Positions 1-47,880 of a DNA stretch of 47,880 nucleotides are shown here, piece after piece. The position numbers and the translations under genes are program-made. Location: assembly GCF_009725985.1 (NCBI RefSeq), contig NZ_RCNR01000036.1:1-47880 (forward strand), given 5' to 3'. The stretch is from Zobellia amurskyensis (GTDB taxonomy: Bacteria; Bacteroidota; Bacteroidia; Flavobacteriales; Flavobacteriaceae). Each line of letters starts with the position of its first letter. The stretch's first letter is position 1. Below the pieces are notes generated by a model. It did no database searches. It was not told the DNA's origin and saw only the letters and a list, made by a program, of their open reading frames with translations.

Positions 1-420
1 GCTTTAAAAAGAGGTGCAGAGATTTTAGAGCCCCATGGGCTAACAATGGTATTGGAGCCTCTTTCTGATTCGCCAGACCTCTATTTACAGAATTCCGACC
101 AAACGTACATGATCTGTAAGGGTGTTGACAGTCCGTCGTGTAAAATACTGTTCGACATCTATCACATGCAAAAAACGGAAGGACACTTAATCCATAATAT
201 GGACCTTACTTGGGATGAAATAGCTTATATCCAAATTGGTGATAACCCTGGCCGAAAAGAGCCTACTACGGGAGAAATAAATTACAAGAACGTCTTTAAG
301 TGGATACATGAAAAAGGTTTTGACGGCGTACTTGGTATGGAACATGGTAATTCTAAAGATGGAAAAGTTGGTGAGCAAGCTGTAATTGATGCCTACAAAC
401 AAGAAGATTCGTTTTTATAA
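1..420 (+). CDS. Hydroxypyruvate isomerase-like TIM-barrel protein, C-terminal part
   Basis: The reading frame is open from base 1, so only the last 139 residues are in the window and the true start lies outside. Visible motifs are LVLEPL-like (MVLEPLSDSP), a FDIYHMQ strand and a QIGDNPGRKEPTTGEINY segment. These are hallmarks of the hydroxypyruvate isomerase branch of the xylose-isomerase-like TIM-barrel superfamily, in which Glu and His/Asp at barrel ends bind a metal. The likely role is sugar or keto-acid isomerisation in the cytoplasm. Flavobacterial homologues are often placed in carbohydrate-use loci, but the upstream neighbours are missing, so substrate cannot be assigned. It ends in a good terminator about 20 bases downstream. 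The family call is firm; the exact substrate is not. Confidence 0.85.
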   Translation, partial: ALKRGAEILEPHGLTMVLEPLSDSPDLYLQNSDQTYMICKGVDSPSCKILFDIYHMQKTEGHLIHNMDLTWDEIAYIQIGDNPGRKEPTTGEINYKNVFKWIHEKGFDGVLGMEHGNSKDGKVGEQAVIDAYKQEDSFL

Positions 421-442
421 AACTAAAGTACCTTATGTAATG

Positions 443-480
443 GCCCCTTGTTTCTACAGTAAGCAGGGGGCTATTTTCTT
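443..480 (+). terminator. Rho-independent terminator of the isomerase gene
   Basis: An 8-bp stem (GCCCCTTG paired with CAGGGGGC, one G-T pair) with a 13-base loop is followed by a T-rich run (TATTTTCTTT). It lies 23 bases after the isomerase stop codon. Confidence 0.75.
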
Positions 481-599
481 TATAAGCTTTTATTTTGCGG
501 GTAAAACATTGCACTTCATCGAAACAAAGGGGCAATTAAAGTGTTTTAACGAGTTTTTTGACCCTTTTCGACGTTCTACATACTACAAAGGTATTATTA

Positions 600-607
600 T
601 AGGTTTG
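600..607 (+). promoter_or_regulatory. TAGGTTTG, Bacteroidetes -7 box
   Basis: Exact match to the TAnnTTTG -7 element of Bacteroidetes vegetative promoters, 17 bases before the ATG of the 32-residue micro-ORF. No clear -33 TTTG is seen at the usual distance. Confidence 0.4.
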
Positions 608-624
608 CGAGCCGTTATTCTAAT

Positions 625-723
625 ATGACTTCATATATATACCTACTTATCACTTACGCAGTACTCATGGGTATTGGAAAACTTACGTTTCAGTATTTTA
701 AGCGAAAACAAGTTAAAAGTTAA
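625..723 (+). CDS. Possible 32-residue single-span membrane peptide
   Basis: ATG-initiated ORF of 32 codons. Residues 4-18 form a hydrophobic segment (YIYLLITYAVLMGIG), followed by a basic tail ending in KRKQVKS, so an N-out or N-in single-span peptide is plausible. A TAGGTTTG -7 box lies 17 bases upstream. No family is recognised. It could be chance, since AT-rich DNA readily encodes hydrophobic runs, but a second ORF of the same design follows at 941. Function unknown. Confidence 0.35.
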   Translation: MTSYIYLLITYAVLMGIGKLTFQYFKRKQVKS

Positions 724-940
724 TTGGAATAATTTGCGCCGAGCACAAATCAAGATTACTCATTACATGTTTCTTGCAATGGTTTGCCTATTATGATTTT
801 TTCAAAAAGAAGCACCATATTGCTTTAACAGCGTACTTTTTTCTTAAAATTCTCTCAAAACTTATCTTTTTCCCTCCTTTTCTGTAATCTTTACACCCCT
901 TTTACTACGTATATAGTATACAATCTTTTATTGGGGCACA

Positions 941-1024
941 ATGGACAAGTACATCATCATATTAATCGTATATATTGCTGCGTATATATTCTCAGTAGTA
1001 GCAAGACCATACTTGGAGAAATAA
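941..1024 (+). CDS. Possible 27-residue single-span membrane peptide
   Basis: ATG-initiated ORF of 27 codons. Residues 4-20 are hydrophobic (YIIILIVYIAAYIFSVV) and the tail is ARPYLEK. A GGGG tract 4 bases before the ATG is unusual in this A-rich leader context. Its layout resembles the peptide at 625-723: short polar N-terminus, a YI-rich span and a charged end. No exact -7 box was found in front. No family is recognised and existence is unproven. Confidence 0.35.
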   Translation: MDKYIIILIVYIAAYIFSVVARPYLEK

Positions 1025-1197
1025 CTTTTTTCTTCAATATGCAGCTTAACTCTTTTGGTGATGTCTAGCTATGTACTATTGTCTCAAGGCCTTCTCATCT
1101 TTCAGCTACTGTCCAAAGGGCATACCTACATACAGATTTTCAATTGTGAACCCTTTTAAATTCAAGTGTTTTCAACAATTCAAATTAAAGACATAAA

Positions 1198-1226
1198 AAA
1201 ACCCTGACTTAAAAAGCCAGGGTTTT
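1198..1226 (-). terminator. Terminator downstream of nrdA
   Basis: Perfect 9-bp stem AAAACCCTG / CAGGGTTTT with an 11-base loop and A/T tracts on both sides, 24 bases beyond the nrdA stop codon. It could work on both strands. Confidence 0.85.
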
Positions 1227-1249
1227 ACATTTTATTAAAATTCTTACGA

Positions 1250-3736
1250 TTAAGAACCGCACATCAAGCAATCATCATCCGCTTGACCTTCTTTGGCACG
1301 GGCAATCATTTCTTTCATTTCCTGAGGGGTCATTGGCTGAATATCCAATCCTGCTTGCGGAGTGCTAGAAGGTGTATTTACTTCCATAGCTACAGCTGCT
1401 TCTACAGGAGGTGTAGTTGCCGCTGCTTCTGCTTCTGCGGCAACACTAACCGGTGCGGTGTTCTTCTTGCTGTTATCCAATGTAAATTTAATTGCATCTA
1501 CCGCAGCCTTGGTACGCAGGTAATACATACCTGTTTTTAAGCCACTTTTCCATGCATAAAAGTGCATTGAAGTTAATTTGGAGTAGTTTGCATTTTCCAT
1601 GAACAAGTTTAAAGACTGGCTTTGATCAATGAAGTACCCTCTTTGGCGGCTCATGTCAATGATATCTTTCATACTTAATTCCCAAACCGTTTTATAAAGA
1701 TCCCGGATATCCTGAGGAATAGTTTCTATATGCTGTATAGAACCGTTAGCTCTCATTAAATCCTGCTTCATATTCTCGTTCCAAAGACCTAAACCTACTA
1801 AATCTTCCAACAAATGCTTGTTAACCACAATAAATTCTCCTGAAAGTACTCTTCTGGTGTAAATATTGGAAGTATAAGGCTCAAAACATTCGTTATTACC
1901 TAGAATCTGTGATGTAGAAGCTGTTGGCATAGGCGCCACTAAAAGAGAGTTACGAACTCCATTTTTCATTACTTCTTTACGAAGTTTGGCCCAATCCCAT
2001 CTTCCGGATAATTCTTCATCCTTAATACCCCAAAGGTTGTATTGAAAATCTCCTTGAGATATAGGCGACCCTTCAAAAGTAGAATATGCACCTTCTTCCT
2101 TTGCCATCTCCATAGAAGCGGTTACGGCTGCAAAATAAAGCGTCTCAAAAATCTCTTGGTTTAATTTTTTAGCCCCTTCACTAGTAAACGGTAAGCGCAA
2201 CATGATAAATGCATCTGCAAGCCCTTGTACCCCAAGACCAATTGGTCTATGACGCATATTAGAATTTTCAGCTTCTTTAACTGGGTAATAATTTCTGTCT
2301 ATTACACGGTTCAAGTTTCTTGTAACTCTTTTAGTAACCCTGAACAATTCTTTGTGGTCAAAGCTGCCGTTCTTAATGAACATTGGCAGTGCTATAGACG
2401 CTAAATTACATACCGCTACCTCATCTGGAGAGGTATATTCCATAATCTCGGTACACAAGTTAGATGAACGGATGGTACCTAAATTTTTCTGGTTACTCTT
2501 ACGGTTGGCCGCATCTTTGTACAACATGTACGGAGTACCTGTTTCTATTTGCGACTCCAATATTTTTTCCCAAAGCTCACGAGCTTTTACCGTCTTTCTT
2601 CCTTTACCTTCAGCTTCATATTTAGTATATAAAGCTTCAAATTCCTCACTGTGTTTTGTGAACAAGCCCGGGCACTCATTAGGACACATTAATGTCCATT
2701 CTTCATTTGCCTCTACTCTTCTCATGAACAAATCAGAAATCCACATCGCATAGAAAAGATCACGTGCGCGCATTTCTTCCTTACCATGATTCTTTTTTAG
2801 ATCCAAGAACGCATAAATATCTGCATGCCATGGCTCCATGTATATGGCAAAACTACCCTTACGCTTTCCGCCACCTTGATCCACGTAACGTGCCGTGTCA
2901 TTGAAAACCTGAAGCATAGGTACAATTCCGTTTGATGTTCCATTTGTACCCGCTATATAAGAACCTGTAGCACGTACATTATGGATAGAAAGACCAATAC
3001 CTCCCGCAGATTGCGAAATTTTTGCAGTTTGCTTTAACGTATCATAAATACCGTCTATACTATCATCTTTCATTGCCAATAAAAAGCAAGAGGACATCTG
3101 TGGTTTTGGTGTACCTGAATTAAAAAGTGTAGGTGTAGCATGTGTAAAATATTTTTTGGACATGAGCTCGTAAGTCTCAATGGCCGCATCTAAATCGTTA
3201 AGGTGAATTCCAACAGAAACACGCATAAGCATATGCTGTGGCCGCTCCGCGATCTTACCGTTCAATTTCAACAAATACGAACGCTCTAGAGTTTTGAAGC
3301 CGAAATAATCATACCCAAAATCTCTGTTATAGATAATAGTAGAATCCAGTCTTTCCGAATTTTCAGAGATTACCTTAAACACCTCATCCGACAACAAAGG
3401 GGCCTTTTTGTTTGTACGTGGGTTCACATACTCATAGAGATCCTTCATGGTCTCAGAGAATGACTTCTTCGTGTTTTTATGCAAGTTAGAAACCGAAATG
3501 CGGGCTGCCAGCTTTGCATAATCCGGATGGGTCGTAGTCATAGTGGCCGCAATTTCAGCTGCCAAATTATCTAACTCAGAGGTTGTTACACCATCATAAA
3601 GTCCCTCTATGACACGCATAGCAACTTTTAATGGGTCTACCAAATCGTTAAGGCCATAACATAATTTTCTTACTCGTGCCGTGATCTTATCGAACATGAC
3701 CACTTCTTTTCTGCCGTCTCTTTTAACTACAAACAT
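1250..3736 (-). CDS. nrdA: Ribonucleoside-diphosphate reductase, large (alpha) subunit, class Ia
   Basis: Reduces ribonucleoside diphosphates to deoxyribonucleotides in the cytoplasm together with the NrdB subunit encoded just upstream. An N-terminal ATP-cone (residues about 1-90, starting VVKRDGRKE) indicates overall activity control by ATP/dATP. The active-site set is visible: Cys217 (SSCFLL), Asn426-Cys428-Glu430 (NLCTE) and Cys443 (AVCNLAS). The C-terminal redox pair is Cys823/Cys826 in CLMCGS, the form known from eukaryotic R1 proteins rather than the E. coli spacing. A low-complexity Ala/Pro/Thr linker (about 755-800) precedes this swinging tail. The 828-residue length is normal. A 24-bp perfect palindrome lies 45 bases before the start. 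The order is nrdB then nrdA, with a terminator-like hairpin between them. Confidence 0.97.
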
Positions 3737-3780
3737 GTGAATACTTTTTTAGTGGGGTGATACGTTGGTTTGTTTATGTT

Positions 3781-3804
3781 GAATTGTTAAAATTTTAACA
3801 ATTC
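3781..3804. promoter_or_regulatory. 24-bp perfect palindrome upstream of nrdA
   Basis: GAATTGTTAAAA followed directly by its exact reverse complement. It sits 45 bases upstream of the nrdA start, between the nrdB terminator hairpin and nrdA. No T-run follows on the minus strand, so it is a better candidate operator than terminator. It does not match the NrdR-box consensus I know. Inference only. Confidence 0.45.
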
Positions 3805-3814
3805 TAAAATTGGG

Positions 3815-3840
3815 AACAAAAACCCCTTCAACGAAAGGGT
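3815..3840 (-). terminator. Hairpin terminator after nrdB
   Basis: On the minus strand ACCCTTT / AAGGGGT (7 bp, one G-T pair, 5-base loop) is followed by TTTTTG. It lies 18 bases past the nrdB stop, suggesting that nrdB can end here and that nrdA also has its own promoter or depends on read-through. Confidence 0.65.
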
Positions 3841-3858
3841 CTTATATTTTTGTGTTAA

Positions 3859-4845
3859 TTAAAAATCTGCGTCGAAACTTATTTTCTGTGCGTCCTCATC
3901 ATTATCCTTCTTCAAAACACCCGCTTTTTGGTATTCAGAAACACGCTTTTCAAAGAAATTGGTCTTTCCTTGTAGGGAAATCATATCCATAAAATCGAAC
4001 GGATTTGTTGCGTTGTATACCCTATCACACTCCAGCTCCACAAGAAGCCTATCCGTTACAAATTCTAGGTATTGGGTCATTAATTTTGAATTCATCCCTA
4101 TTAAACTTGCAGGAAGCGACTCGGTGATAAACTCGCGCTCAATATCTAACGCATCTGTCAATATTTGAGTAATACGTTCTTTTGGCACTTTATTGATCAA
4201 GTGCTTGTTATGAAGGTGAACAGCATAATCACAGTGCATACCTTCATCCCTAGAAATTAACTCGTTAGAAAAGGTAAGCCCCGGCATTAAACCTCTTTTT
4301 TTCAACCAGAAAATAGAGCAAAAAGCACCAGAAAAGAAAATACCCTCAACTGCTGCAAAAGCAATCAACCTTTCTGCAAAACTTGGAGAATCGATCCAGT
4401 TTAAAGCCCAATCGGCTTTTTTCTTAATGGCAGGAAAGTTTTCTATCGCCCTAAAAAGAAGACCTTTTTCCTTCTCGTCCTTTACGTAGGTATCAATTAA
4501 AAGGGAGTAAGTTTCAGAATGGATGTTCTCCATCATAATCTGAAATCCGTAGAAAAATTTAGCTTCGGCATATTGTACCTCACTTACGAAGTTTTCAGCT
4601 AGATTCTCGTTTACGATACCATCTGATGCCGCAAAAAAGGCCAGTATATGTTTAATGAAGTAACGTTCGTCATCACTTAATTTATTATTCCAGTCGTTTA
4701 AATCTTCGCTTAGGTCAATTTCCTCGGCCGTCCAAAAACAAGCTTCACATTTCTTATACCATTCCCATAAATCGTGATGTTTAATAGGAAAGATTACAAA
4801 ACGGTCGTTGTTTTCTTCCAAAATAGGCTCTAAGGCTGCGGACAT
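3859..4845 (-). CDS. nrdB: Ribonucleoside-diphosphate reductase, small (beta) subunit, class Ia
   Basis: Carries the di-iron/tyrosyl-radical cofactor that starts catalysis in NrdA. I start it at the internal Met ([10 protein letters not shown], 328 residues). A longer frame runs back to 5001, but its extra 52 residues do not look like the family and lie where a leader would be. With this numbering the ligands are Asp44 (EEIDLSED), Glu106 and His109 (ENIHSETY), Glu167 (VEGIFF), Glu201 and His204 (DEGMH), and the radical tyrosine is Tyr113. The sequence around [10 protein letters not shown] and [14 protein letters not shown] is close to animal R2, and the C-terminus FDADF, which docks onto the large subunit, matches the eukaryotic FTLDADF tail. 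Encoded upstream of nrdA with a 122-base gap. Confidence 0.96.
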
Positions 4846-5071
4846 ATTAATCAGATTTAAAAAAAATTCGTGTGCTACGAAGAATGTTCTTCTCTTGTGA
4901 TAGGATAACAAAGATGGCGAAAAAGCACCAAAATATGCGTGCTGTTCAATCATTTCCACCACAAAGTTTTTAACACAAATTGTTGAAATGTGGGTTGGCA
5001 TTGTATATATACTGACCTTAACGGGGATCGACAGTTAACGTAAATTTCACACGAAAGTTGAACACAAAAAA

Positions 5072-5112
5072 TTAAACCAAAAAGTATGTTTTTAATATAC
5101 TTTTTGGTTTAA
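5072..5112 (-). terminator. Strong terminator after the S74-chaperone surface protein gene
   Basis: Perfect 16-bp stem (TTAAACCAAAAAGTAT with its complement), 9-base loop, followed on the minus strand by TTTTTTGTG. It lies 23 bases beyond the stop codon of the 5136-7805 gene. Confidence 0.85.
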
Positions 5113-5135
5113 AAATTATAACATCAACTAAACGG

Positions 5136-7805
5136 CTATTTTGTAATTATAGCCTCTAACCTCTGCAACCTTTCTTCCAAGTTTGCAATTTTTCCTGATT
5201 GTTGCTCAATTATCAGTTGTTGTTCTTGAATAGCCGTGACAACTACAGGTATTAACTGGGTGTAACTAAGACTTAAGGTATTTTCAGCATCTACTTCTTC
5301 ATAAATAATTTCGGGAATTATTTGCTGCACTTCCTGCGCAATAAGACCTAGACACCTTTTCCCCGAGCTTCTATCATCCAACCACAAATAACTTTTTGGC
5401 TGAAGCCTTAACACCTCATCAAGACCGTAATCTAGATTTTTTATGTTTTTCTTTAATCTAGCATCTGAATTATGGACTAAAGATCCATTTACAAATACAT
5501 CCCCGTCACCGGTAATTGCCATTCGGTTAGATGCGCCTTGATCATTTCGGAAATAAAAATTTAATCTACTATTTTGCCCCCCATTTGCTCCGTCTTTTGC
5601 AATACCTGCAATGTGCCAGAAAGCGTCGCTTTCTGTATTTTTGAATTCAAGTCTTGAAAAATCATCTCCGTCTTCCTCTAGTTTGAGCAAAGGCTTGGTT
5701 ATCGTTGAATTATTGAGAACATGAACCCAAGAAGAAATATTTGAACTAGGCCCAAACTGAAATTCCCCCCCTTGAAACATCCTAAAACGCGTTAAAAAAG
5801 AACTAGATCCTTCTAGCTTAGTTTCTAACTGCAAATCTGCCCCTTGTGAACGGGTACTATACCGCCATTGATTACCGTTATTTGGAAAACCAAATATTAG
5901 TCCCCCTAAATTTGTCTGAACAAAGAGATTACCTCCAACATGCATTTTCTTTTCAGGATTACTAACACCAACACCTACATTTCCACTAGATCTATATATG
6001 TTATCTTCATCTTCTTCCCAAAGAGAACTTCCTCCACTACCCGTCCCAATTATAAAATTTCCGTCAGCATCGGCCATGACGTTGCGTTCTCCCGTTCCAG
6101 CCAAATCACCTGAGCGAATTCCCTTTACAACATCTAATGTTCCATCATCAAGCAATCGAGTATGTACAGTTCCACCCGTCAAATCTGTAGAAGAATACAT
6201 TAATTCCATTCTTCCTTCTCCTGCCGTAAATGCCCAATCAGTATTTGCAGCTCCAGTCCTCATCCATTGTAAACTAACACTTCCGGCATCTGTAGATGTC
6301 ATTCTATTACGTAAAGTTCCTATACCTGATACTTCAAAATTTGTATCTGGTGAATCTGTACCAACACCCACCTTACCAATATTAAAATAAATATCACCTG
6401 CATTATCTGTCCATAAGGCACTTCCACCACCAACTTCATCAGTACCGGCCACCCACTTGCTTGTACCCGCATCCCATTTAGCTACTTGACCATCTGCCGT
6501 ACCCTCAAGTCCGCTTATATTCGTGCCATCACCTAAAAGCAATCCGCTTTCCCCTGTAACATCCACATAATCATTTAAATCAACCGAACCCGTACCATCT
6601 TCAATGCTTAACACATCTCCGGTCATTATAAGTCCTTGATCATCCGTATCCACTAACCCACCAGCTGCCAATTCTTCTATTGCCGCTTGGGTATCGGCAG
6701 CTGCAAGCCCCGTTCCCGTATTATCAAAAGGAACTTCGGAGGCGTTCTGGTCATCCGTTCCTCCCGGTGGGATAATCGTAGAAAGATCAACACCCGTTCC
6801 ATCTTCTATCTGTAGCATGGTTCCTGAAAGTGATAAATTCTGATCATCTGTATCTACCAACCCACCTGCAGCTAATTCTTCAATTGCCGCCTGTGTATCC
6901 ACTGCCGCAAGTCCTGTACCTGTATTGTCAAAAGGGACTTCAGAAGCATTTTGGTCATCTGTGCCACCAGGCGGGATAATAGCCGATAAATCTATGGTGG
7001 ACCCATCCGTAATACTCAAATCGGTTCCAGAAAGGCTAATGTCTTGAATTTCATTAGTTGGGTCTGCATCTGCATCATCCCCACCACCACTTGTACTAAC
7101 CAATTCGTCCAAGGCATCTTGGACATTACCCGCCGTAAGCCCCGAGCCCGCATTGTTATAAGGCACTTCTGAGGCGATTTGAGCATCTCCGCCGCCACCT
7201 CCACTAAACAACCTATTATCAACATAGGTCTTTACCGCTCTCTGTGTAGGTAAAATGCCGTTACTGTTTTCAACCAACTCACCATCATCGGATATTTCAT
7301 TAACCTGATTGCCCGAGCTAAGGTTTAATCCTCCTAAAATTCTCAAGTCGCTTTTTATTTTTACTTCTCCTACATTCTTGTTTTCAATATCATTGCCATT
7401 TGTCTCCCACTGTTGGCTCCCCGAAGCCATGGCGTAAGGAACCGCCATCAACTCCGTTGTACCCACCTCAGCACCGTTAAAAGAAACGACAACAAATGTA
7501 GCTTGGCCCCAAGGTAAATTGGAGTAACTGCCACTATTGCTGTTCCCACTACCTATTTGCAAGTTAAAAACACCATTGGCATCGGTGGTTATAGCATGAG
7601 TTTCTTCATATTGCGTAGCTGCATCCGCACTGCCAAATTTTAAAGCAATACCAATATCTATGGTCTCCTGTTCCATTAATTCATTATCCGAATTACGAGC
7701 CACACCTTGGTAATTAATATAATTTTTCTGCTGGGCTTGAACCATACATGTTCCACAGAACATAACGGCCAAGATTATAAGTATTGATGCGTAGTTTTTT
7801 TTCAT
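5136..7805 (-). CDS. Large exported repeat protein with C-terminal endosialidase-type intramolecular chaperone (S74)
   Basis: 889 residues with an N-terminal signal peptide (about 1-24, ending VQAQ). The C-terminal 111 residues form a Peptidase_S74 / endosialidase chaperone domain starting NSDARLKKNIKNLDYG. The SDxRLK motif supplies the Ser780/Lys785 pair that in phage tail-spike proteins performs self-cleavage after trimer folding, and a coiled-coil (EQQLIIEQQSGKIANLEERL) ends the protein. Residues 207-415 hold three Asp/Gly/Thr-rich repeats (separate entry). The middle resembles fibre-like beta structure with GVGV(S/G)xPxxxxxV motifs (VGVGTDSPDTNFEV, VGVGVSNPEKKMHV), typical of bacterial cell-surface or fibre proteins with this domain. 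It is probably co-transcribed with the T9SS-tail protein 4 bases upstream. Likely a trimeric surface fibre or adhesin; its ligand is unknown. Confidence 0.85.
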   Translation of the reverse strand: MKKNYASILIILAVMFCGTCMVQAQQKNYINYQGVARNSDNELMEQETIDIGIALKFGSADAATQYEETHAITTDANGVFNLQIGSGNSNSGSYSNLPWGQATFVVVSFNGAEVGTTELMAVPYAMASGSQQWETNGNDIENKNVGEVKIKSDLRILGGLNLSSGNQVNEISDDGELVENSNGILPTQRAVKTYVDNRLFSGGGGGDAQIASEVPYNNAGSGLTAGNVQDALDELVSTSGGGDDADADPTNEIQDISLSGTDLSITDGSTIDLSAIIPPGGTDDQNASEVPFDNTGTGLAAVDTQAAIEELAAGGLVDTDDQNLSLSGTMLQIEDGTGVDLSTIIPPGGTDDQNASEVPFDNTGTGLAAADTQAAIEELAAGGLVDTDDQGLIMTGDVLSIEDGTGSVDLNDYVDVTGESGLLLGDGTNISGLEGTADGQVAKWDAGTSKWVAGTDEVGGGSALWTDNAGDIYFNIGKVGVGTDSPDTNFEVSGIGTLRNRMTSTDAGSVSLQWMRTGAANTDWAFTAGEGRMELMYSSTDLTGGTVHTRLLDDGTLDVVKGIRSGDLAGTGERNVMADADGNFIIGTGSGGSSLWEEDEDNIYRSSGNVGVGVSNPEKKMHVGGNLFVQTNLGGLIFGFPNNGNQWRYSTRSQGADLQLETKLEGSSSFLTRFRMFQGGEFQFGPSSNISSWVHVLNNSTITKPLLKLEEDGDDFSRLEFKNTESDAFWHIAGIAKDGANGGQNSRLNFYFRNDQGASNRMAITGDGDVFVNGSLVHNSDARLKKNIKNLDYGLDEVLRLQPKSYLWLDDRSSGKRCLGLIAQEVQQIIPEIIYEEVDAENTLSLSYTQLIPVVVTAIQEQQLIIEQQSGKIANLEERLQRLEAIITK
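6561..7187 (-). repeat. Three tandem protein repeats within the surface protein
   Basis: Codes for residues about 207-415. Repeats 2 and 3 (from residues 284 and 352, period 68) share ASEVPFDNTGTGLAA, DTQAAIEELAAGGLVDTDDQ and IEDGTG almost identically. Repeat 1 (from 207) is diverged and longer. Silent differences between copies are frequent at DNA level, so duplication is not very recent or selection keeps the protein repeat. Confidence 0.85.
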
Positions 7806-7809
7806 GGTT

Positions 7810-8292
7810 CTATTCTTTAATAAGTTTATATGCTTTGCTTTCCGTATTTCCCTCTAAGTAGAGTTTTAGTACATATACCCCTTTAGCCATATAGGCCATA
7901 TCTATTTTGTATTCAAGTTGAGAAGCTTCTACCTTTTGGTTTAGAATGCGTTGCCCGTTTACAGCAAATAACTCTATACCAAATACTTTATTCTGACCGG
8001 TAAAAACGGTTACTTCTTCTATAACTGGGTTGGGGTAGACCAAAATACTGGACGGTTCTTCTCCTGGACTCAGCGGTATGACCAAAATTCCCTTTCCGGC
8101 CCAAAAACCTTGATCTACAGAGTTATTTTCTGCAACTAAGCCAACAATTGGCTCCCCAATAGTAAAGCTTACCGAAATATCCGCACCGGTCATTGTGCCC
8201 CCAACATTACTAACAACGCTACGTTCTATTGACTGGGCAAAAGAAAATGTAGCGCTTACCGACAGGAAAAAGAGAAGTAATTTTCTTTTCAT
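7810..8292 (-). CDS. Small exported protein with type 9 secretion C-terminal sorting domain
   Basis: 160 residues: signal peptide (1-19, ending SFAQ), a short N-terminal region of about 60 residues, then a typical type A T9SS C-terminal domain from about residue 84 (ILVYPNPVIEEVTVF, LFAVNGQRIL, MAKGVYVLKLY, ending KLIKE). That domain directs export through the Bacteroidetes type 9 system and attachment to the cell surface. The passenger part is too short for an enzyme. It is 4 bases upstream of the S74-chaperone fibre gene, and I have often seen such a pair arrangement in flavobacteria, so it may help to present or anchor that protein. A motif resembling the local ECF promoter ends 17 bases before its start. 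Confidence 0.85.
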   Translation of the reverse strand: MKRKLLLFFLSVSATFSFAQSIERSVVSNVGGTMTGADISVSFTIGEPIVGLVAENNSVDQGFWAGKGILVIPLSPGEEPSSILVYPNPVIEEVTVFTGQNKVFGIELFAVNGQRILNQKVEASQLEYKIDMAYMAKGVYVLKLYLEGNTESKAYKLIKE

Positions 8293-8309
8293 TTTAAATT
8301 GTTTTAAGA

Positions 8310-8337
8310 TTAATGTTTTTTGAGGTTGATGGTTAAC
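8310..8337 (-). promoter_or_regulatory. Probable ECF-sigma promoter, surface module (one mismatch)
   Basis: On the minus strand GTTAACC, a 15-base spacer, then CATTAA. The upstream element and spacing equal the sites at 10785 and 15713; the downstream element differs from CACTAA at one base, and the T-run after the upstream element is missing. It lies 17 bases before the ATG of the T9SS-tail gene. Confidence 0.5.
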
Positions 8338-8811
8338 GGCATTGGTCAGTTATTTTTCTTAGATAACACCTAGAACTCTTTTCTTTTATAGACGAATACT
8401 TTTAGGCAATCAAAATCTATATTATATTCTTTGAAAAGGAATTGATTTTTGACAATCAGTAAAACTTATTCCGTTTAGTGCAACGAGAAGGAATAAATAC
8501 AGCCGTTCCGTTGGAGCTTTTGGGTTTACCGCGATAGAAAGAAGTATGTAATAATTAATCAGTTTCATTTGCTCTCTATTTACTTTAATGGTATGAACCA
8601 TTAAAAAATGAATAGGGGGAAACTGATTTGGGAAGGTCAGGAAGAAGAAAATATCCGATTTAAAACTATACGTAAATTGCCAGCCCCTTGAAACCATGAA
8701 CAAGATACCGGCAATTACAATTTTGAAGAAACGGAAATGTATAATTTGAGGACTTCAGTGTATAATCCGCAAGAAAGATTCATTTTTAACACTCTGGTGA
8801 ATGAATTTTTA
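8338..8811. other. Intergenic region with possible decayed coding sequence
   Basis: No intact gene is supported. On the plus strand one frame reads MNRGKLIWEGQEEENIRFK..., a TGA, then NYNFEETEMYNLRTSV and NPQERFIFNTLVNEFLS up to the end of the facing gene, with protein-like composition but a stop in the middle and no continuous ORF. The opposite strand has an open frame of about 91 codons (8422-8697) with no recognisable features. I treat this as a possible gene remnant without family assignment. Confidence 0.3.
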
Positions 8812-9279
8812 TCAAGGGCTTTTAATAGGTTCAATGCTATAGGTCCAGTCCTTTAAAGTTTTATACCCTTTTAAAATATTAGGCGATTTTACAACGCCAT
8901 AAATACCTCCTGTTAGCGCAGCTGCTCCAATAAATACAAAAGGTACATTCCCAATAGCCAATGCAATAAAAAATGTGATACTGCCAATATGTAGGAAGTT
9001 TATATTCATCATAACTGTGTGCAGTAAAGGGTGCTTTCGTATAATATCAATCTCATTTAAACTGATAATCACCCAGTCTACAACAATGCTATTTTGATTA
9101 AGAACGGCAAATCTACCCGCAAATTTTTCGCCCGTTTTGGTAATTACCTTTATTCTTCGGTTTTCCTTTATTGCTATTTCTTTGTTGGACACTGAATTCA
9201 CAATAATCAATTGCTTTTCTTGGCATAATCCATTTTGATAGACCAAAAGAAAAATCATTACTAGAACAAGCGTTTTCAT
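8812..9279 (-). CDS. Exported small membrane protein of unknown function
   Basis: 155 residues with a signal peptide or N-terminal anchor (1-19, LVMIFLLVYQNGLC then Q), a soluble portion of about 70 residues with beta-rich text (IKVITKTGEKFAGRF, NSIVVDWVIISLNEIDII), then two hydrophobic spans (about 97-130) and a short tail. The TGEKFAGRF...VVDWVIISLNEID part looks like an SH3/Sm-like small barrel as in proteins that describe a surface modification of lipids or RNA, but the match is too weak to name. It is the last gene of the minus-strand run starting at 10707, 45 bases after its neighbour. Confidence 0.7.
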   Translation of the reverse strand: MKTLVLVMIFLLVYQNGLCQEKQLIIVNSVSNKEIAIKENRRIKVITKTGEKFAGRFAVLNQNSIVVDWVIISLNEIDIIRKHPLLHTVMMNINFLHIGSITFFIALAIGNVPFVFIGAAALTGGIYGVVKSPNILKGYKTLKDWTYSIEPIKSP

Positions 9280-9324
9280 GTGATAATATTTTGCAAGATG
9301 TTCTCTCCTTAAAAAGTGATTTAA

Positions 9325-9702
9325 CTATTCTTGAACACTGGCAAACCAGACCTCATATTTTTTACCCAAAATAGGTGCAGGACTTTCTTTTCCATTTAGA
9401 GCGTTTATAAGTGCCATTATCCACATATACAACAAGACAAAAATGCCCAGTATGTTTATAATCCAACCCAAAATTGGTATGACACCAATAACCCCCAGGG
9501 TCAAACCCGTAACACACAATCCCAGTGATTGTCTAATATGATAACTTGCAAATTGTTGTTTTTTATCATTGTTCATCACAAAAGCTACTATCAAACCTAT
9601 TAAGGTTACATAAGCAAGAATTGCTATTGTTTTATCGTTTTCACTTGTTGCGGCGGCAGCTTGAGTCTTATTTAACTCCGTATCTGTATTTTCCATTATC
9701 AT
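9325..9702 (-). CDS. DUF4870-like small membrane protein
   Basis: 125 residues. After a polar N-terminus it has DKTIAILAYVTLIGLIVAFVMN, an NDKKQQFASYHIRQSLGL loop and two more hydrophobic spans, which is the layout of the DUF4870/Tic20-like membrane family (A-Y-x-T-x-I-G-x-I...F-x-x-x-H-x-x-Q-S-L). The function of that family is not established. Two ATGs (9702 and 9696) are possible; the second gives MENTDTE. Third gene of the 10707 operon, 23 bases from the lipoprotein gene before it. Confidence 0.8.
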   Translation of the reverse strand: MIMENTDTELNKTQAAAATSENDKTIAILAYVTLIGLIVAFVMNNDKKQQFASYHIRQSLGLCVTGLTLGVIGVIPILGWIINILGIFVLLYMWIMALINALNGKESPAPILGKKYEVWFASVQE

Positions 9703-9725
9703 TTTTTTAATTCGTTTTTAATTTG

Positions 9726-10334
9726 CTATTCCGTCATTTTGGTCAATTGCTCTAGTTTGAGCTCATCTACCATACCCCAAGTTTCCTCGGGAAGCATATC
9801 GTTTGCATTTATGGTAACCAAGAACCTATCTTCATAGGCAAACATTAATTGGGTATCGTTAGATTTTTTCTTGTAGATCTGTTGCGCCTTTATTCCATTA
9901 ATCTCTACAGTTTGTTGGTGCTTATATTCATCTTCAGTTTCCATTTCAAAATTTCCTAACAGTCCGTAGCTTGTGGCCATCATACTACCCGTTGGACCGG
10001 CACCGTCTATAATCATTACGCTCAATGTTTTTTTATCTTCAGCCTTTTTATAGGTTCCCTCCACGGAGTTTACTTGATACATACCCGCCTGTCCCACTTT
10101 AAACCCCGTTCTTTCTAAGGGTCCCAAATTCTGAGGCAACCACTCCTTTAACTGTTCATTGGTTAATGGGACTGCATTTTTCAATTTTTCAATTCTTCCT
10201 TCTACCTTTCTAGCTTCTTTTACAAAAGTGGATGCGTTTGACACTCCCGCCTTGGCCTTGGTCAATTTTTCCTTGACCTCGCCAACACATGAACCAAGTA
10301 ATAGCAACAGTATAACCAGTCCTATATTTTTCAT
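9726..10334 (-). CDS. Exported lipoprotein of unknown function
   Basis: 202 residues starting MKNIGLVILLLLLGSCVGEV. The signal peptide ends in a lipobox (LLGSC), so Cys16 is the probable lipidated residue. The open frame goes back to 10382 only through a TTG, so I use the ATG at 10334. A helical region (KEKLTKAKAGVSNASTFVKEARKVEGRIEKL is split by charge in heptads) comes first, then a domain of about 130 residues containing VEINGIKAQQIYKKK and FLVTINANDMLPEE. No family is recognised. Adjacent lipoprotein and membrane genes and the ECF-type promoter point to an envelope function. Confidence 0.8.
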   Translation of the reverse strand: MKNIGLVILLLLLGSCVGEVKEKLTKAKAGVSNASTFVKEARKVEGRIEKLKNAVPLTNEQLKEWLPQNLGPLERTGFKVGQAGMYQVNSVEGTYKKAEDKKTLSVMIIDGAGPTGSMMATSYGLLGNFEMETEDEYKHQQTVEINGIKAQQIYKKKSNDTQLMFAYEDRFLVTINANDMLPEETWGMVDELKLEQLTKMTE

Positions 10335-10353
10335 TTTAAAAATTTTAAAATTA

Positions 10354-10707
10354 TTATTGAGTGTCACAACTTTCCTTATCAATATCTGCCTTAGCCTCTT
10401 TTATCTCTTGGTCAATTTCGGCTCTACTTGCTGTAGGTATACAATCATAGATGTTATCCAGAGCATCTAGATAGGCTTTAGCCGCACTTTTATAATCTGC
10501 ACAATTATCTGCCGTAGGATTCTCACTGTAAGCCTGTGCAGCGTTAGACCAAGATTGCAATTCATCTGTATAGCCTTGAGCCCAATTTCCTCCAAAACAG
10601 TTTCCCGCAGGATTCAAAGGATTGTCTTTACTACAGCTGTACGTTAAAATAATTGCCACACCGCAAACAGCTAAAAGAATTTGTTTTTTGAAATTTTTCA
10701 TGATCAT
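10354..10707 (-). CDS. Small cysteine-containing lipoprotein
   Basis: 117 residues with a signal peptide and lipobox (ILTYSC); two ATGs six bases apart (10707, 10701) are both possible. The mature part is acidic and alpha-helical and has four further cysteines (NCFGG, DNCADY, YDCIPT, ESCDTQ), which may form two disulphides in the periplasm. It is the first gene of the minus-strand operon that runs to 8812 and is transcribed away from the ECF sigma gene; a strong copy of the shared promoter motif lies 78 bases upstream. Function unknown. Confidence 0.8.
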   Translation of the reverse strand: MIMKNFKKQILLAVCGVAIILTYSCSKDNPLNPAGNCFGGNWAQGYTDELQSWSNAAQAYSENPTADNCADYKSAAKAYLDALDNIYDCIPTASRAEIDQEIKEAKADIDKESCDTQ

Positions 10708-10784
10708 TGTTTTTACTTTTTTATTAATTCCTTTTGTAGCGTTCTTATGGATTTAAACACCCTTTATCAAATCTTCTACACCCA

Positions 10785-10815
10785 TTAGTGTCCTAATTTT
10801 TAAAAGGTAAACATG
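10785..10815 (-). promoter_or_regulatory. Probable ECF-sigma promoter of the 10707 operon
   Basis: On the minus strand CATGTTTACC, T-rich 15-base spacer, CACTAA. The position and spacing equal those at 15713 and 31437. The leader to the ATG would be about 70 bases. The sigma gene itself begins on the opposite strand 58 bases away. Confidence 0.7.
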
Positions 10816-10845
10816 CCCATTAAAAAAATTCTATATTTAGATGAT

Positions 10846-10873
10846 GTTTACTTTTTAACCAATTGAGCACCAA
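10846..10873 (+). promoter_or_regulatory. Weak copy of the ECF motif overlapping the sigma gene start
   Basis: GTTTACT, a 15-base spacer, CACCAA, with one change in each element relative to the site at 10785 and the same preceding GATG/CATG context. The last A is the A of the sigma gene's ATG, so a transcript from here would start inside the gene; either the start is the Met at 10903 or the match is not a promoter. A near -7 box (TATATTTA, 10832) could serve the normal start. Confidence 0.35.
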
Positions 10874-11427
10874 TGAAAGACCAGCATATTATTTCCCAAA
10901 TGAAACAGCGGGATAGAAATGCACTTAAAGAAGTTTATAAAGGGTATAAAATTGAATTTTTCAAATTTGCTTCCCGATATACCTCTGATACCGATTTGCT
11001 AGAAGATATTTTCCAAGATGCGATTATCGTACTCTATGAAAATGCTCTGACAGGAAAATTGGATGAATTAAAAAGTAGCCTAAAAACTTACCTTTTCAGT
11101 ACAGGAAAGTTTATGATTTTTAAAAAGTTCAGAGATACTAAAGAAATAGCCACAGATGAAACCTATATTTTTGACCAAAGTGAAATAGTTGTCATTAACG
11201 ACGTATATGAAGACCAAGGCCCCAATGAATACCAGCAAAAAATAATAGAGAACTTTAAGAAACTTGGTGATAAGTGCCGTGAAATTCTAGAGCTTTTTTA
11301 TCTAAAGGGATTAAAACTAGAAGAGATAATGAGCGTGCAAGGCTATGAAAACAAAAATGTAGTGAAAAGCCAAAAATCTAGATGCCTCAAATCATTAAAA
11401 GAGCTTACTCATGCAAAGAATGGATAA
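10873..11427 (+). CDS. ECF-family RNA polymerase sigma factor
   Basis: 184 residues. Region 2 is visible as ALKEVYKGYKIEFFKFA...DLLEDIFQDAIIVLYE and region 4 as KLGDKCREILELFYLKGLKLEEIM plus a C-terminal recognition helix (NKNVVKSQKSRCLKSLKEL). There is no region 1 or 3, as expected of an extracytoplasmic-function sigma factor. It directs RNA polymerase to a dedicated promoter set. The stop overlaps the next ORF's start by 17 bases, so the two are translationally coupled, typical of sigma/anti-sigma pairs. Divergent to the 10707 lipoprotein operon. The shared motif GTTWACC-N15-CACTAA around it is the best candidate for its target promoter. Confidence 0.9.
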   Translation: MKDQHIISQMKQRDRNALKEVYKGYKIEFFKFASRYTSDTDLLEDIFQDAIIVLYENALTGKLDELKSSLKTYLFSTGKFMIFKKFRDTKEIATDETYIFDQSEIVVINDVYEDQGPNEYQQKIIENFKKLGDKCREILELFYLKGLKLEEIMSVQGYENKNVVKSQKSRCLKSLKELTHAKNG

Positions 11428-12148
11428 TGAAGAATTGATCAATGGTTATTTTGAAGGCTCTCTTTCAGAAGAGCAGAAGAGAGAATTTGACCATTTGTTC
11501 GAAACAAACCCCGACTTTAAAACCGATTTTGAGTTTCAGGAAGAGCTAAAACGTGCGCTGGTAAAATCCGAAAGGAAACAATTAAAACAGATTTTATCCA
11601 ATACTAACGTGCCACAAGAAAAGGAAAAATCTCAAGTAATACACTTACGTCCTTGGCTCGTTGCCGCCTCTTTAGTCTTACTGGTAGGAATCAGTTCCTG
11701 GCTAATTTTCTTTAACCGACCAGACATTGATTCTCAACAACTGTATGCCAGCAACTTTGCTCCCTATGAAAATGTGGTACACCCTATCGAACGTGGAGAG
11801 CAACTGGAAGACCTTAAAACACGGGCTTTTATTGCATATGAAAATGAGAGTTACCAACAGGCAATAGAACTCTTCAAAACACTAAACGATAAAAATAACG
11901 ATAAGTATATTATATTTTACGAAGCTATTTCGCTCATGCAATTGAACAAACACCGTGAAGCTACACCCTTGCTGGAGAGCTACATTGAGGACAATGGAGA
12001 ACTTAAAGATCGAGCTATTTGGTACCTGGCGCTAACCTATTTAAAACTTAATAAAATAGAAGAATGCAAGGAACAATTAAATCTATTGGCCCATAGAGAA
12101 GGATTCAAAACCAAAGCAGCAAAAAATCTATTGGCCGAATTGAATTAA
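11411..12148 (+). CDS. Membrane anti-sigma factor candidate with exported TPR-like domain
   Basis: 245 residues; starts at 11411 (or MDNEELI at 11420), overlapping the sigma gene by 17 bases. Residues 4-60 are a helical cytoplasmic part resembling anti-sigma N-terminal segments (NEELINGYFEGSLSEEQKREF) without a zinc CxxC site. One transmembrane span is at about 82-101 (WLVAASLVLLVGISSWLIFF), leaving about 145 residues outside. That part has TPR-like helices (AFIAYENESYQQAIELFKTL, ATPLLESYIEDNGELKDRAIWYLALTYLKLN). Overlap with the sigma gene and the topology make an anti-sigma role likely. The exported TPR domain could be the sensor or the target of a periplasmic protease. It meets the CHAT gene end to end, overlapping 4 bases. 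Confidence 0.75.
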   Translation: MQRMDNEELINGYFEGSLSEEQKREFDHLFETNPDFKTDFEFQEELKRALVKSERKQLKQILSNTNVPQEKEKSQVIHLRPWLVAASLVLLVGISSWLIFFNRPDIDSQQLYASNFAPYENVVHPIERGEQLEDLKTRAFIAYENESYQQAIELFKTLNDKNNDKYIIFYEAISLMQLNKHREATPLLESYIEDNGELKDRAIWYLALTYLKLNKIEECKEQLNLLAHREGFKTKAAKNLLAELN

Positions 12149-15006
12149 GCTAGGCTTCTCTTCTTTTTATACCAAAAAACACCGTAGAAAACACTCAATA
12201 CCAAAAACGAACTCCCCCAATACCACCAGTAACTGGTTTTCGTAATTGGTGAAATATCCCCCGAAACCACAAAAGCCGACCAGTAATAGGGGTGTTGCAA
12301 TAAGTTGTCATCCGTAGTTTCCAAATATTTTAATTTTGCATCCCGTAACGCCTTTGCTTTTGATTTACCTTTACTAAGCCCCTCGTAGAAAAACTCCATT
12401 AATTTTACGCTGCTTTTATCGTTAATTTTCCACAACGTGTTTACCAAAGATTTGGCTCCGGCATAGTAGAAGCCTTTTGACAGGCTCAACATACCTTGTC
12501 CTTTTTGAAGTTTTCCTATACCCGTTTGGCATGCACTCAAGGTCACCAAATCAGCATTCAGGGAAATATTATACAGGTCTTTTATATAGAGGACATTGTT
12601 CTCACTACTATCTTTTTGTTGACTAAATGCGAGATAGGAATAATCCGGATACGCATCATTGGCCGAGGCATGTGTAGCCAAATGGATTATATTAAAATTA
12701 GAAGAATTAGCCTTAAAATTTACTAAGGTCGCATCTTGGTCCAGAACCTTCTGGGTGTTAAAATAAGAGCTTATTCCAGAAACCTCATCATCGTTATAAA
12801 GCAACTTTCCAAACTGTCTATTATCCTGAACCGCTATTTTTTCATCAAAATTTGGTGCAAACGCCAAAACATGATTTTTATCGGATTTTCCTTTTTTTAT
12901 AAGTTCCAAAAGTGAGGTAATTGAATTACCGTAGCCGATACTTTTTGTTTCCAAAAGGTAGGAATCGTTCTCCCGTAAAAGGTCAAAAGGAATATAATGC
13001 AATTCGCCATCTGGAATGATAGTCAGGTTTTCCGAATCGATGTCCTTAAGTGGGTGCTTTAAGATTTTTTCAAAGAGGCGGTTACCTAAAACACTTATTT
13101 CTTCCACACCCCCATTTAAGGAAGGTTTTGAGAGTATTCTATAAAAATCAGTGATGTCTTTTTTATCAGCTTCCAAAAATGGCAATTTTAAAAAACCCTG
13201 TTCTTCACTGTTCAATATAATGGCATACAGGTGATGGTTCGTAAGTGTAAAAGAAACTATAGTACCCCCATCTTTTAATAGTGTATTCCGTATAGTGGCA
13301 AAGTTTAAGGTTTTACTACCATATTTTAAATCGTGATACTTTGGATACTCCTGTTTTAGTGTATCCAAAAGAGCATAATACGCTTGCTTTACATTAAAAA
13401 TTTGAGCTTCTAACTTGCTGTTATCATCGGAACCATCAAAAATTTCCTTTTCAAAATGAGTGATTTCCGCTCTCAAACGCACCTCTTTGTCCAGTATATT
13501 TTGCGGTACATTACCGTATCTAGTAGCCTGTGTACCTCTAAGGGCTTCGAGTAAAATAAAATCTTTGTTCTTCTCAGCAATGTTCAATGCCAATTCTAAT
13601 ATATTTTTAGAACCGGTTCTTTCATAATTCTCATATACCACATCTAACATCCGATGAAAAATAGGATAGACCTCTTCGGCCAGAAATTGCTTATCCAGTT
13701 TACTGTCAAACTCCAGTTTCAACTCATCAAAAGTGGTGAGTATGTCCTTACTGGTTGTTATTGCTTCTTGCTCATAAGTGAGATTATTTGTTTTGGCATA
13801 CGCCGATTGTAAAAGTTGAAGTTTTACATCCAATAAATTCAACAATTGAATTTTTGAAAACACGTCTCTGGGCTTGGGGTTACCCCCCGTATCTGATTTG
13901 AAACTTACTGAATTACGAAATGCTTTCTGAACGATATTTAGTCCTTCTTCAAAATTGTGTTGCTCCAAATAAAGTTTTGCCATTTTACCATAGACATGGG
14001 CTATATCTTGGTGTGGCCTATGTTGACGGTATGCTTTAAAATCATTCAACGCCCGCTCATAATAATTCTCTGCCTGTTGGTAATTCTTCTTTCCCAAGAA
14101 AGCATCGGCATAAAGCACACATATCTCTTTGGAAAAAGGATTCTCCCGATCATCAATACGGTGGTTTTCATTTAAGACCATTACTGCATTATCATATTCC
14201 CCTTGTTTTAAGTAATTTTTAGCCAATAATATATAGGTTGATAAAAAGTTGTTCTTAAACCTAGGGTTACCGACTTTCGCCTTATAAAATTCCAACGTTT
14301 CCTTCAATAACTCACTGGCCTTAATTGTATTGCCCTGCACCTCAAACACCTGAGAAAGAAGTTTTTTTGTATTAAAACTAGCCGATTGCCAATCTTCAAT
14401 ACTATCTCTAAACGTTTCTATCAAATTTAAATCTTGCGTATAGTAAAACTCCGCCTGTTCATATTTTCCCGTATGCCTATAAATAAGACCAAGGAAACTA
14501 TAAATTGCAGAAAGTGTATCTATGTCCAGCGCCGTACGCTGCTCTTCCGGTACAGCCTTAAGGATGGAATATAGCTCCAAAAAATAGGTTCTAGCCGTAC
14601 TGTATTCCTTTAATTTGTAATGAAAATTTCCCTTATCAAAAAGAAGTCTATTTTTGTAAACTCCACTTATCTCAAGACCATTGGTACGAGAATCTTTGAG
14701 CAAGCAATCCTCCATTCGTTGGAGGTTACGTCTGTATTCCTGTAAGTCGTAAAAATTACTGTTCGCATTAATTAAATAACTCAAGCTACCAAGAAGATAA
14801 TCCATATTATCTTGCTCATTGGCTATGGCTATGGTTTTCTCATAATACACATAGGCGCTGTCCTTATTTACGTAATGATACTCCAAAGCCTTGTTAAAGG
14901 CATCGTCCAAGTTTGAAGGTGTCTCCTGAGACCAACCGCTAAAAAAGACGAACAAAAAACACACTATGTAATGGAAGTATTTCATATACGAAAGTCCTCT
15001 ACGCAT
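12145..15006 (-). CDS. Membrane-anchored TPR-CHAT protease
   Basis: 953 residues from the ATG at 15006 (an open frame goes 9 codons further only by TTG; the ATG at 14985 is also possible). It has a signal peptide (YFHYIVCFLFVFFSGWSQ), a long TPR array (about residues 20-500, with units such as YSFLGLIYRHTGKYEQAEFYY and YGKMAKLYLEQHNFEEGL), and a CHAT domain of the caspase-like clan (about 560-905). The dyad is visible: His779 in HLATHA and Cys826 in SACQTG, with GQGMLSLSKGFYYAGA downstream. Near the end there is a single span (about 920-945) followed by KKKR, which keeps the TPR and CHAT parts outside the cytoplasm. Downstream of a lipoprotein gene (38-base gap). Substrate unknown; the nearby exported anti-sigma TPR domain is the obvious candidate. 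Confidence 0.88.
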   Translation of the reverse strand: MRRGLSYMKYFHYIVCFLFVFFSGWSQETPSNLDDAFNKALEYHYVNKDSAYVYYEKTIAIANEQDNMDYLLGSLSYLINANSNFYDLQEYRRNLQRMEDCLLKDSRTNGLEISGVYKNRLLFDKGNFHYKLKEYSTARTYFLELYSILKAVPEEQRTALDIDTLSAIYSFLGLIYRHTGKYEQAEFYYTQDLNLIETFRDSIEDWQSASFNTKKLLSQVFEVQGNTIKASELLKETLEFYKAKVGNPRFKNNFLSTYILLAKNYLKQGEYDNAVMVLNENHRIDDRENPFSKEICVLYADAFLGKKNYQQAENYYERALNDFKAYRQHRPHQDIAHVYGKMAKLYLEQHNFEEGLNIVQKAFRNSVSFKSDTGGNPKPRDVFSKIQLLNLLDVKLQLLQSAYAKTNNLTYEQEAITTSKDILTTFDELKLEFDSKLDKQFLAEEVYPIFHRMLDVVYENYERTGSKNILELALNIAEKNKDFILLEALRGTQATRYGNVPQNILDKEVRLRAEITHFEKEIFDGSDDNSKLEAQIFNVKQAYYALLDTLKQEYPKYHDLKYGSKTLNFATIRNTLLKDGGTIVSFTLTNHHLYAIILNSEEQGFLKLPFLEADKKDITDFYRILSKPSLNGGVEEISVLGNRLFEKILKHPLKDIDSENLTIIPDGELHYIPFDLLRENDSYLLETKSIGYGNSITSLLELIKKGKSDKNHVLAFAPNFDEKIAVQDNRQFGKLLYNDDEVSGISSYFNTQKVLDQDATLVNFKANSSNFNIIHLATHASANDAYPDYSYLAFSQQKDSSENNVLYIKDLYNISLNADLVTLSACQTGIGKLQKGQGMLSLSKGFYYAGAKSLVNTLWKINDKSSVKLMEFFYEGLSKGKSKAKALRDAKLKYLETTDDNLLQHPYYWSAFVVSGDISPITKTSYWWYWGSSFLVLSVFYGVFWYKKKRSLA

Positions 15007-15044
15007 AAGTGTAAAGGACTTTAATTTAATCAAAAAAAGTTCAA

Positions 15045-15692
15045 CTAATTTTTATATACCGGCACTTCTATTGTGATCGCATCTCCAAATTCTTTGGATT
15101 GGGGCATTCTTATGACCATTTTAGCGTTGCCCTCAAAATCCCCCTTAATAGCAACAACCATATTACCAGATTTTGACAGGGTTGCGGAACCACCCTTAGC
15201 TAACACTTTGTTTCTTTCATTAACAATGGTTATTTCGGCTTCTTCTATCTCCGGCGGTAGCTCTATTCCTGAATAATCCGAAATATTGATTTTAGGTACA
15301 CATCCTGCTCTTGGGTCATCAAAACAACCTCTTGGTGGCCTAGGTGGAAATTTACCTCCCCTTGGCATTACAAGGCTAACCAACCCAGATTTAAACTCAT
15401 TTAACCCAGCTTCTTCTTTTTGAGCTTGTTCTAAACGTGGAATTAATCTTTTGCCCCCTTTGCTAAGGTCTATTGCTTCTTTTAGCTCGGCAATTTCCTG
15501 TTTCATAACAGAAAGGCTGTGTATGGTTCCAAGTTTGTACAATTCAAGACCGTTCAGGTATTTTGGCTCTTGAACCAAACGGTAATTAAAATTGTTCGCG
15601 GTCAATTCTTCTTCGGGCAGTTCTTTCTGCGAACATGAGACTACACCCAACATAATGGACATAAAACAGACTAGATAATTCATTGTTTTCAT
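15045..15692 (-). CDS. Exported lipoprotein, first gene of the CHAT operon
   Basis: 215 residues with a signal peptide and lipobox (GVVSC at about residue 20). A helical N-terminal half (QEIAELKEAIDLSKGGKR, ARLEQAQKEEAG-like) is followed by a Pro/Arg/Gly-rich loop (RGGKFPPRPPRGCFDDPR) with two cysteines, and then a beta-sandwich-like portion (about 130-215: ITIVNERNKVLAKGGSATL, MVIRMPQSKEF). The function is unknown. It is co-oriented with the CHAT protease gene and separated from it by 38 bases, so it is likely a partner in the envelope, for example an anchor, inhibitor or activator. The shared ECF-like promoter lies 20 bases before the ATG. Confidence 0.8.
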   Translation of the reverse strand: MKTMNYLVCFMSIMLGVVSCSQKELPEEELTANNFNYRLVQEPKYLNGLELYKLGTIHSLSVMKQEIAELKEAIDLSKGGKRLIPRLEQAQKEEAGLNEFKSGLVSLVMPRGGKFPPRPPRGCFDDPRAGCVPKINISDYSGIELPPEIEEAEITIVNERNKVLAKGGSATLSKSGNMVVAIKGDFEGNAKMVIRMPQSKEFGDAITIEVPVYKN

Positions 15693-15712
15693 AATTTATG
15701 GTTTTCTATAGA

Positions 15713-15743
15713 TTAGTGCCCTAAGTCTAAAAAGGTTAACATG
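15713..15743 (-). promoter_or_regulatory. Probable ECF-sigma promoter of the lipoprotein-CHAT operon
   Basis: On the minus strand CATGTTAACC, TTTTTAGACTTAGGG spacer (15 bases), CACTAA, ending 20 bases before the ATG of the lipoprotein gene. Spacing and elements equal the site at 31437. Confidence 0.75.
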
Positions 15744-15889
15744 AAAATTAATCGATTTGGCTAAAGATGCCTATAATTCATACATGCAACAATGGCTTAT
15801 GTTCTATTGGTTCAATTTTATGTACGTGTAGCACTGTGGTAGTATAGATGGCTTCTGAGAGTAAAAAACGAAGACTATTGCGCACAAAA

Positions 15890-15917
15890 AAAGGTCAGAA
15901 AATATGCTCTGACCTTT
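15890..15917 (-). terminator. Strong terminator, minus strand
   Basis: Perfect 10-bp stem AAAGGTCAGA / TCTGACCTTT with an 8-base loop, followed on the minus strand by a continuation of the T tract (seven T in total). It must end a minus-strand transcript from 16389-17143 or from a gene remnant between, because no intact gene lies just upstream. Confidence 0.8.
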
Positions 15918-16388
15918 AAAAATTTAATATGATACCGCCAAACCGTACGGTCCTTCTAATGTATCAAAATCGATTAGTACCAGAAAGGGTGCTGATTCAG
16001 GTAGTTCCCCCGAAACCTATAATCGGCAATCACCTCTCCAACATGTTGAATAGATGACCCCAAATGGCTTCATTAGACGGACTAAACACGCTCTATTTCA
16101 TAACATGTCGCCTAGAACCGTACCTTTTTGGATTGGCAGTTTCATAAAATTATAAGATGGTTCCCCATATGTAGATATTGTCTAGTTATTGGTTTGGTAT
16201 TTTGATGTATATATTCTGGTGCTGTAATGTCTTTGTAATAGTAATTACCAATCGGGGGGACTGTAAAAATAAGCTTTTTCTTAACATGGTCCACCATTGA
16301 ACCTGATAATTGTTCAATCTAACTACATCATTCGTAGAATGTTATAAATAACACAAGTCAACCGTAAAAACCCATCTTAACTACATCT
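15918..16388 (-). other. Possible decayed gene or structured transcript region
   Basis: No intact gene of normal length. On the minus strand one frame reads MKLPIQKGTVLGDML, TGA, NRACLVRLMKPFGV..., TAG, then VSGELPESAPFLVLIDFDT and LEGPYGLAVSY before a stop, and the other frames also give protein-like pieces (GEVIADYRFRGNYLNQHPFWY is split over bases 16040-15973). Together with the minus-strand terminator at 15890 it looks like the remnant of a protein or element, or a non-coding RNA. I cannot name a family. Confidence 0.35.
16142..16297 (-). CDS. Possible 51-residue ORF, unrecognised
   Basis: ATG-initiated ORF of 51 codons (MVDHVKKKLIFTVPPIGNYY, ending MGNHLIIL), polar with many Tyr and Asn. 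It follows the 16389-16964 gene on the same strand and precedes the decayed-looking stretch above. No family and no clear leader. It may be part of the same remnant; treat as low confidence. Confidence 0.25.
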   Translation of the reverse strand: MVDHVKKKLIFTVPPIGNYYYKDITAPEYIHQNTKPITRQYLHMGNHLIIL

Positions 16389-16964
16389 CTATCGTAAGCT
16401 TAATCTCTTGTTTTTGTGGGCCTTGAATTTTTTATTGACATGTACCGTTCTGCCTTCTGAATTTTTAAAAGACAAATTCAAGCTTCCGCTTACCAACTGC
16501 TCGTTAATTTCTGTAATATTTAAAAAGCCCTTATAACTAAAATAAGGTTTCTCATCTACATCTGTTATATTGATATATCCAAATACCCCATTGAACTCGC
16601 TCAAAAGACTATTAAAATTACTGTCGATCTCATGCCTGCCCATTATGGAGTGCATGTCTTTAGTTGGCTTGGAGATTAGTATACCAAAAAGTTGCTCATC
16701 ATCAGCTGGCTTTATTTCAATACTTGTAAATGGAATACCTCCTCTAGACACACTCGTACTCGATTCAAAAACCAAAGGATGTTCTAAAATCTTAACTAAG
16801 CTATCACTAACCTCTATAGAGCTTAAAGCATATACATTCTCTAAAGAAGATGAAGGTGACGTTTTATGGTTCACTCCTGAATTTGAAAAAAAGAAAACGG
16901 AAAGTAACAACCAAAATCCAACTTTGGTAGTATTAGCAAAAAACTGAAATAGTAGACTATACAT
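16389..16964 (-). CDS. Exported or membrane-anchored protein of unknown function
   Basis: 191 residues. An N-terminal hydrophobic stretch (about 8-27, LFQFFANTTKVGFWLLLSVFFFSNSG) is a signal peptide or anchor, followed by about 155 soluble residues with beta-rich text (FGILISKPTKDMHS, FGYINITDVDEKPYFSYKGF, LNLSFKNSEGRTVHVNKKFK). The end is very basic (KKFKAHKNKRLSLR). No family is recognised. It starts 8 bases after the stop of a 56-residue secreted protein on the same strand, so the two likely form an operon; its transcript may run to the terminator at 15890. Confidence 0.6.
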   Translation of the reverse strand: MYSLLFQFFANTTKVGFWLLLSVFFFSNSGVNHKTSPSSSLENVYALSSIEVSDSLVKILEHPLVFESSTSVSRGGIPFTSIEIKPADDEQLFGILISKPTKDMHSIMGRHEIDSNFNSLLSEFNGVFGYINITDVDEKPYFSYKGFLNITEINEQLVSGSLNLSFKNSEGRTVHVNKKFKAHKNKRLSLR

Positions 16965-16972
16965 AGCGATTA

Positions 16973-17143
16973 TTAGTTTTGGGGTTTCTGTATTACCTCC
17001 TCTTGGGCTACTAAAGTATTCTCCATTAACTGCTCACCGACTATTAAATCGCTATTCAGTTTTTTAATATCACCTGTGTCGGTCAAAGCAGCCGCTATTA
17101 AGATAACGACGAGCAACCCGAACATGAACAGACATTTTCTCAT
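16973..17143 (-). CDS. Small exported 56-residue protein
   Basis: A 57-codon ORF including stop. It starts MRKCLFMFGLLVVILIAAAL, a clear signal peptide or single transmembrane segment, followed by about 35 polar residues (TDTGDIKKLNSDLIVGEQLM..., ending QKPQN). No lipobox. It precedes the 16389-16964 gene by 8 bases. No homologous family is recognised; the composition contrast of a hydrophobic start and polar tail and tight spacing argue that it is real. Confidence 0.55.
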   Translation of the reverse strand: MRKCLFMFGLLVVILIAAALTDTGDIKKLNSDLIVGEQLMENTLVAQEEVIQKPQN

Positions 17144-17501
17144 TGGTTTGTTATTAGTTTTCTGGAATTTATTATAAAAAAACCTGGGGAAACATTAATA
17201 ACCGTCAAATACTTATACTGCTAAAGTAGCGGCGAACATCCTGCGGTTATTGTTCTTATGTATGAATGGTATATTTTCCTGTATAAATGGCAAATGCCTT
17301 ATTTTAACAGGGTTCAAACGGTCTCCGAAAGTATTTTTTCTTCATATATAGTACCAAATACAGCTTTTAAGACACCTTCTTAACCAATTTTGTCACTTTT
17401 TATACCAAACACACTTTAATTATCTCCATCGGCACATCTTTATTATCATAAAACATGCCATACGGTTAAATTTGTTTACTTTACCTTAAAAGTATTACTC
17501 T
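17144..17501. other. Divergent intergenic region before the LytTR pair
   Basis: No ORF is supported. It carries the leader regions of the 56-residue secreted protein (minus) and the response regulator (plus). The only element I can support is TAAATTTG at 17467-17474. The rest is AT-rich without a repeat or RNA I recognise. Confidence 0.5.
17467..17474 (+). promoter_or_regulatory. TAAATTTG -7 box of the LytTR operon
   Basis: Exact TAnnTTTG element 28 bases before the response-regulator ATG, giving a short leader of about 20 bases. Confidence 0.55.
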
Positions 17502-18236
17502 ATGATAGAAGCCGTAATTGTTGATGATGAAATTAAAGCACTTCAAAGTCTTTCGTGGGAATTGACCAATTTTAGCGATGAAATTAAGGTAGAAGCATCT
17601 TTTACAGATCCTTTTGAGGCATTGACTTACTTAGAAAAAAATACACCCGATTGTCTTTTTCTTGATATTGAGATGCCAACTATGGACGGTTTTCAATTTA
17701 TTCAAAAATTGACAAATAAAAATTTTCCCGTTGTTATAACTACGGCTTACAACCAGTATGCAATAAAAGCTTTAAAGAACGAAGCTATAGATTACCTGCT
17801 TAAACCTATTGATACAGACGACCTTAAGGATACCATTGTAAAAATTAGGAAACATAACGCTAAAAACTTTACGGCAGAGCGATTAGAGAGACTGTTGCTG
17901 AACTTCAACTCTAATTCAAAGCATAAGAAAATAACCTTTAACACAGACGGGAAGCTTGTCTTTTTGGATAGTGATGAAATCCTGTATGCCGAGTCTGACG
18001 GAAACTATAGCACCATTTTCTTAGCCGATGGTCATAAGATTGTACTTACCAAAAAACTAAAAGAGGTAAACGAGTTACTACCCGCTGACTCCTTTTTTAG
18101 AATTCACAATTCATTTATAATAAACCTAACCAAAATAAAAGAGTTTTTGAAAACCGATGGATATGTTATTTTGGAATCCAACCACAAGATTCCCGTTTCT
18201 AGACAAAAGAAATCAGATTTTCTGGATATGCTCTAA
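17502..18236 (+). CDS. LytTR-family response regulator
   Basis: 244 residues. The receiver domain (1-115) has the acidic pocket VDDE, the phospho-acceptor Asp55 in FLDIEMPTMDG, a Thr in TTAYN and Lys in LLKPID. The LytTR DNA-binding domain (about 145-244) includes ILYAESDGNYSTIFL and FFRIHNSFIINLTKIKEF. It is a cytoplasmic transcription factor activated by phosphorylation from the partner kinase whose gene begins 8 bases downstream. The target genes are not visible; LytTR factors bind short direct repeats, which I did not see here. Standard member of the family. Confidence 0.95.
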   Translation: MIEAVIVDDEIKALQSLSWELTNFSDEIKVEASFTDPFEALTYLEKNTPDCLFLDIEMPTMDGFQFIQKLTNKNFPVVITTAYNQYAIKALKNEAIDYLLKPIDTDDLKDTIVKIRKHNAKNFTAERLERLLLNFNSNSKHKKITFNTDGKLVFLDSDEILYAESDGNYSTIFLADGHKIVLTKKLKEVNELLPADSFFRIHNSFIINLTKIKEFLKTDGYVILESNHKIPVSRQKKSDFLDML

Positions 18237-18244
18237 AAATATTA

Positions 18245-20227
18245 ATGCGTCTGCAACTGAAAAATAATACATCTTCCCTCGCTAAATATCCTATTAATTT
18301 GGGCACACTACATGTGTTCTTATTTAGCTTTCTATTCCTCTCGGTTAGCAATGCCCAAGACATACCAACATCCTTTAAAAAAACAGTAGATAGTCTTCTA
18401 ACCGCTGCTCCAAAGGACTTTTCTGGCATACACTCGGCATTACGAGGTTACAAGTCAGATACTGTCCTTATGCGTTATTTTTCTAATGCTTCAATCAATA
18501 GCGATTATACTTCTGGCCAAATTTATGCTTTTAACGAGCTGGGGAGAACTTACAGAAACACCTCGCAATACCGCCATGCGGTTGAACTACACAAAAAAGC
18601 TTTAGACCTTGCCAATGAAGTAAACAATATTGAATTTAGAGTGGCCAGTCTAAACGATTTAGGTGTGGTCTATCGCAGAACGTCTTCCATACGAACGGCA
18701 ATGGATTATAACCAACAAGCACTTGAGCTAGCCGAAGCTGTTAAGAAAGAAGACCGATCCCATAGCCTAAAAAAAAGCATTAATGTATCATTGAACTGCA
18801 TAGGCAATCTTTACATTAAACTCAACCAATATGGCCAAGCAATAGAGTACTTCAAAAAATCTTTGGTTTTAGAGACCGAATTGGGAAATACCAAGGGTAT
18901 GGCGATCAACTACGGAAACATTGGAATTTGCCTTGAAGAATTAGGTGAATTGGACGAGGCTCTTAACAATTACCGTACCTCGCTAGCCTATAATGAAGAA
19001 ATAGATAGTGATACAGGGCGAGTTATATGTAAGACAAGTATTGCCAAGGTATATTTAAAAAAAGAACGTGTAAGCGATGCCAAAAGCATTCTTAAGCCTA
19101 TACTGCCCGTTGCAGAAGAGTTGGGCGACGGTTTTCTTATTGCCCCTATATATATTAATCTTGGCTGGGGAGAAATGGTTACCGGTGATTACGCCCATGC
19201 GGAAATAAACATGCTTGAAGGCCTAAGAATTGCCGAAAAATATAACCTTAGAGACGAAGCCGCTAGAGGAAGTCATTTACTTACCCAACTTTATCAGTCT
19301 AAAAAAGATTATAAAAAAGCACTTACCTATAGCATGAAAGCTGAAGAGCTAGATGAAGAAATTGTAAATGAAAGTACCGTACGCTATGTAAACGATATTA
19401 TTTTCAGGTACGATTCCGAGAAAAAAAACAATGAAATTCAAAGCCTGGCCCGGAAGAATGAGATTATTCAAATGGAATTACGCACAAGTAGGACTACCCT
19501 ACTTATAGGAAGCATTGCCCTAGCATTGTTAGCCGGTATTTTCTATATCCTCTACAGACAATATCAACTTAAAAATGAAAAAAAGGTTTTGACCTTAGAG
19601 CAGAGTATGTTGCGCAGTCAAATGAACCCCCATTTTTTATTCAACTCCCTCAACTCCATTAAATTATACATCATAAACAATGAACAAAAGAACGCCGTTC
19701 ATTACCTCAACAAGTTTTCTAAATTGGTCCGAAAAATTCTAGAAGCCTCATCCATGCGAGAAATTCCTTTGGCCGAAGAATTAGAAACTGTAGACCTTTA
19801 TATGAATATTGAAAACATTCGCTTCTCCAACGAGATAGATTTTAAGATTCGTATTGATGAAGATATTGACACCCACACGGTAAAAATTCCATCGTTAATT
19901 TTACAGCCATTCTTAGAAAATGCCATTTGGCACGGGCTTTCACCCAAAAAAGGCGAAAAAATAATTGACCTTCACATTTCAAAAGATAAACAAGACTTTA
20001 TACATATTGCCATATCCGATAATGGCGTGGGAAGAGTTGCTGCCGAGAAAATAAAACAGAATAAGGTATTGAAGCGAAAGTCCGTTGGAATTGAAATTAC
20101 CAAAGAACGCCTCGCGAATTTCTCAAAAGACCTTCAGAATTCGTTTGATGTAGAGATTGTAGATCTATATGACGAAAATAAAAACCCTCTGGGCACCAAA
20201 GTAATACTTCACATTCCTACGATTTAG
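18245..20227 (+). CDS. TPR-containing LytS-type sensor histidine kinase
   Basis: 660 residues. An N-terminal signal segment (about 18-35, LHVFLFSFLFLSVSNAQ) is followed by a periplasmic TPR array (about 60-400), one transmembrane span (about 416-436, LLIGSIALALLAGIFYILY), then the His_kinase/HATPase module. The phospho-accepting His463 is in MNPHFLFNSLNSIK, typical of the LytS/YehU group, and the ATP-binding domain carries ENAIWHGLSP and DNGVG motifs, with GIEITKERL at the end. It forms a two-component pair with the LytTR regulator 8 bases upstream. The TPR array could sense an envelope protein partner, as commonly proposed for this Bacteroidetes architecture; the signal is not known. Overlaps the facing DUF3109 gene by 11 bases at the stop. 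Confidence 0.93.
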   Translation: MRLQLKNNTSSLAKYPINLGTLHVFLFSFLFLSVSNAQDIPTSFKKTVDSLLTAAPKDFSGIHSALRGYKSDTVLMRYFSNASINSDYTSGQIYAFNELGRTYRNTSQYRHAVELHKKALDLANEVNNIEFRVASLNDLGVVYRRTSSIRTAMDYNQQALELAEAVKKEDRSHSLKKSINVSLNCIGNLYIKLNQYGQAIEYFKKSLVLETELGNTKGMAINYGNIGICLEELGELDEALNNYRTSLAYNEEIDSDTGRVICKTSIAKVYLKKERVSDAKSILKPILPVAEELGDGFLIAPIYINLGWGEMVTGDYAHAEINMLEGLRIAEKYNLRDEAARGSHLLTQLYQSKKDYKKALTYSMKAEELDEEIVNESTVRYVNDIIFRYDSEKKNNEIQSLARKNEIIQMELRTSRTTLLIGSIALALLAGIFYILYRQYQLKNEKKVLTLEQSMLRSQMNPHFLFNSLNSIKLYIINNEQKNAVHYLNKFSKLVRKILEASSMREIPLAEELETVDLYMNIENIRFSNEIDFKIRIDEDIDTHTVKIPSLILQPFLENAIWHGLSPKKGEKIIDLHISKDKQDFIHIAISDNGVGRVAAEKIKQNKVLKRKSVGIEITKERLANFSKDLQNSFDVEIVDLYDENKNPLGTKVILHIPTI

Positions 20228-20789
20228 TGTGCTCTATGGCAACTTGCTCCAATTCTTGGTACCAAGCTTCACCAAATTTTCTGATTAGCGCTTCCTTTAC
20301 AAATTTATAAATTGGGACTTTTAACTCCTCGCCCAAAGAACAGGCTGGGTCACAGATATTCCATTTATGGTAATTAACCGCTGTAAGTTCTGTATACTCT
20401 CGTATACGAATAGGGTAAAGGTGACATGAAACTGGTTTTTTCCACTCTATCTCACCTTGATTATAAGCCTCTTCAATACCACATTTTGCAGTCCCATTAT
20501 CAGAAAAAACAACATATGCACACTCACTATTGTTCACCAAAGGGGTCTCCCATTCACCATCATCACCCTTAACAAAAGCTCCTTGATCTTCAATAGCATC
20601 AATACCTTCTTTTCTTAAAAAAGGTTTTACTTTGCTGTAAATATCAACTAGAATTTCAGTTTCCTTATCTTCTAAAGGAGCACCGGCATTACCATCTATA
20701 CAGCATTGTCCCTTGCACGCAGTAATGTTGCAAACAAAATCCTTTTCAATTATTTCTTCTGAAATTATTGTATTACCTAATTGAAACAT
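20217..20789 (-). CDS. DUF3109 family cysteine-rich protein
   Basis: 190 residues, DUF3109-type. Conserved Cys-rich motifs are CNITACKGQCC (residues about 20-30), CAYVVF and KCGIEE in the middle, PVSCHLYPIR and CDPAC. The His/Cys arrangement resembles YkgJ-like proteins that bind zinc or an iron-sulfur cluster, but function is not established. No signal peptide, so cytoplasmic. Convergent with the sensor kinase and overlapping it by 11 bases. A TATCTTTG -7 box lies 19 bases before the ATG. Confidence 0.88.
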   Translation of the reverse strand: MFQLGNTIISEEIIEKDFVCNITACKGQCCIDGNAGAPLEDKETEILVDIYSKVKPFLRKEGIDAIEDQGAFVKGDDGEWETPLVNNSECAYVVFSDNGTAKCGIEEAYNQGEIEWKKPVSCHLYPIRIREYTELTAVNYHKWNICDPACSLGEELKVPIYKFVKEALIRKFGEAWYQELEQVAIEHTKS

Positions 20790-20807
20790 AATGCAAGTTT
20801 AGTTATG

Positions 20808-20815
20808 CAAAGATA
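20808..20815 (-). promoter_or_regulatory. TATCTTTG -7 box of the DUF3109 gene
   Basis: Exact TAnnTTTG element on the minus strand, 18 bases before the ATG. No good -33 box was seen. Confidence 0.5.
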
Positions 20816-20884
20816 CTTTTAAAAGAGGATTTTTTACAGGTAAATTAATTCTATATCTATGCATTCTTTCGGTTTAATTAAATG

Positions 20885-20892
20885 TAATTTTG
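20885..20892 (+). promoter_or_regulatory. TAATTTTG -7 box of the marC-like gene
   Basis: Exact TAnnTTTG element 16 bases before the ATG, giving a short leader; TTTC at about 20864 is a weak -33 candidate. Confidence 0.55.
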
Positions 20893-20908
20893 CGAAAAAT
20901 TTTAAGGT

Positions 20909-21487
20909 ATGGACATACAATTCGATTTTCGAGAAATTGCGACCGCTACAATGGTACTCTTTGCAGTTATTGATATTTTAGGAAGTGTCCCTATAATTAT
21001 AGGTTTACGAAAAAAAGTAGGGCATATAGAATCTGAAAAAGCCTCTTTTGTTTCACTGGTCATAATGATCGCCTTCCTTTTTGTTGGCCAAAAAATTCTG
21101 AAACTAATAGGTATAGATGTATATTCCTTTGCTGTTGCAGGTTCTTTCATTTTATTTTTCCTTGCTCTTGAAATGATATTGGGCATTACCCTTTATAAGG
21201 AAGATGAGCCGGAAAGCGCATCTATTGTTCCAATTGCTTTTCCACTAATTGCGGGCGCAGGTACACTAACAGCATTGCTTTCGCTACGCGCTGAATTTCG
21301 TGTAGAGAATATTATTGTTGCCATTACCTTAAACACTATTTTTGTATACTTAGTGTTGAAATCCTCAAAAAAGATAGAGAAAGTTCTAGGCCAAAGCGGA
21401 CTTAGTGTAATTAGAAAAGTCTTTGGGGTTATTTTATTGGCCATTGCCGTAAAGCTGTTCGCAACGAACATTAACGAGCTTTTTTAA
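20909..21487 (+). CDS. MarC/UPF0056 family membrane protein
   Basis: 192 residues with six hydrophobic segments. It begins MDIQFDFREIATATMVLFAVIDILGSVPI and contains IAFPLIAGAGTLTAL, the typical pro-gly segment of this family. Despite the name, the family's transport role is undefined; it is an inner-membrane protein. The start is ATG after a good -7 box. It is followed by a small membrane protein ORF 36 bases later, and both may be co-transcribed. Confidence 0.93.
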   Translation: MDIQFDFREIATATMVLFAVIDILGSVPIIIGLRKKVGHIESEKASFVSLVIMIAFLFVGQKILKLIGIDVYSFAVAGSFILFFLALEMILGITLYKEDEPESASIVPIAFPLIAGAGTLTALLSLRAEFRVENIIVAITLNTIFVYLVLKSSKKIEKVLGQSGLSVIRKVFGVILLAIAVKLFATNINELF

Positions 21488-21523
21488 AACAGATTATATA
21501 TTTAATCTAAAAAAATTGTAAAA

Positions 21524-21730
21524 ATGAATAAGACCCTAACAATAATCTTAGTCTTAGCGGCAGTTGCCCTTATTGCATATAATGTAACAATGATTGATTT
21601 TCAAAATCCGCTTAATGGGGATAGTACCATTGCCTTAATAGGTATAGTGGCTTCTTTTTGCGCGATACTGCTTCTTTTGATTTTCAGAACTAGTAAAAAA
21701 ATACAGCAAAAAGTACAGCAGCGAGATTAG
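21524..21730 (+). CDS. Small two-span membrane protein, unknown
   Basis: 68 residues. Residues 5-22 (LTIILVLAAVALIAYNVTMI) and 36-55 (IALIGIVASFCAILLLLIF) are transmembrane segments, joined by a short polar loop, with a basic tail (RTSKKIQQKVQQRD). Small proteins of this type are common beside marC-like genes in flavobacteria, which I state from general impression. Its stop codon overlaps the stop of the convergent S41 protease by four bases. Function unknown. Confidence 0.7.
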   Translation: MNKTLTIILVLAAVALIAYNVTMIDFQNPLNGDSTIALIGIVASFCAILLLLIFRTSKKIQQKVQQRD

Positions 21731-23352
21731 TTATTACTTTCAATAGTTTCAGCCTCCCCTTGTTTTACCACCGGGTTATCTAGCTTGATTACCTCTTGCA
21801 ACATTTTATCTTCGGTACTTTTGATTTTAGCATGCACATTGGCTCCGAACAATTGTTCCGCTAATGCAGCTTTTAAGTATAGTTTAATGCTTTCTTCGTA
21901 ATTATAGAAATTCATTCTAAGATTTCTCTGGACCGAGTAGTCTACAAATTTTTCAAAAAGAATATCGTCTACTTTAAAATCTTGGACAAATTCTTCTTTT
22001 GAGTATGAGTTATATCGCTTTCTATCGTCATCTAAGTGCTCAAATATAAAATACGAAAGCCACCCGAAGCTATCCATACTTTCTACGGCCTCTTCTTCAT
22101 TGGAACCTATTGGAACAAAAACATCCGGGATAATTCCACCTCCACCATAGACCACTTTACCTTTTGGTGTCGTGAATTTTAATGAATCCGCCACTTTTAT
22201 ACTATCTACGGTTACCAATTCACCGCTATGGAATCTATCAGTAAATTTTTTGTAATAATCTTCGTTTCCGTTTTCGTATGATTTTTGAATACTCCTACCT
22301 GTGGGTGTGTAATATCTGGAAACCGTAAGACGTACTGCAGAGCCATCACCCAATTCCATTTCACGTTGCACTAAGCCTTTTCCAAAAGATCGGCGTCCAA
22401 CTATAGTACCAATATCATTGTCTTGCAACGCTCCTGCTATAATTTCACTTGCAGATGCAGATCGTTCATTGATCAAAACATAAACTGGCTTATCTTCAAA
22501 TCTACCTTTTGAAGTAGCGTGTATTTTATTGATTTTCCCCTTTTTATTTTTGGTGAAAAGAATCAGTTTGCCATCTTTAAGAAACTCGTCTGCCATTTGC
22601 TCGGCCACACCTAGGTAACCTCCTGGGTTATCTCTCAAGTCCAAAGTCAGCTTACGAGCCCCTTGTTTTATTAGTTCTGATAGCGCCGCTTTAAACTCTC
22701 TATATGTAGATTCTGCAAAACGGTTCACCTTTATATAGGCCATATCATTCGTAAGCATGTAATAGGCTTCCACACTCTTTATTGGAACAATATCCCGTTT
22801 CACATTAATGGTGAAAGTTTTATCTTCTGTTTTTCTATAGACTTGTAGTTTTACCGAACTCCCTTTTTCCCCTTTAAGCTTACCTACAATATCTTCGCTA
22901 GCAAGGTCTTTACCGTATAACGTGTCACCATCAGCCATTAAAATACGATCGCCGGCTTTAATTCCCTTTAGATAACTAGGGCCCTTAGGTACCGTTCTAA
23001 TTACTGAAATTGTGTCTTTATACGGGTAAAAATTAATACCTATACCCACAAAATCACCTTTCATGTTTTCTGAAACCCGATCCATTTCATTTTTGGGAAT
23101 GTATACAGAATGTGGATCTAATTTCTCAAGAATCTGGTTAACGGTTACATCTACAATGCTATCCGTATCAATATCATCAACATACTCATAGTCTATATAG
23201 TCAATAAGTCTATTAAGCTTGTCTTTTTTGGAATTGGTGGTAAACAGTTTCTCAGGACTATCTGCAAAGTGCAATTTCCCTCCAACAAAAATACCTAAGG
23301 CAAGTGCTGCGGCTATAACGGTAGGCCATATGTAGTTTTGTTGTTTTTTCAT
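21727..23352 (-). CDS. S41-family C-terminal processing protease
   Basis: 541 residues. N-terminal membrane anchor or signal (about 10-26, WPTVIAAALALGIFVGG), then a PDZ domain (about 75-165, with DFVGIGINFYPY and GDRILMADGD), then the S41 catalytic domain (about 185-390) with LDLRDNPGG, the Ser in NERSASASE and Lys in GRRSFGKGLV, the expected Ser-Lys dyad. The rest is a helical tail with LFGANVHAKIKS. It is a periplasmic processing protease for tail-dependent substrates. Three bases after the dCMP deaminase gene on the same strand, so they form one operon. Confidence 0.95.
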   Translation of the reverse strand: MKKQQNYIWPTVIAAALALGIFVGGKLHFADSPEKLFTTNSKKDKLNRLIDYIDYEYVDDIDTDSIVDVTVNQILEKLDPHSVYIPKNEMDRVSENMKGDFVGIGINFYPYKDTISVIRTVPKGPSYLKGIKAGDRILMADGDTLYGKDLASEDIVGKLKGEKGSSVKLQVYRKTEDKTFTINVKRDIVPIKSVEAYYMLTNDMAYIKVNRFAESTYREFKAALSELIKQGARKLTLDLRDNPGGYLGVAEQMADEFLKDGKLILFTKNKKGKINKIHATSKGRFEDKPVYVLINERSASASEIIAGALQDNDIGTIVGRRSFGKGLVQREMELGDGSAVRLTVSRYYTPTGRSIQKSYENGNEDYYKKFTDRFHSGELVTVDSIKVADSLKFTTPKGKVVYGGGGIIPDVFVPIGSNEEEAVESMDSFGWLSYFIFEHLDDDRKRYNSYSKEEFVQDFKVDDILFEKFVDYSVQRNLRMNFYNYEESIKLYLKAALAEQLFGANVHAKIKSTEDKMLQEVIKLDNPVVKQGEAETIESNN

Positions 23353-23355
23353 AGT

Positions 23356-23805
23356 TTATATGGGCTCGTCTATATCCTCTCCAATTTTGGGCAAATGTAC
23401 CAGCTCTATACCTGCGCGTTCTAAAAATTGTAATCCGGAGTCATCCTTATAAGACGTTTTGTATACTACACGTTTTATGCCAGACTGGTGTATTAATTTA
23501 CTGCACTCCCTACATGGGGACAGAGTTATATATAGCGTTGCTCCCTCACATGACTGTGTTGAAGAAGCCACTTTACTTATGGCATTGGCTTCGGCGTGTA
23601 AAACATACCATTTGGTATACCCTTCATCGTCCTCACATATGTTTTCAAAACCTGTTGGTGTACCATTGTAACCATCAGAAATAATCATTCTATCTTTAAC
23701 AATAATGGCACCAACCTGTTTACGCTCGCAATAGGATAGTTTACCCCATTCTTGAGCCATGCGTAGATATGCCTTATCATATTTTGTTTGTTTTGACTTT
23801 TTCAT
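23356..23805 (-). CDS. dCMP deaminase (ComEB-type cytidine/deoxycytidylate deaminase)
   Basis: 149 residues from the Met at 23805 (MKKSKQTKYDKAYL); a frame with nine more codons extends to an ATG at 23832, which I consider less likely. Zinc-dependent deaminase fold with HAEANAI supplying His and the catalytic Glu, and PCRECSKLI supplying the two Cys ligands. It deaminates dCMP to dUMP in pyrimidine nucleotide supply. It precedes the S41 protease gene by three bases. Cytoplasmic, normal length. Confidence 0.93.
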   Translation of the reverse strand: MKKSKQTKYDKAYLRMAQEWGKLSYCERKQVGAIIVKDRMIISDGYNGTPTGFENICEDDEGYTKWYVLHAEANAISKVASSTQSCEGATLYITLSPCRECSKLIHQSGIKRVVYKTSYKDDSGLQFLERAGIELVHLPKIGEDIDEPI

Positions 23806-23930
23806 GTAATGCGAAGATACAACAATAGACATTTGTGCTACTTATCTTACCTGCAAGACAACTAAGATACCTGCTTTACAAAAGCCTAACAATAATTACG
23901 GGTTAATTTTAGGTGAAAATACATTAGTTG

Positions 23931-24515
23931 TCATAGCGGAAACGTACGAATGAGCATTGGTATTGTTAGAAGTATTATTAAAATTGAAGTAATTACGACG
24001 AATAACGCTTTCTTTAATTTAGTTGCTGTAATTATAGCCCAGCCCAAAGCTAAAACAGAGACAACTATGGTTACTTGGGAAATCTCAATACCTGCAGCGA
24101 AACCCAAAAGAGGCACCAATTTATTATCTTCTTCCGCCATTAACATTCTAAAGTAATTACTAAATCCGAAGCCATGTATCAATCCAAAGACCAATGTGGC
24201 CAACACGTGACCCTGCATGTTTTGCACTGTTGTGGTCTTACTCATATACAATAGGTTAAAAATAGCTGTAACCATTATAGTTACCGGAATCAAAAACTCA
24301 ACCAGACTAACATCTACCGTTACCAGACCATAGGCACTTAAGGCAAGAGATAAGCAGTGTGCAATAGTAAATACGGTAGCCAGTAAAACAACATTTTTCC
24401 AAGTTTTAAATGAAAAAGGAACAGCTAAGGCTGCCAAGAAAAGAATGTGGTCATAGGCACTGAAGTCCAGCACATGCTCCAAACCCATTTTTATATAGAA
24501 TACAAATTCTTGCAT
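23931..24515 (-). CDS. HupE/UreJ-like membrane protein
   Basis: 194 residues with about six hydrophobic spans. Start at the ATG 24515 (MQEFVFYIKMGLEHVLD); two extra codons upstream begin only with TTG. Conserved His/Asp-containing motifs are YDHILFL, VFTIAHCLSL, FGLIHGFGFS, the pattern of the HupE/UreJ_2 family of nickel or cobalt uptake-associated membrane proteins. No hydrogenase or urease gene is near, so the substrate is uncertain. Inner membrane. It follows the TerB-DnaJ gene by 43 bases on the same strand. Confidence 0.85.
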   Translation of the reverse strand: MQEFVFYIKMGLEHVLDFSAYDHILFLAALAVPFSFKTWKNVVLLATVFTIAHCLSLALSAYGLVTVDVSLVEFLIPVTIMVTAIFNLLYMSKTTTVQNMQGHVLATLVFGLIHGFGFSNYFRMLMAEEDNKLVPLLGFAAGIEISQVTIVVSVLALGWAIITATKLKKALFVVITSILIILLTIPMLIRTFPL

Positions 24516-24558
24516 TTTCAAACTTTTTTAAGACGATGAAAGAACTAAAAAACCACTT

Positions 24559-25299
24559 TTACAAACCTCTTTCGGACTGAATTTCTTCATACGCCCTTTG
24601 TACTTCCTTAAATTTTTCCTCAGCCCCTTTTTTAATAGCCTCGTTCTGTGTGTTTACTCTGTCCGGATGATATTTTTTAGCCATTGTACGGTACGCTTTT
24701 TTCACCTCGTCATTACTGGCCGATTTTTCAATATCCAGAATTTTATATGCATTATTGACCGATTTTATGAACATGGCCTTAATACTCTCAAAATCTCTTA
24801 GATTTACGCGTAAATAACCTGCAATCTCTCTTATCTTATGAATTTCGGGCTCACTAACAGAGCCATCTGCCTGGGCTATTCCAAACAAAAAGTGAAGCAG
24901 TTGCAACCGAACCTCATACCGCGTACGTTGATTTAAAAACGTACAGATTCTTTGCGCAGAAATCTCATGTTTTTTATTGATTTCATTAAAGGTCCTGAAA
25001 ATGGCATTGGCTTTATCCTTACCATAAGTACTAACAAAATATTGCCGCACATAGTCCATTTCACGCTGACTTACCTTGCCATCAGCCTTAATTACGATAG
25101 AACATAACGAAAGTAAATTAAGTTCAAAATCTGCCGGAGAGACCTTTTGGCGCGTCATATCTCCAAAAACAGACTGCGCTCCTCCTCCGCCACTAATTTT
25201 TAAACCATCTATAAAGCTGCCTATCAAGTACCCTAAAATTGCTCCTGGAAACCTGAAAAAATAATACCCTGCGATGGCCGCGAACCATTTAATCATGCC
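24559..25299 (-). CDS. TerB-like/J-domain protein (DjlA type)
   Basis: 246 residues from the ATG at 25299 ([15 protein letters not shown]); the longer frame starts only at a TTG, and a -7 box lies inside that extension at 25315-25322, which decides the start. N-terminal membrane-interacting segment (about 2-28), a TerB/TerB-like helical domain (about 60-165, [19 protein letters not shown] and [18 protein letters not shown]), then a C-terminal J domain (about 178-246) with the HPD motif in KKYHPDRV. The role is likely that of a co-chaperone at the membrane that recruits DnaK. Client unknown. Confidence 0.92.
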
Positions 25300-25314
25300 T
25301 TTTCTAAATTTGGG

Positions 25315-25322
25315 CAAAGATA
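25315..25322 (-). promoter_or_regulatory. TATCTTTG -7 box of the TerB-DnaJ gene
   Basis: Exact TAnnTTTG box on the minus strand, 15 bases before the ATG at 25299, and the reason for choosing that start over the longer TTG-initiated frame. Confidence 0.5.
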
Positions 25323-25468
25323 TTAAAAGCGGCAAGAACTAAGCTTCTAAAAACACAGAGAGACCATTAAAGAACAATTGTTGTCAAATACAGCCAACGG
25401 TATAGCCCCATTTTAATCCTTTTCGCCAACGAAACGTTAAGTAAGTCAACTAAATGCGACAAATTAAG

Positions 25469-25476
25469 TATCTTTG
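25469..25476 (+). promoter_or_regulatory. TATCTTTG -7 box of the bacilliredoxin gene
   Basis: Exact TAnnTTTG element 24 bases before ATG 25501. It overlaps the TTG that would open a longer frame, which argues against that longer start. Confidence 0.55.
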
Positions 25477-25500
25477 TTAACCAAAATAAAATTTAAAAAT

Positions 25501-25911
25501 ATGTATCCCGCAGAATTGGTAAAACCTATGAGACAAGACTTGGCTTCAGCCGGGTTTGAAGAATTACATACATCAGAAGCAGTCGAAAATGCAATCAAAA
25601 AAGAAGGTACTACTTTAGTTGTAGTAAATTCTGTTTGTGGTTGTGCAGCGGCAAACGCTAGACCTGCGGCAAAATTAAGTTTACACAACGCAAAGAAACC
25701 TGACCATATCGTTACGGTTTTTGCGGGTGTTGATATTGAAGCTGTAAATACAGCTAGAAACCTTATGATTCCTTTTCCTCCATCATCGCCAAGTATGGCC
25801 CTTTTTAAAGATGGTGAATTGGTTCATATGATCGAACGTCACCACATTGAAGGTAGACCGGCAGAATTGATTGCCGAGAACCTTGTTGGTGCTTACGAGG
25901 AGTTCTGCTAG
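25501..25911 (+). CDS. Bacilliredoxin (BrxA/BrxB, YphP/YqiW family)
   Basis: 136 residues from the ATG (MYPAELVKPM); the longer frame starts only at TTG. The thioredoxin-like fold has the CGC motif in NSVCGCAAANARPA, where bacilliredoxins bind and release bacillithiol mixed disulphides; a C-terminal Cys (EEFC) is conserved. Role: thiol redox repair in the cytoplasm, in partnership with bacillithiol where present. A strong terminator follows. Standard family member. Confidence 0.95.
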   Translation: MYPAELVKPMRQDLASAGFEELHTSEAVENAIKKEGTTLVVVNSVCGCAAANARPAAKLSLHNAKKPDHIVTVFAGVDIEAVNTARNLMIPFPPSSPSMALFKDGELVHMIERHHIEGRPAELIAENLVGAYEEFC

Positions 25912-25954
25912 GACTGTTTAAACACTTCTCTTTACAAGAGAGTATAAAAGAATA

Positions 25955-25985
25955 AAAAAACCGCTTCACAAAGAAGCGGTTTTTT
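25955..25985 (+). terminator. Strong terminator after bacilliredoxin
   Basis: Perfect 13-bp stem (AAAAAACCGCTTC / GAAGCGGTTTTTT) with a 5-base loop ACAAA. It ends exactly where the next gene's -7 box begins. Confidence 0.9.
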
Positions 25986-25992
25986 ATTTTTG
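25985..25992 (+). promoter_or_regulatory. TATTTTTG -7 box directly after the terminator
   Basis: Exact TAnnTTTG element whose first T is the last base of the terminator arm, and whose end is 4 bases before the PlsC ATG. Transcription would begin at or very near the ATG, implying a leaderless or nearly leaderless mRNA. Confidence 0.5.
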
Positions 25993-25996
25993 CACT

Positions 25997-26737
25997 ATGC
26001 AAAAGCTATTGGCATACCCACTTACTTTACTTTACATAATTTTCTTTGGATTATGTCTATTGGTGTATCACCCTATTCAATGGGTGTGTTTTAATATTTT
26101 TGGCTATGACGCCCACAGGATGAGTGTTGCCCTGCTCAACCTCTCGCTCATGCGGTGTACGCATCTCTTAGGCACCACTTACAGCTTTAATAATCCCCAT
26201 GATATCCCAACAGATAGGCCTTTAATCATTGTACCAAACCACCAAAGTATGCATGACATACCGCCTCTTGTCTGGTTCATGCGGAAACACCACCCAAAAT
26301 TCGTCAGTAAAAAAGAGCTAGGAAAAGGCATCCCCAGTGTTTCCTATAATTTACGCCATGGTGGCTCTGTACTTATAGATAGAAACGATAGTAGACAGGC
26401 TCTATCCGAAATTTCCAAACTAGGGAGATACATCGAGAAGCACAACCGAAGCGCAGTAATATTTCCCGAAGGAACTCGAAGCCGCACAGGCCACCCAAAA
26501 CCGTTCAAGGCTACAGGGCTTAAACTTCTTATGAAGAATGCGCCTTCTGCTTTAGTCGTACCCATAAGTATCAACAACTCATGGAAAATGCTTAAATACG
26601 GGAAATTCCCAAATGGCATTGGCAATCATATTACCTTTCAAGTTCACGAGCCTATTGAAGTGAACTCCAATTTTGATTCCGTTCTGGCCGAGACCGAACA
26701 AAAAGTGGTCTCAGGCATAACCTCCTTCAAATCATAA
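25997..26737 (+). CDS. plsC: PlsC-like 1-acyl-sn-glycerol-3-phosphate acyltransferase
   Basis: 246 residues. The N-terminal hydrophobic segment (about 5-30, LLAYPLTLLYIIFFGLCLL) anchors the protein to the inner membrane. The catalytic NHxxxxD motif is NHQSMHD (about 77-83) and the second block is FPEGTRSRTG (about 155-164). It transfers an acyl group to lysophosphatidic acid to form phosphatidic acid. The gene begins immediately after a terminator and -7 box (see leaderless note) and is followed by an HD-domain gene one base later, so the two form an operon. Confidence 0.92.
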   Translation: MQKLLAYPLTLLYIIFFGLCLLVYHPIQWVCFNIFGYDAHRMSVALLNLSLMRCTHLLGTTYSFNNPHDIPTDRPLIIVPNHQSMHDIPPLVWFMRKHHPKFVSKKELGKGIPSVSYNLRHGGSVLIDRNDSRQALSEISKLGRYIEKHNRSAVIFPEGTRSRTGHPKPFKATGLKLLMKNAPSALVVPISINNSWKMLKYGKFPNGIGNHITFQVHEPIEVNSNFDSVLAETEQKVVSGITSFKS

Positions 26738-26738
26738 A

Positions 26739-27422
26739 ATGACCGACTCAGAAATTGTAGAGCAAACCATAGCTTTTGTAAAAGAGACTTTAAAAGGTGC
26801 CGAAGGCGGGCATGATTGGTTTCATATTCAGCGTGTCTTTAAAAACACCCTACTTATAGCTAAAGAAGAGAAAGTAGATGTGTTGGTAGTTAGCCTTGGT
26901 GCACTGTTACATGACATAGCAGATGCAAAATTCAATAATGGTGACGAGACCGTAGGCCCAAAGCTTGCGCAACAATTTTTGACCGAGTTAAAGGTGGATA
27001 AGAAGACCATTGACCACGTCATCAAGATAATTGAAAACATCTCTTTTAAAAACTCACTTGAAAAAAATAAAAGTAAGCGCTTTTCTTCTTTAGAACTAGA
27101 GGTGGTCCAAGATGCAGACCGTTTAGATGCTTTAGGTGCTATTGGCATTGCCAGGGCATTTAACTACGGTGGGTTCAAAAATAGAGAACTCTACAACCCA
27201 GATATTGCGCCAAATTTAAAAATGACAAAAGAAGAGTACAAAAAATCGAAGGCTCCTACCCTTAATCATTTTTATGAAAAACTACTTTTACTAAAGGATA
27301 AAATGAATACCAAAACTGGTACAAAATTAGCCGGTGAACGCCATATTTACATGGTAGATTTCCTTAAACAGTTTTACAAAGAGTGGGATCCGCTAGTGTC
27401 AAACACAGGGTTCGCACATTAA
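26739..27422 (+). CDS. HD-domain phosphohydrolase
   Basis: 227 residues. The HD metal-binding set is visible: HDWFHIQRV (His/Asp at about 25-26), LLHDIADAKF (His-Asp at about 66-67) and QDADRLDALGAIGIAR (Asp at about 127). This places it in the YedJ/HDIG-like phosphohydrolase group, possibly acting on nucleotides. The ATG is separated from the plsC stop by one base. The substrate is unknown; cytoplasmic. Confidence 0.9.
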   Translation: MTDSEIVEQTIAFVKETLKGAEGGHDWFHIQRVFKNTLLIAKEEKVDVLVVSLGALLHDIADAKFNNGDETVGPKLAQQFLTELKVDKKTIDHVIKIIENISFKNSLEKNKSKRFSSLELEVVQDADRLDALGAIGIARAFNYGGFKNRELYNPDIAPNLKMTKEEYKKSKAPTLNHFYEKLLLLKDKMNTKTGTKLAGERHIYMVDFLKQFYKEWDPLVSNTGFAH

Positions 27423-27497
27423 CCCGCTAAAAATCGTCTCTGCAAGCTTACTTTTTTTTGTACCTTCAAGTTCAGAACCAAAATCTAATTTTTGAAG

Positions 27498-28922
27498 ATG
27501 CAAAGAAGAAAATTTATTAAGAATGCAGCAGCGGCCTCTACCGTATTTTCCATCGTACCTAGCTTTGTGATGGGTAAAAATCATGTACCTCCTAGTGACA
27601 CCCTTTACGTAGGCGCCTTTGGTGTTGGCGGTCGTGGATCTGGTGTTATAAATGGCCTTGACGAAACCGGCAAGGTTAAGTTCGTTACACTCTGCGATGT
27701 AGATGATAGAAGAGCAGCGGATACCTACAAAAAATACCCCAAAGCAAAAAAATACAAGGATTTCCGAAAGGTATATGACAAGCACCTTAACGAAATAGAT
27801 GCTATTATGGTAGCAACTCCCGATCATATGCACGCTTCTATTGCTTTACCGTTTATGCGTGCTAAAAAACATGCCTACGTAGAGAAACCGTTGACACATA
27901 ACATTAATGAAGCACGAATGATGACCCAAGTTGCCAAAGAACATGGCATTGTTACCCAAATGGGAAACCAAGGGGCTTCAAGTGATGGCAGCCGTGAAGC
28001 AAAAGAATGGATTCAATCTGGAATCATAGGGAAAGTATATAAAGTAGATTGTTGGACCAATCGTCCTGTATGGCCTCAAGGAGTACCAGTACCTACCGAA
28101 AAACAACCCGTACCAAAAGGCCTTGATTGGGACCTTTGGCTTGGTGCCGCGGCACAACGCGATTACAACGCAGCATACCTTCCATTTAAATGGAGAGGTT
28201 TCTGGGATTTTGGAACAGGTGCATTAGGTGATATGGGCTGCCATATTATGGAGACTCCGTTTGGGGTTCTAGACCTTGGTTACCCAACAGAAGCAGAAGC
28301 TAGTTGTACCACAAACTGGGTGGGCGATTTTGTAGAAGCTGATTATAGCGAATCTTGCCCTGCATCTTCTATTGTTCGTCTAAAATTCAATACCGAAGAG
28401 CATGGAGATGTTGCTTTGAACTGGTATGACGGTGGCCTCATGCCGGATTTACCAGATGATTTAGCAGATGGTGAAACCATTGGTGATGGTGGAGGAGGTT
28501 CTGTATTCTACGGTACAAAAGGTATTCTTGTTGCGGACACATATTCACGCAACGCAAGATTACTTCCTAGTAAGAACATGGATTTATTTAATGCCCCAGC
28601 ACCTTATTTAAAGCGAATTGATGGCGATGTTGAAGGTCATCAAAGAAATTTTGTAGAAGGCTGCTTGAATGGTACCGAAACCTCATCTGACTTTAAAAAA
28701 TCAGGACCACTTACCGAAGCTGTACTTATGGGCAACTTGGCCATTAAAGCATTTCAGTATAAAAAACTGAAGGAAGGTAAAAAATTAGGCGATTGGGATC
28801 CTTTTGATTACCCAGGAAGAAGAAAAATTCTTTGGGACGGTGCCAATATGAAAGTTACTAACTGGGACCTTGCCAACGAATGGGTTAAAGGCAAGTACCG
28901 CAAAGGATGGGAATTGAAATAA
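27498..28922 (+). CDS. Tat-exported Gfo/Idh/MocA family oxidoreductase
   Basis: 474 residues from ATG 27498 (MQRRKFIKNAAAAS). An upstream TTG would add two codons, which I reject. The twin-arginine signal (QRRKFIK, hydrophobic, FVMG) suggests export to the periplasm. Rossmann fold GVGGRGSG, the EKPLTHN signature with Lys of Gfo/Idh/MocA, and WLGAAAQRDYN and FWDFGTGALGDMGCH motifs place it in the periplasmic branch seen in Bacteroidetes sugar-acid loci. The likely reaction is NAD(P)-linked oxidation of a sugar derivative; substrate is unknown. It ends in a terminator shared with the facing GT2 gene. Confidence 0.93.
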   Translation: MQRRKFIKNAAAASTVFSIVPSFVMGKNHVPPSDTLYVGAFGVGGRGSGVINGLDETGKVKFVTLCDVDDRRAADTYKKYPKAKKYKDFRKVYDKHLNEIDAIMVATPDHMHASIALPFMRAKKHAYVEKPLTHNINEARMMTQVAKEHGIVTQMGNQGASSDGSREAKEWIQSGIIGKVYKVDCWTNRPVWPQGVPVPTEKQPVPKGLDWDLWLGAAAQRDYNAAYLPFKWRGFWDFGTGALGDMGCHIMETPFGVLDLGYPTEAEASCTTNWVGDFVEADYSESCPASSIVRLKFNTEEHGDVALNWYDGGLMPDLPDDLADGETIGDGGGGSVFYGTKGILVADTYSRNARLLPSKNMDLFNAPAPYLKRIDGDVEGHQRNFVEGCLNGTETSSDFKKSGPLTEAVLMGNLAIKAFQYKKLKEGKKLGDWDPFDYPGRRKILWDGANMKVTNWDLANEWVKGKYRKGWELK

Positions 28923-28963
28923 AGAAATCTATTTATTAATATCGTTTCATTCTGATTAAAACA

Positions 28964-28993
28964 AAAAAGTCCCGTGTTGCTACGGGACTTTTT
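28964..28993. terminator. Bidirectional terminator between oxidoreductase and GT2 genes
   Basis: Perfect stem AAAAAGTCCCGT / ACGGGACTTTTT (12 bp, 6-base loop) with A/T tracts on both sides; it sits between two genes that converge on it. Confidence 0.9.
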
Positions 28994-29039
28994 ATTATGA
29001 ACGGATTATCAAAACCATTCTCTGTATATAGGATAATTA

Positions 29040-30449
29040 TTATTTCTTTCCTGGTAACTCACGGGTTAACCAACCTCTTTTATTTGCTGTTGCAATAGCA
29101 TACGGTGTAATCCAGAACAAGCCAAAAGTAAATAAGATACTATATGAATATGCCCAAAAAGACTCTTTAAAATTATATCGTTTAGCATAGAACAACACTG
29201 GAAATGTTGACAATATCAATATGCTAAAAAGCGTAGAACTTAAGAACAAAAGTGGATGCGTTAGAATAAAGAAAAACATAAAGAACAAGAATGGGTAGCT
29301 CATTAATATTTTTATTGATTGGCTAATGAACAACAACCTTGGCCCAACCTTTGGTCCTTTTCTAAAGTTGGTAAAAACATACTTAGACATCTCAATGTTT
29401 TCACGAACATTACTTCTACCCCACCTAATAAACATTTTATAAAGGCCTGTATATTGTTCAGGAACATTGGTATAAGCAAACGCGTTTCTTTGAAACAAAA
29501 CATGATAACCTTGTTTCAAAATCATATTGGTCATAGCGCGATCTTCTCCAATATCTGAAGGCTGCCCCATAAAGGTTTGGTTTATCCACTGATCTAAACA
29601 GTTAAAAACAGCAGTTCTACGGTAAGCCGCTAAAGCTCCAGGAGTACATAATACTGAGTTTAAAGAACTCTCTGCAGATCTAACGAATTCAAAACTCATA
29701 ACAAAACTTACATCCAACATCTTTGGAAGCAATGCTTTTTTGTTATTAAGAACACGAATATTTCCAGCAACGGCTCCACAATTTTCGTTTACCACAAACG
29801 GGCTAACCAAATTACGCAACGTATCCTTGTCTACTATAGAATCACTATCTACAGTTACAAAAACCTCACCTTTACCTTCATTAAATCCTCTATACAAGCC
29901 ATGGCGTTTCCCCATGTTCTTTGGTTGTTGAAAAATCGTTACACGATCACCCAAAACCTTCTTTGCTTCCTTCATCCAATGCCAAGTGTCATCCTTACTA
30001 CCATCATCAATAGATAATAACTCTAACTTTTCATGTGGAAAATCACTCTCAGCCAAACTAATTAAAGTATCGTATACTTGTTTACCTTCATTATAAGCAG
30101 GTACAATAACTGTAACTGTTGGCAATTCTTCATTGGAAACAGATTTGATTGCCTTGTATCTAAAATATTTGTAAATGATAAATAGAAAAAATAAAGCTTT
30201 AAAAGCAAAAAGGCCGATAGCTAAATACATAAATGCCTGACCGAAGTATGAGGTAGACCGCTCTAGGTTAAACTCAGTTAGATCACTTCTTAAAATGTAA
30301 GACATATAGGCTGCACCTATCATCAATACAAAAGTGCTTCCCATCACAAAAATGCCCCAAGCATTGGCAGTCTCTATAAAAACTTTGAATTTGTGAATTA
30401 AGCCTCTCTTAGAAGAAGCTGGTATATTTGATGTGGTATTTGATTTCAT
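29040..30449 (-). CDS. Membrane-bound GT2 family glycosyltransferase (NodC/hyaluronan-synthase-like)
   Basis: 469 residues. N-terminal spans at about 32-55 and 74-95, then a GT2 catalytic domain (about 105-345) and four C-terminal spans (about 365-455). Motifs are TVIVPAYNEG, SIDDGSKDDT, TVDSDSIVD (DxD metal site), GEDRAMTNMI and RWGRSN with the Gln/Arg-Trp product-binding element (FIRWGRSN). This architecture polymerises or transfers sugars to a growing glycan or lipid at the inner membrane. The product is unknown and no export partner is adjacent. It converges on the terminator with the oxidoreductase. Followed by a 394-base gap. Confidence 0.92.
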   Translation of the reverse strand: MKSNTTSNIPASSKRGLIHKFKVFIETANAWGIFVMGSTFVLMIGAAYMSYILRSDLTEFNLERSTSYFGQAFMYLAIGLFAFKALFFLFIIYKYFRYKAIKSVSNEELPTVTVIVPAYNEGKQVYDTLISLAESDFPHEKLELLSIDDGSKDDTWHWMKEAKKVLGDRVTIFQQPKNMGKRHGLYRGFNEGKGEVFVTVDSDSIVDKDTLRNLVSPFVVNENCGAVAGNIRVLNNKKALLPKMLDVSFVMSFEFVRSAESSLNSVLCTPGALAAYRRTAVFNCLDQWINQTFMGQPSDIGEDRAMTNMILKQGYHVLFQRNAFAYTNVPEQYTGLYKMFIRWGRSNVRENIEMSKYVFTNFRKGPKVGPRLLFISQSIKILMSYPFLFFMFFFILTHPLLFLSSTLFSILILSTFPVLFYAKRYNFKESFWAYSYSILFTFGLFWITPYAIATANKRGWLTRELPGKK

Positions 30450-30843
30450 ATAATGGTATTTGATAATGATGTTCTGAACCTTTATACGTCATCTAATCTC
30501 TTTCAGATGTTTACTTTGTATTAATTTAACATGCGCAAAAATCCATAAGATTATGAGGACATCAATAGTTATACCTTGTTAAATGGTTATTAATAATATC
30601 TGAAACGAAAATTTACGGATCTCAGAATTATAAGGAGATATTGATGAGATTGCACTAAAAACAGATTGACCCTATTTATTTGCCGATAATCTATAAAAAG
30701 GCATTTATATGAAAATTACCAAGTTGGACCTAGCAACCAATAAGCAAAGGTTTGGAATTGAAATAGAACACAAGAAATAAGCGTAATGAGAGAACTTTAG
30801 AAAGGTGTTTTCCCATTACGCTCAAATTTTTACGCAAGACAAT
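30450..30843. other. Intergenic region between GT2 and barrel genes
   Basis: No gene is supported. A 23-codon ORF (30709-30780) is too weak to call. Its end runs into a 9-bp stem-loop at 30780-30822 that best serves as the terminator of the barrel gene. Nothing else is recognised. Confidence 0.5.
30780..30822 (-). terminator. Hairpin terminator candidate after the outer-membrane barrel gene
   Basis: AGCGTAATG pairs with CATTACGCT (9 bp, 25-base loop), 22 bases past the barrel gene stop on the minus strand, followed by TTATTTCTTG. The long loop makes it weaker than the others. Confidence 0.45.
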
Positions 30844-31404
30844 CTAAAACGCATACCCAGCAGAAAGCTGGAAAACGTTGTTTTGACTCTTTCCTCCTGT
30901 AAAAGAATCTCCATTTATATTAGCAATACCTTTATTATACCGAAGACTGAAAAAGATGTTCTCATTTAATTTGTAGGATGCTCCAATAGCAAAGGCAACA
31001 TCTAACTTATTAAAACGGTCATCGTCATCTTCATTGGTAGATATTAAAAAGCCCACTAAAGGTCCTGCTTCAGCACTAAGACCTTCTAAAAAATAATACT
31101 TCCCTAAAAGGGGCAAGTTTATATAATCTAGCTTTAAATTATTATCGTTAGTACCATAATCCCAATTTGTACCTTGTGAAGAATACAGTAGTTCTGGTTG
31201 AACAGCTATTTTTTCGGAAATCGAAAATTCTGCAACGCCACCTAAATGAAAGCTGACTTTTGTACCTAAACTTCCTAAGCCCGAATAGGCACTACCACCA
31301 ATAGAAGCCACGTTAATACCTCCTTTTACCCCAAAATCAAAATCTTGAGCATTGGTAGCAGTATAGGTCAAAAGTGCGGTTAAAAAGAATACTAGTTTTT
31401 TCAT
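30844..31404 (-). CDS. Outer-membrane beta-barrel protein (OMP_b-brl type)
   Basis: 186 residues with a signal peptide (about 1-19, ending ATNAQ). The rest has alternating amphipathic strands: GVKGGINVASIGG, VQPELLYSSQG, YINLPLLGKYYF, SLRYNKGIANIN, and an aromatic C-terminal strand ending in SAGYAF, as expected for insertion by the BAM machinery. The PF13568-like small barrel family is common in Bacteroidetes and its function unknown. Upstream (minus strand) lies an exact copy of the ECF-type promoter motif found near the sigma gene, so it may belong to that regulon. Confidence 0.88.
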   Translation of the reverse strand: MKKLVFFLTALLTYTATNAQDFDFGVKGGINVASIGGSAYSGLGSLGTKVSFHLGGVAEFSISEKIAVQPELLYSSQGTNWDYGTNDNNLKLDYINLPLLGKYYFLEGLSAEAGPLVGFLISTNEDDDDRFNKLDVAFAIGASYKLNENIFFSLRYNKGIANINGDSFTGGKSQNNVFQLSAGYAF

Positions 31405-31436
31405 AATCTACATGTTTTGTTTAATTGTTACACTGG

Positions 31437-31467
31437 TTAGTGCCAAACATGCAAAAAGGTTAACATG
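31437..31467 (-). promoter_or_regulatory. Probable ECF-sigma promoter of the outer-membrane barrel gene
   Basis: On the minus strand CATGTTAACC, TTTTTGCATGTTTGG spacer (15 bases), CACTAA, 32 bases before the ATG. It is about 16 kb from the equal sites next to the sigma gene. Confidence 0.75.
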
Positions 31468-31471
31468 CGCA

Positions 31472-32545
31472 TCAAAATAAACGTAGCTGTCCATCCTTAA
31501 ACTGCGCATGTAAATCATGATTGAGGGGAGGAAAAGACTTGTTCTTGAAATAAGTATGCCGGGCCAAACGCACCAAATCATGTATTTGCGTTGCTATCTT
31601 ACCTTCACCTTTACTCCGAATACCAAAACGACTATCGCTTAAAGAACCTCCATGACATTCTTCAATTTGATGTAATACTTTATCCGCTTTATCGGGTAGG
31701 GTTTTATGAATCCAATCCGTAAAAACCTGACCGATGGCACCGTTGAGTCGGACTACGGTAAAAGCAAAAGATTTAGCACCGTTTTCAGATACCGCCTTCG
31801 CCAAATTCATAATCTCATGGCTATTGATTCCCGGTATTATGGGAGCCAACATGGCATTTACGGGAATGTTATTTTCAGATAATATACGAATGGTCTCCAA
31901 TCGCTTTTTAATGGTAGTAGTTCTAGGTTCAAGAATGCGTCTGGTTTCTTCAGATAGCGATGTTACTGAAACATTAACCCCTATCAATTGGTCTTTGGCT
32001 AGTTCCTTTAATATATCCAAATCACGTAGTACCAAAGCATTTTTCGTTATAATGCCTACGGGATGTTTATATTTCAAAAAAATCTCTAAACAGGCCCGTG
32101 TAATTTCAAATTTTTTCTCAGCAGGCTGGTAACAATCCGTATTCCCGGAAAGCACAATGGTTCTCGCTTCCCAGCGTTTGCTTTTCAGTTTAGCCTCAAG
32201 CAATTTTGGGGCATCTTTCTTAATTAAAATTTTTCGTTCAAAATCTAGTCCGGCGCTATAGCCCCAAAATTCGTGGGTATTACGAGCATAGCAATAAATA
32301 CAGCCATGCTCACAACCCTGGTAAGGATTCATGGAATACTGCATACCTACATCTGGGCTGGTCACTTTATTGACTATCGTCTTTGGGAAAATAGGAATGT
32401 ATTGCGTCTTGTTCCTATCTGCCTCCTCGCCTTCTATGCGGCAGAACTCAAGAAAATCATCTCGGGTTTCATAAACGTTCTGAAGAAATTTATTATGAAC
32501 GTTCCGTTGGGCGCCACGGCCCTTTATGTATAATTCGGTTTTCAT
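31472..32545 (-). CDS. Radical SAM protein of the SPL/PA0069-like family
   Basis: 357 residues. The radical SAM cluster motif CxxxCxxC is at Cys78, Cys82 and Cys85 (GCEHGCIYCYARNTHEFW), followed by the SAM-binding elements LSGNTDCYQP and ITKNALVLRD. The CYAR-N-T-H-E-F-W segment is typical of the PA0069/Rv2578c radical SAM group, distantly related to spore photoproduct lyase; the biological reaction is not established. A 38-base inverted repeat spans its leader and includes the -7 box. Cytoplasmic. Confidence 0.9.
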   Translation of the reverse strand: MKTELYIKGRGAQRNVHNKFLQNVYETRDDFLEFCRIEGEEADRNKTQYIPIFPKTIVNKVTSPDVGMQYSMNPYQGCEHGCIYCYARNTHEFWGYSAGLDFERKILIKKDAPKLLEAKLKSKRWEARTIVLSGNTDCYQPAEKKFEITRACLEIFLKYKHPVGIITKNALVLRDLDILKELAKDQLIGVNVSVTSLSEETRRILEPRTTTIKKRLETIRILSENNIPVNAMLAPIIPGINSHEIMNLAKAVSENGAKSFAFTVVRLNGAIGQVFTDWIHKTLPDKADKVLHQIEECHGGSLSDSRFGIRSKGEGKIATQIHDLVRLARHTYFKNKSFPPLNHDLHAQFKDGQLRLF

Positions 32546-32548
32546 ATG

Positions 32549-32586
32549 AATTGGATTAATTCCAAATTTATGGAATTAATCCAATT
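32549..32586. promoter_or_regulatory. Inverted repeat with the -7 box in its centre, upstream of the radical SAM gene
   Basis: 15-base perfect arms (AATTGGATTAATTCC and its complement) flank 8 bases. The minus-strand TAAATTTG -7 element (32563-32570) is in the centre, 18 bases before the ATG. The geometry suits an operator for a dimeric repressor over the promoter. Confidence 0.5.
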
Positions 32587-32603
32587 TAGGATTGCCTCAA
32601 AAA

Positions 32604-34154
32604 TTATTTAACAGTAACTTCTACCAATTGCTTTTTAGTACCGCGTTTGGCATAGAACAAAAGATGATCGGAAGCCTCGTCAATAAACGGTCTTGAAACC
32701 ATAATGGGCAATCTCACCTCTTTATCGTCTACAAGCTTTTTGTATGATAGTTCACCGGACCCATCTACTTTTATAACGAACATATTGGGGTTTCTGCTAA
32801 AGCCCTGTTTGAAAAGGATACGCTCTTTACTCATTTTCTGCGGATTCTCTCCAGAGTTGATAAAGAAATACATGTTTTCTCCCTCTCCATACGCCGTATA
32901 AGAAGCGTAAGAAGCATCTCCTTGGGTAACTTCGGCCTTGTTGATGTTACGGGCCCATTCCATGGTACCGGAAGCGTTCAACTTTGCCAACACAATATCA
33001 TTGTAGTGAAAACGGTCCACTTTTTTAGTAGCTCCCGTTCCTATATCTTGTCCTGCAGTCACAAAATACTCCTCTGCACTAAATAAAATATCGTTATTTG
33101 GAGTAATGTGAACACTCTTAAAAATAAGGTTCTTAATTTCTGCATCTACCTCACGACCAAACTTATCTAGCATAAACTGATCTGAAAACGGATTATACTT
33201 TTTAGCTTTAATATCCAATGAATTAGCATCCAGATTAAAATAAACTAAACCATTGTATCTGTTATCTTTTCTATCCGCATAGAAACCTACCACCTTCATA
33301 TCTGTGCCAGACAACACTGGTTTCAAAGATTCCGAAAATCTTCCTGGATCAGCAAATTCTTGAGTTTTATATCCGTTTTGGGTAATTTTAACCAACTCAT
33401 ATTGAAATCGTCTCTCCTTTACATCAAACCTTCTTTTCTTAAAAAAAGCTTTCCCCATTAAATACAACTCCTTTAAATCTTTGGAAACCTCAATATTTTC
33501 AAAAGCATAGTTCTTATCCTCAATATTGGCGCTAAAATCATAATCCAATTGAAGTTTCAAATCTGTTCCATAAAGGTATATATGGTATTTCTCTTCTTTG
33601 CCTTCCCTGTGATGCACCGTTACGGCAAAAGCTGATCTTTCATCATTAAAATGAGTGGCAGTAGAGAACCCATTACCAAAATTTCTATTGTACTTATTGA
33701 CCGCAAGCGGATTTAAAACTTCTTTAGAAGGAATGGAAAGAAGCTTTCTTTCGGTAAAATTAAACTCATCTAACGGACTTTGATGTACAACATAATTATA
33801 CGCTTCATCCTTATGGTCATAGACCAGTTCCAATAAATAAAGTTGACCGTTTTTTACAAAACCATCAACCATATGTTTTCCGGCATATTTGTAATTATGG
33901 TCCGCTACCAAATTAAGCTCTGCATCATAGACCTCAATAAAATGTCCTTTGGGCCTAAGGGGCATACCTCCGTAATAGGTACGCACCAATACGGTCTGTT
34001 TCTTAGCGGAACGGTCAATTGCCAATACGGTGGAAAATTTATACCTATCGGAATAATTCTCTCCAAGCTTGTAATCCACAGGAATTTCCTGCGCATTTGA
34101 AAAAGTTAGGGTAGCTAAAAACAGTAGTGCTGTTAAGCTTCTTCGGGTTCGCAT
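32604..34154 (-). CDS. Large exported protein of unknown function
   Basis: 516 residues with a signal peptide (about 1-21, LLFLATLTFSNAQ). The mature part looks like a repeated beta-structure with aromatic and Asp/Gly-rich turns (DGFVKNGQLYLLELVYDHKD, DLKELYLMGKAFFKKRRF, PNDILFSAEEYFV, KRGTKKQLVEVTVK at the end), reminiscent of beta-propeller proteins, but no family can be named. No lipobox and no T9SS tail. It follows the enoyl-CoA hydratase by 22 bases on the same strand and may be part of the same transcript. Confidence 0.75.
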   Translation of the reverse strand: MRTRRSLTALLFLATLTFSNAQEIPVDYKLGENYSDRYKFSTVLAIDRSAKKQTVLVRTYYGGMPLRPKGHFIEVYDAELNLVADHNYKYAGKHMVDGFVKNGQLYLLELVYDHKDEAYNYVVHQSPLDEFNFTERKLLSIPSKEVLNPLAVNKYNRNFGNGFSTATHFNDERSAFAVTVHHREGKEEKYHIYLYGTDLKLQLDYDFSANIEDKNYAFENIEVSKDLKELYLMGKAFFKKRRFDVKERRFQYELVKITQNGYKTQEFADPGRFSESLKPVLSGTDMKVVGFYADRKDNRYNGLVYFNLDANSLDIKAKKYNPFSDQFMLDKFGREVDAEIKNLIFKSVHITPNNDILFSAEEYFVTAGQDIGTGATKKVDRFHYNDIVLAKLNASGTMEWARNINKAEVTQGDASYASYTAYGEGENMYFFINSGENPQKMSKERILFKQGFSRNPNMFVIKVDGSGELSYKKLVDDKEVRLPIMVSRPFIDEASDHLLFYAKRGTKKQLVEVTVK

Positions 34155-34176
34155 AAGTAGGTTTTAAGCGGATATG

Positions 34177-34956
34177 TTACTCGCCAGGAAAATCGGCCTT
34201 CCGCTTTTCTAAAAAAGCAGTAGTACCTTCCTTAAAGTCCTCGGTACCAAAACAAGCACCAAAAGCCTTTATTTCTTCATCATATCCATTACTATTCTTA
34301 AAACCCGCATTTACCGCTTTTATTGCGTAGCTGAGCGCGACAGGAGAGTTATTCGATATCTTGCTCGCCAACTTCTGACAAAACTCAATTAGTTGTTCTT
34401 GAGATACTACATGATTAACCAGACCATAATTTAAGGCACGGTCTACATCTATCATACCCGCAGTCATAATAAGCTCCATTGCCCTGCCTTTACCCACCAA
34501 TTGCGGCAAACGCTGCGTACCACCGTAACCGGGAATAACACCCAATGAAACTTCGGGAAGTCCCATTCTTGCATTATGGCTAGACACTCTAAAATGGCAA
34601 GCCATAGCGAGCTCTAATCCACCACCCAGCGCAAACCCATTAATGGCCGCAATTACAGGTTTAGATAAGTTTTCTACAAAATCAAAAAGAATCTTATGCC
34701 CTTTTTTAGATAGTTTGCCCCCTTCCTTTTCGGAAAAATCCGCAAACTCTGAGATATCTGCCCCGGCAACAAAAGCCTTCTCTCCACTACCGGTTAAAAT
34801 AATAACCTTTATTTTCTTATCTGCCTCTAAAGCTTTAAATGCCTCATGTAATTCTTGAATGGTTTCACTGTTTAGCGCATTCAATTTTGTAGGACGATTA
34901 ATAGTTACGATGGCCGTAGACTGTTTGTCGTCTACTAGAACATTATTGAATTTCAT
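34177..34956 (-). CDS. Enoyl-CoA hydratase/isomerase (crotonase family)
   Basis: 259 residues. Crotonase fold with the oxyanion-hole motifs AGADISEFAD and GFALGGGLELAMAC and the catalytic Glu in PEVSLGVIPGYGGTQRLP. It hydrates 2-enoyl-CoA in fatty-acid or amino-acid breakdown in the cytoplasm. Between an NtrY-like kinase and an unknown exported protein, no other beta-oxidation gene is near. Normal length. Confidence 0.95.
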   Translation of the reverse strand: MKFNNVLVDDKQSTAIVTINRPTKLNALNSETIQELHEAFKALEADKKIKVIILTGSGEKAFVAGADISEFADFSEKEGGKLSKKGHKILFDFVENLSKPVIAAINGFALGGGLELAMACHFRVSSHNARMGLPEVSLGVIPGYGGTQRLPQLVGKGRAMELIMTAGMIDVDRALNYGLVNHVVSQEQLIEFCQKLASKISNNSPVALSYAIKAVNAGFKNSNGYDEEIKAFGACFGTEDFKEGTTAFLEKRKADFPGE

Positions 34957-35003
34957 ATCTCGTTTTTTGAATAGTATATTTTCGTTTTAAATTCGATTTA
35001 AAG

Positions 35004-36455
35004 CTATTTCACAAGTGGAAATTTGACAGAAAACACCGTTCCCTTGCCGGGTTTTGAGGTAAAACTGATATGTCCTTTATAGGTCTCGACAATATTTTTA
35101 ACCATGCCCAAACCTAGTCCCATTCCGCTTGATTTTGTTGTAAACTTTGGTTCGAATATTTTCTCTTTAAACCCTTCTTCAATACCAATACCATTATCTG
35201 CCACACAAATCTTGGCGAAATCACCATCTGATGATACCGAGACTACAATCTGTGGCGCATCTACTTCCGGTACGGCCTGAATGGCATTCTTAACCAAATT
35301 AGTAACCACACGTATTAATTGCGTACGATCTAATTTCGTAATAATTTCTTCTTCCTCCGATATAAAATGAATGTAATCCTCATTAAAAATATCCAGAGCC
35401 AACCTGACGATTTCCACGATGTTCAAGGTTTCGTTCTGCTGGGCAGGCATTTCCGCAAAATTGGAAAATGCAGAGGCAATACTACTCATAGTATCAATTT
35501 GCTGAATGAGCGTTTTTGAAAACTCACCAATTTTTGTTTCAATATTGGGATCCTGAGGGTCAAATTTACGTTCAAAGCTTTGAACCGTGAGACGCATAGG
35601 GGTTAAAGGATTCTTGATTTCATGAGCTACCTGTTTCGCCATCTCTCGCCACGCTTGTTCTCTTTCGCTACGGGCCAGTTTCACGGCACTCTGCTCAAGC
35701 TCATCGATCATTGCATTATAAGAAGTCACCAACTTTTCTATTTCCTCGCTCGGGTTGTCAATTAATATTTTTTGATTTCTTTTTCTTAAATCGGTCTTAC
35801 CCAACATATCTGAAATAGTCTGAAGTGACCGGGTAATATAAGTAGATATAAAATAAGCCAAACCAATAGCTATCAGCAACATTAAAAAATAAACCCCTCC
35901 TAAACGCATAAGAAACTCCCTGAGTTCCATGTTGTTAAATGAATCATCTTCGTAATATGGCAGATTTAAAATACCTATTGGTTTAAAACGCTTGTCGTTT
36001 ATATAGGTATACGAAGCTTTATAATTATCGCCCGCCAAGGCCTTTTGATCAACGAACCTTTTAGTGGGGCTAGTTTCCAACAAACTCAGAATAGAAGGAC
36101 TTAAACAATTTGCAATAGAATCTACCTCAAATTTGGCTCTTGAACTTTTTATAAGTTGCCCCTCTAGGTCATAAATGTTGAGCCTTTGGTTTTGCACATT
36201 GGCAATTTGATAAATCTCCTCATTGAAAATCAGCCCTAAATTTTTGGTGGTAACAGGATATGTCGTTTTTTTTAGAACATACTCAACACTTTGTTGCACC
36301 TGTTCCTCTTTTCGTTCCAAACGGTCTGAGTGGTAATCCTCTGATTGTTCTTTATATTGATAAACCGTAACACCCGCAATCAAAATAGAGGCTACGACTA
36401 CCAGTAGAATCATAGAGAGAAAGATGCGCGACCTTAATGATAGTTTTGTGAACAA
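35004..36455 (-). CDS. NtrY-like membrane sensor histidine kinase
   Basis: 483 residues. The open frame reaches 36509 by GTG, but no ATG lies before MILL, and a TACCTTTG -7 box (36474-36481) falls inside the longer frame. I therefore start at TTG 36455 (LFTKLSLRSRIFLSM, read as Met), which leaves a leader of about 12 bases. N-terminal span (about 12-30), a periplasmic domain (about 35-190), second span (about 195-215), HAMP, then HisKA with His in VAHEIKNPLTPM (NtrY/EnvZ-like H-box) and a HATPase with NLVKNAIQAV, DNGIGIEEG and GMGLGLGMVKNI. No response regulator is adjacent. It is therefore an orphan kinase. Confidence 0.88.
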   Translation of the reverse strand: MFTKLSLRSRIFLSMILLVVVASILIAGVTVYQYKEQSEDYHSDRLERKEEQVQQSVEYVLKKTTYPVTTKNLGLIFNEEIYQIANVQNQRLNIYDLEGQLIKSSRAKFEVDSIANCLSPSILSLLETSPTKRFVDQKALAGDNYKASYTYINDKRFKPIGILNLPYYEDDSFNNMELREFLMRLGGVYFLMLLIAIGLAYFISTYITRSLQTISDMLGKTDLRKRNQKILIDNPSEEIEKLVTSYNAMIDELEQSAVKLARSEREQAWREMAKQVAHEIKNPLTPMRLTVQSFERKFDPQDPNIETKIGEFSKTLIQQIDTMSSIASAFSNFAEMPAQQNETLNIVEIVRLALDIFNEDYIHFISEEEEIITKLDRTQLIRVVTNLVKNAIQAVPEVDAPQIVVSVSSDGDFAKICVADNGIGIEEGFKEKIFEPKFTTKSSGMGLGLGMVKNIVETYKGHISFTSKPGKGTVFSVKFPLVK

Positions 36456-36473
36456 AAGACTGGAGTTTACATC

Positions 36474-36481
36474 AAAGGTAG
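36474..36481 (-). promoter_or_regulatory. TACCTTTG -7 box of the kinase gene
   Basis: Exact TAnnTTTG element on the minus strand, 18 bases before the TTG I chose as start. It is the reason for rejecting the longer GTG start. Confidence 0.45.
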
Positions 36482-36528
36482 CAAATATCAAGCCATTTTT
36501 AATATGCACAATAGCACACTAAAATGGT

Positions 36529-37071
36529 TTATGCTTCGGGGTTTTTGGACCTTATGCGCTTATATAATTTAATGCCGAGCATTAAGAGAATACCAAGAAC
36601 TATAATACCAATGACTCCAAAAATCCAATTGAAAGTACTTTTTAGAATAACCAAAAATACTACGGCAAACAAAATAAGGGTAGCTCCCTCATTGAATATA
36701 CGCATGAACTTAGAATTATATCTGACTTCATTACGCTGCAATTGCTTAAAAATCTGATGTGCTTTCAAATGATATAAAATCAACAATACAACAAAAACAA
36801 GTTTTATGTGCATCCACGGTTGTTGCAACCAAACTGGCATCAAAACCAGTAGCCAAATAGCAAAACTAATGGCCAATATTGCCGAAGGCCACGTTATAAT
36901 ATACCAAAGTCGCTTTGCCATTAACTGCAATTGTTTGGTGAGGATTTCCTTTTCAGGCGATGCTTTTTCAGAAGCCTCAATATGATAGATAAATAAACGT
37001 GGTATATAGAAAAGGCCTGCAAACCAAGTAATCACAAAAATAAGGTGTAACGCTTTTATGTATTCGTACAA
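36529..37071 (-). CDS. hemJ: HemJ-like protoporphyrinogen oxidase (CopD/UPF0093 fold)
   Basis: 180 residues, starting at a TTG (MYEYIKALHLIFVITWFAGLF in the usual frame, with the first codon TTG); no ATG precedes. It has four or five hydrophobic spans, the N-terminal conserved His (ALHLIFVITWFAGLFYIPR), and the IYHIEA element, which mark the HemJ family that oxidises protoporphyrinogen IX in the inner membrane. The ferrochelatase gene hemH lies 4 kb downstream on the same strand. It is followed by the orphan sensor kinase 20 bases later in the longer frame (74 bases from the chosen start). Confidence 0.88.
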   Translation of the reverse strand: MYEYIKALHLIFVITWFAGLFYIPRLFIYHIEASEKASPEKEILTKQLQLMAKRLWYIITWPSAILAISFAIWLLVLMPVWLQQPWMHIKLVFVVLLILYHLKAHQIFKQLQRNEVRYNSKFMRIFNEGATLILFAVVFLVILKSTFNWIFGVIGIIVLGILLMLGIKLYKRIRSKNPEA

Positions 37072-37232
37072 TGGAACAGGCTTTAGAATTGCTGTTCAAA
37101 GTTAGGAAAAACCACAAACTCCTTTCATATTACGTATAATGAATTTTTGTGGACAATCCTTTGCTCCATTAAGTCCCCATGTAACTGAAAGAATGTTTAT
37201 TTTAGAGCAACCCATATTTAAAATAAAATCCT

Positions 37233-38048
37233 TTGAAAATAACAAAGAACAAACTGTCACCCGAAGATTTGCTCACCTTGCAATCAGCCAAACAAAAGAT
37301 GGAGCAAATAGGCTGGGCCATGCAAGGTCTTAACAAGATGGGCAATATTATTGAAAGTCGGATTCAACTTTTACCACAAAAACAACGCAATTGGTTGCAA
37401 CAAATAACTTACAAGGTTTTGCATACAGTAGTGAAGAGCAATCTCATTTCAATGCGGAAAAAATCTAGAAACACACCTTACAACAACCTATACAAGGCAC
37501 TAGTAACCTCATCCGGTGCCATTGGTGGAGCTTTAGGAGCATCGGCCTTTGTGGTAGACCTTACGTTAGCCACCAAACTTATGATGCGCTCCATTATGGA
37601 TATTGCCCGCAGCGAAGGCGAGGACCTAGACTCTCTTGATTCGCAGTTAGCCTGTCTACAAGTTTTTGCCCTAGGAGGAAAAAGCAAGCATGATGATAAC
37701 CTTGATACAGGGTATTACGCCACAAGAATAGCCATTAGCTCTGCAGTTAAAGGTGCCAGTGGCATTTCTGGGAAAACCGTAACTACCTTGTTGAACACTA
37801 CGGGAAACCCAGTTCTACAATTAATTGCCCAAGTAGCTTCAAGGTTTAGTGTACAAGTCTCCGAAAAATTTGTTGCCCAAGCCATCCCCATTGTGGGTGC
37901 TGCCGGTGGCGCTACGATTAATCTTGCATTTATTGACCACTTCCAAAATATGGCTCACGCCCATTTTAGTATTAGACGGCTGGAACGCAAATACGGTGAA
38001 GCCTTAATAATACAGGAATACGAGCAACTATCCATTACAAAAGTCTAG
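37233..38048 (+). CDS. EcsC family protein
   Basis: 271 residues. Only a TTG starts the frame (MKITKNKLSPEDLLTLQ), so initiation at TTG is probable; the next Met (MEQIGWAM) would cut conserved sequence. The EcsC-type signature includes NNLYKALVTSSGAIGGALGAS, GLAFVVDLTLATKLMMRSI-like text and LQVFALGG, with helical and glycine-rich segments from about 90 to 225 (GKTVTTLLNTTGNPVLQ). The family was first named with an ABC transport operon of Bacillus but its function is unclear. Divergent from hemJ. Normal length for the family. Confidence 0.85.
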   Translation: MKITKNKLSPEDLLTLQSAKQKMEQIGWAMQGLNKMGNIIESRIQLLPQKQRNWLQQITYKVLHTVVKSNLISMRKKSRNTPYNNLYKALVTSSGAIGGALGASAFVVDLTLATKLMMRSIMDIARSEGEDLDSLDSQLACLQVFALGGKSKHDDNLDTGYYATRIAISSAVKGASGISGKTVTTLLNTTGNPVLQLIAQVASRFSVQVSEKFVAQAIPIVGAAGGATINLAFIDHFQNMAHAHFSIRRLERKYGEALIIQEYEQLSITKV

Positions 38049-38107
38049 TGTAAAATCATCATCTTGCCTAATTTCAGTACATTTAACAATAACTCAACTC
38101 AAACATT

Positions 38108-39436
38108 ATGAAAAAAGGATTAAAATCCCCCTCAAAAAAATGCACGCTAATTTCAGCGTCGTTGCTCTTTCTGTGCACTACGCTTACCGTCCAAGCGCAA
38201 GACTTTTTATATGGCGATGCACTTCCCGACGCCCCTCATTTAGCAGTAAGAGGAGATAATACCGTTGGCGTACGCACCATTAATCTAACGCATAAGAACC
38301 AAGTAGATATTTTAAATTCAAAAGGCGGAGCAGATCCTATGTACGACAGGCCACTTACCATAGAAGTGTGGTACCCGTCCGAAGCCCCAAAGAACAAAGG
38401 AGCGACCGTTTCTTACGAAGAGGTAATGGGCACAAGAGGCGATTCTTTACGCCCATTGGTTCCTTTCACTTTTAAAGGTAGAGCTTATCGTAATGCCGCA
38501 CCTAAAGCTACTACTGGCGGATACCCATTAATAGTAGTATCTCACGGCTATGTAGGCTCAAGATATTTAATGACCTATTTAACCGAAAACCTTGCATCCA
38601 AAGGATACATTGTAGTTTCGATAGATCACACGGATTCAACTTTTAAAGATGCCAATGCTTTTCAAAGTACTCTCTTAAACAGAGCTAAAGACATCAGGTT
38701 TGTAATCAATACGATTGCCGAAAAAGGAAGCTCTTCGTCAAAAGACCAACTCTCAGGAATGTTAGATTCCGAGAACATTGGTATCGTTGGTTATTCTATG
38801 GGCGGCTACGGCGTTTTAAATGTTGGAGGAGCTGGCTATAGCGATGGTCTTACGGCTTTCTTTGGACAAATGACGGGTGGTAGCACTGCAATCTTAGCTT
38901 TAGCAGCCAGTAACGCAGAATACCAAAAGCAAATAGACCCAAGAATTAAAGCTGTGGTCGCTTTTGCTCCTTGGGGAATGGAACGTGGTGTTTGGGATGC
39001 CAACGGTTTGGCAGGTTTGAAAAAACCAACGCTTTTTATAGCGGGTGACCAAGATGATATATCCGGTTATGAAAAAGGAATTAAAGCCATTTATAAAGGG
39101 GCCGTTAATGCAGACCGATACTTGCTGACCTATAAAAATGCCAGACATAATGTTGCTCCAAACCCTCCACCGGCAGCGGCGCTTCAACCAGGTTTACATA
39201 TTGATGAATATTACAGATATGCCGAGCCTTCGTGGGACCAACGAAAAATCAACAATATCAACCAGCATTTTCTAACTGCATTTTTGGGAACCCATTTAAA
39301 GGGTACCGATTATGGTGCATATTTGGATATTCCTAAAGAATCCAACGAACAGGACTGGCATGGCTTTAAACCAAGGTCTTCCACAGGTATGCAGTTATTG
39401 CACGCAAAAGCGGCATTACCTAATATGAAACAATAA
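38108..39436 (+). CDS. Exported alpha/beta hydrolase (dienelactone/PAF-acetylhydrolase-like)
   Basis: 442 residues with a signal peptide (about 17-31, ISASLLFLCTTLTVQAQ). The alpha/beta-hydrolase core has VSHGYVGSR (oxyanion), the nucleophile Ser in GYSMGGYG (about residue 226), an acid in AGDQDDISG (about 317) and the likely His in KNARHNVAPNP (about 356). It is an esterase-type hydrolase acting outside the cytoplasm, with an unusually long PxY-rich C-terminal segment (about 375-442). Substrate unknown. It follows EcsC by 59 bases on the same strand. Confidence 0.88.
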   Translation: MKKGLKSPSKKCTLISASLLFLCTTLTVQAQDFLYGDALPDAPHLAVRGDNTVGVRTINLTHKNQVDILNSKGGADPMYDRPLTIEVWYPSEAPKNKGATVSYEEVMGTRGDSLRPLVPFTFKGRAYRNAAPKATTGGYPLIVVSHGYVGSRYLMTYLTENLASKGYIVVSIDHTDSTFKDANAFQSTLLNRAKDIRFVINTIAEKGSSSSKDQLSGMLDSENIGIVGYSMGGYGVLNVGGAGYSDGLTAFFGQMTGGSTAILALAASNAEYQKQIDPRIKAVVAFAPWGMERGVWDANGLAGLKKPTLFIAGDQDDISGYEKGIKAIYKGAVNADRYLLTYKNARHNVAPNPPPAAALQPGLHIDEYYRYAEPSWDQRKINNINQHFLTAFLGTHLKGTDYGAYLDIPKESNEQDWHGFKPRSSTGMQLLHAKAALPNMKQ

Positions 39437-39471
39437 TAAAATTGAAATTTTAGGTCATAAAGATGCCTAAT

Positions 39472-40860
39472 CTATGCCTCTTTTATGACTAAAGTGCTCT
39501 TGATTTCCTTTCTCAGGTAGAAACCGGTTACAATAGTGGCCAACACATCTGCTATGGGAAAGGAAAGCCAGACACCTAGTTCACCTAGGTAATTGGGTAG
39601 AATCAAAATAAGCGGAATAAAAAAGAAACCTTGCCTTGACAAAGTTAGCAATAGCGCTGGCACTGCTTTTCCAATGGCTTGAAAATAAGCTGCACCAATC
39701 AACTGCAAAGCAATAATAGGGGTTGCGGCAAATACTAATCGCATTGCCAAAGATATATGCTCCAAAACATAAGTATTGGCAGCCAAATCATGTGCTGATT
39801 GTCCTGCCCTATCACTTAAAAACAAAGAGGCTATTTCTTGCGGAAAACTCATCAGCCCAACAAATACAACGGCTGCCAATAGTGACGCATACTTAATAGC
39901 GGTATTTATAGACTCTCGTACCCTTTGGTATTTTTTTGCTCCATAATTGAATCCTGCTATAGGTAAAAAACCTTGGGTAACACCAAATACAGGAAATAGA
40001 GCGAACATAAGCATACGACCCACTATGGCATAAACAGCTACCATAGCCTCACCACCAAGCCCAAAAAGTATGTTATTCATGAGTAAGTAGACCACGCTTG
40101 TGGTAGCTTGCCGGGACAAGGTCACAAAACCCAAAGACCCGATTTCTTTAATTATAGGTAAATCAAGCCGAAAACATGCCGGACTAAGTTTTAGTTCGGA
40201 CTTCTTGGACAGAAAAAAATAGAAAACATATGCCGCACACAGAACGTAGCCAACAGTGGTAGCCCAAGCGGCGCCTTCCATACCCCAATCAAAAATATAA
40301 ATGAATACATAGTCCATCAGAAGGTTTCCAACAGAGGGTATAATCATGGCAATCATTGCAAATTTGGGCTTTCCTTCTGCCCTAATTACGGTATTCCCCA
40401 TCATACAAAGTGCCAAAAAAGGGACTCCGTACAACACTATGGTATAATAAATCTTTGCGGGTTCAAAAATAGTTCCTTTACCACCAAACGCAGGTATGAG
40501 CTCATCAACATAATAGAGCCCCAATGCCACCATTGCCGTGGTAATCAACAAGGTTAGGGTAATTTGATTACCGAAAGTCTTTATAGCCTTTCCATAGTTG
40601 TCCGCCCCAAGTGCCCTAGAAATAATACTGGACCCACCAATACCTATGGCCATTCCTAAAGCTCCAATAAAAAAGGATACCGGAAGCACTACATTGATTG
40701 CGGCAATGGCAATAGAGCCGATCCAATTACCAACAAAAATGGAATCTACCAGTACGTTTAGTGACATTACTAAAATACCGATAGAGGCAGGCAAGGCTTG
40801 TTTTACCAAAAGTTTACCAATTGGTTCCGACCCTAACTGTTCTGAAGATACTTTAGCCAT
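39472..40860 (-). CDS. MATE family multidrug/sodium antiporter
   Basis: 462 residues with twelve hydrophobic spans in two halves. Family features visible are PIGKLLVKQALPASIG at the N-terminus, IGIGGSSIISRALGA, GAAWATTVGYVL and QGFLPIAGFNYGAK. It exports cationic drugs or toxins by Na+ or H+ antiport in the inner membrane. Downstream of hemH by 44 bases on the same strand, though no functional link is known. No frameshift or missing segment. Confidence 0.94.
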   Translation of the reverse strand: MAKVSSEQLGSEPIGKLLVKQALPASIGILVMSLNVLVDSIFVGNWIGSIAIAAINVVLPVSFFIGALGMAIGIGGSSIISRALGADNYGKAIKTFGNQITLTLLITTAMVALGLYYVDELIPAFGGKGTIFEPAKIYYTIVLYGVPFLALCMMGNTVIRAEGKPKFAMIAMIIPSVGNLLMDYVFIYIFDWGMEGAAWATTVGYVLCAAYVFYFFLSKKSELKLSPACFRLDLPIIKEIGSLGFVTLSRQATTSVVYLLMNNILFGLGGEAMVAVYAIVGRMLMFALFPVFGVTQGFLPIAGFNYGAKKYQRVRESINTAIKYASLLAAVVFVGLMSFPQEIASLFLSDRAGQSAHDLAANTYVLEHISLAMRLVFAATPIIALQLIGAAYFQAIGKAVPALLLTLSRQGFFFIPLILILPNYLGELGVWLSFPIADVLATIVTGFYLRKEIKSTLVIKEA

Positions 40861-40904
40861 TTTATATCAGTTATCTAAACTTCGTACAAGAGGCAGAGAG
40901 AAAT

Positions 40905-41936
40905 CTATGCGGGTAACGCACCTGTTTCTTGCCAATCCTTTACCCATTTTGCCACGACATTTACCCATGAATCACTTTCGTTTAAACAAGGTATGTGTTT
41001 ATACCCCTCACCTCCGGCTTCCTGAAATTGGTGTTGCCCTTCCATGGCTATCTCCTCTAGTGTTTCTAAACAATCCGCCACAAAGGCCGGTGTTATAACC
41101 GCAAGATTCTTTATTCCCTCTTTAGGAAAACGTTCAAATTCAAAATCGGTATAAGGCTTTAACCAAGGATCGTTAGGAAGTCGTGATTGAAACGAGTTAC
41201 TGACCTTATCCGCAGGCAGGTTAAGATATGCCTTTACGGATTCGGTTGTATCAAAACATTGATGACGGTAGCAAGTATGATGAGCCACAGAGTTGGTCTG
41301 ACAACATTTACCGTCTATTTTACAGTGAAAATTGGTCGGGTCGGATTTTCGTATGTGCCTTTCTGGAATACCGTGGTACGAAAACAAGATATGATCATAA
41401 TCAAAGCCTTCCAAACTTGCTGCAATACGCTCCGATAGAACACGTATGTACTCCGGATTCTTATAAAAAGGAGGAAGGGTAGTTACCTTCATTTTAGGAA
41501 ACAACTGCTCTTGCTCTTCCATTACCTTTACCACTACGGTTTCAAAAGAAGACATAGCGTAATGCGGGTACATTGGTACTAAAAGCACCTCATCCACACC
41601 CTTATCGTTCAATTCTTGTAAAGCGTTCTTTATGGTCATACTACCGTAACGCATGCCCAAAGCTATGGGAATCTCCGAATGTTCTTTTAACCTCTCGGTA
41701 AAACGTTCCGAAATCACAATTAGCGGAGAACCTTCTTTCCACCAAATTTTAGAATATGCTTCAGCAGATTTTTTAGGACGAGTCTGTAGAATAATACCAC
41801 GTACTATAATATTGCGGAGCCAATTGGGCACATCTATCACCCGTTCATCCATTAAAAACTCATCTAAGTACGGTTTAACATCCTTTGCTGTAGGACTGTC
41901 CGGAGAACCCAAATTGACCAATAAAACTCCTTTCAT
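40905..41936 (-). CDS. hemH: Ferrochelatase
   Basis: 343 residues. Inserts Fe2+ into protoporphyrin IX, the last step of protoheme synthesis. Catalytic His188 is in SYHGIPERH and Glu292 in CLETLEEIA; LLVPMYPHYAMSSFE and FVADCLETLE are family blocks. Between 200 and 230 there is an insert-like stretch with five cysteines at 205, 211, 212, 222 and 227, near the region used by [2Fe-2S]-containing ferrochelatases of some bacteria. Whether it binds a cluster here is inference. Soluble, probably membrane-associated. With hemJ it provides two heme steps within 5.5 kb. Confidence 0.95.
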   Translation of the reverse strand: MKGVLLVNLGSPDSPTAKDVKPYLDEFLMDERVIDVPNWLRNIIVRGIILQTRPKKSAEAYSKIWWKEGSPLIVISERFTERLKEHSEIPIALGMRYGSMTIKNALQELNDKGVDEVLLVPMYPHYAMSSFETVVVKVMEEQEQLFPKMKVTTLPPFYKNPEYIRVLSERIAASLEGFDYDHILFSYHGIPERHIRKSDPTNFHCKIDGKCCQTNSVAHHTCYRHQCFDTTESVKAYLNLPADKVSNSFQSRLPNDPWLKPYTDFEFERFPKEGIKNLAVITPAFVADCLETLEEIAMEGQHQFQEAGGEGYKHIPCLNESDSWVNVVAKWVKDWQETGALPA

Positions 41937-42199
41937 AGCGTAGCAATATTTTTCTTGGTTTAAAAATGTTTATTCAGCTTAAAGCACAGTGAATCTTTAA
42001 GGTAATATAACTATCTTCAAGTGCCCGTTTTGAACAGGTCAAACCAATAATTTTGACAAAAATACACCTTGAAACGTATCTAGAGCGAATGTTATTAAAA
42101 TACTTTTTGATGCTACTATAGATTACATCAATTATATGACCGATTAAGATATGTTGATGGGAAAAAACAGAGTATAATTATCCTCTTTAATGATTTGCT

Positions 42200-43276
42200 A
42201 TGCTGAATAACTTTTTCAACACCAACTATCAATCTCTTTTATGGCTCTTAGGAACATTTATAGTTTTGCTGATCGCCTATTTTATGTTGTTACAAGTCCT
42301 TAGAAAATTAGGCAAAAACCCTAAGTACCTTATTCCGTCTTCTACCGTAAAAACGGTTAGCACACCTATTTTTCTCATACTGGTTTCCATTTTGTTACGA
42401 ATGGCCTCTCTAAGGCAGATACTAGGACTGTCACATCTAGAATTCTACTTTAGAAAAACGAGCACTCTACTCTTTATTTTTGCCTTTACCTGGTTGATTA
42501 TAAAAGCTATTAAAATCGTTAAGCAGCATGTCATGCACACCTATGACATGAACACTTCCGATAATCTTAGGGCCCGTAAGGTAGCCACGCAATTCAATAT
42601 TCTGGAACGCATTGTAATTTTTATCATAATCATCCTGGCCGTGGGTATTGCCCTTATGAGTTTTGACGGCATAAGGGAAATAGGGGTCAGTATTTTTGCC
42701 TCTGCAGGAGTCGCGGGAATTATCATTGGGTTTTCTGCCCAGAAAATGATAGGAACCATTTTGGCGGGAATACAAATTGCCTTGGCGCAACCTATAAAAT
42801 TAGACGATGTTGTGGTAGTTGAAGGTGAGTGGGGGCGCATTGAAGAAATTATGCTTACCTATGTGGTGGTGAAGATTTGGGATAAAAGACGGTTGATATT
42901 GCCCACCACCTATTTTATTGAAAAACCATTTCAAAACTGGACAAAATCCTCTGCTGATATTTTAGGAACCGTCTTTTTATATACAGATTATTCCGTACCG
43001 TTTGAGGCCTTGCGAAAAGAACTCACCCGTATTCTAAAAAACACGGACCTGTGGGACGGAGAAGTAAATAATATTCAAGTAACGGATTCCAAAGCCAACC
43101 ACATAGAAATCCGGGCACTGATGAGCGCCATAGATTCGTCTACCGCATGGGACTTACGTGTGCATGTACGTGAAAAATTAATTACATTTTTACAGGAGAA
43201 TTATCCTGAAAGTCTACCCCGCACCCGACTACGTTTAGAAAATATGGAAGCTCCAGAAAATACAACTAGGGAATAG
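42200..43276 (+). CDS. MscS-type mechanosensitive ion channel
   Basis: 358 residues. Four N-terminal hydrophobic spans (about 10-30, 47-68, 85-105, 132-155), then the pore-lining helix and the conserved MscS block at about 165-200 (GVSIFASAGVAGIIIGFSAQKMIGTILAGIQIA, the glycine/alanine-packed helix) and the beta domain (VVVEGEWGRIEEIMLTYVVVKIWDKRRLILP). Opens on membrane tension and releases solutes during osmotic downshock. Normal length for this subtype. The start ATG follows an AT-rich leader without an exact -7 box. Confidence 0.93.
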   Translation: MLNNFFNTNYQSLLWLLGTFIVLLIAYFMLLQVLRKLGKNPKYLIPSSTVKTVSTPIFLILVSILLRMASLRQILGLSHLEFYFRKTSTLLFIFAFTWLIIKAIKIVKQHVMHTYDMNTSDNLRARKVATQFNILERIVIFIIIILAVGIALMSFDGIREIGVSIFASAGVAGIIIGFSAQKMIGTILAGIQIALAQPIKLDDVVVVEGEWGRIEEIMLTYVVVKIWDKRRLILPTTYFIEKPFQNWTKSSADILGTVFLYTDYSVPFEALRKELTRILKNTDLWDGEVNNIQVTDSKANHIEIRALMSAIDSSTAWDLRVHVREKLITFLQENYPESLPRTRLRLENMEAPENTTRE

Positions 43277-43344
43277 CCGTTATACCATAAAACCAATTGT
43301 TTATTTTAACGGTTTATAGGGATATACTGCAGCAAGCTCTTTTC

Positions 43345-43352
43345 TAATTTTG
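43345..43352 (+). promoter_or_regulatory. TAATTTTG -7 box of the TraB/GumN gene
   Basis: Exact TAnnTTTG element 52 bases before the ATG 43404. The frame's GTG at 43377 is also downstream, so the box does not decide between the two starts; I chose the ATG because it follows an A-rich stretch and begins a signal peptide. Confidence 0.5.
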
Positions 43353-43403
43353 TGAAAAGCGCTCGTTTTTGGGCACGTGAACCCCTATACCAAAAAAGCA
43401 TTT

Positions 43404-46400
43404 ATGCGACTTGTATCAGTTTTTCTATTGTTTATTTCTCTTTCGGTAACGGCCCAAGAAAAAAATAGTCTTCTCTGGGAAATTTCGGGAAATGGCTTAG
43501 AGAAAACATCTTACCTGTATGGCACTATGCACGTGAGCAAAAAAATTGCTTTTAGGTTAGATGATGTTTTTTTTGATGCGTTGGACCAAAGTGACATGGT
43601 TGCCCTAGAATCAGATCCCGGACTTTGGCTGGAAAAAGAAAATCTCATGGGCTCTAGTCCCTATGGTGCAGAAGCCGGTTTTGTTACCAAAGGTTTTTAC
43701 GCTAGGTCTTTTAAGGTAGATAATCCGCGTAAAGAAGTTCTGGGGGCATATCTAGCCTATGAGGATCGCATTGTAAACAACATTCTGTACCGCACCAATG
43801 AATACTCCCAAAATTTTGAGGAGGAAACCTATCTTGATATGTTCATATATCAGGCCGGAAAAAAATTCAACAAACCCATCATTGCCTTAGAAGATATGGA
43901 GGAGTCCGCTGCTCTTGTGGGGAGGGCCAGTCTAAACGCCATTAAACAAAAACCGGACGAGTGGCTGCAAAAAAAAATGCAGCAGTCAGACCCAATGTTC
44001 TTGCTTCAAGATGCCTATAGAGAAAGGAACATAGCCTTATTGGACTCTATTGACCGAGCTATGTACACGCCCTATTACATGAAAAATATGCTGTACATAC
44101 GCAATGCCAATATGGTGGATCGGATGGATTCCATCATGCGAAAGGGAAAGGTCTTTTCGGGTATTGGCGCAGCGCATTTACCAGGGGAGCAAGGTGTTAT
44201 TTCGCTCTTAAGAAAAAAGGGATATACCGTAAGACCATTACTTTCCAAAGCCACATCAAAGGGAAGAAAACTAAAATTGAAGTTCGAGCAAAAGAAACGC
44301 GAAAACGAATATCACACCTATGGCCCGGAAGACAATTTTTTCACTATTGACCTTCCCAACAAATTATATCCAGTTTCTGATATAGGAAAAACCACATATG
44401 TTTCTCCAGACCTTGCCAACGGCAGTTTTGTGGTTATTAACCGCATACCTACTTATTCGCATCTTAAGAAGGACAACGTATTTACCTTAGAAGAAATAGA
44501 CAAATTGCTTTTTGAGAACATCCCAGGAAAAATAGTAGATAAAAAGCCCATTACCAATGGCCAATTTTCTGGGTTGGACATTAGAAATAAGCTCAAGAAC
44601 GGCGACCACCAACGGTACCAAATTTTTGAAACCCCTTTAGAATTAGTTATCATTAAAATGGGGGGAGAAGGTGATTACGTTACCTCATTTTCAGATTCTA
44701 TTTTTAATAGCCTAAAGTTCAGGAACGATTCTCTGCGTAGACCAACAACGGTTTCCTCAGTATACAAGGATTTTGAGGTCCAAATGCCATCCCTATACAG
44801 CTTTACCAACCGCAGTAGAAACGGCAATCGTTGGATAGAAGGTTATGACTCCATTACTGATAATTATTACTTTCTCCGTAAATCGGTTTTAAATGATTTT
44901 AATTTTATTGAGGTCGATACTTTTGAACTCAAGCAGATACAAAAACGTTTTTATCAGGATTTAAAACTAAAACCTGAATACGGTTCTTTTGAGGAAAGAA
45001 GACTCACCTCATCGGCACCAATGGATGCCAAGACCCAAAAGCGACTATACCTAATGACCACTTTGCGAAAAGGGGAATATTACCTTTTGGGTATGGTAGG
45101 GAAAAATGAAAAAGAGGCTGCAAAATTCTTTGATTCCTTCAAACTAAAAAATAGTGAAGCCCAGAAATCCTACGAAACCGTGGTAGACACCGCCCTGTTC
45201 TTTACCACAAAGAGTACTGTTAAACCTCCCAAATTCGTAGAAAGCAGCACCAACTATTATCATGGCGCTCCCAAAACAAAACCCTACGACGCTTTCCACA
45301 AGAAAACCATTTATAGGAATGAAAATGGCGAAGCGGTATCCGTAGAACTGAACAAATCACATGATTTTTTAATGTTCAGAAATTTAGATTCGGCTTGGGG
45401 CCTACGTAAAAAACTATACGCACATAAAAAATATAATATAATAAAAGAGGAGAAAAAAACCTCTCCCAAGGGATACCATGAACTACAGATGATACTTGCC
45501 GATACGGCCAGTACAAGAGGTATTCTAGTGAAAAATATTTTGAAAGATGGACTTCTGTACGAACTAAAGGCCGTAGTGGACACAATTGAAAAACCCAGTG
45601 TATTCATAAATGAATTCTTTAATAATTTTGTGCCCAATGATACTACAATAGGTCGTGACCTCTTTGAGGACAAAGCACCTGAGTTTTTTAAGGCATTGAG
45701 CGCCAACGACAGTATTGCGCTTGACGGATACCGATTTATAAAGTTTGAAACCAAGCACGCCAACGCACTAAAAAAGCACATTTCGGAATTTGACCTAGTC
45801 AATGGGGAAAGACAAATCCAACTGCATCTAATTCGAAAATTAGCAGATTTAAAAGACGTAGACCTCACCGAATTCTATAGAAGTTTTTACACCAAATCCT
45901 ATAACAATTCTACGGCACAAGCAGTTTTGCTTCAGGAAATTGCAAAAAAATCCAATGAGGCCTCAACAAAGCTGTTGTTAGAATTAATGGAGACCGATTT
46001 ACCCTTGTTATCCAACACGTTCAACATTAGCCTTATTTTTAAACCGTATCGGGAAAATTTGCAATTGGCAAAAAAGCTATACCCAGAACTATTAAATTAT
46101 AGTTCCATCCCAGAATATAAAGAACCTATTTTTTTGTTACTATCTAAATTACTAACGAGCAACACCATAAAACCCAAACTATACAAAAAGTATAGAACCC
46201 AGATTTTAAATGATGCCAAGACCCTCATTAAAAGACAACTTGGCAAAGATTTGGCCAACTCACATAATGACTTTTACAACCCAAGAACTAGCAAGACCAA
46301 CACAACGTTGTTAGAAAACTACGTTACACTGCTCTACCCCTTTCGTTCGGACAAACAGGTATCGCACTTTTTTACCCAAATTTCGCAGGTTGAAGACCCT

Positions 46401-46928
46401 GGCGTTCAGGCTACTTACTTTGCACAATTATTACAAAACGGAGTACAAGTATCACAAAAACAGTTAACGGATTTAGCCGCTGATCTTAACGGAAGATTGC
46501 CCCTATTCAACAAACTAAAAGAGGTAAATATGTTAGGCCATTTTCCATCTACTTATAAATCACAACAACATTTGGCAGAAGCACTTCTCTTTGAGGGTTC
46601 AACCTATAACCGCATTAAAGACTCTGTTGCTTTTGTCGCCCAAAAAACCTTCTCGTTCGAAGAAAAACAATATACCGGATATTTTTTCAAAAAGCGCGAC
46701 AATGAGGATTACGACAAGAATTTCTCTATGTACCTACTGATGTTTGAAAACGAAAACGGACTCCAAACCAAGCCTTTCTACGAAAGCGATGCCATGCGTA
46801 TTGAAGATACGGATAGGGACAAAGATGTAATAGAATACCTCTCCGAAGCTTTTGAACTTAAGGACAGAAGGCGCGCAGATATTTACAGACCTCATGGGTA
46901 TGGCATGTTTGGCCATCATGGGCTATAA
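43404..46928 (+). CDS. Very large exported TraB/GumN-type protein with unknown C-terminal region
   Basis: 1174 residues from ATG 43404 (MRLVSVFLLFISLSVTAQ, a signal peptide); the frame extends nine codons upstream to a GTG. Residues about 20-285 are a TraB/PrgY/GumN-type domain, with LLWEISGNGLEKTSYLYGTMH, DMVALESDP, FSGIGAAHLPGEQGV and LLRKKGYTV near the end. The usual GumN protein stops here (about 290 residues); this one has about 885 extra residues with no recognised family: two blocks that resemble each other (about 300-460 and 465-620), then helix-rich text. The GumN fold may be a metal-dependent hydrolase of the TIKI/EreA type, suggested for the clan. Function unknown; periplasmic or surface. 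Confidence 0.8.
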   Translation: MRLVSVFLLFISLSVTAQEKNSLLWEISGNGLEKTSYLYGTMHVSKKIAFRLDDVFFDALDQSDMVALESDPGLWLEKENLMGSSPYGAEAGFVTKGFYARSFKVDNPRKEVLGAYLAYEDRIVNNILYRTNEYSQNFEEETYLDMFIYQAGKKFNKPIIALEDMEESAALVGRASLNAIKQKPDEWLQKKMQQSDPMFLLQDAYRERNIALLDSIDRAMYTPYYMKNMLYIRNANMVDRMDSIMRKGKVFSGIGAAHLPGEQGVISLLRKKGYTVRPLLSKATSKGRKLKLKFEQKKRENEYHTYGPEDNFFTIDLPNKLYPVSDIGKTTYVSPDLANGSFVVINRIPTYSHLKKDNVFTLEEIDKLLFENIPGKIVDKKPITNGQFSGLDIRNKLKNGDHQRYQIFETPLELVIIKMGGEGDYVTSFSDSIFNSLKFRNDSLRRPTTVSSVYKDFEVQMPSLYSFTNRSRNGNRWIEGYDSITDNYYFLRKSVLNDFNFIEVDTFELKQIQKRFYQDLKLKPEYGSFEERRLTSSAPMDAKTQKRLYLMTTLRKGEYYLLGMVGKNEKEAAKFFDSFKLKNSEAQKSYETVVDTALFFTTKSTVKPPKFVESSTNYYHGAPKTKPYDAFHKKTIYRNENGEAVSVELNKSHDFLMFRNLDSAWGLRKKLYAHKKYNIIKEEKKTSPKGYHELQMILADTASTRGILVKNILKDGLLYELKAVVDTIEKPSVFINEFFNNFVPNDTTIGRDLFEDKAPEFFKALSANDSIALDGYRFIKFETKHANALKKHISEFDLVNGERQIQLHLIRKLADLKDVDLTEFYRSFYTKSYNNSTAQAVLLQEIAKKSNEASTKLLLELMETDLPLLSNTFNISLIFKPYRENLQLAKKLYPELLNYSSIPEYKEPIFLLLSKLLTSNTIKPKLYKKYRTQILNDAKTLIKRQLGKDLANSHNDFYNPRTSKTNTTLLENYVTLLYPFRSDKQVSHFFTQISQVEDPGVQATYFAQLLQNGVQVSQKQLTDLAADLNGRLPLFNKLKEVNMLGHFPSTYKSQQHLAEALLFEGSTYNRIKDSVAFVAQKTFSFEEKQYTGYFFKKRDNEDYDKNFSMYLLMFENENGLQTKPFYESDAMRIEDTDRDKDVIEYLSEAFELKDRRRADIYRPHGYGMFGHHGL

Positions 46929-46933
46929 ATTTG
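46926..46933 (+). promoter_or_regulatory. TAAATTTG -7 box overlapping the previous stop codon
   Basis: The TAA stop of the TraB/GumN gene is the first three bases of a TAAATTTG element, 23 bases before the ATG of the DUF1460 gene. Confidence 0.5.
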
Positions 46934-46956
46934 TATTTTTACTTTAAATTCCCACT

Positions 46957-47808
46957 ATGTCCAAATTTGCCTTTTTTTTGTTGCTTTTTCTAGTAACTAC
47001 CCTATCGTTTTCTCAGCAAATTACTTGCTCACCTAAAGACAAACAAGCCGTAGAGAACAAGTTTATTGCCATTGACGGGCTTCTGGAGAAAGACTTTGGA
47101 AAAACCATTGTAGCCATTGGAAAAACGTTTATGGGTACACCATACGTGGCCAAAACCTTGGAAATTGGAAAAACGGAAACCCTGGTTGTTAATCTTCAAG
47201 GTTTAGACTGTACTACTTATGTTGAAAACGTATTGGCTTTTGCCCTAACGCTAAAAAACGGAACATCTAGTTTTGATGATTTCACAAAGACTCTAGAAAA
47301 CATTCGTTATAAAGATGGCCAATTAGACGGTTACGCCTCTCGTCTACATTACTTTTCAGAATGGATTGCCAACAACGAGAAGAAAGGGTTGTTAAAGGAC
47401 ATTACTTCTGAAATTGGTGGAAAAGAAATAACCAAGCCCATTAATTTTATGAGTACGCATCGTGACCTGTATCCTTTTTTAAGCGATGACACCAATTTTG
47501 AAAAAGTCAAGTCATCTGAAAATTACCTCAACAACCAACCTATCTGTATTTTGGCCCAAGATGAAATTGCAGCCAACGAACATTTGATTGAAACTGGAGA
47601 TATCATTGCTTTAACAACATCCATAAACGGATTAGATATTACGCATACCGGAATTGCCACAAAAGAAGAAGACGGACGCATTCATTTGCTACATGCTTCA
47701 ACAGGTTCTATGAAAGTTGAAGTATCAAAAAAACCACTTGCAGAATATCTTAAAGGCATCAAGAAAAATACGGGTATTATGGTGGCTAGGCCTATCAATT
47801 CAATTTGA
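46957..47808 (+). CDS. DUF1460 family exported amidase-like protein
   Basis: 283 residues with a signal peptide (about 1-20, LLLFLVTTLSFSQ). The NlpC/P60-like DUF1460 core has the catalytic Cys in LDCTTYVENVLAF (about residue 86) and the His in GLDITHTGIAT (about residue 229). It probably cleaves a cell-wall peptide or a similar amide bond in the periplasm. It is independent of the preceding gene by its own -7 box. Normal length. Confidence 0.92.
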   Translation: MSKFAFFLLLFLVTTLSFSQQITCSPKDKQAVENKFIAIDGLLEKDFGKTIVAIGKTFMGTPYVAKTLEIGKTETLVVNLQGLDCTTYVENVLAFALTLKNGTSSFDDFTKTLENIRYKDGQLDGYASRLHYFSEWIANNEKKGLLKDITSEIGGKEITKPINFMSTHRDLYPFLSDDTNFEKVKSSENYLNNQPICILAQDEIAANEHLIETGDIIALTTSINGLDITHTGIATKEEDGRIHLLHASTGSMKVEVSKKPLAEYLKGIKKNTGIMVARPINSI

Positions 47809-47821
47809 AAAAACACTACTC

Positions 47822-47845
47822 CAAACTGACCGCTTAGTTTGTTTT
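47822..47845 (+). terminator. Weak terminator candidate after the DUF1460 gene
   Basis: CAAACT / AGTTTG (6 bp, 8-base loop) with TTTTAA after, 14 bases beyond the stop codon. Confidence 0.4.
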
Positions 47846-47880
47846 AAATAAAATGACCTAATTAAAAAGGCCATTGTAAT

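Follow-up and report, generated by a model that had tools for sequence, protein, structure and literature searches.

Several described systems resemble the locus studied here. In the type III-E CRISPR system Craspase, Csx29 cleaves Csx30, the inhibitor of CASP-sigma, according to PMC10028731. As summarised in the same paper, the E. coli system sigmaE-RseA-DegS comprises an ECF sigma factor, a membrane anti-sigma factor and a periplasmic protease. For Myxococcus xanthus, PMC4374960 describes DdvS as active once its anti-sigma factor DdvA has been inactivated. In Flavobacterium psychrophilum, which belongs to the same bacterial family as our organism, the sigmaA box TAnnTTTG and the alternative-sigma promoters SM1-SM6 are reported in the text available from PMC9723704, and GTTTACC...CACTAA is not described among the motifs in that text. 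A literature search, in which subscription papers were poorly covered, listed no work that links a CHAT protein to an ECF sigma factor in Bacteroidetes, and none about the promoter studied here.

Here, we analyzed a stretch of 47,880 nucleotides from Zobellia amurskyensis (contig NZ_RCNR01000036.1, positions 1 to 47,880), referred to as the window, which contains copies of the bipartite motif GTTWACC-N15-CACTAA and the following features.

7810..8292, minus strand: T9SS sorting-domain protein (PF18962, Pfam profile)
8310..8337, minus strand: CATTAA-type copy of the motif with one mismatch (pattern search and orthologues)
10354..10707, minus strand: lipoprotein-like ORF, whose start may be 10701 (translation, N-terminus read by eye; orthologues)
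10785..10812, minus strand: strict copy belonging to the 10354 gene and now oriented divergently to the sigma gene (pattern search)
10832..10839, plus strand: TATATTTA, which resembles the housekeeping -7 box TAnnTTTG (sequence; box position from the text available of PMC9723704)
10846..10873, plus strand: sigma-gene copy GTTTACT-N15-CACCAA with two mismatches, an ECF-type promoter (sequence; relatives)
10873..11427, plus strand: ECF sigma factor of 184 aa, with an in-frame ATG also at codon 10 (10900) (TIGR02937)
11420..12148, plus strand: anti-sigma-like protein with N-terminal helices, a membrane helix at 78-98 and a TPR domain, overlapping the sigma gene end (profile, model)
12145..14985, minus strand: TPR-CHAT protein (PF12770, 206.4 bits)
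15045..15692, minus strand: lipoprotein-like ORF (translation, N-terminus read by eye)
15713..15740, minus strand: strict copy GTTAACC-N15-CACTAA, 20 nt before 15692 (pattern search)
30844..31404, minus strand: outer-membrane beta-barrel protein (PF13568; NF049866)
31437..31464, minus strand: strict copy, 32 nt before 31404 (pattern search)

A preliminary description of this DNA had reported three strict minus-strand copies of the motif, and all three were found where it had placed them. The exact pattern occurs three times in the window, always on the minus strand and with a spacer of 15, and not at all in 100 shuffles. A scan of the whole genome (5,136,021 bases, 5.14 Mb), which had also been proposed, returned the same three copies, all inside the window, and no match to the reversed control pattern. 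As previously noted, the strict copies precede genes of the exported or lipoprotein type, namely two lipoprotein-like ORFs and the PF13568 beta-barrel gene, and the copy at 8310-8337 deviates by a single mismatch, CATTAA. At up to two mismatches the window contains five matches, a number reached by 16 of 100 shuffles; since the weak copies (8310 and 10846) are not significant in the window alone, they rest solely on their conservation in orthologous positions. The spacing, which had been called identical, is constant in the window (15) but varies in the family, where 15 (49), 16 (10) and 14 (2) bases were counted in 61 cases from the best 80 of 450 relatives. Likewise, only a part of the proposed CATG prefix was retained. 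In 58 non-redundant non-sigma sites (of 77), GTT is preceded by T in 97 % and, one base further upstream, by A in 78 %, but the third base is C in only 29 %, so that the prefix is partly chance. The strict copy at 10785..10812 has the appearance of a hybrid between two ancestral promoters.

By its sequence, the sigma factor is a member of an ECF sigma subfamily in Bacteroidota. It scored 62.6 bits against TIGR02937 (cut-off 42.9) and 23.8 bits against PF04542 (region 2; cut-off 24), and was matched by the SigW structure 5wuq with an E value of 3.4e-7. Family counts given here refer to the best 80 of 450 confirmed relatives and describe the nearer members; the named locus stretches were analyzed without L120 (G008:C19) and some others. 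In the loci of these 80 relatives, 1.25 Mb picked by the sigma protein alone, the strict pattern gave 132 matches and the reversed pattern 4. Nearly all of the former (126 of 132) fall into three classes: 49 are at the sigma start, 28 are oriented divergently to the sigma gene and 49 are at most 150 nt upstream of an ORF. When 80 genomes were compared, the 12 with a sigma match of E < 1e-30 contained 53 motif matches and the other 68 only 4; the reversed control gave 1 and 9 matches, respectively. Furthermore, a tighter pattern applied to 299 family genomes, blind to the protein, produced three matches, all beside a gene of the subfamily (in the window, G018 and G167, the G167 site having the same letters and coordinates as the Kriegella locus L128).

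The motif has the properties of an ECF-type promoter: a -35 box with AAC, as had been pointed out before, a T-run, a near-constant spacer, a distinct -10 box and a position upstream of genes in their orientation. In the 58 sites, positions +6..+8 downstream of the box are A-rich, which is a start-like signature. Sequence comparison shows that the sites exist, that they are conserved and linked to sigma genes, and that these genes occur in a module. Since the motif tracks the sigma subfamily across genomes and sits at sigma genes, the local sigma factor is the best candidate for the reader of the CACTAA copies. The motif is thus very probably the promoter of an ECF sigma subfamily residing in a module of sigma factor, membrane TPR anti-sigma-like protein and TPR-CHAT protease, with the local sigma factor reading the CACTAA copies.

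Comparison among related genomes refines this assignment. The sigma-gene copy at 10846 is kept in all six genomes with a sigma orthologue, and the 31437 copy reads CACTAA in 6/6 genomes with the sigma cassette. Conservation of the 15713 copy is poor: G001 and G007 have TACTCA, G005 and G008 have AACTAA after a spacer of 16 bases, and in G018 the copy cannot be recognised. By the pattern used, the 8310 copy is kept in 9 of 10 genomes with a spacer of 15 or 16 (CATCAA in G003) and fails in G006 (CATGAA). It is also present in three of the four Zobellia genomes without the local sigma factor. Thus, the earlier view of the local sigma factor as the common factor holds best for the CACTAA copies, but the 8310 copy, since it persists without that sigma factor, is probably read by a paralogous sigma factor or another factor. 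CATTAA is the -10 box of a paralogous sigma factor. At retained targets it replaces CACTAA in 6 of 7 promoters of cassette-less Zobellia and in none of 9 where the cassette is kept; for the beta-barrel promoter this test covers three genomes rather than four, as G004 has no orthologue of that gene, just distant relatives. Discrimination between CACTAA and CATTAA by the sigma factors is not strict: G003 still has CACTAA at the beta-barrel gene, and G002 and G004, which lack the local sigma factor, have a CACTAA copy before an OmpA-like gene. Within the sigma proteins, the residues most informative for the -10 box are 59 (base 1) and 64 (base 3), which both belong to the loop of region 2.3-2.4, although residue 127, located elsewhere, is almost as informative for base 3, with a score of 0.40 against 0.41 for residue 64. 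Few independent changes underlie this covariation, and it is weak when target sites are taken by themselves, where D64 goes with 35 C and 10 T and other residues with 5 C and 8 T. The genus Zobellia offers a natural experiment in which promoters pass from a lost sigma factor to a paralogue.

These data also bear on the alternative that the sites are read by another or by several ECF factors, the local sigma factor being just one reader. The window genome contains 14 matches to the sigma factor, itself included, the -35 boxes at the genes of the paralogues are almost identical, and the 8310 copy outlasts the local sigma gene. Against this, the strict CACTAA copies in the window genome are confined to one contig, and across genomes the motif follows the subfamily. 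We regard this alternative as unlikely, though it is the one to be taken most seriously.

With regard to the module, a membrane-TPR anti-sigma-like gene follows the sigma gene in all of the best 80 of 450 relatives, and a TPR-CHAT protease gene is present in 76 of them. The anti-sigma-like protein has the expected attributes of a gene adjoining the sigma gene (80/80), N-terminal helices and one membrane helix; by a simple hydropathy rule this helix starts at 60-130 in 69 of these 80 relatives. For a known anti-sigma fold, the search with the N-terminal domain gave matches to TPR proteins only (structure alignment of 33 of the 80 relatives and the window protein). PADLOC reported one TPR match among four proteins. 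The TPR-CHAT protein is likely exported and membrane-anchored. His772 and Cys819 of its CHAT domain are invariant in 32 aligned sequences (31 of the 76 relatives and the window protein), and the Cys pattern was found in 73/76. The closest solved fold of its model is the TPR-CHAT protein Csx29 of Craspase (8eey, E 4.8e-17), with 13 % identity in the structural alignment; the DdvA structures 8rot (E 1.3e-12) and 8rw5 (E 5.8e-12) are among the further fold matches. It is a putative protease of the anti-sigma-like protein. A universal promoter of the TPR-CHAT gene was considered and rejected: of the 72 cases examined from the best 80 relatives, a site lies at the gene itself in one, at the gene before in 24 and at the second gene before in 6 (five of these being the sigma start), and 41 have no motif at any of these three genes. 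In the window, the ORF 15045..15692 probably forms one operon with the TPR-CHAT gene, and the gene order is the same in relatives.

In the mechanism that we propose, an envelope signal would cause the TPR-CHAT protease, or another route, to inactivate the anti-sigma protein. The freed sigma factor would bind GTTWACC (-35) and CAYTAA (-10) and transcribe lipoprotein and outer-membrane protein genes and, in certain genera, the lipoprotein/TPR-CHAT operon as well. Within the window, it would read the CACTAA copies, the CATTAA copy at 8310 being more likely served by a paralogous sigma factor.

The sigma-gene copy itself deserves separate consideration. It had been described as a weaker copy on the plus strand and does contain two mismatches, but it is not simply weaker, because it overlaps the sigma start codon in a conserved geometry: the promoter 10846..10873 ends on the A of the sigma ATG. 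Of 79 sigma genes from the best 80 of 450 relatives, 60 have a motif copy, by a looser pattern, that ends -1 to +4 nt from the ATG (shuffle control: mean 0.165, maximum 2); for L158 no start could be called, and one site separated by a gap of 32 nt was left out. The other 19 of the 79, 13 of them Aquimarina, have no site at the start by the pattern used; near copies are present in three of them, L179, L180 and L203. The geometry extends from Flavobacteriaceae to Parapedobacter and Mangrovivirga, and at other ORFs it occurs in 6/946. Of 11 cases listed there, five were the locus's own sigma gene with a shifted coordinate; L193 is a further sigma paralogue, and the remaining five (L138, L139, L141, L159 and L205) seem to be gene calls begun too far upstream. 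On the basis of the A-rich +6..+8 at other sites, transcription from the 10846 promoter is predicted to start at about 10879-10881, in codon 3. As the motif ends this close to the ATG, the transcript should start inside the ORF and provide an anti-sigma message without the sigma start codon. From TATATTTA, a start is predicted at about 10844, the leader being the ECF promoter itself. A sequence TAnnTTT[AG] is present 3-9 nt upstream of the sigma-start -35 box in 27 of 48 non-redundant loci out of the 60 (shuffles: mean 1.47, maximum 6); one further analysis took in 35 of the 60. Synonymous conservation in sigma codons 2-10 was also considered as a sign of an internal start and was given no weight, as other gene starts show the same; ranked among these, the sigma gene comes first of 9 in the B loci and second of 17 in the A loci, and the signal is absent in the Maribacter-like group.

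ECF sigma factors are commonly described as activators of their own gene. A sigma promoter lying across its own start codon in many relatives suggests an unusual built-in off switch. As a tentative reading, to which we give somewhat less than even chances, a housekeeping transcript would provide sigma and anti-sigma, and a sigma-driven transcript starting at codon 2-3 would provide anti-sigma and no full sigma, together with the CHAT protease where its gene shares the strand. Polymerase at the ECF promoter would block the housekeeping start, and the 60-bp overlay would act as an automatic off switch in a conserved, non-CRISPR module; after loss of the module in Zobellia, a change of one -10 base would hand its promoters to a paralogue. 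The geometry predicts the reverse of the usual autoactivation in a widespread Bacteroidota subfamily, with activity raising the inhibitor and not the sigma factor.

Alternatively, the sigma-start site might be an ordinary autoregulatory promoter, translation starting downstream so that a slightly shorter sigma factor is also made. An in-frame ATG, GTG or TTG occurs in codons 2-20 in 31/60 sigma genes and at codon 10 in 10/60 (4 ATG, 6 TTG), and the window sigma gene is itself among those with an ATG there. However, an ATG in codons 2-20 is found in only 7/60, and in 29/60 none of the three start codons occurs there. All sequences compared (73/73) have M, L or I at residue 10, so what is conserved at this position is a hydrophobic residue rather than a start codon. 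The ATG of codon 1 has been retained though its distance from the -10 box varies from -1 to +4. We consider this explanation rather improbable. Still less probable is that a DNA-binding repressor or activator uses the motif as its operator instead of a promoter, its double site at the sigma gene being the inverted pair AAAAGGTAAACAT ... ATGTTTACCTTTT. In 37 of 48 non-redundant loci an inverted -35 copy does occur no more than 90 nt away, with a spacing of 25-36 in 36 of the 37, and GTTAAC itself is palindromic; but the second box at 15-16 bases in the orientation of the gene, the A-rich start-like signature downstream and the fact that targets like the beta-barrel gene have one copy each argue for a promoter. 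Chance resemblance or a repeat family, for which the AT-rich genome and the non-significant two-mismatch copies might speak, is contradicted by the shuffles, the reversed patterns and the cross-species conservation and has a negligible probability.

Overall, the module described here shares features with each of the systems introduced above. The ECF promoter motif SM6 of Flavobacterium psychrophilum, with its CGT -10 box and T9SS targets, is unlike the motif of the window as far as the text available of PMC9723704 describes it. E. coli sigmaE-RseA-DegS has a protease of another family and another promoter sequence, and DdvA is itself the anti-sigma factor, whereas the TPR-CHAT protein of the window is encoded by a separate, mostly convergent gene. 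Like Craspase, the window encodes an ECF sigma factor together with a putative inhibitor and a TPR-CHAT protein. In contrast to Craspase, the inhibitor candidate is a membrane TPR protein and the TPR-CHAT protein looks exported; no Cas family was found among 20 window proteins scanned with Pfam (63 ORFs listed), nor a CRISPR-like array at 5000-20000 of the window. By analogy, the module may represent a non-CRISPR, envelope version of the TPR-CHAT/inhibitor/sigma logic known from Craspase.

Across the whole genome of Zobellia amurskyensis, the strict promoter motif GTTWACC-N15-CACTAA is found on the minus strand at 10785, 15713 and 31437 and at no other place. The 10785 copy precedes a lipoprotein-like ORF at 10354. 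The genes of the associated cassette, which also includes another lipoprotein-like ORF at 15045-15692 behind the 15713 copy, were assigned as follows:

10873-11427: ECF sigma factor gene (profile search)
11420-12148: membrane TPR protein gene, next after the sigma gene (Pfam and translation)
12145-14985: TPR-CHAT protein gene, convergent, behind the lipoprotein-like ORF (Pfam and translation)

Just past the cassette, positions 17502-20227 hold genes for a LytTR response regulator and a TPR histidine kinase, which are retained in four genomes that have lost the cassette.

An alignment of 15 sigma factors led to 80 named loci (the best 80 of 450 relatives), mostly from Flavobacteriaceae together with Parapedobacter, Mangrovivirga and Algoriphagus. 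Among these best 80 of 450, an anti-sigma-like gene follows the sigma gene in every locus, and a simple hydropathy rule places a membrane helix starting at 60-130 in 69 of the 80 proteins. A TPR-CHAT gene is present in 76 loci; 70 of these genes are convergent to the sigma gene and 6 share its strand. Two of the four loci without it lie near a contig end. By the same rule, 66 of the 76 TPR-CHAT proteins have a membrane helix within the last 60 residues, but only 33 start with a hydrophobic segment. Of the 76, 73 contain the Cys motif, and His and Cys are invariant across 32 aligned sequences.

In most of this set a motif copy lies over the start codon of the sigma gene itself. With a looser pattern it was found at the ATG in 60 of the 79 sigma genes whose start could be called, the -10 box ending at -1 (40), 0 (5), +1 (14) or +4 nt (1) relative to the ATG. 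Among the 79 genes, Markov-type shuffles produced this geometry 0.165 times on average and 2 times at most, and it was seen in 6 of 946 other ORFs, five of which look like over-long gene calls while one is another sigma factor. Orthologues of the window sigma (clade A) were found in five of 79 other genomes (G007 95 %, G001 93 %, G008 83 %, G005 82 %, G018 73 %); clade B and other paralogues, at 36-45 %, are commoner. In the analysed sigma genes of both clades a copy ends at the start codon, reading GTTTACY...CACCAATG or CACTAATG in clade A and GTTAACCTTYTC...CATTAAATG or TATTAAAGTG in clade B. Two sigma genes of genome G045 likewise carry such a copy, which is absent from related sigma genes in G000:C3 and G032. 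The other sigma factor noted above among the 946 ORFs is the second sigma paralogue of a Polaribacter locus (L193, 15082-15627). Nine Aquimarina loci (L147, L156, L157, L160, L163, L166, L168, L172, L178) have a sigma start without a forward copy and keep an inverted GTTAACCTTTTTT copy upstream; there the geometry appears to have been lost or never present.

Where a strict site lies no more than 150 nt upstream of a gene, that gene starts 6-83 nt downstream of the site; for the divergent class, two genes called as starting 0 and 3 nt from the site are probably over-long calls. A dominates at +6, +7 and +8 (0.83, 0.74, 0.79) in 58 non-redundant non-sigma sites, which we read as the likely transcription start. 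Position +7 is also mostly A (0.80) across 35 non-redundant sites at sigma starts, with +6 and +8 weaker (0.46, 0.51). If the A-rich stretch marks transcription start, sigma-dependent transcripts of the sigma operon would begin in codon 2-3. Codons 2-20 of the 60 sigma genes contain no ATG, GTG or TTG in 29 and an ATG in 7. An ATG at codon 10, present in the window sigma and in all but one of its five relatives in clade A, could be the start of a shorter sigma and counts against a message lacking sigma.

Of 48 non-redundant loci, 27 have a housekeeping-like box TAnnTTT[AG] at 3-9 nt upstream of the -35 (shuffles: 1.47 on average, 6 at most), the exact TAnnTTTG occurs in only 6, and no TAnnTTT[AG] ends 13-40 nt upstream of the -35. 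As the published TAnnTTTG box is placed at -12 to -5 in PMC9723704, the housekeeping start is predicted just before the -35, so that the housekeeping leader would be the ECF promoter itself. Furthermore, 37 of the 48 loci have an inverted copy of the -35 no more than 90 nt away from the one at the sigma start (shuffles: mean 0.65, maximum 4), with a -10-like box (loose pattern) at 14-16 bases in 35 of the 37. Judging from sequence and geometry, we consider it most likely that an envelope signal would lead to inactivation of the anti-sigma, perhaps by the TPR-CHAT protease, that the freed sigma would transcribe surface-protein genes, and that the promoter over the sigma start codon would yield more inhibitor and little or no sigma.

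The pattern GTTAACCTTN13-14CAYTAA gave 53 matches in the 12 of 80 genomes with a sigma match at E < 1e-30 and 4 in the remaining 68, the reversed-pattern control 1 and 9, respectively. Not every match is a promoter, one conserved pair lying 165 nt from the next ORF. Strict copies away from sigma modules are identical within pairs (G002:C2:980504 and G004:C32:789892; G001:C1:3682106 and G003:C2:3243105). In clade B loci, extra copies precede lipoproteins, collagen-like lipoproteins, an OmpA-family protein and a subtilase-type lipoprotein. Next to the clade B sigma, loci L064, L071 and L079 have runs of small collagen-like-repeat lipoproteins, some of which have a motif copy to themselves; one of these lipoproteins scores 20.6 bits against PF01391, below the cut-off of 27.2.

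The Zobellia set compared included Z. russellii (G007), Z. uliginosa (G008), Z. barbeyronii (G004) and G005, presumably Z. galactanivorans, plus Pseudozobellia thermophila (G018). Four Zobellia genomes (G002, G003, G004, G006) retain both flanks in order without the sigma, anti-sigma, TPR-CHAT and lipoprotein genes; the 9726 gene was not detected in G003 either. The tree of nine neighbouring genes, assuming no regain, suggests at least two losses, in G003 and in the ancestor of G006, G002 and G004. At the targets retained in these genomes, 6 of 7 promoters have T as -10 base 3: 4 of 4 for the 10354 gene and, for the beta-barrel gene, G002 and G006, with C in G003 and no orthologue found in G004. 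In cassette-bearing genomes this base is C in 9 of 9 (beta-barrel 6, 10354 gene 3), no motif site being found in the 110 nt inspected upstream of the 10354 gene in G005, G008 and G018. The difference gives a Fisher p of 0.0009, although the genomes are related and represent about two events, not seven. The 8310 site reads CATTAA in 8 of 10 genomes, cassette present or absent, CATCAA in G003 and CATGAA in G006. Between the 10354 and sigma genes, G001 and G007 carry an additional lipoprotein-like gene, called at 519 and 531 aa, that the window lacks; by eye its product looks like a beta-helix, and it has no Pfam match. In the window (10785-10850, minus strand), the 10785 promoter combines the upstream half of the promoter of this gene with the downstream half of the one at the 10354 gene, as though recombination between the two promoters had removed the gene.

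In ECF sigma factors, the loop that joins regions 2.3 and 2.4 recognises the -10 box. Residues 59 and 64 align to it, where SigW has a three-residue gap. Among 73 sigmas, C at -10 base 3 occurs solely with Asp64 (44 of 44), T with Glu64 (12), Asp64 (9) or others (8), and T at base 1 with Gln59 in 12 of 16; this covariation reflects few independent changes in the tree, and target sites alone support it weakly. In Zobellia, residue 64 is Asp in clade A and Glu in clade B.

The anti-sigma-like model (pLDDT 83) has helices at its N-terminus, a membrane helix at 78-98 and, in addition, a TPR domain; the fold matches listed for it are all TPR proteins. For the TPR-CHAT model (pLDDT 86.5) the top match was Csx29/Craspase (8eey, E 4.8e-17), followed by separase and the Myxococcus anti-sigma factor DdvA (8rot, E 1.3e-12). 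Because TM-scores are about 0.24-0.5 over long alignments, the predicted resemblance to Csx29, separase and DdvA is one of shared architecture rather than a close match.
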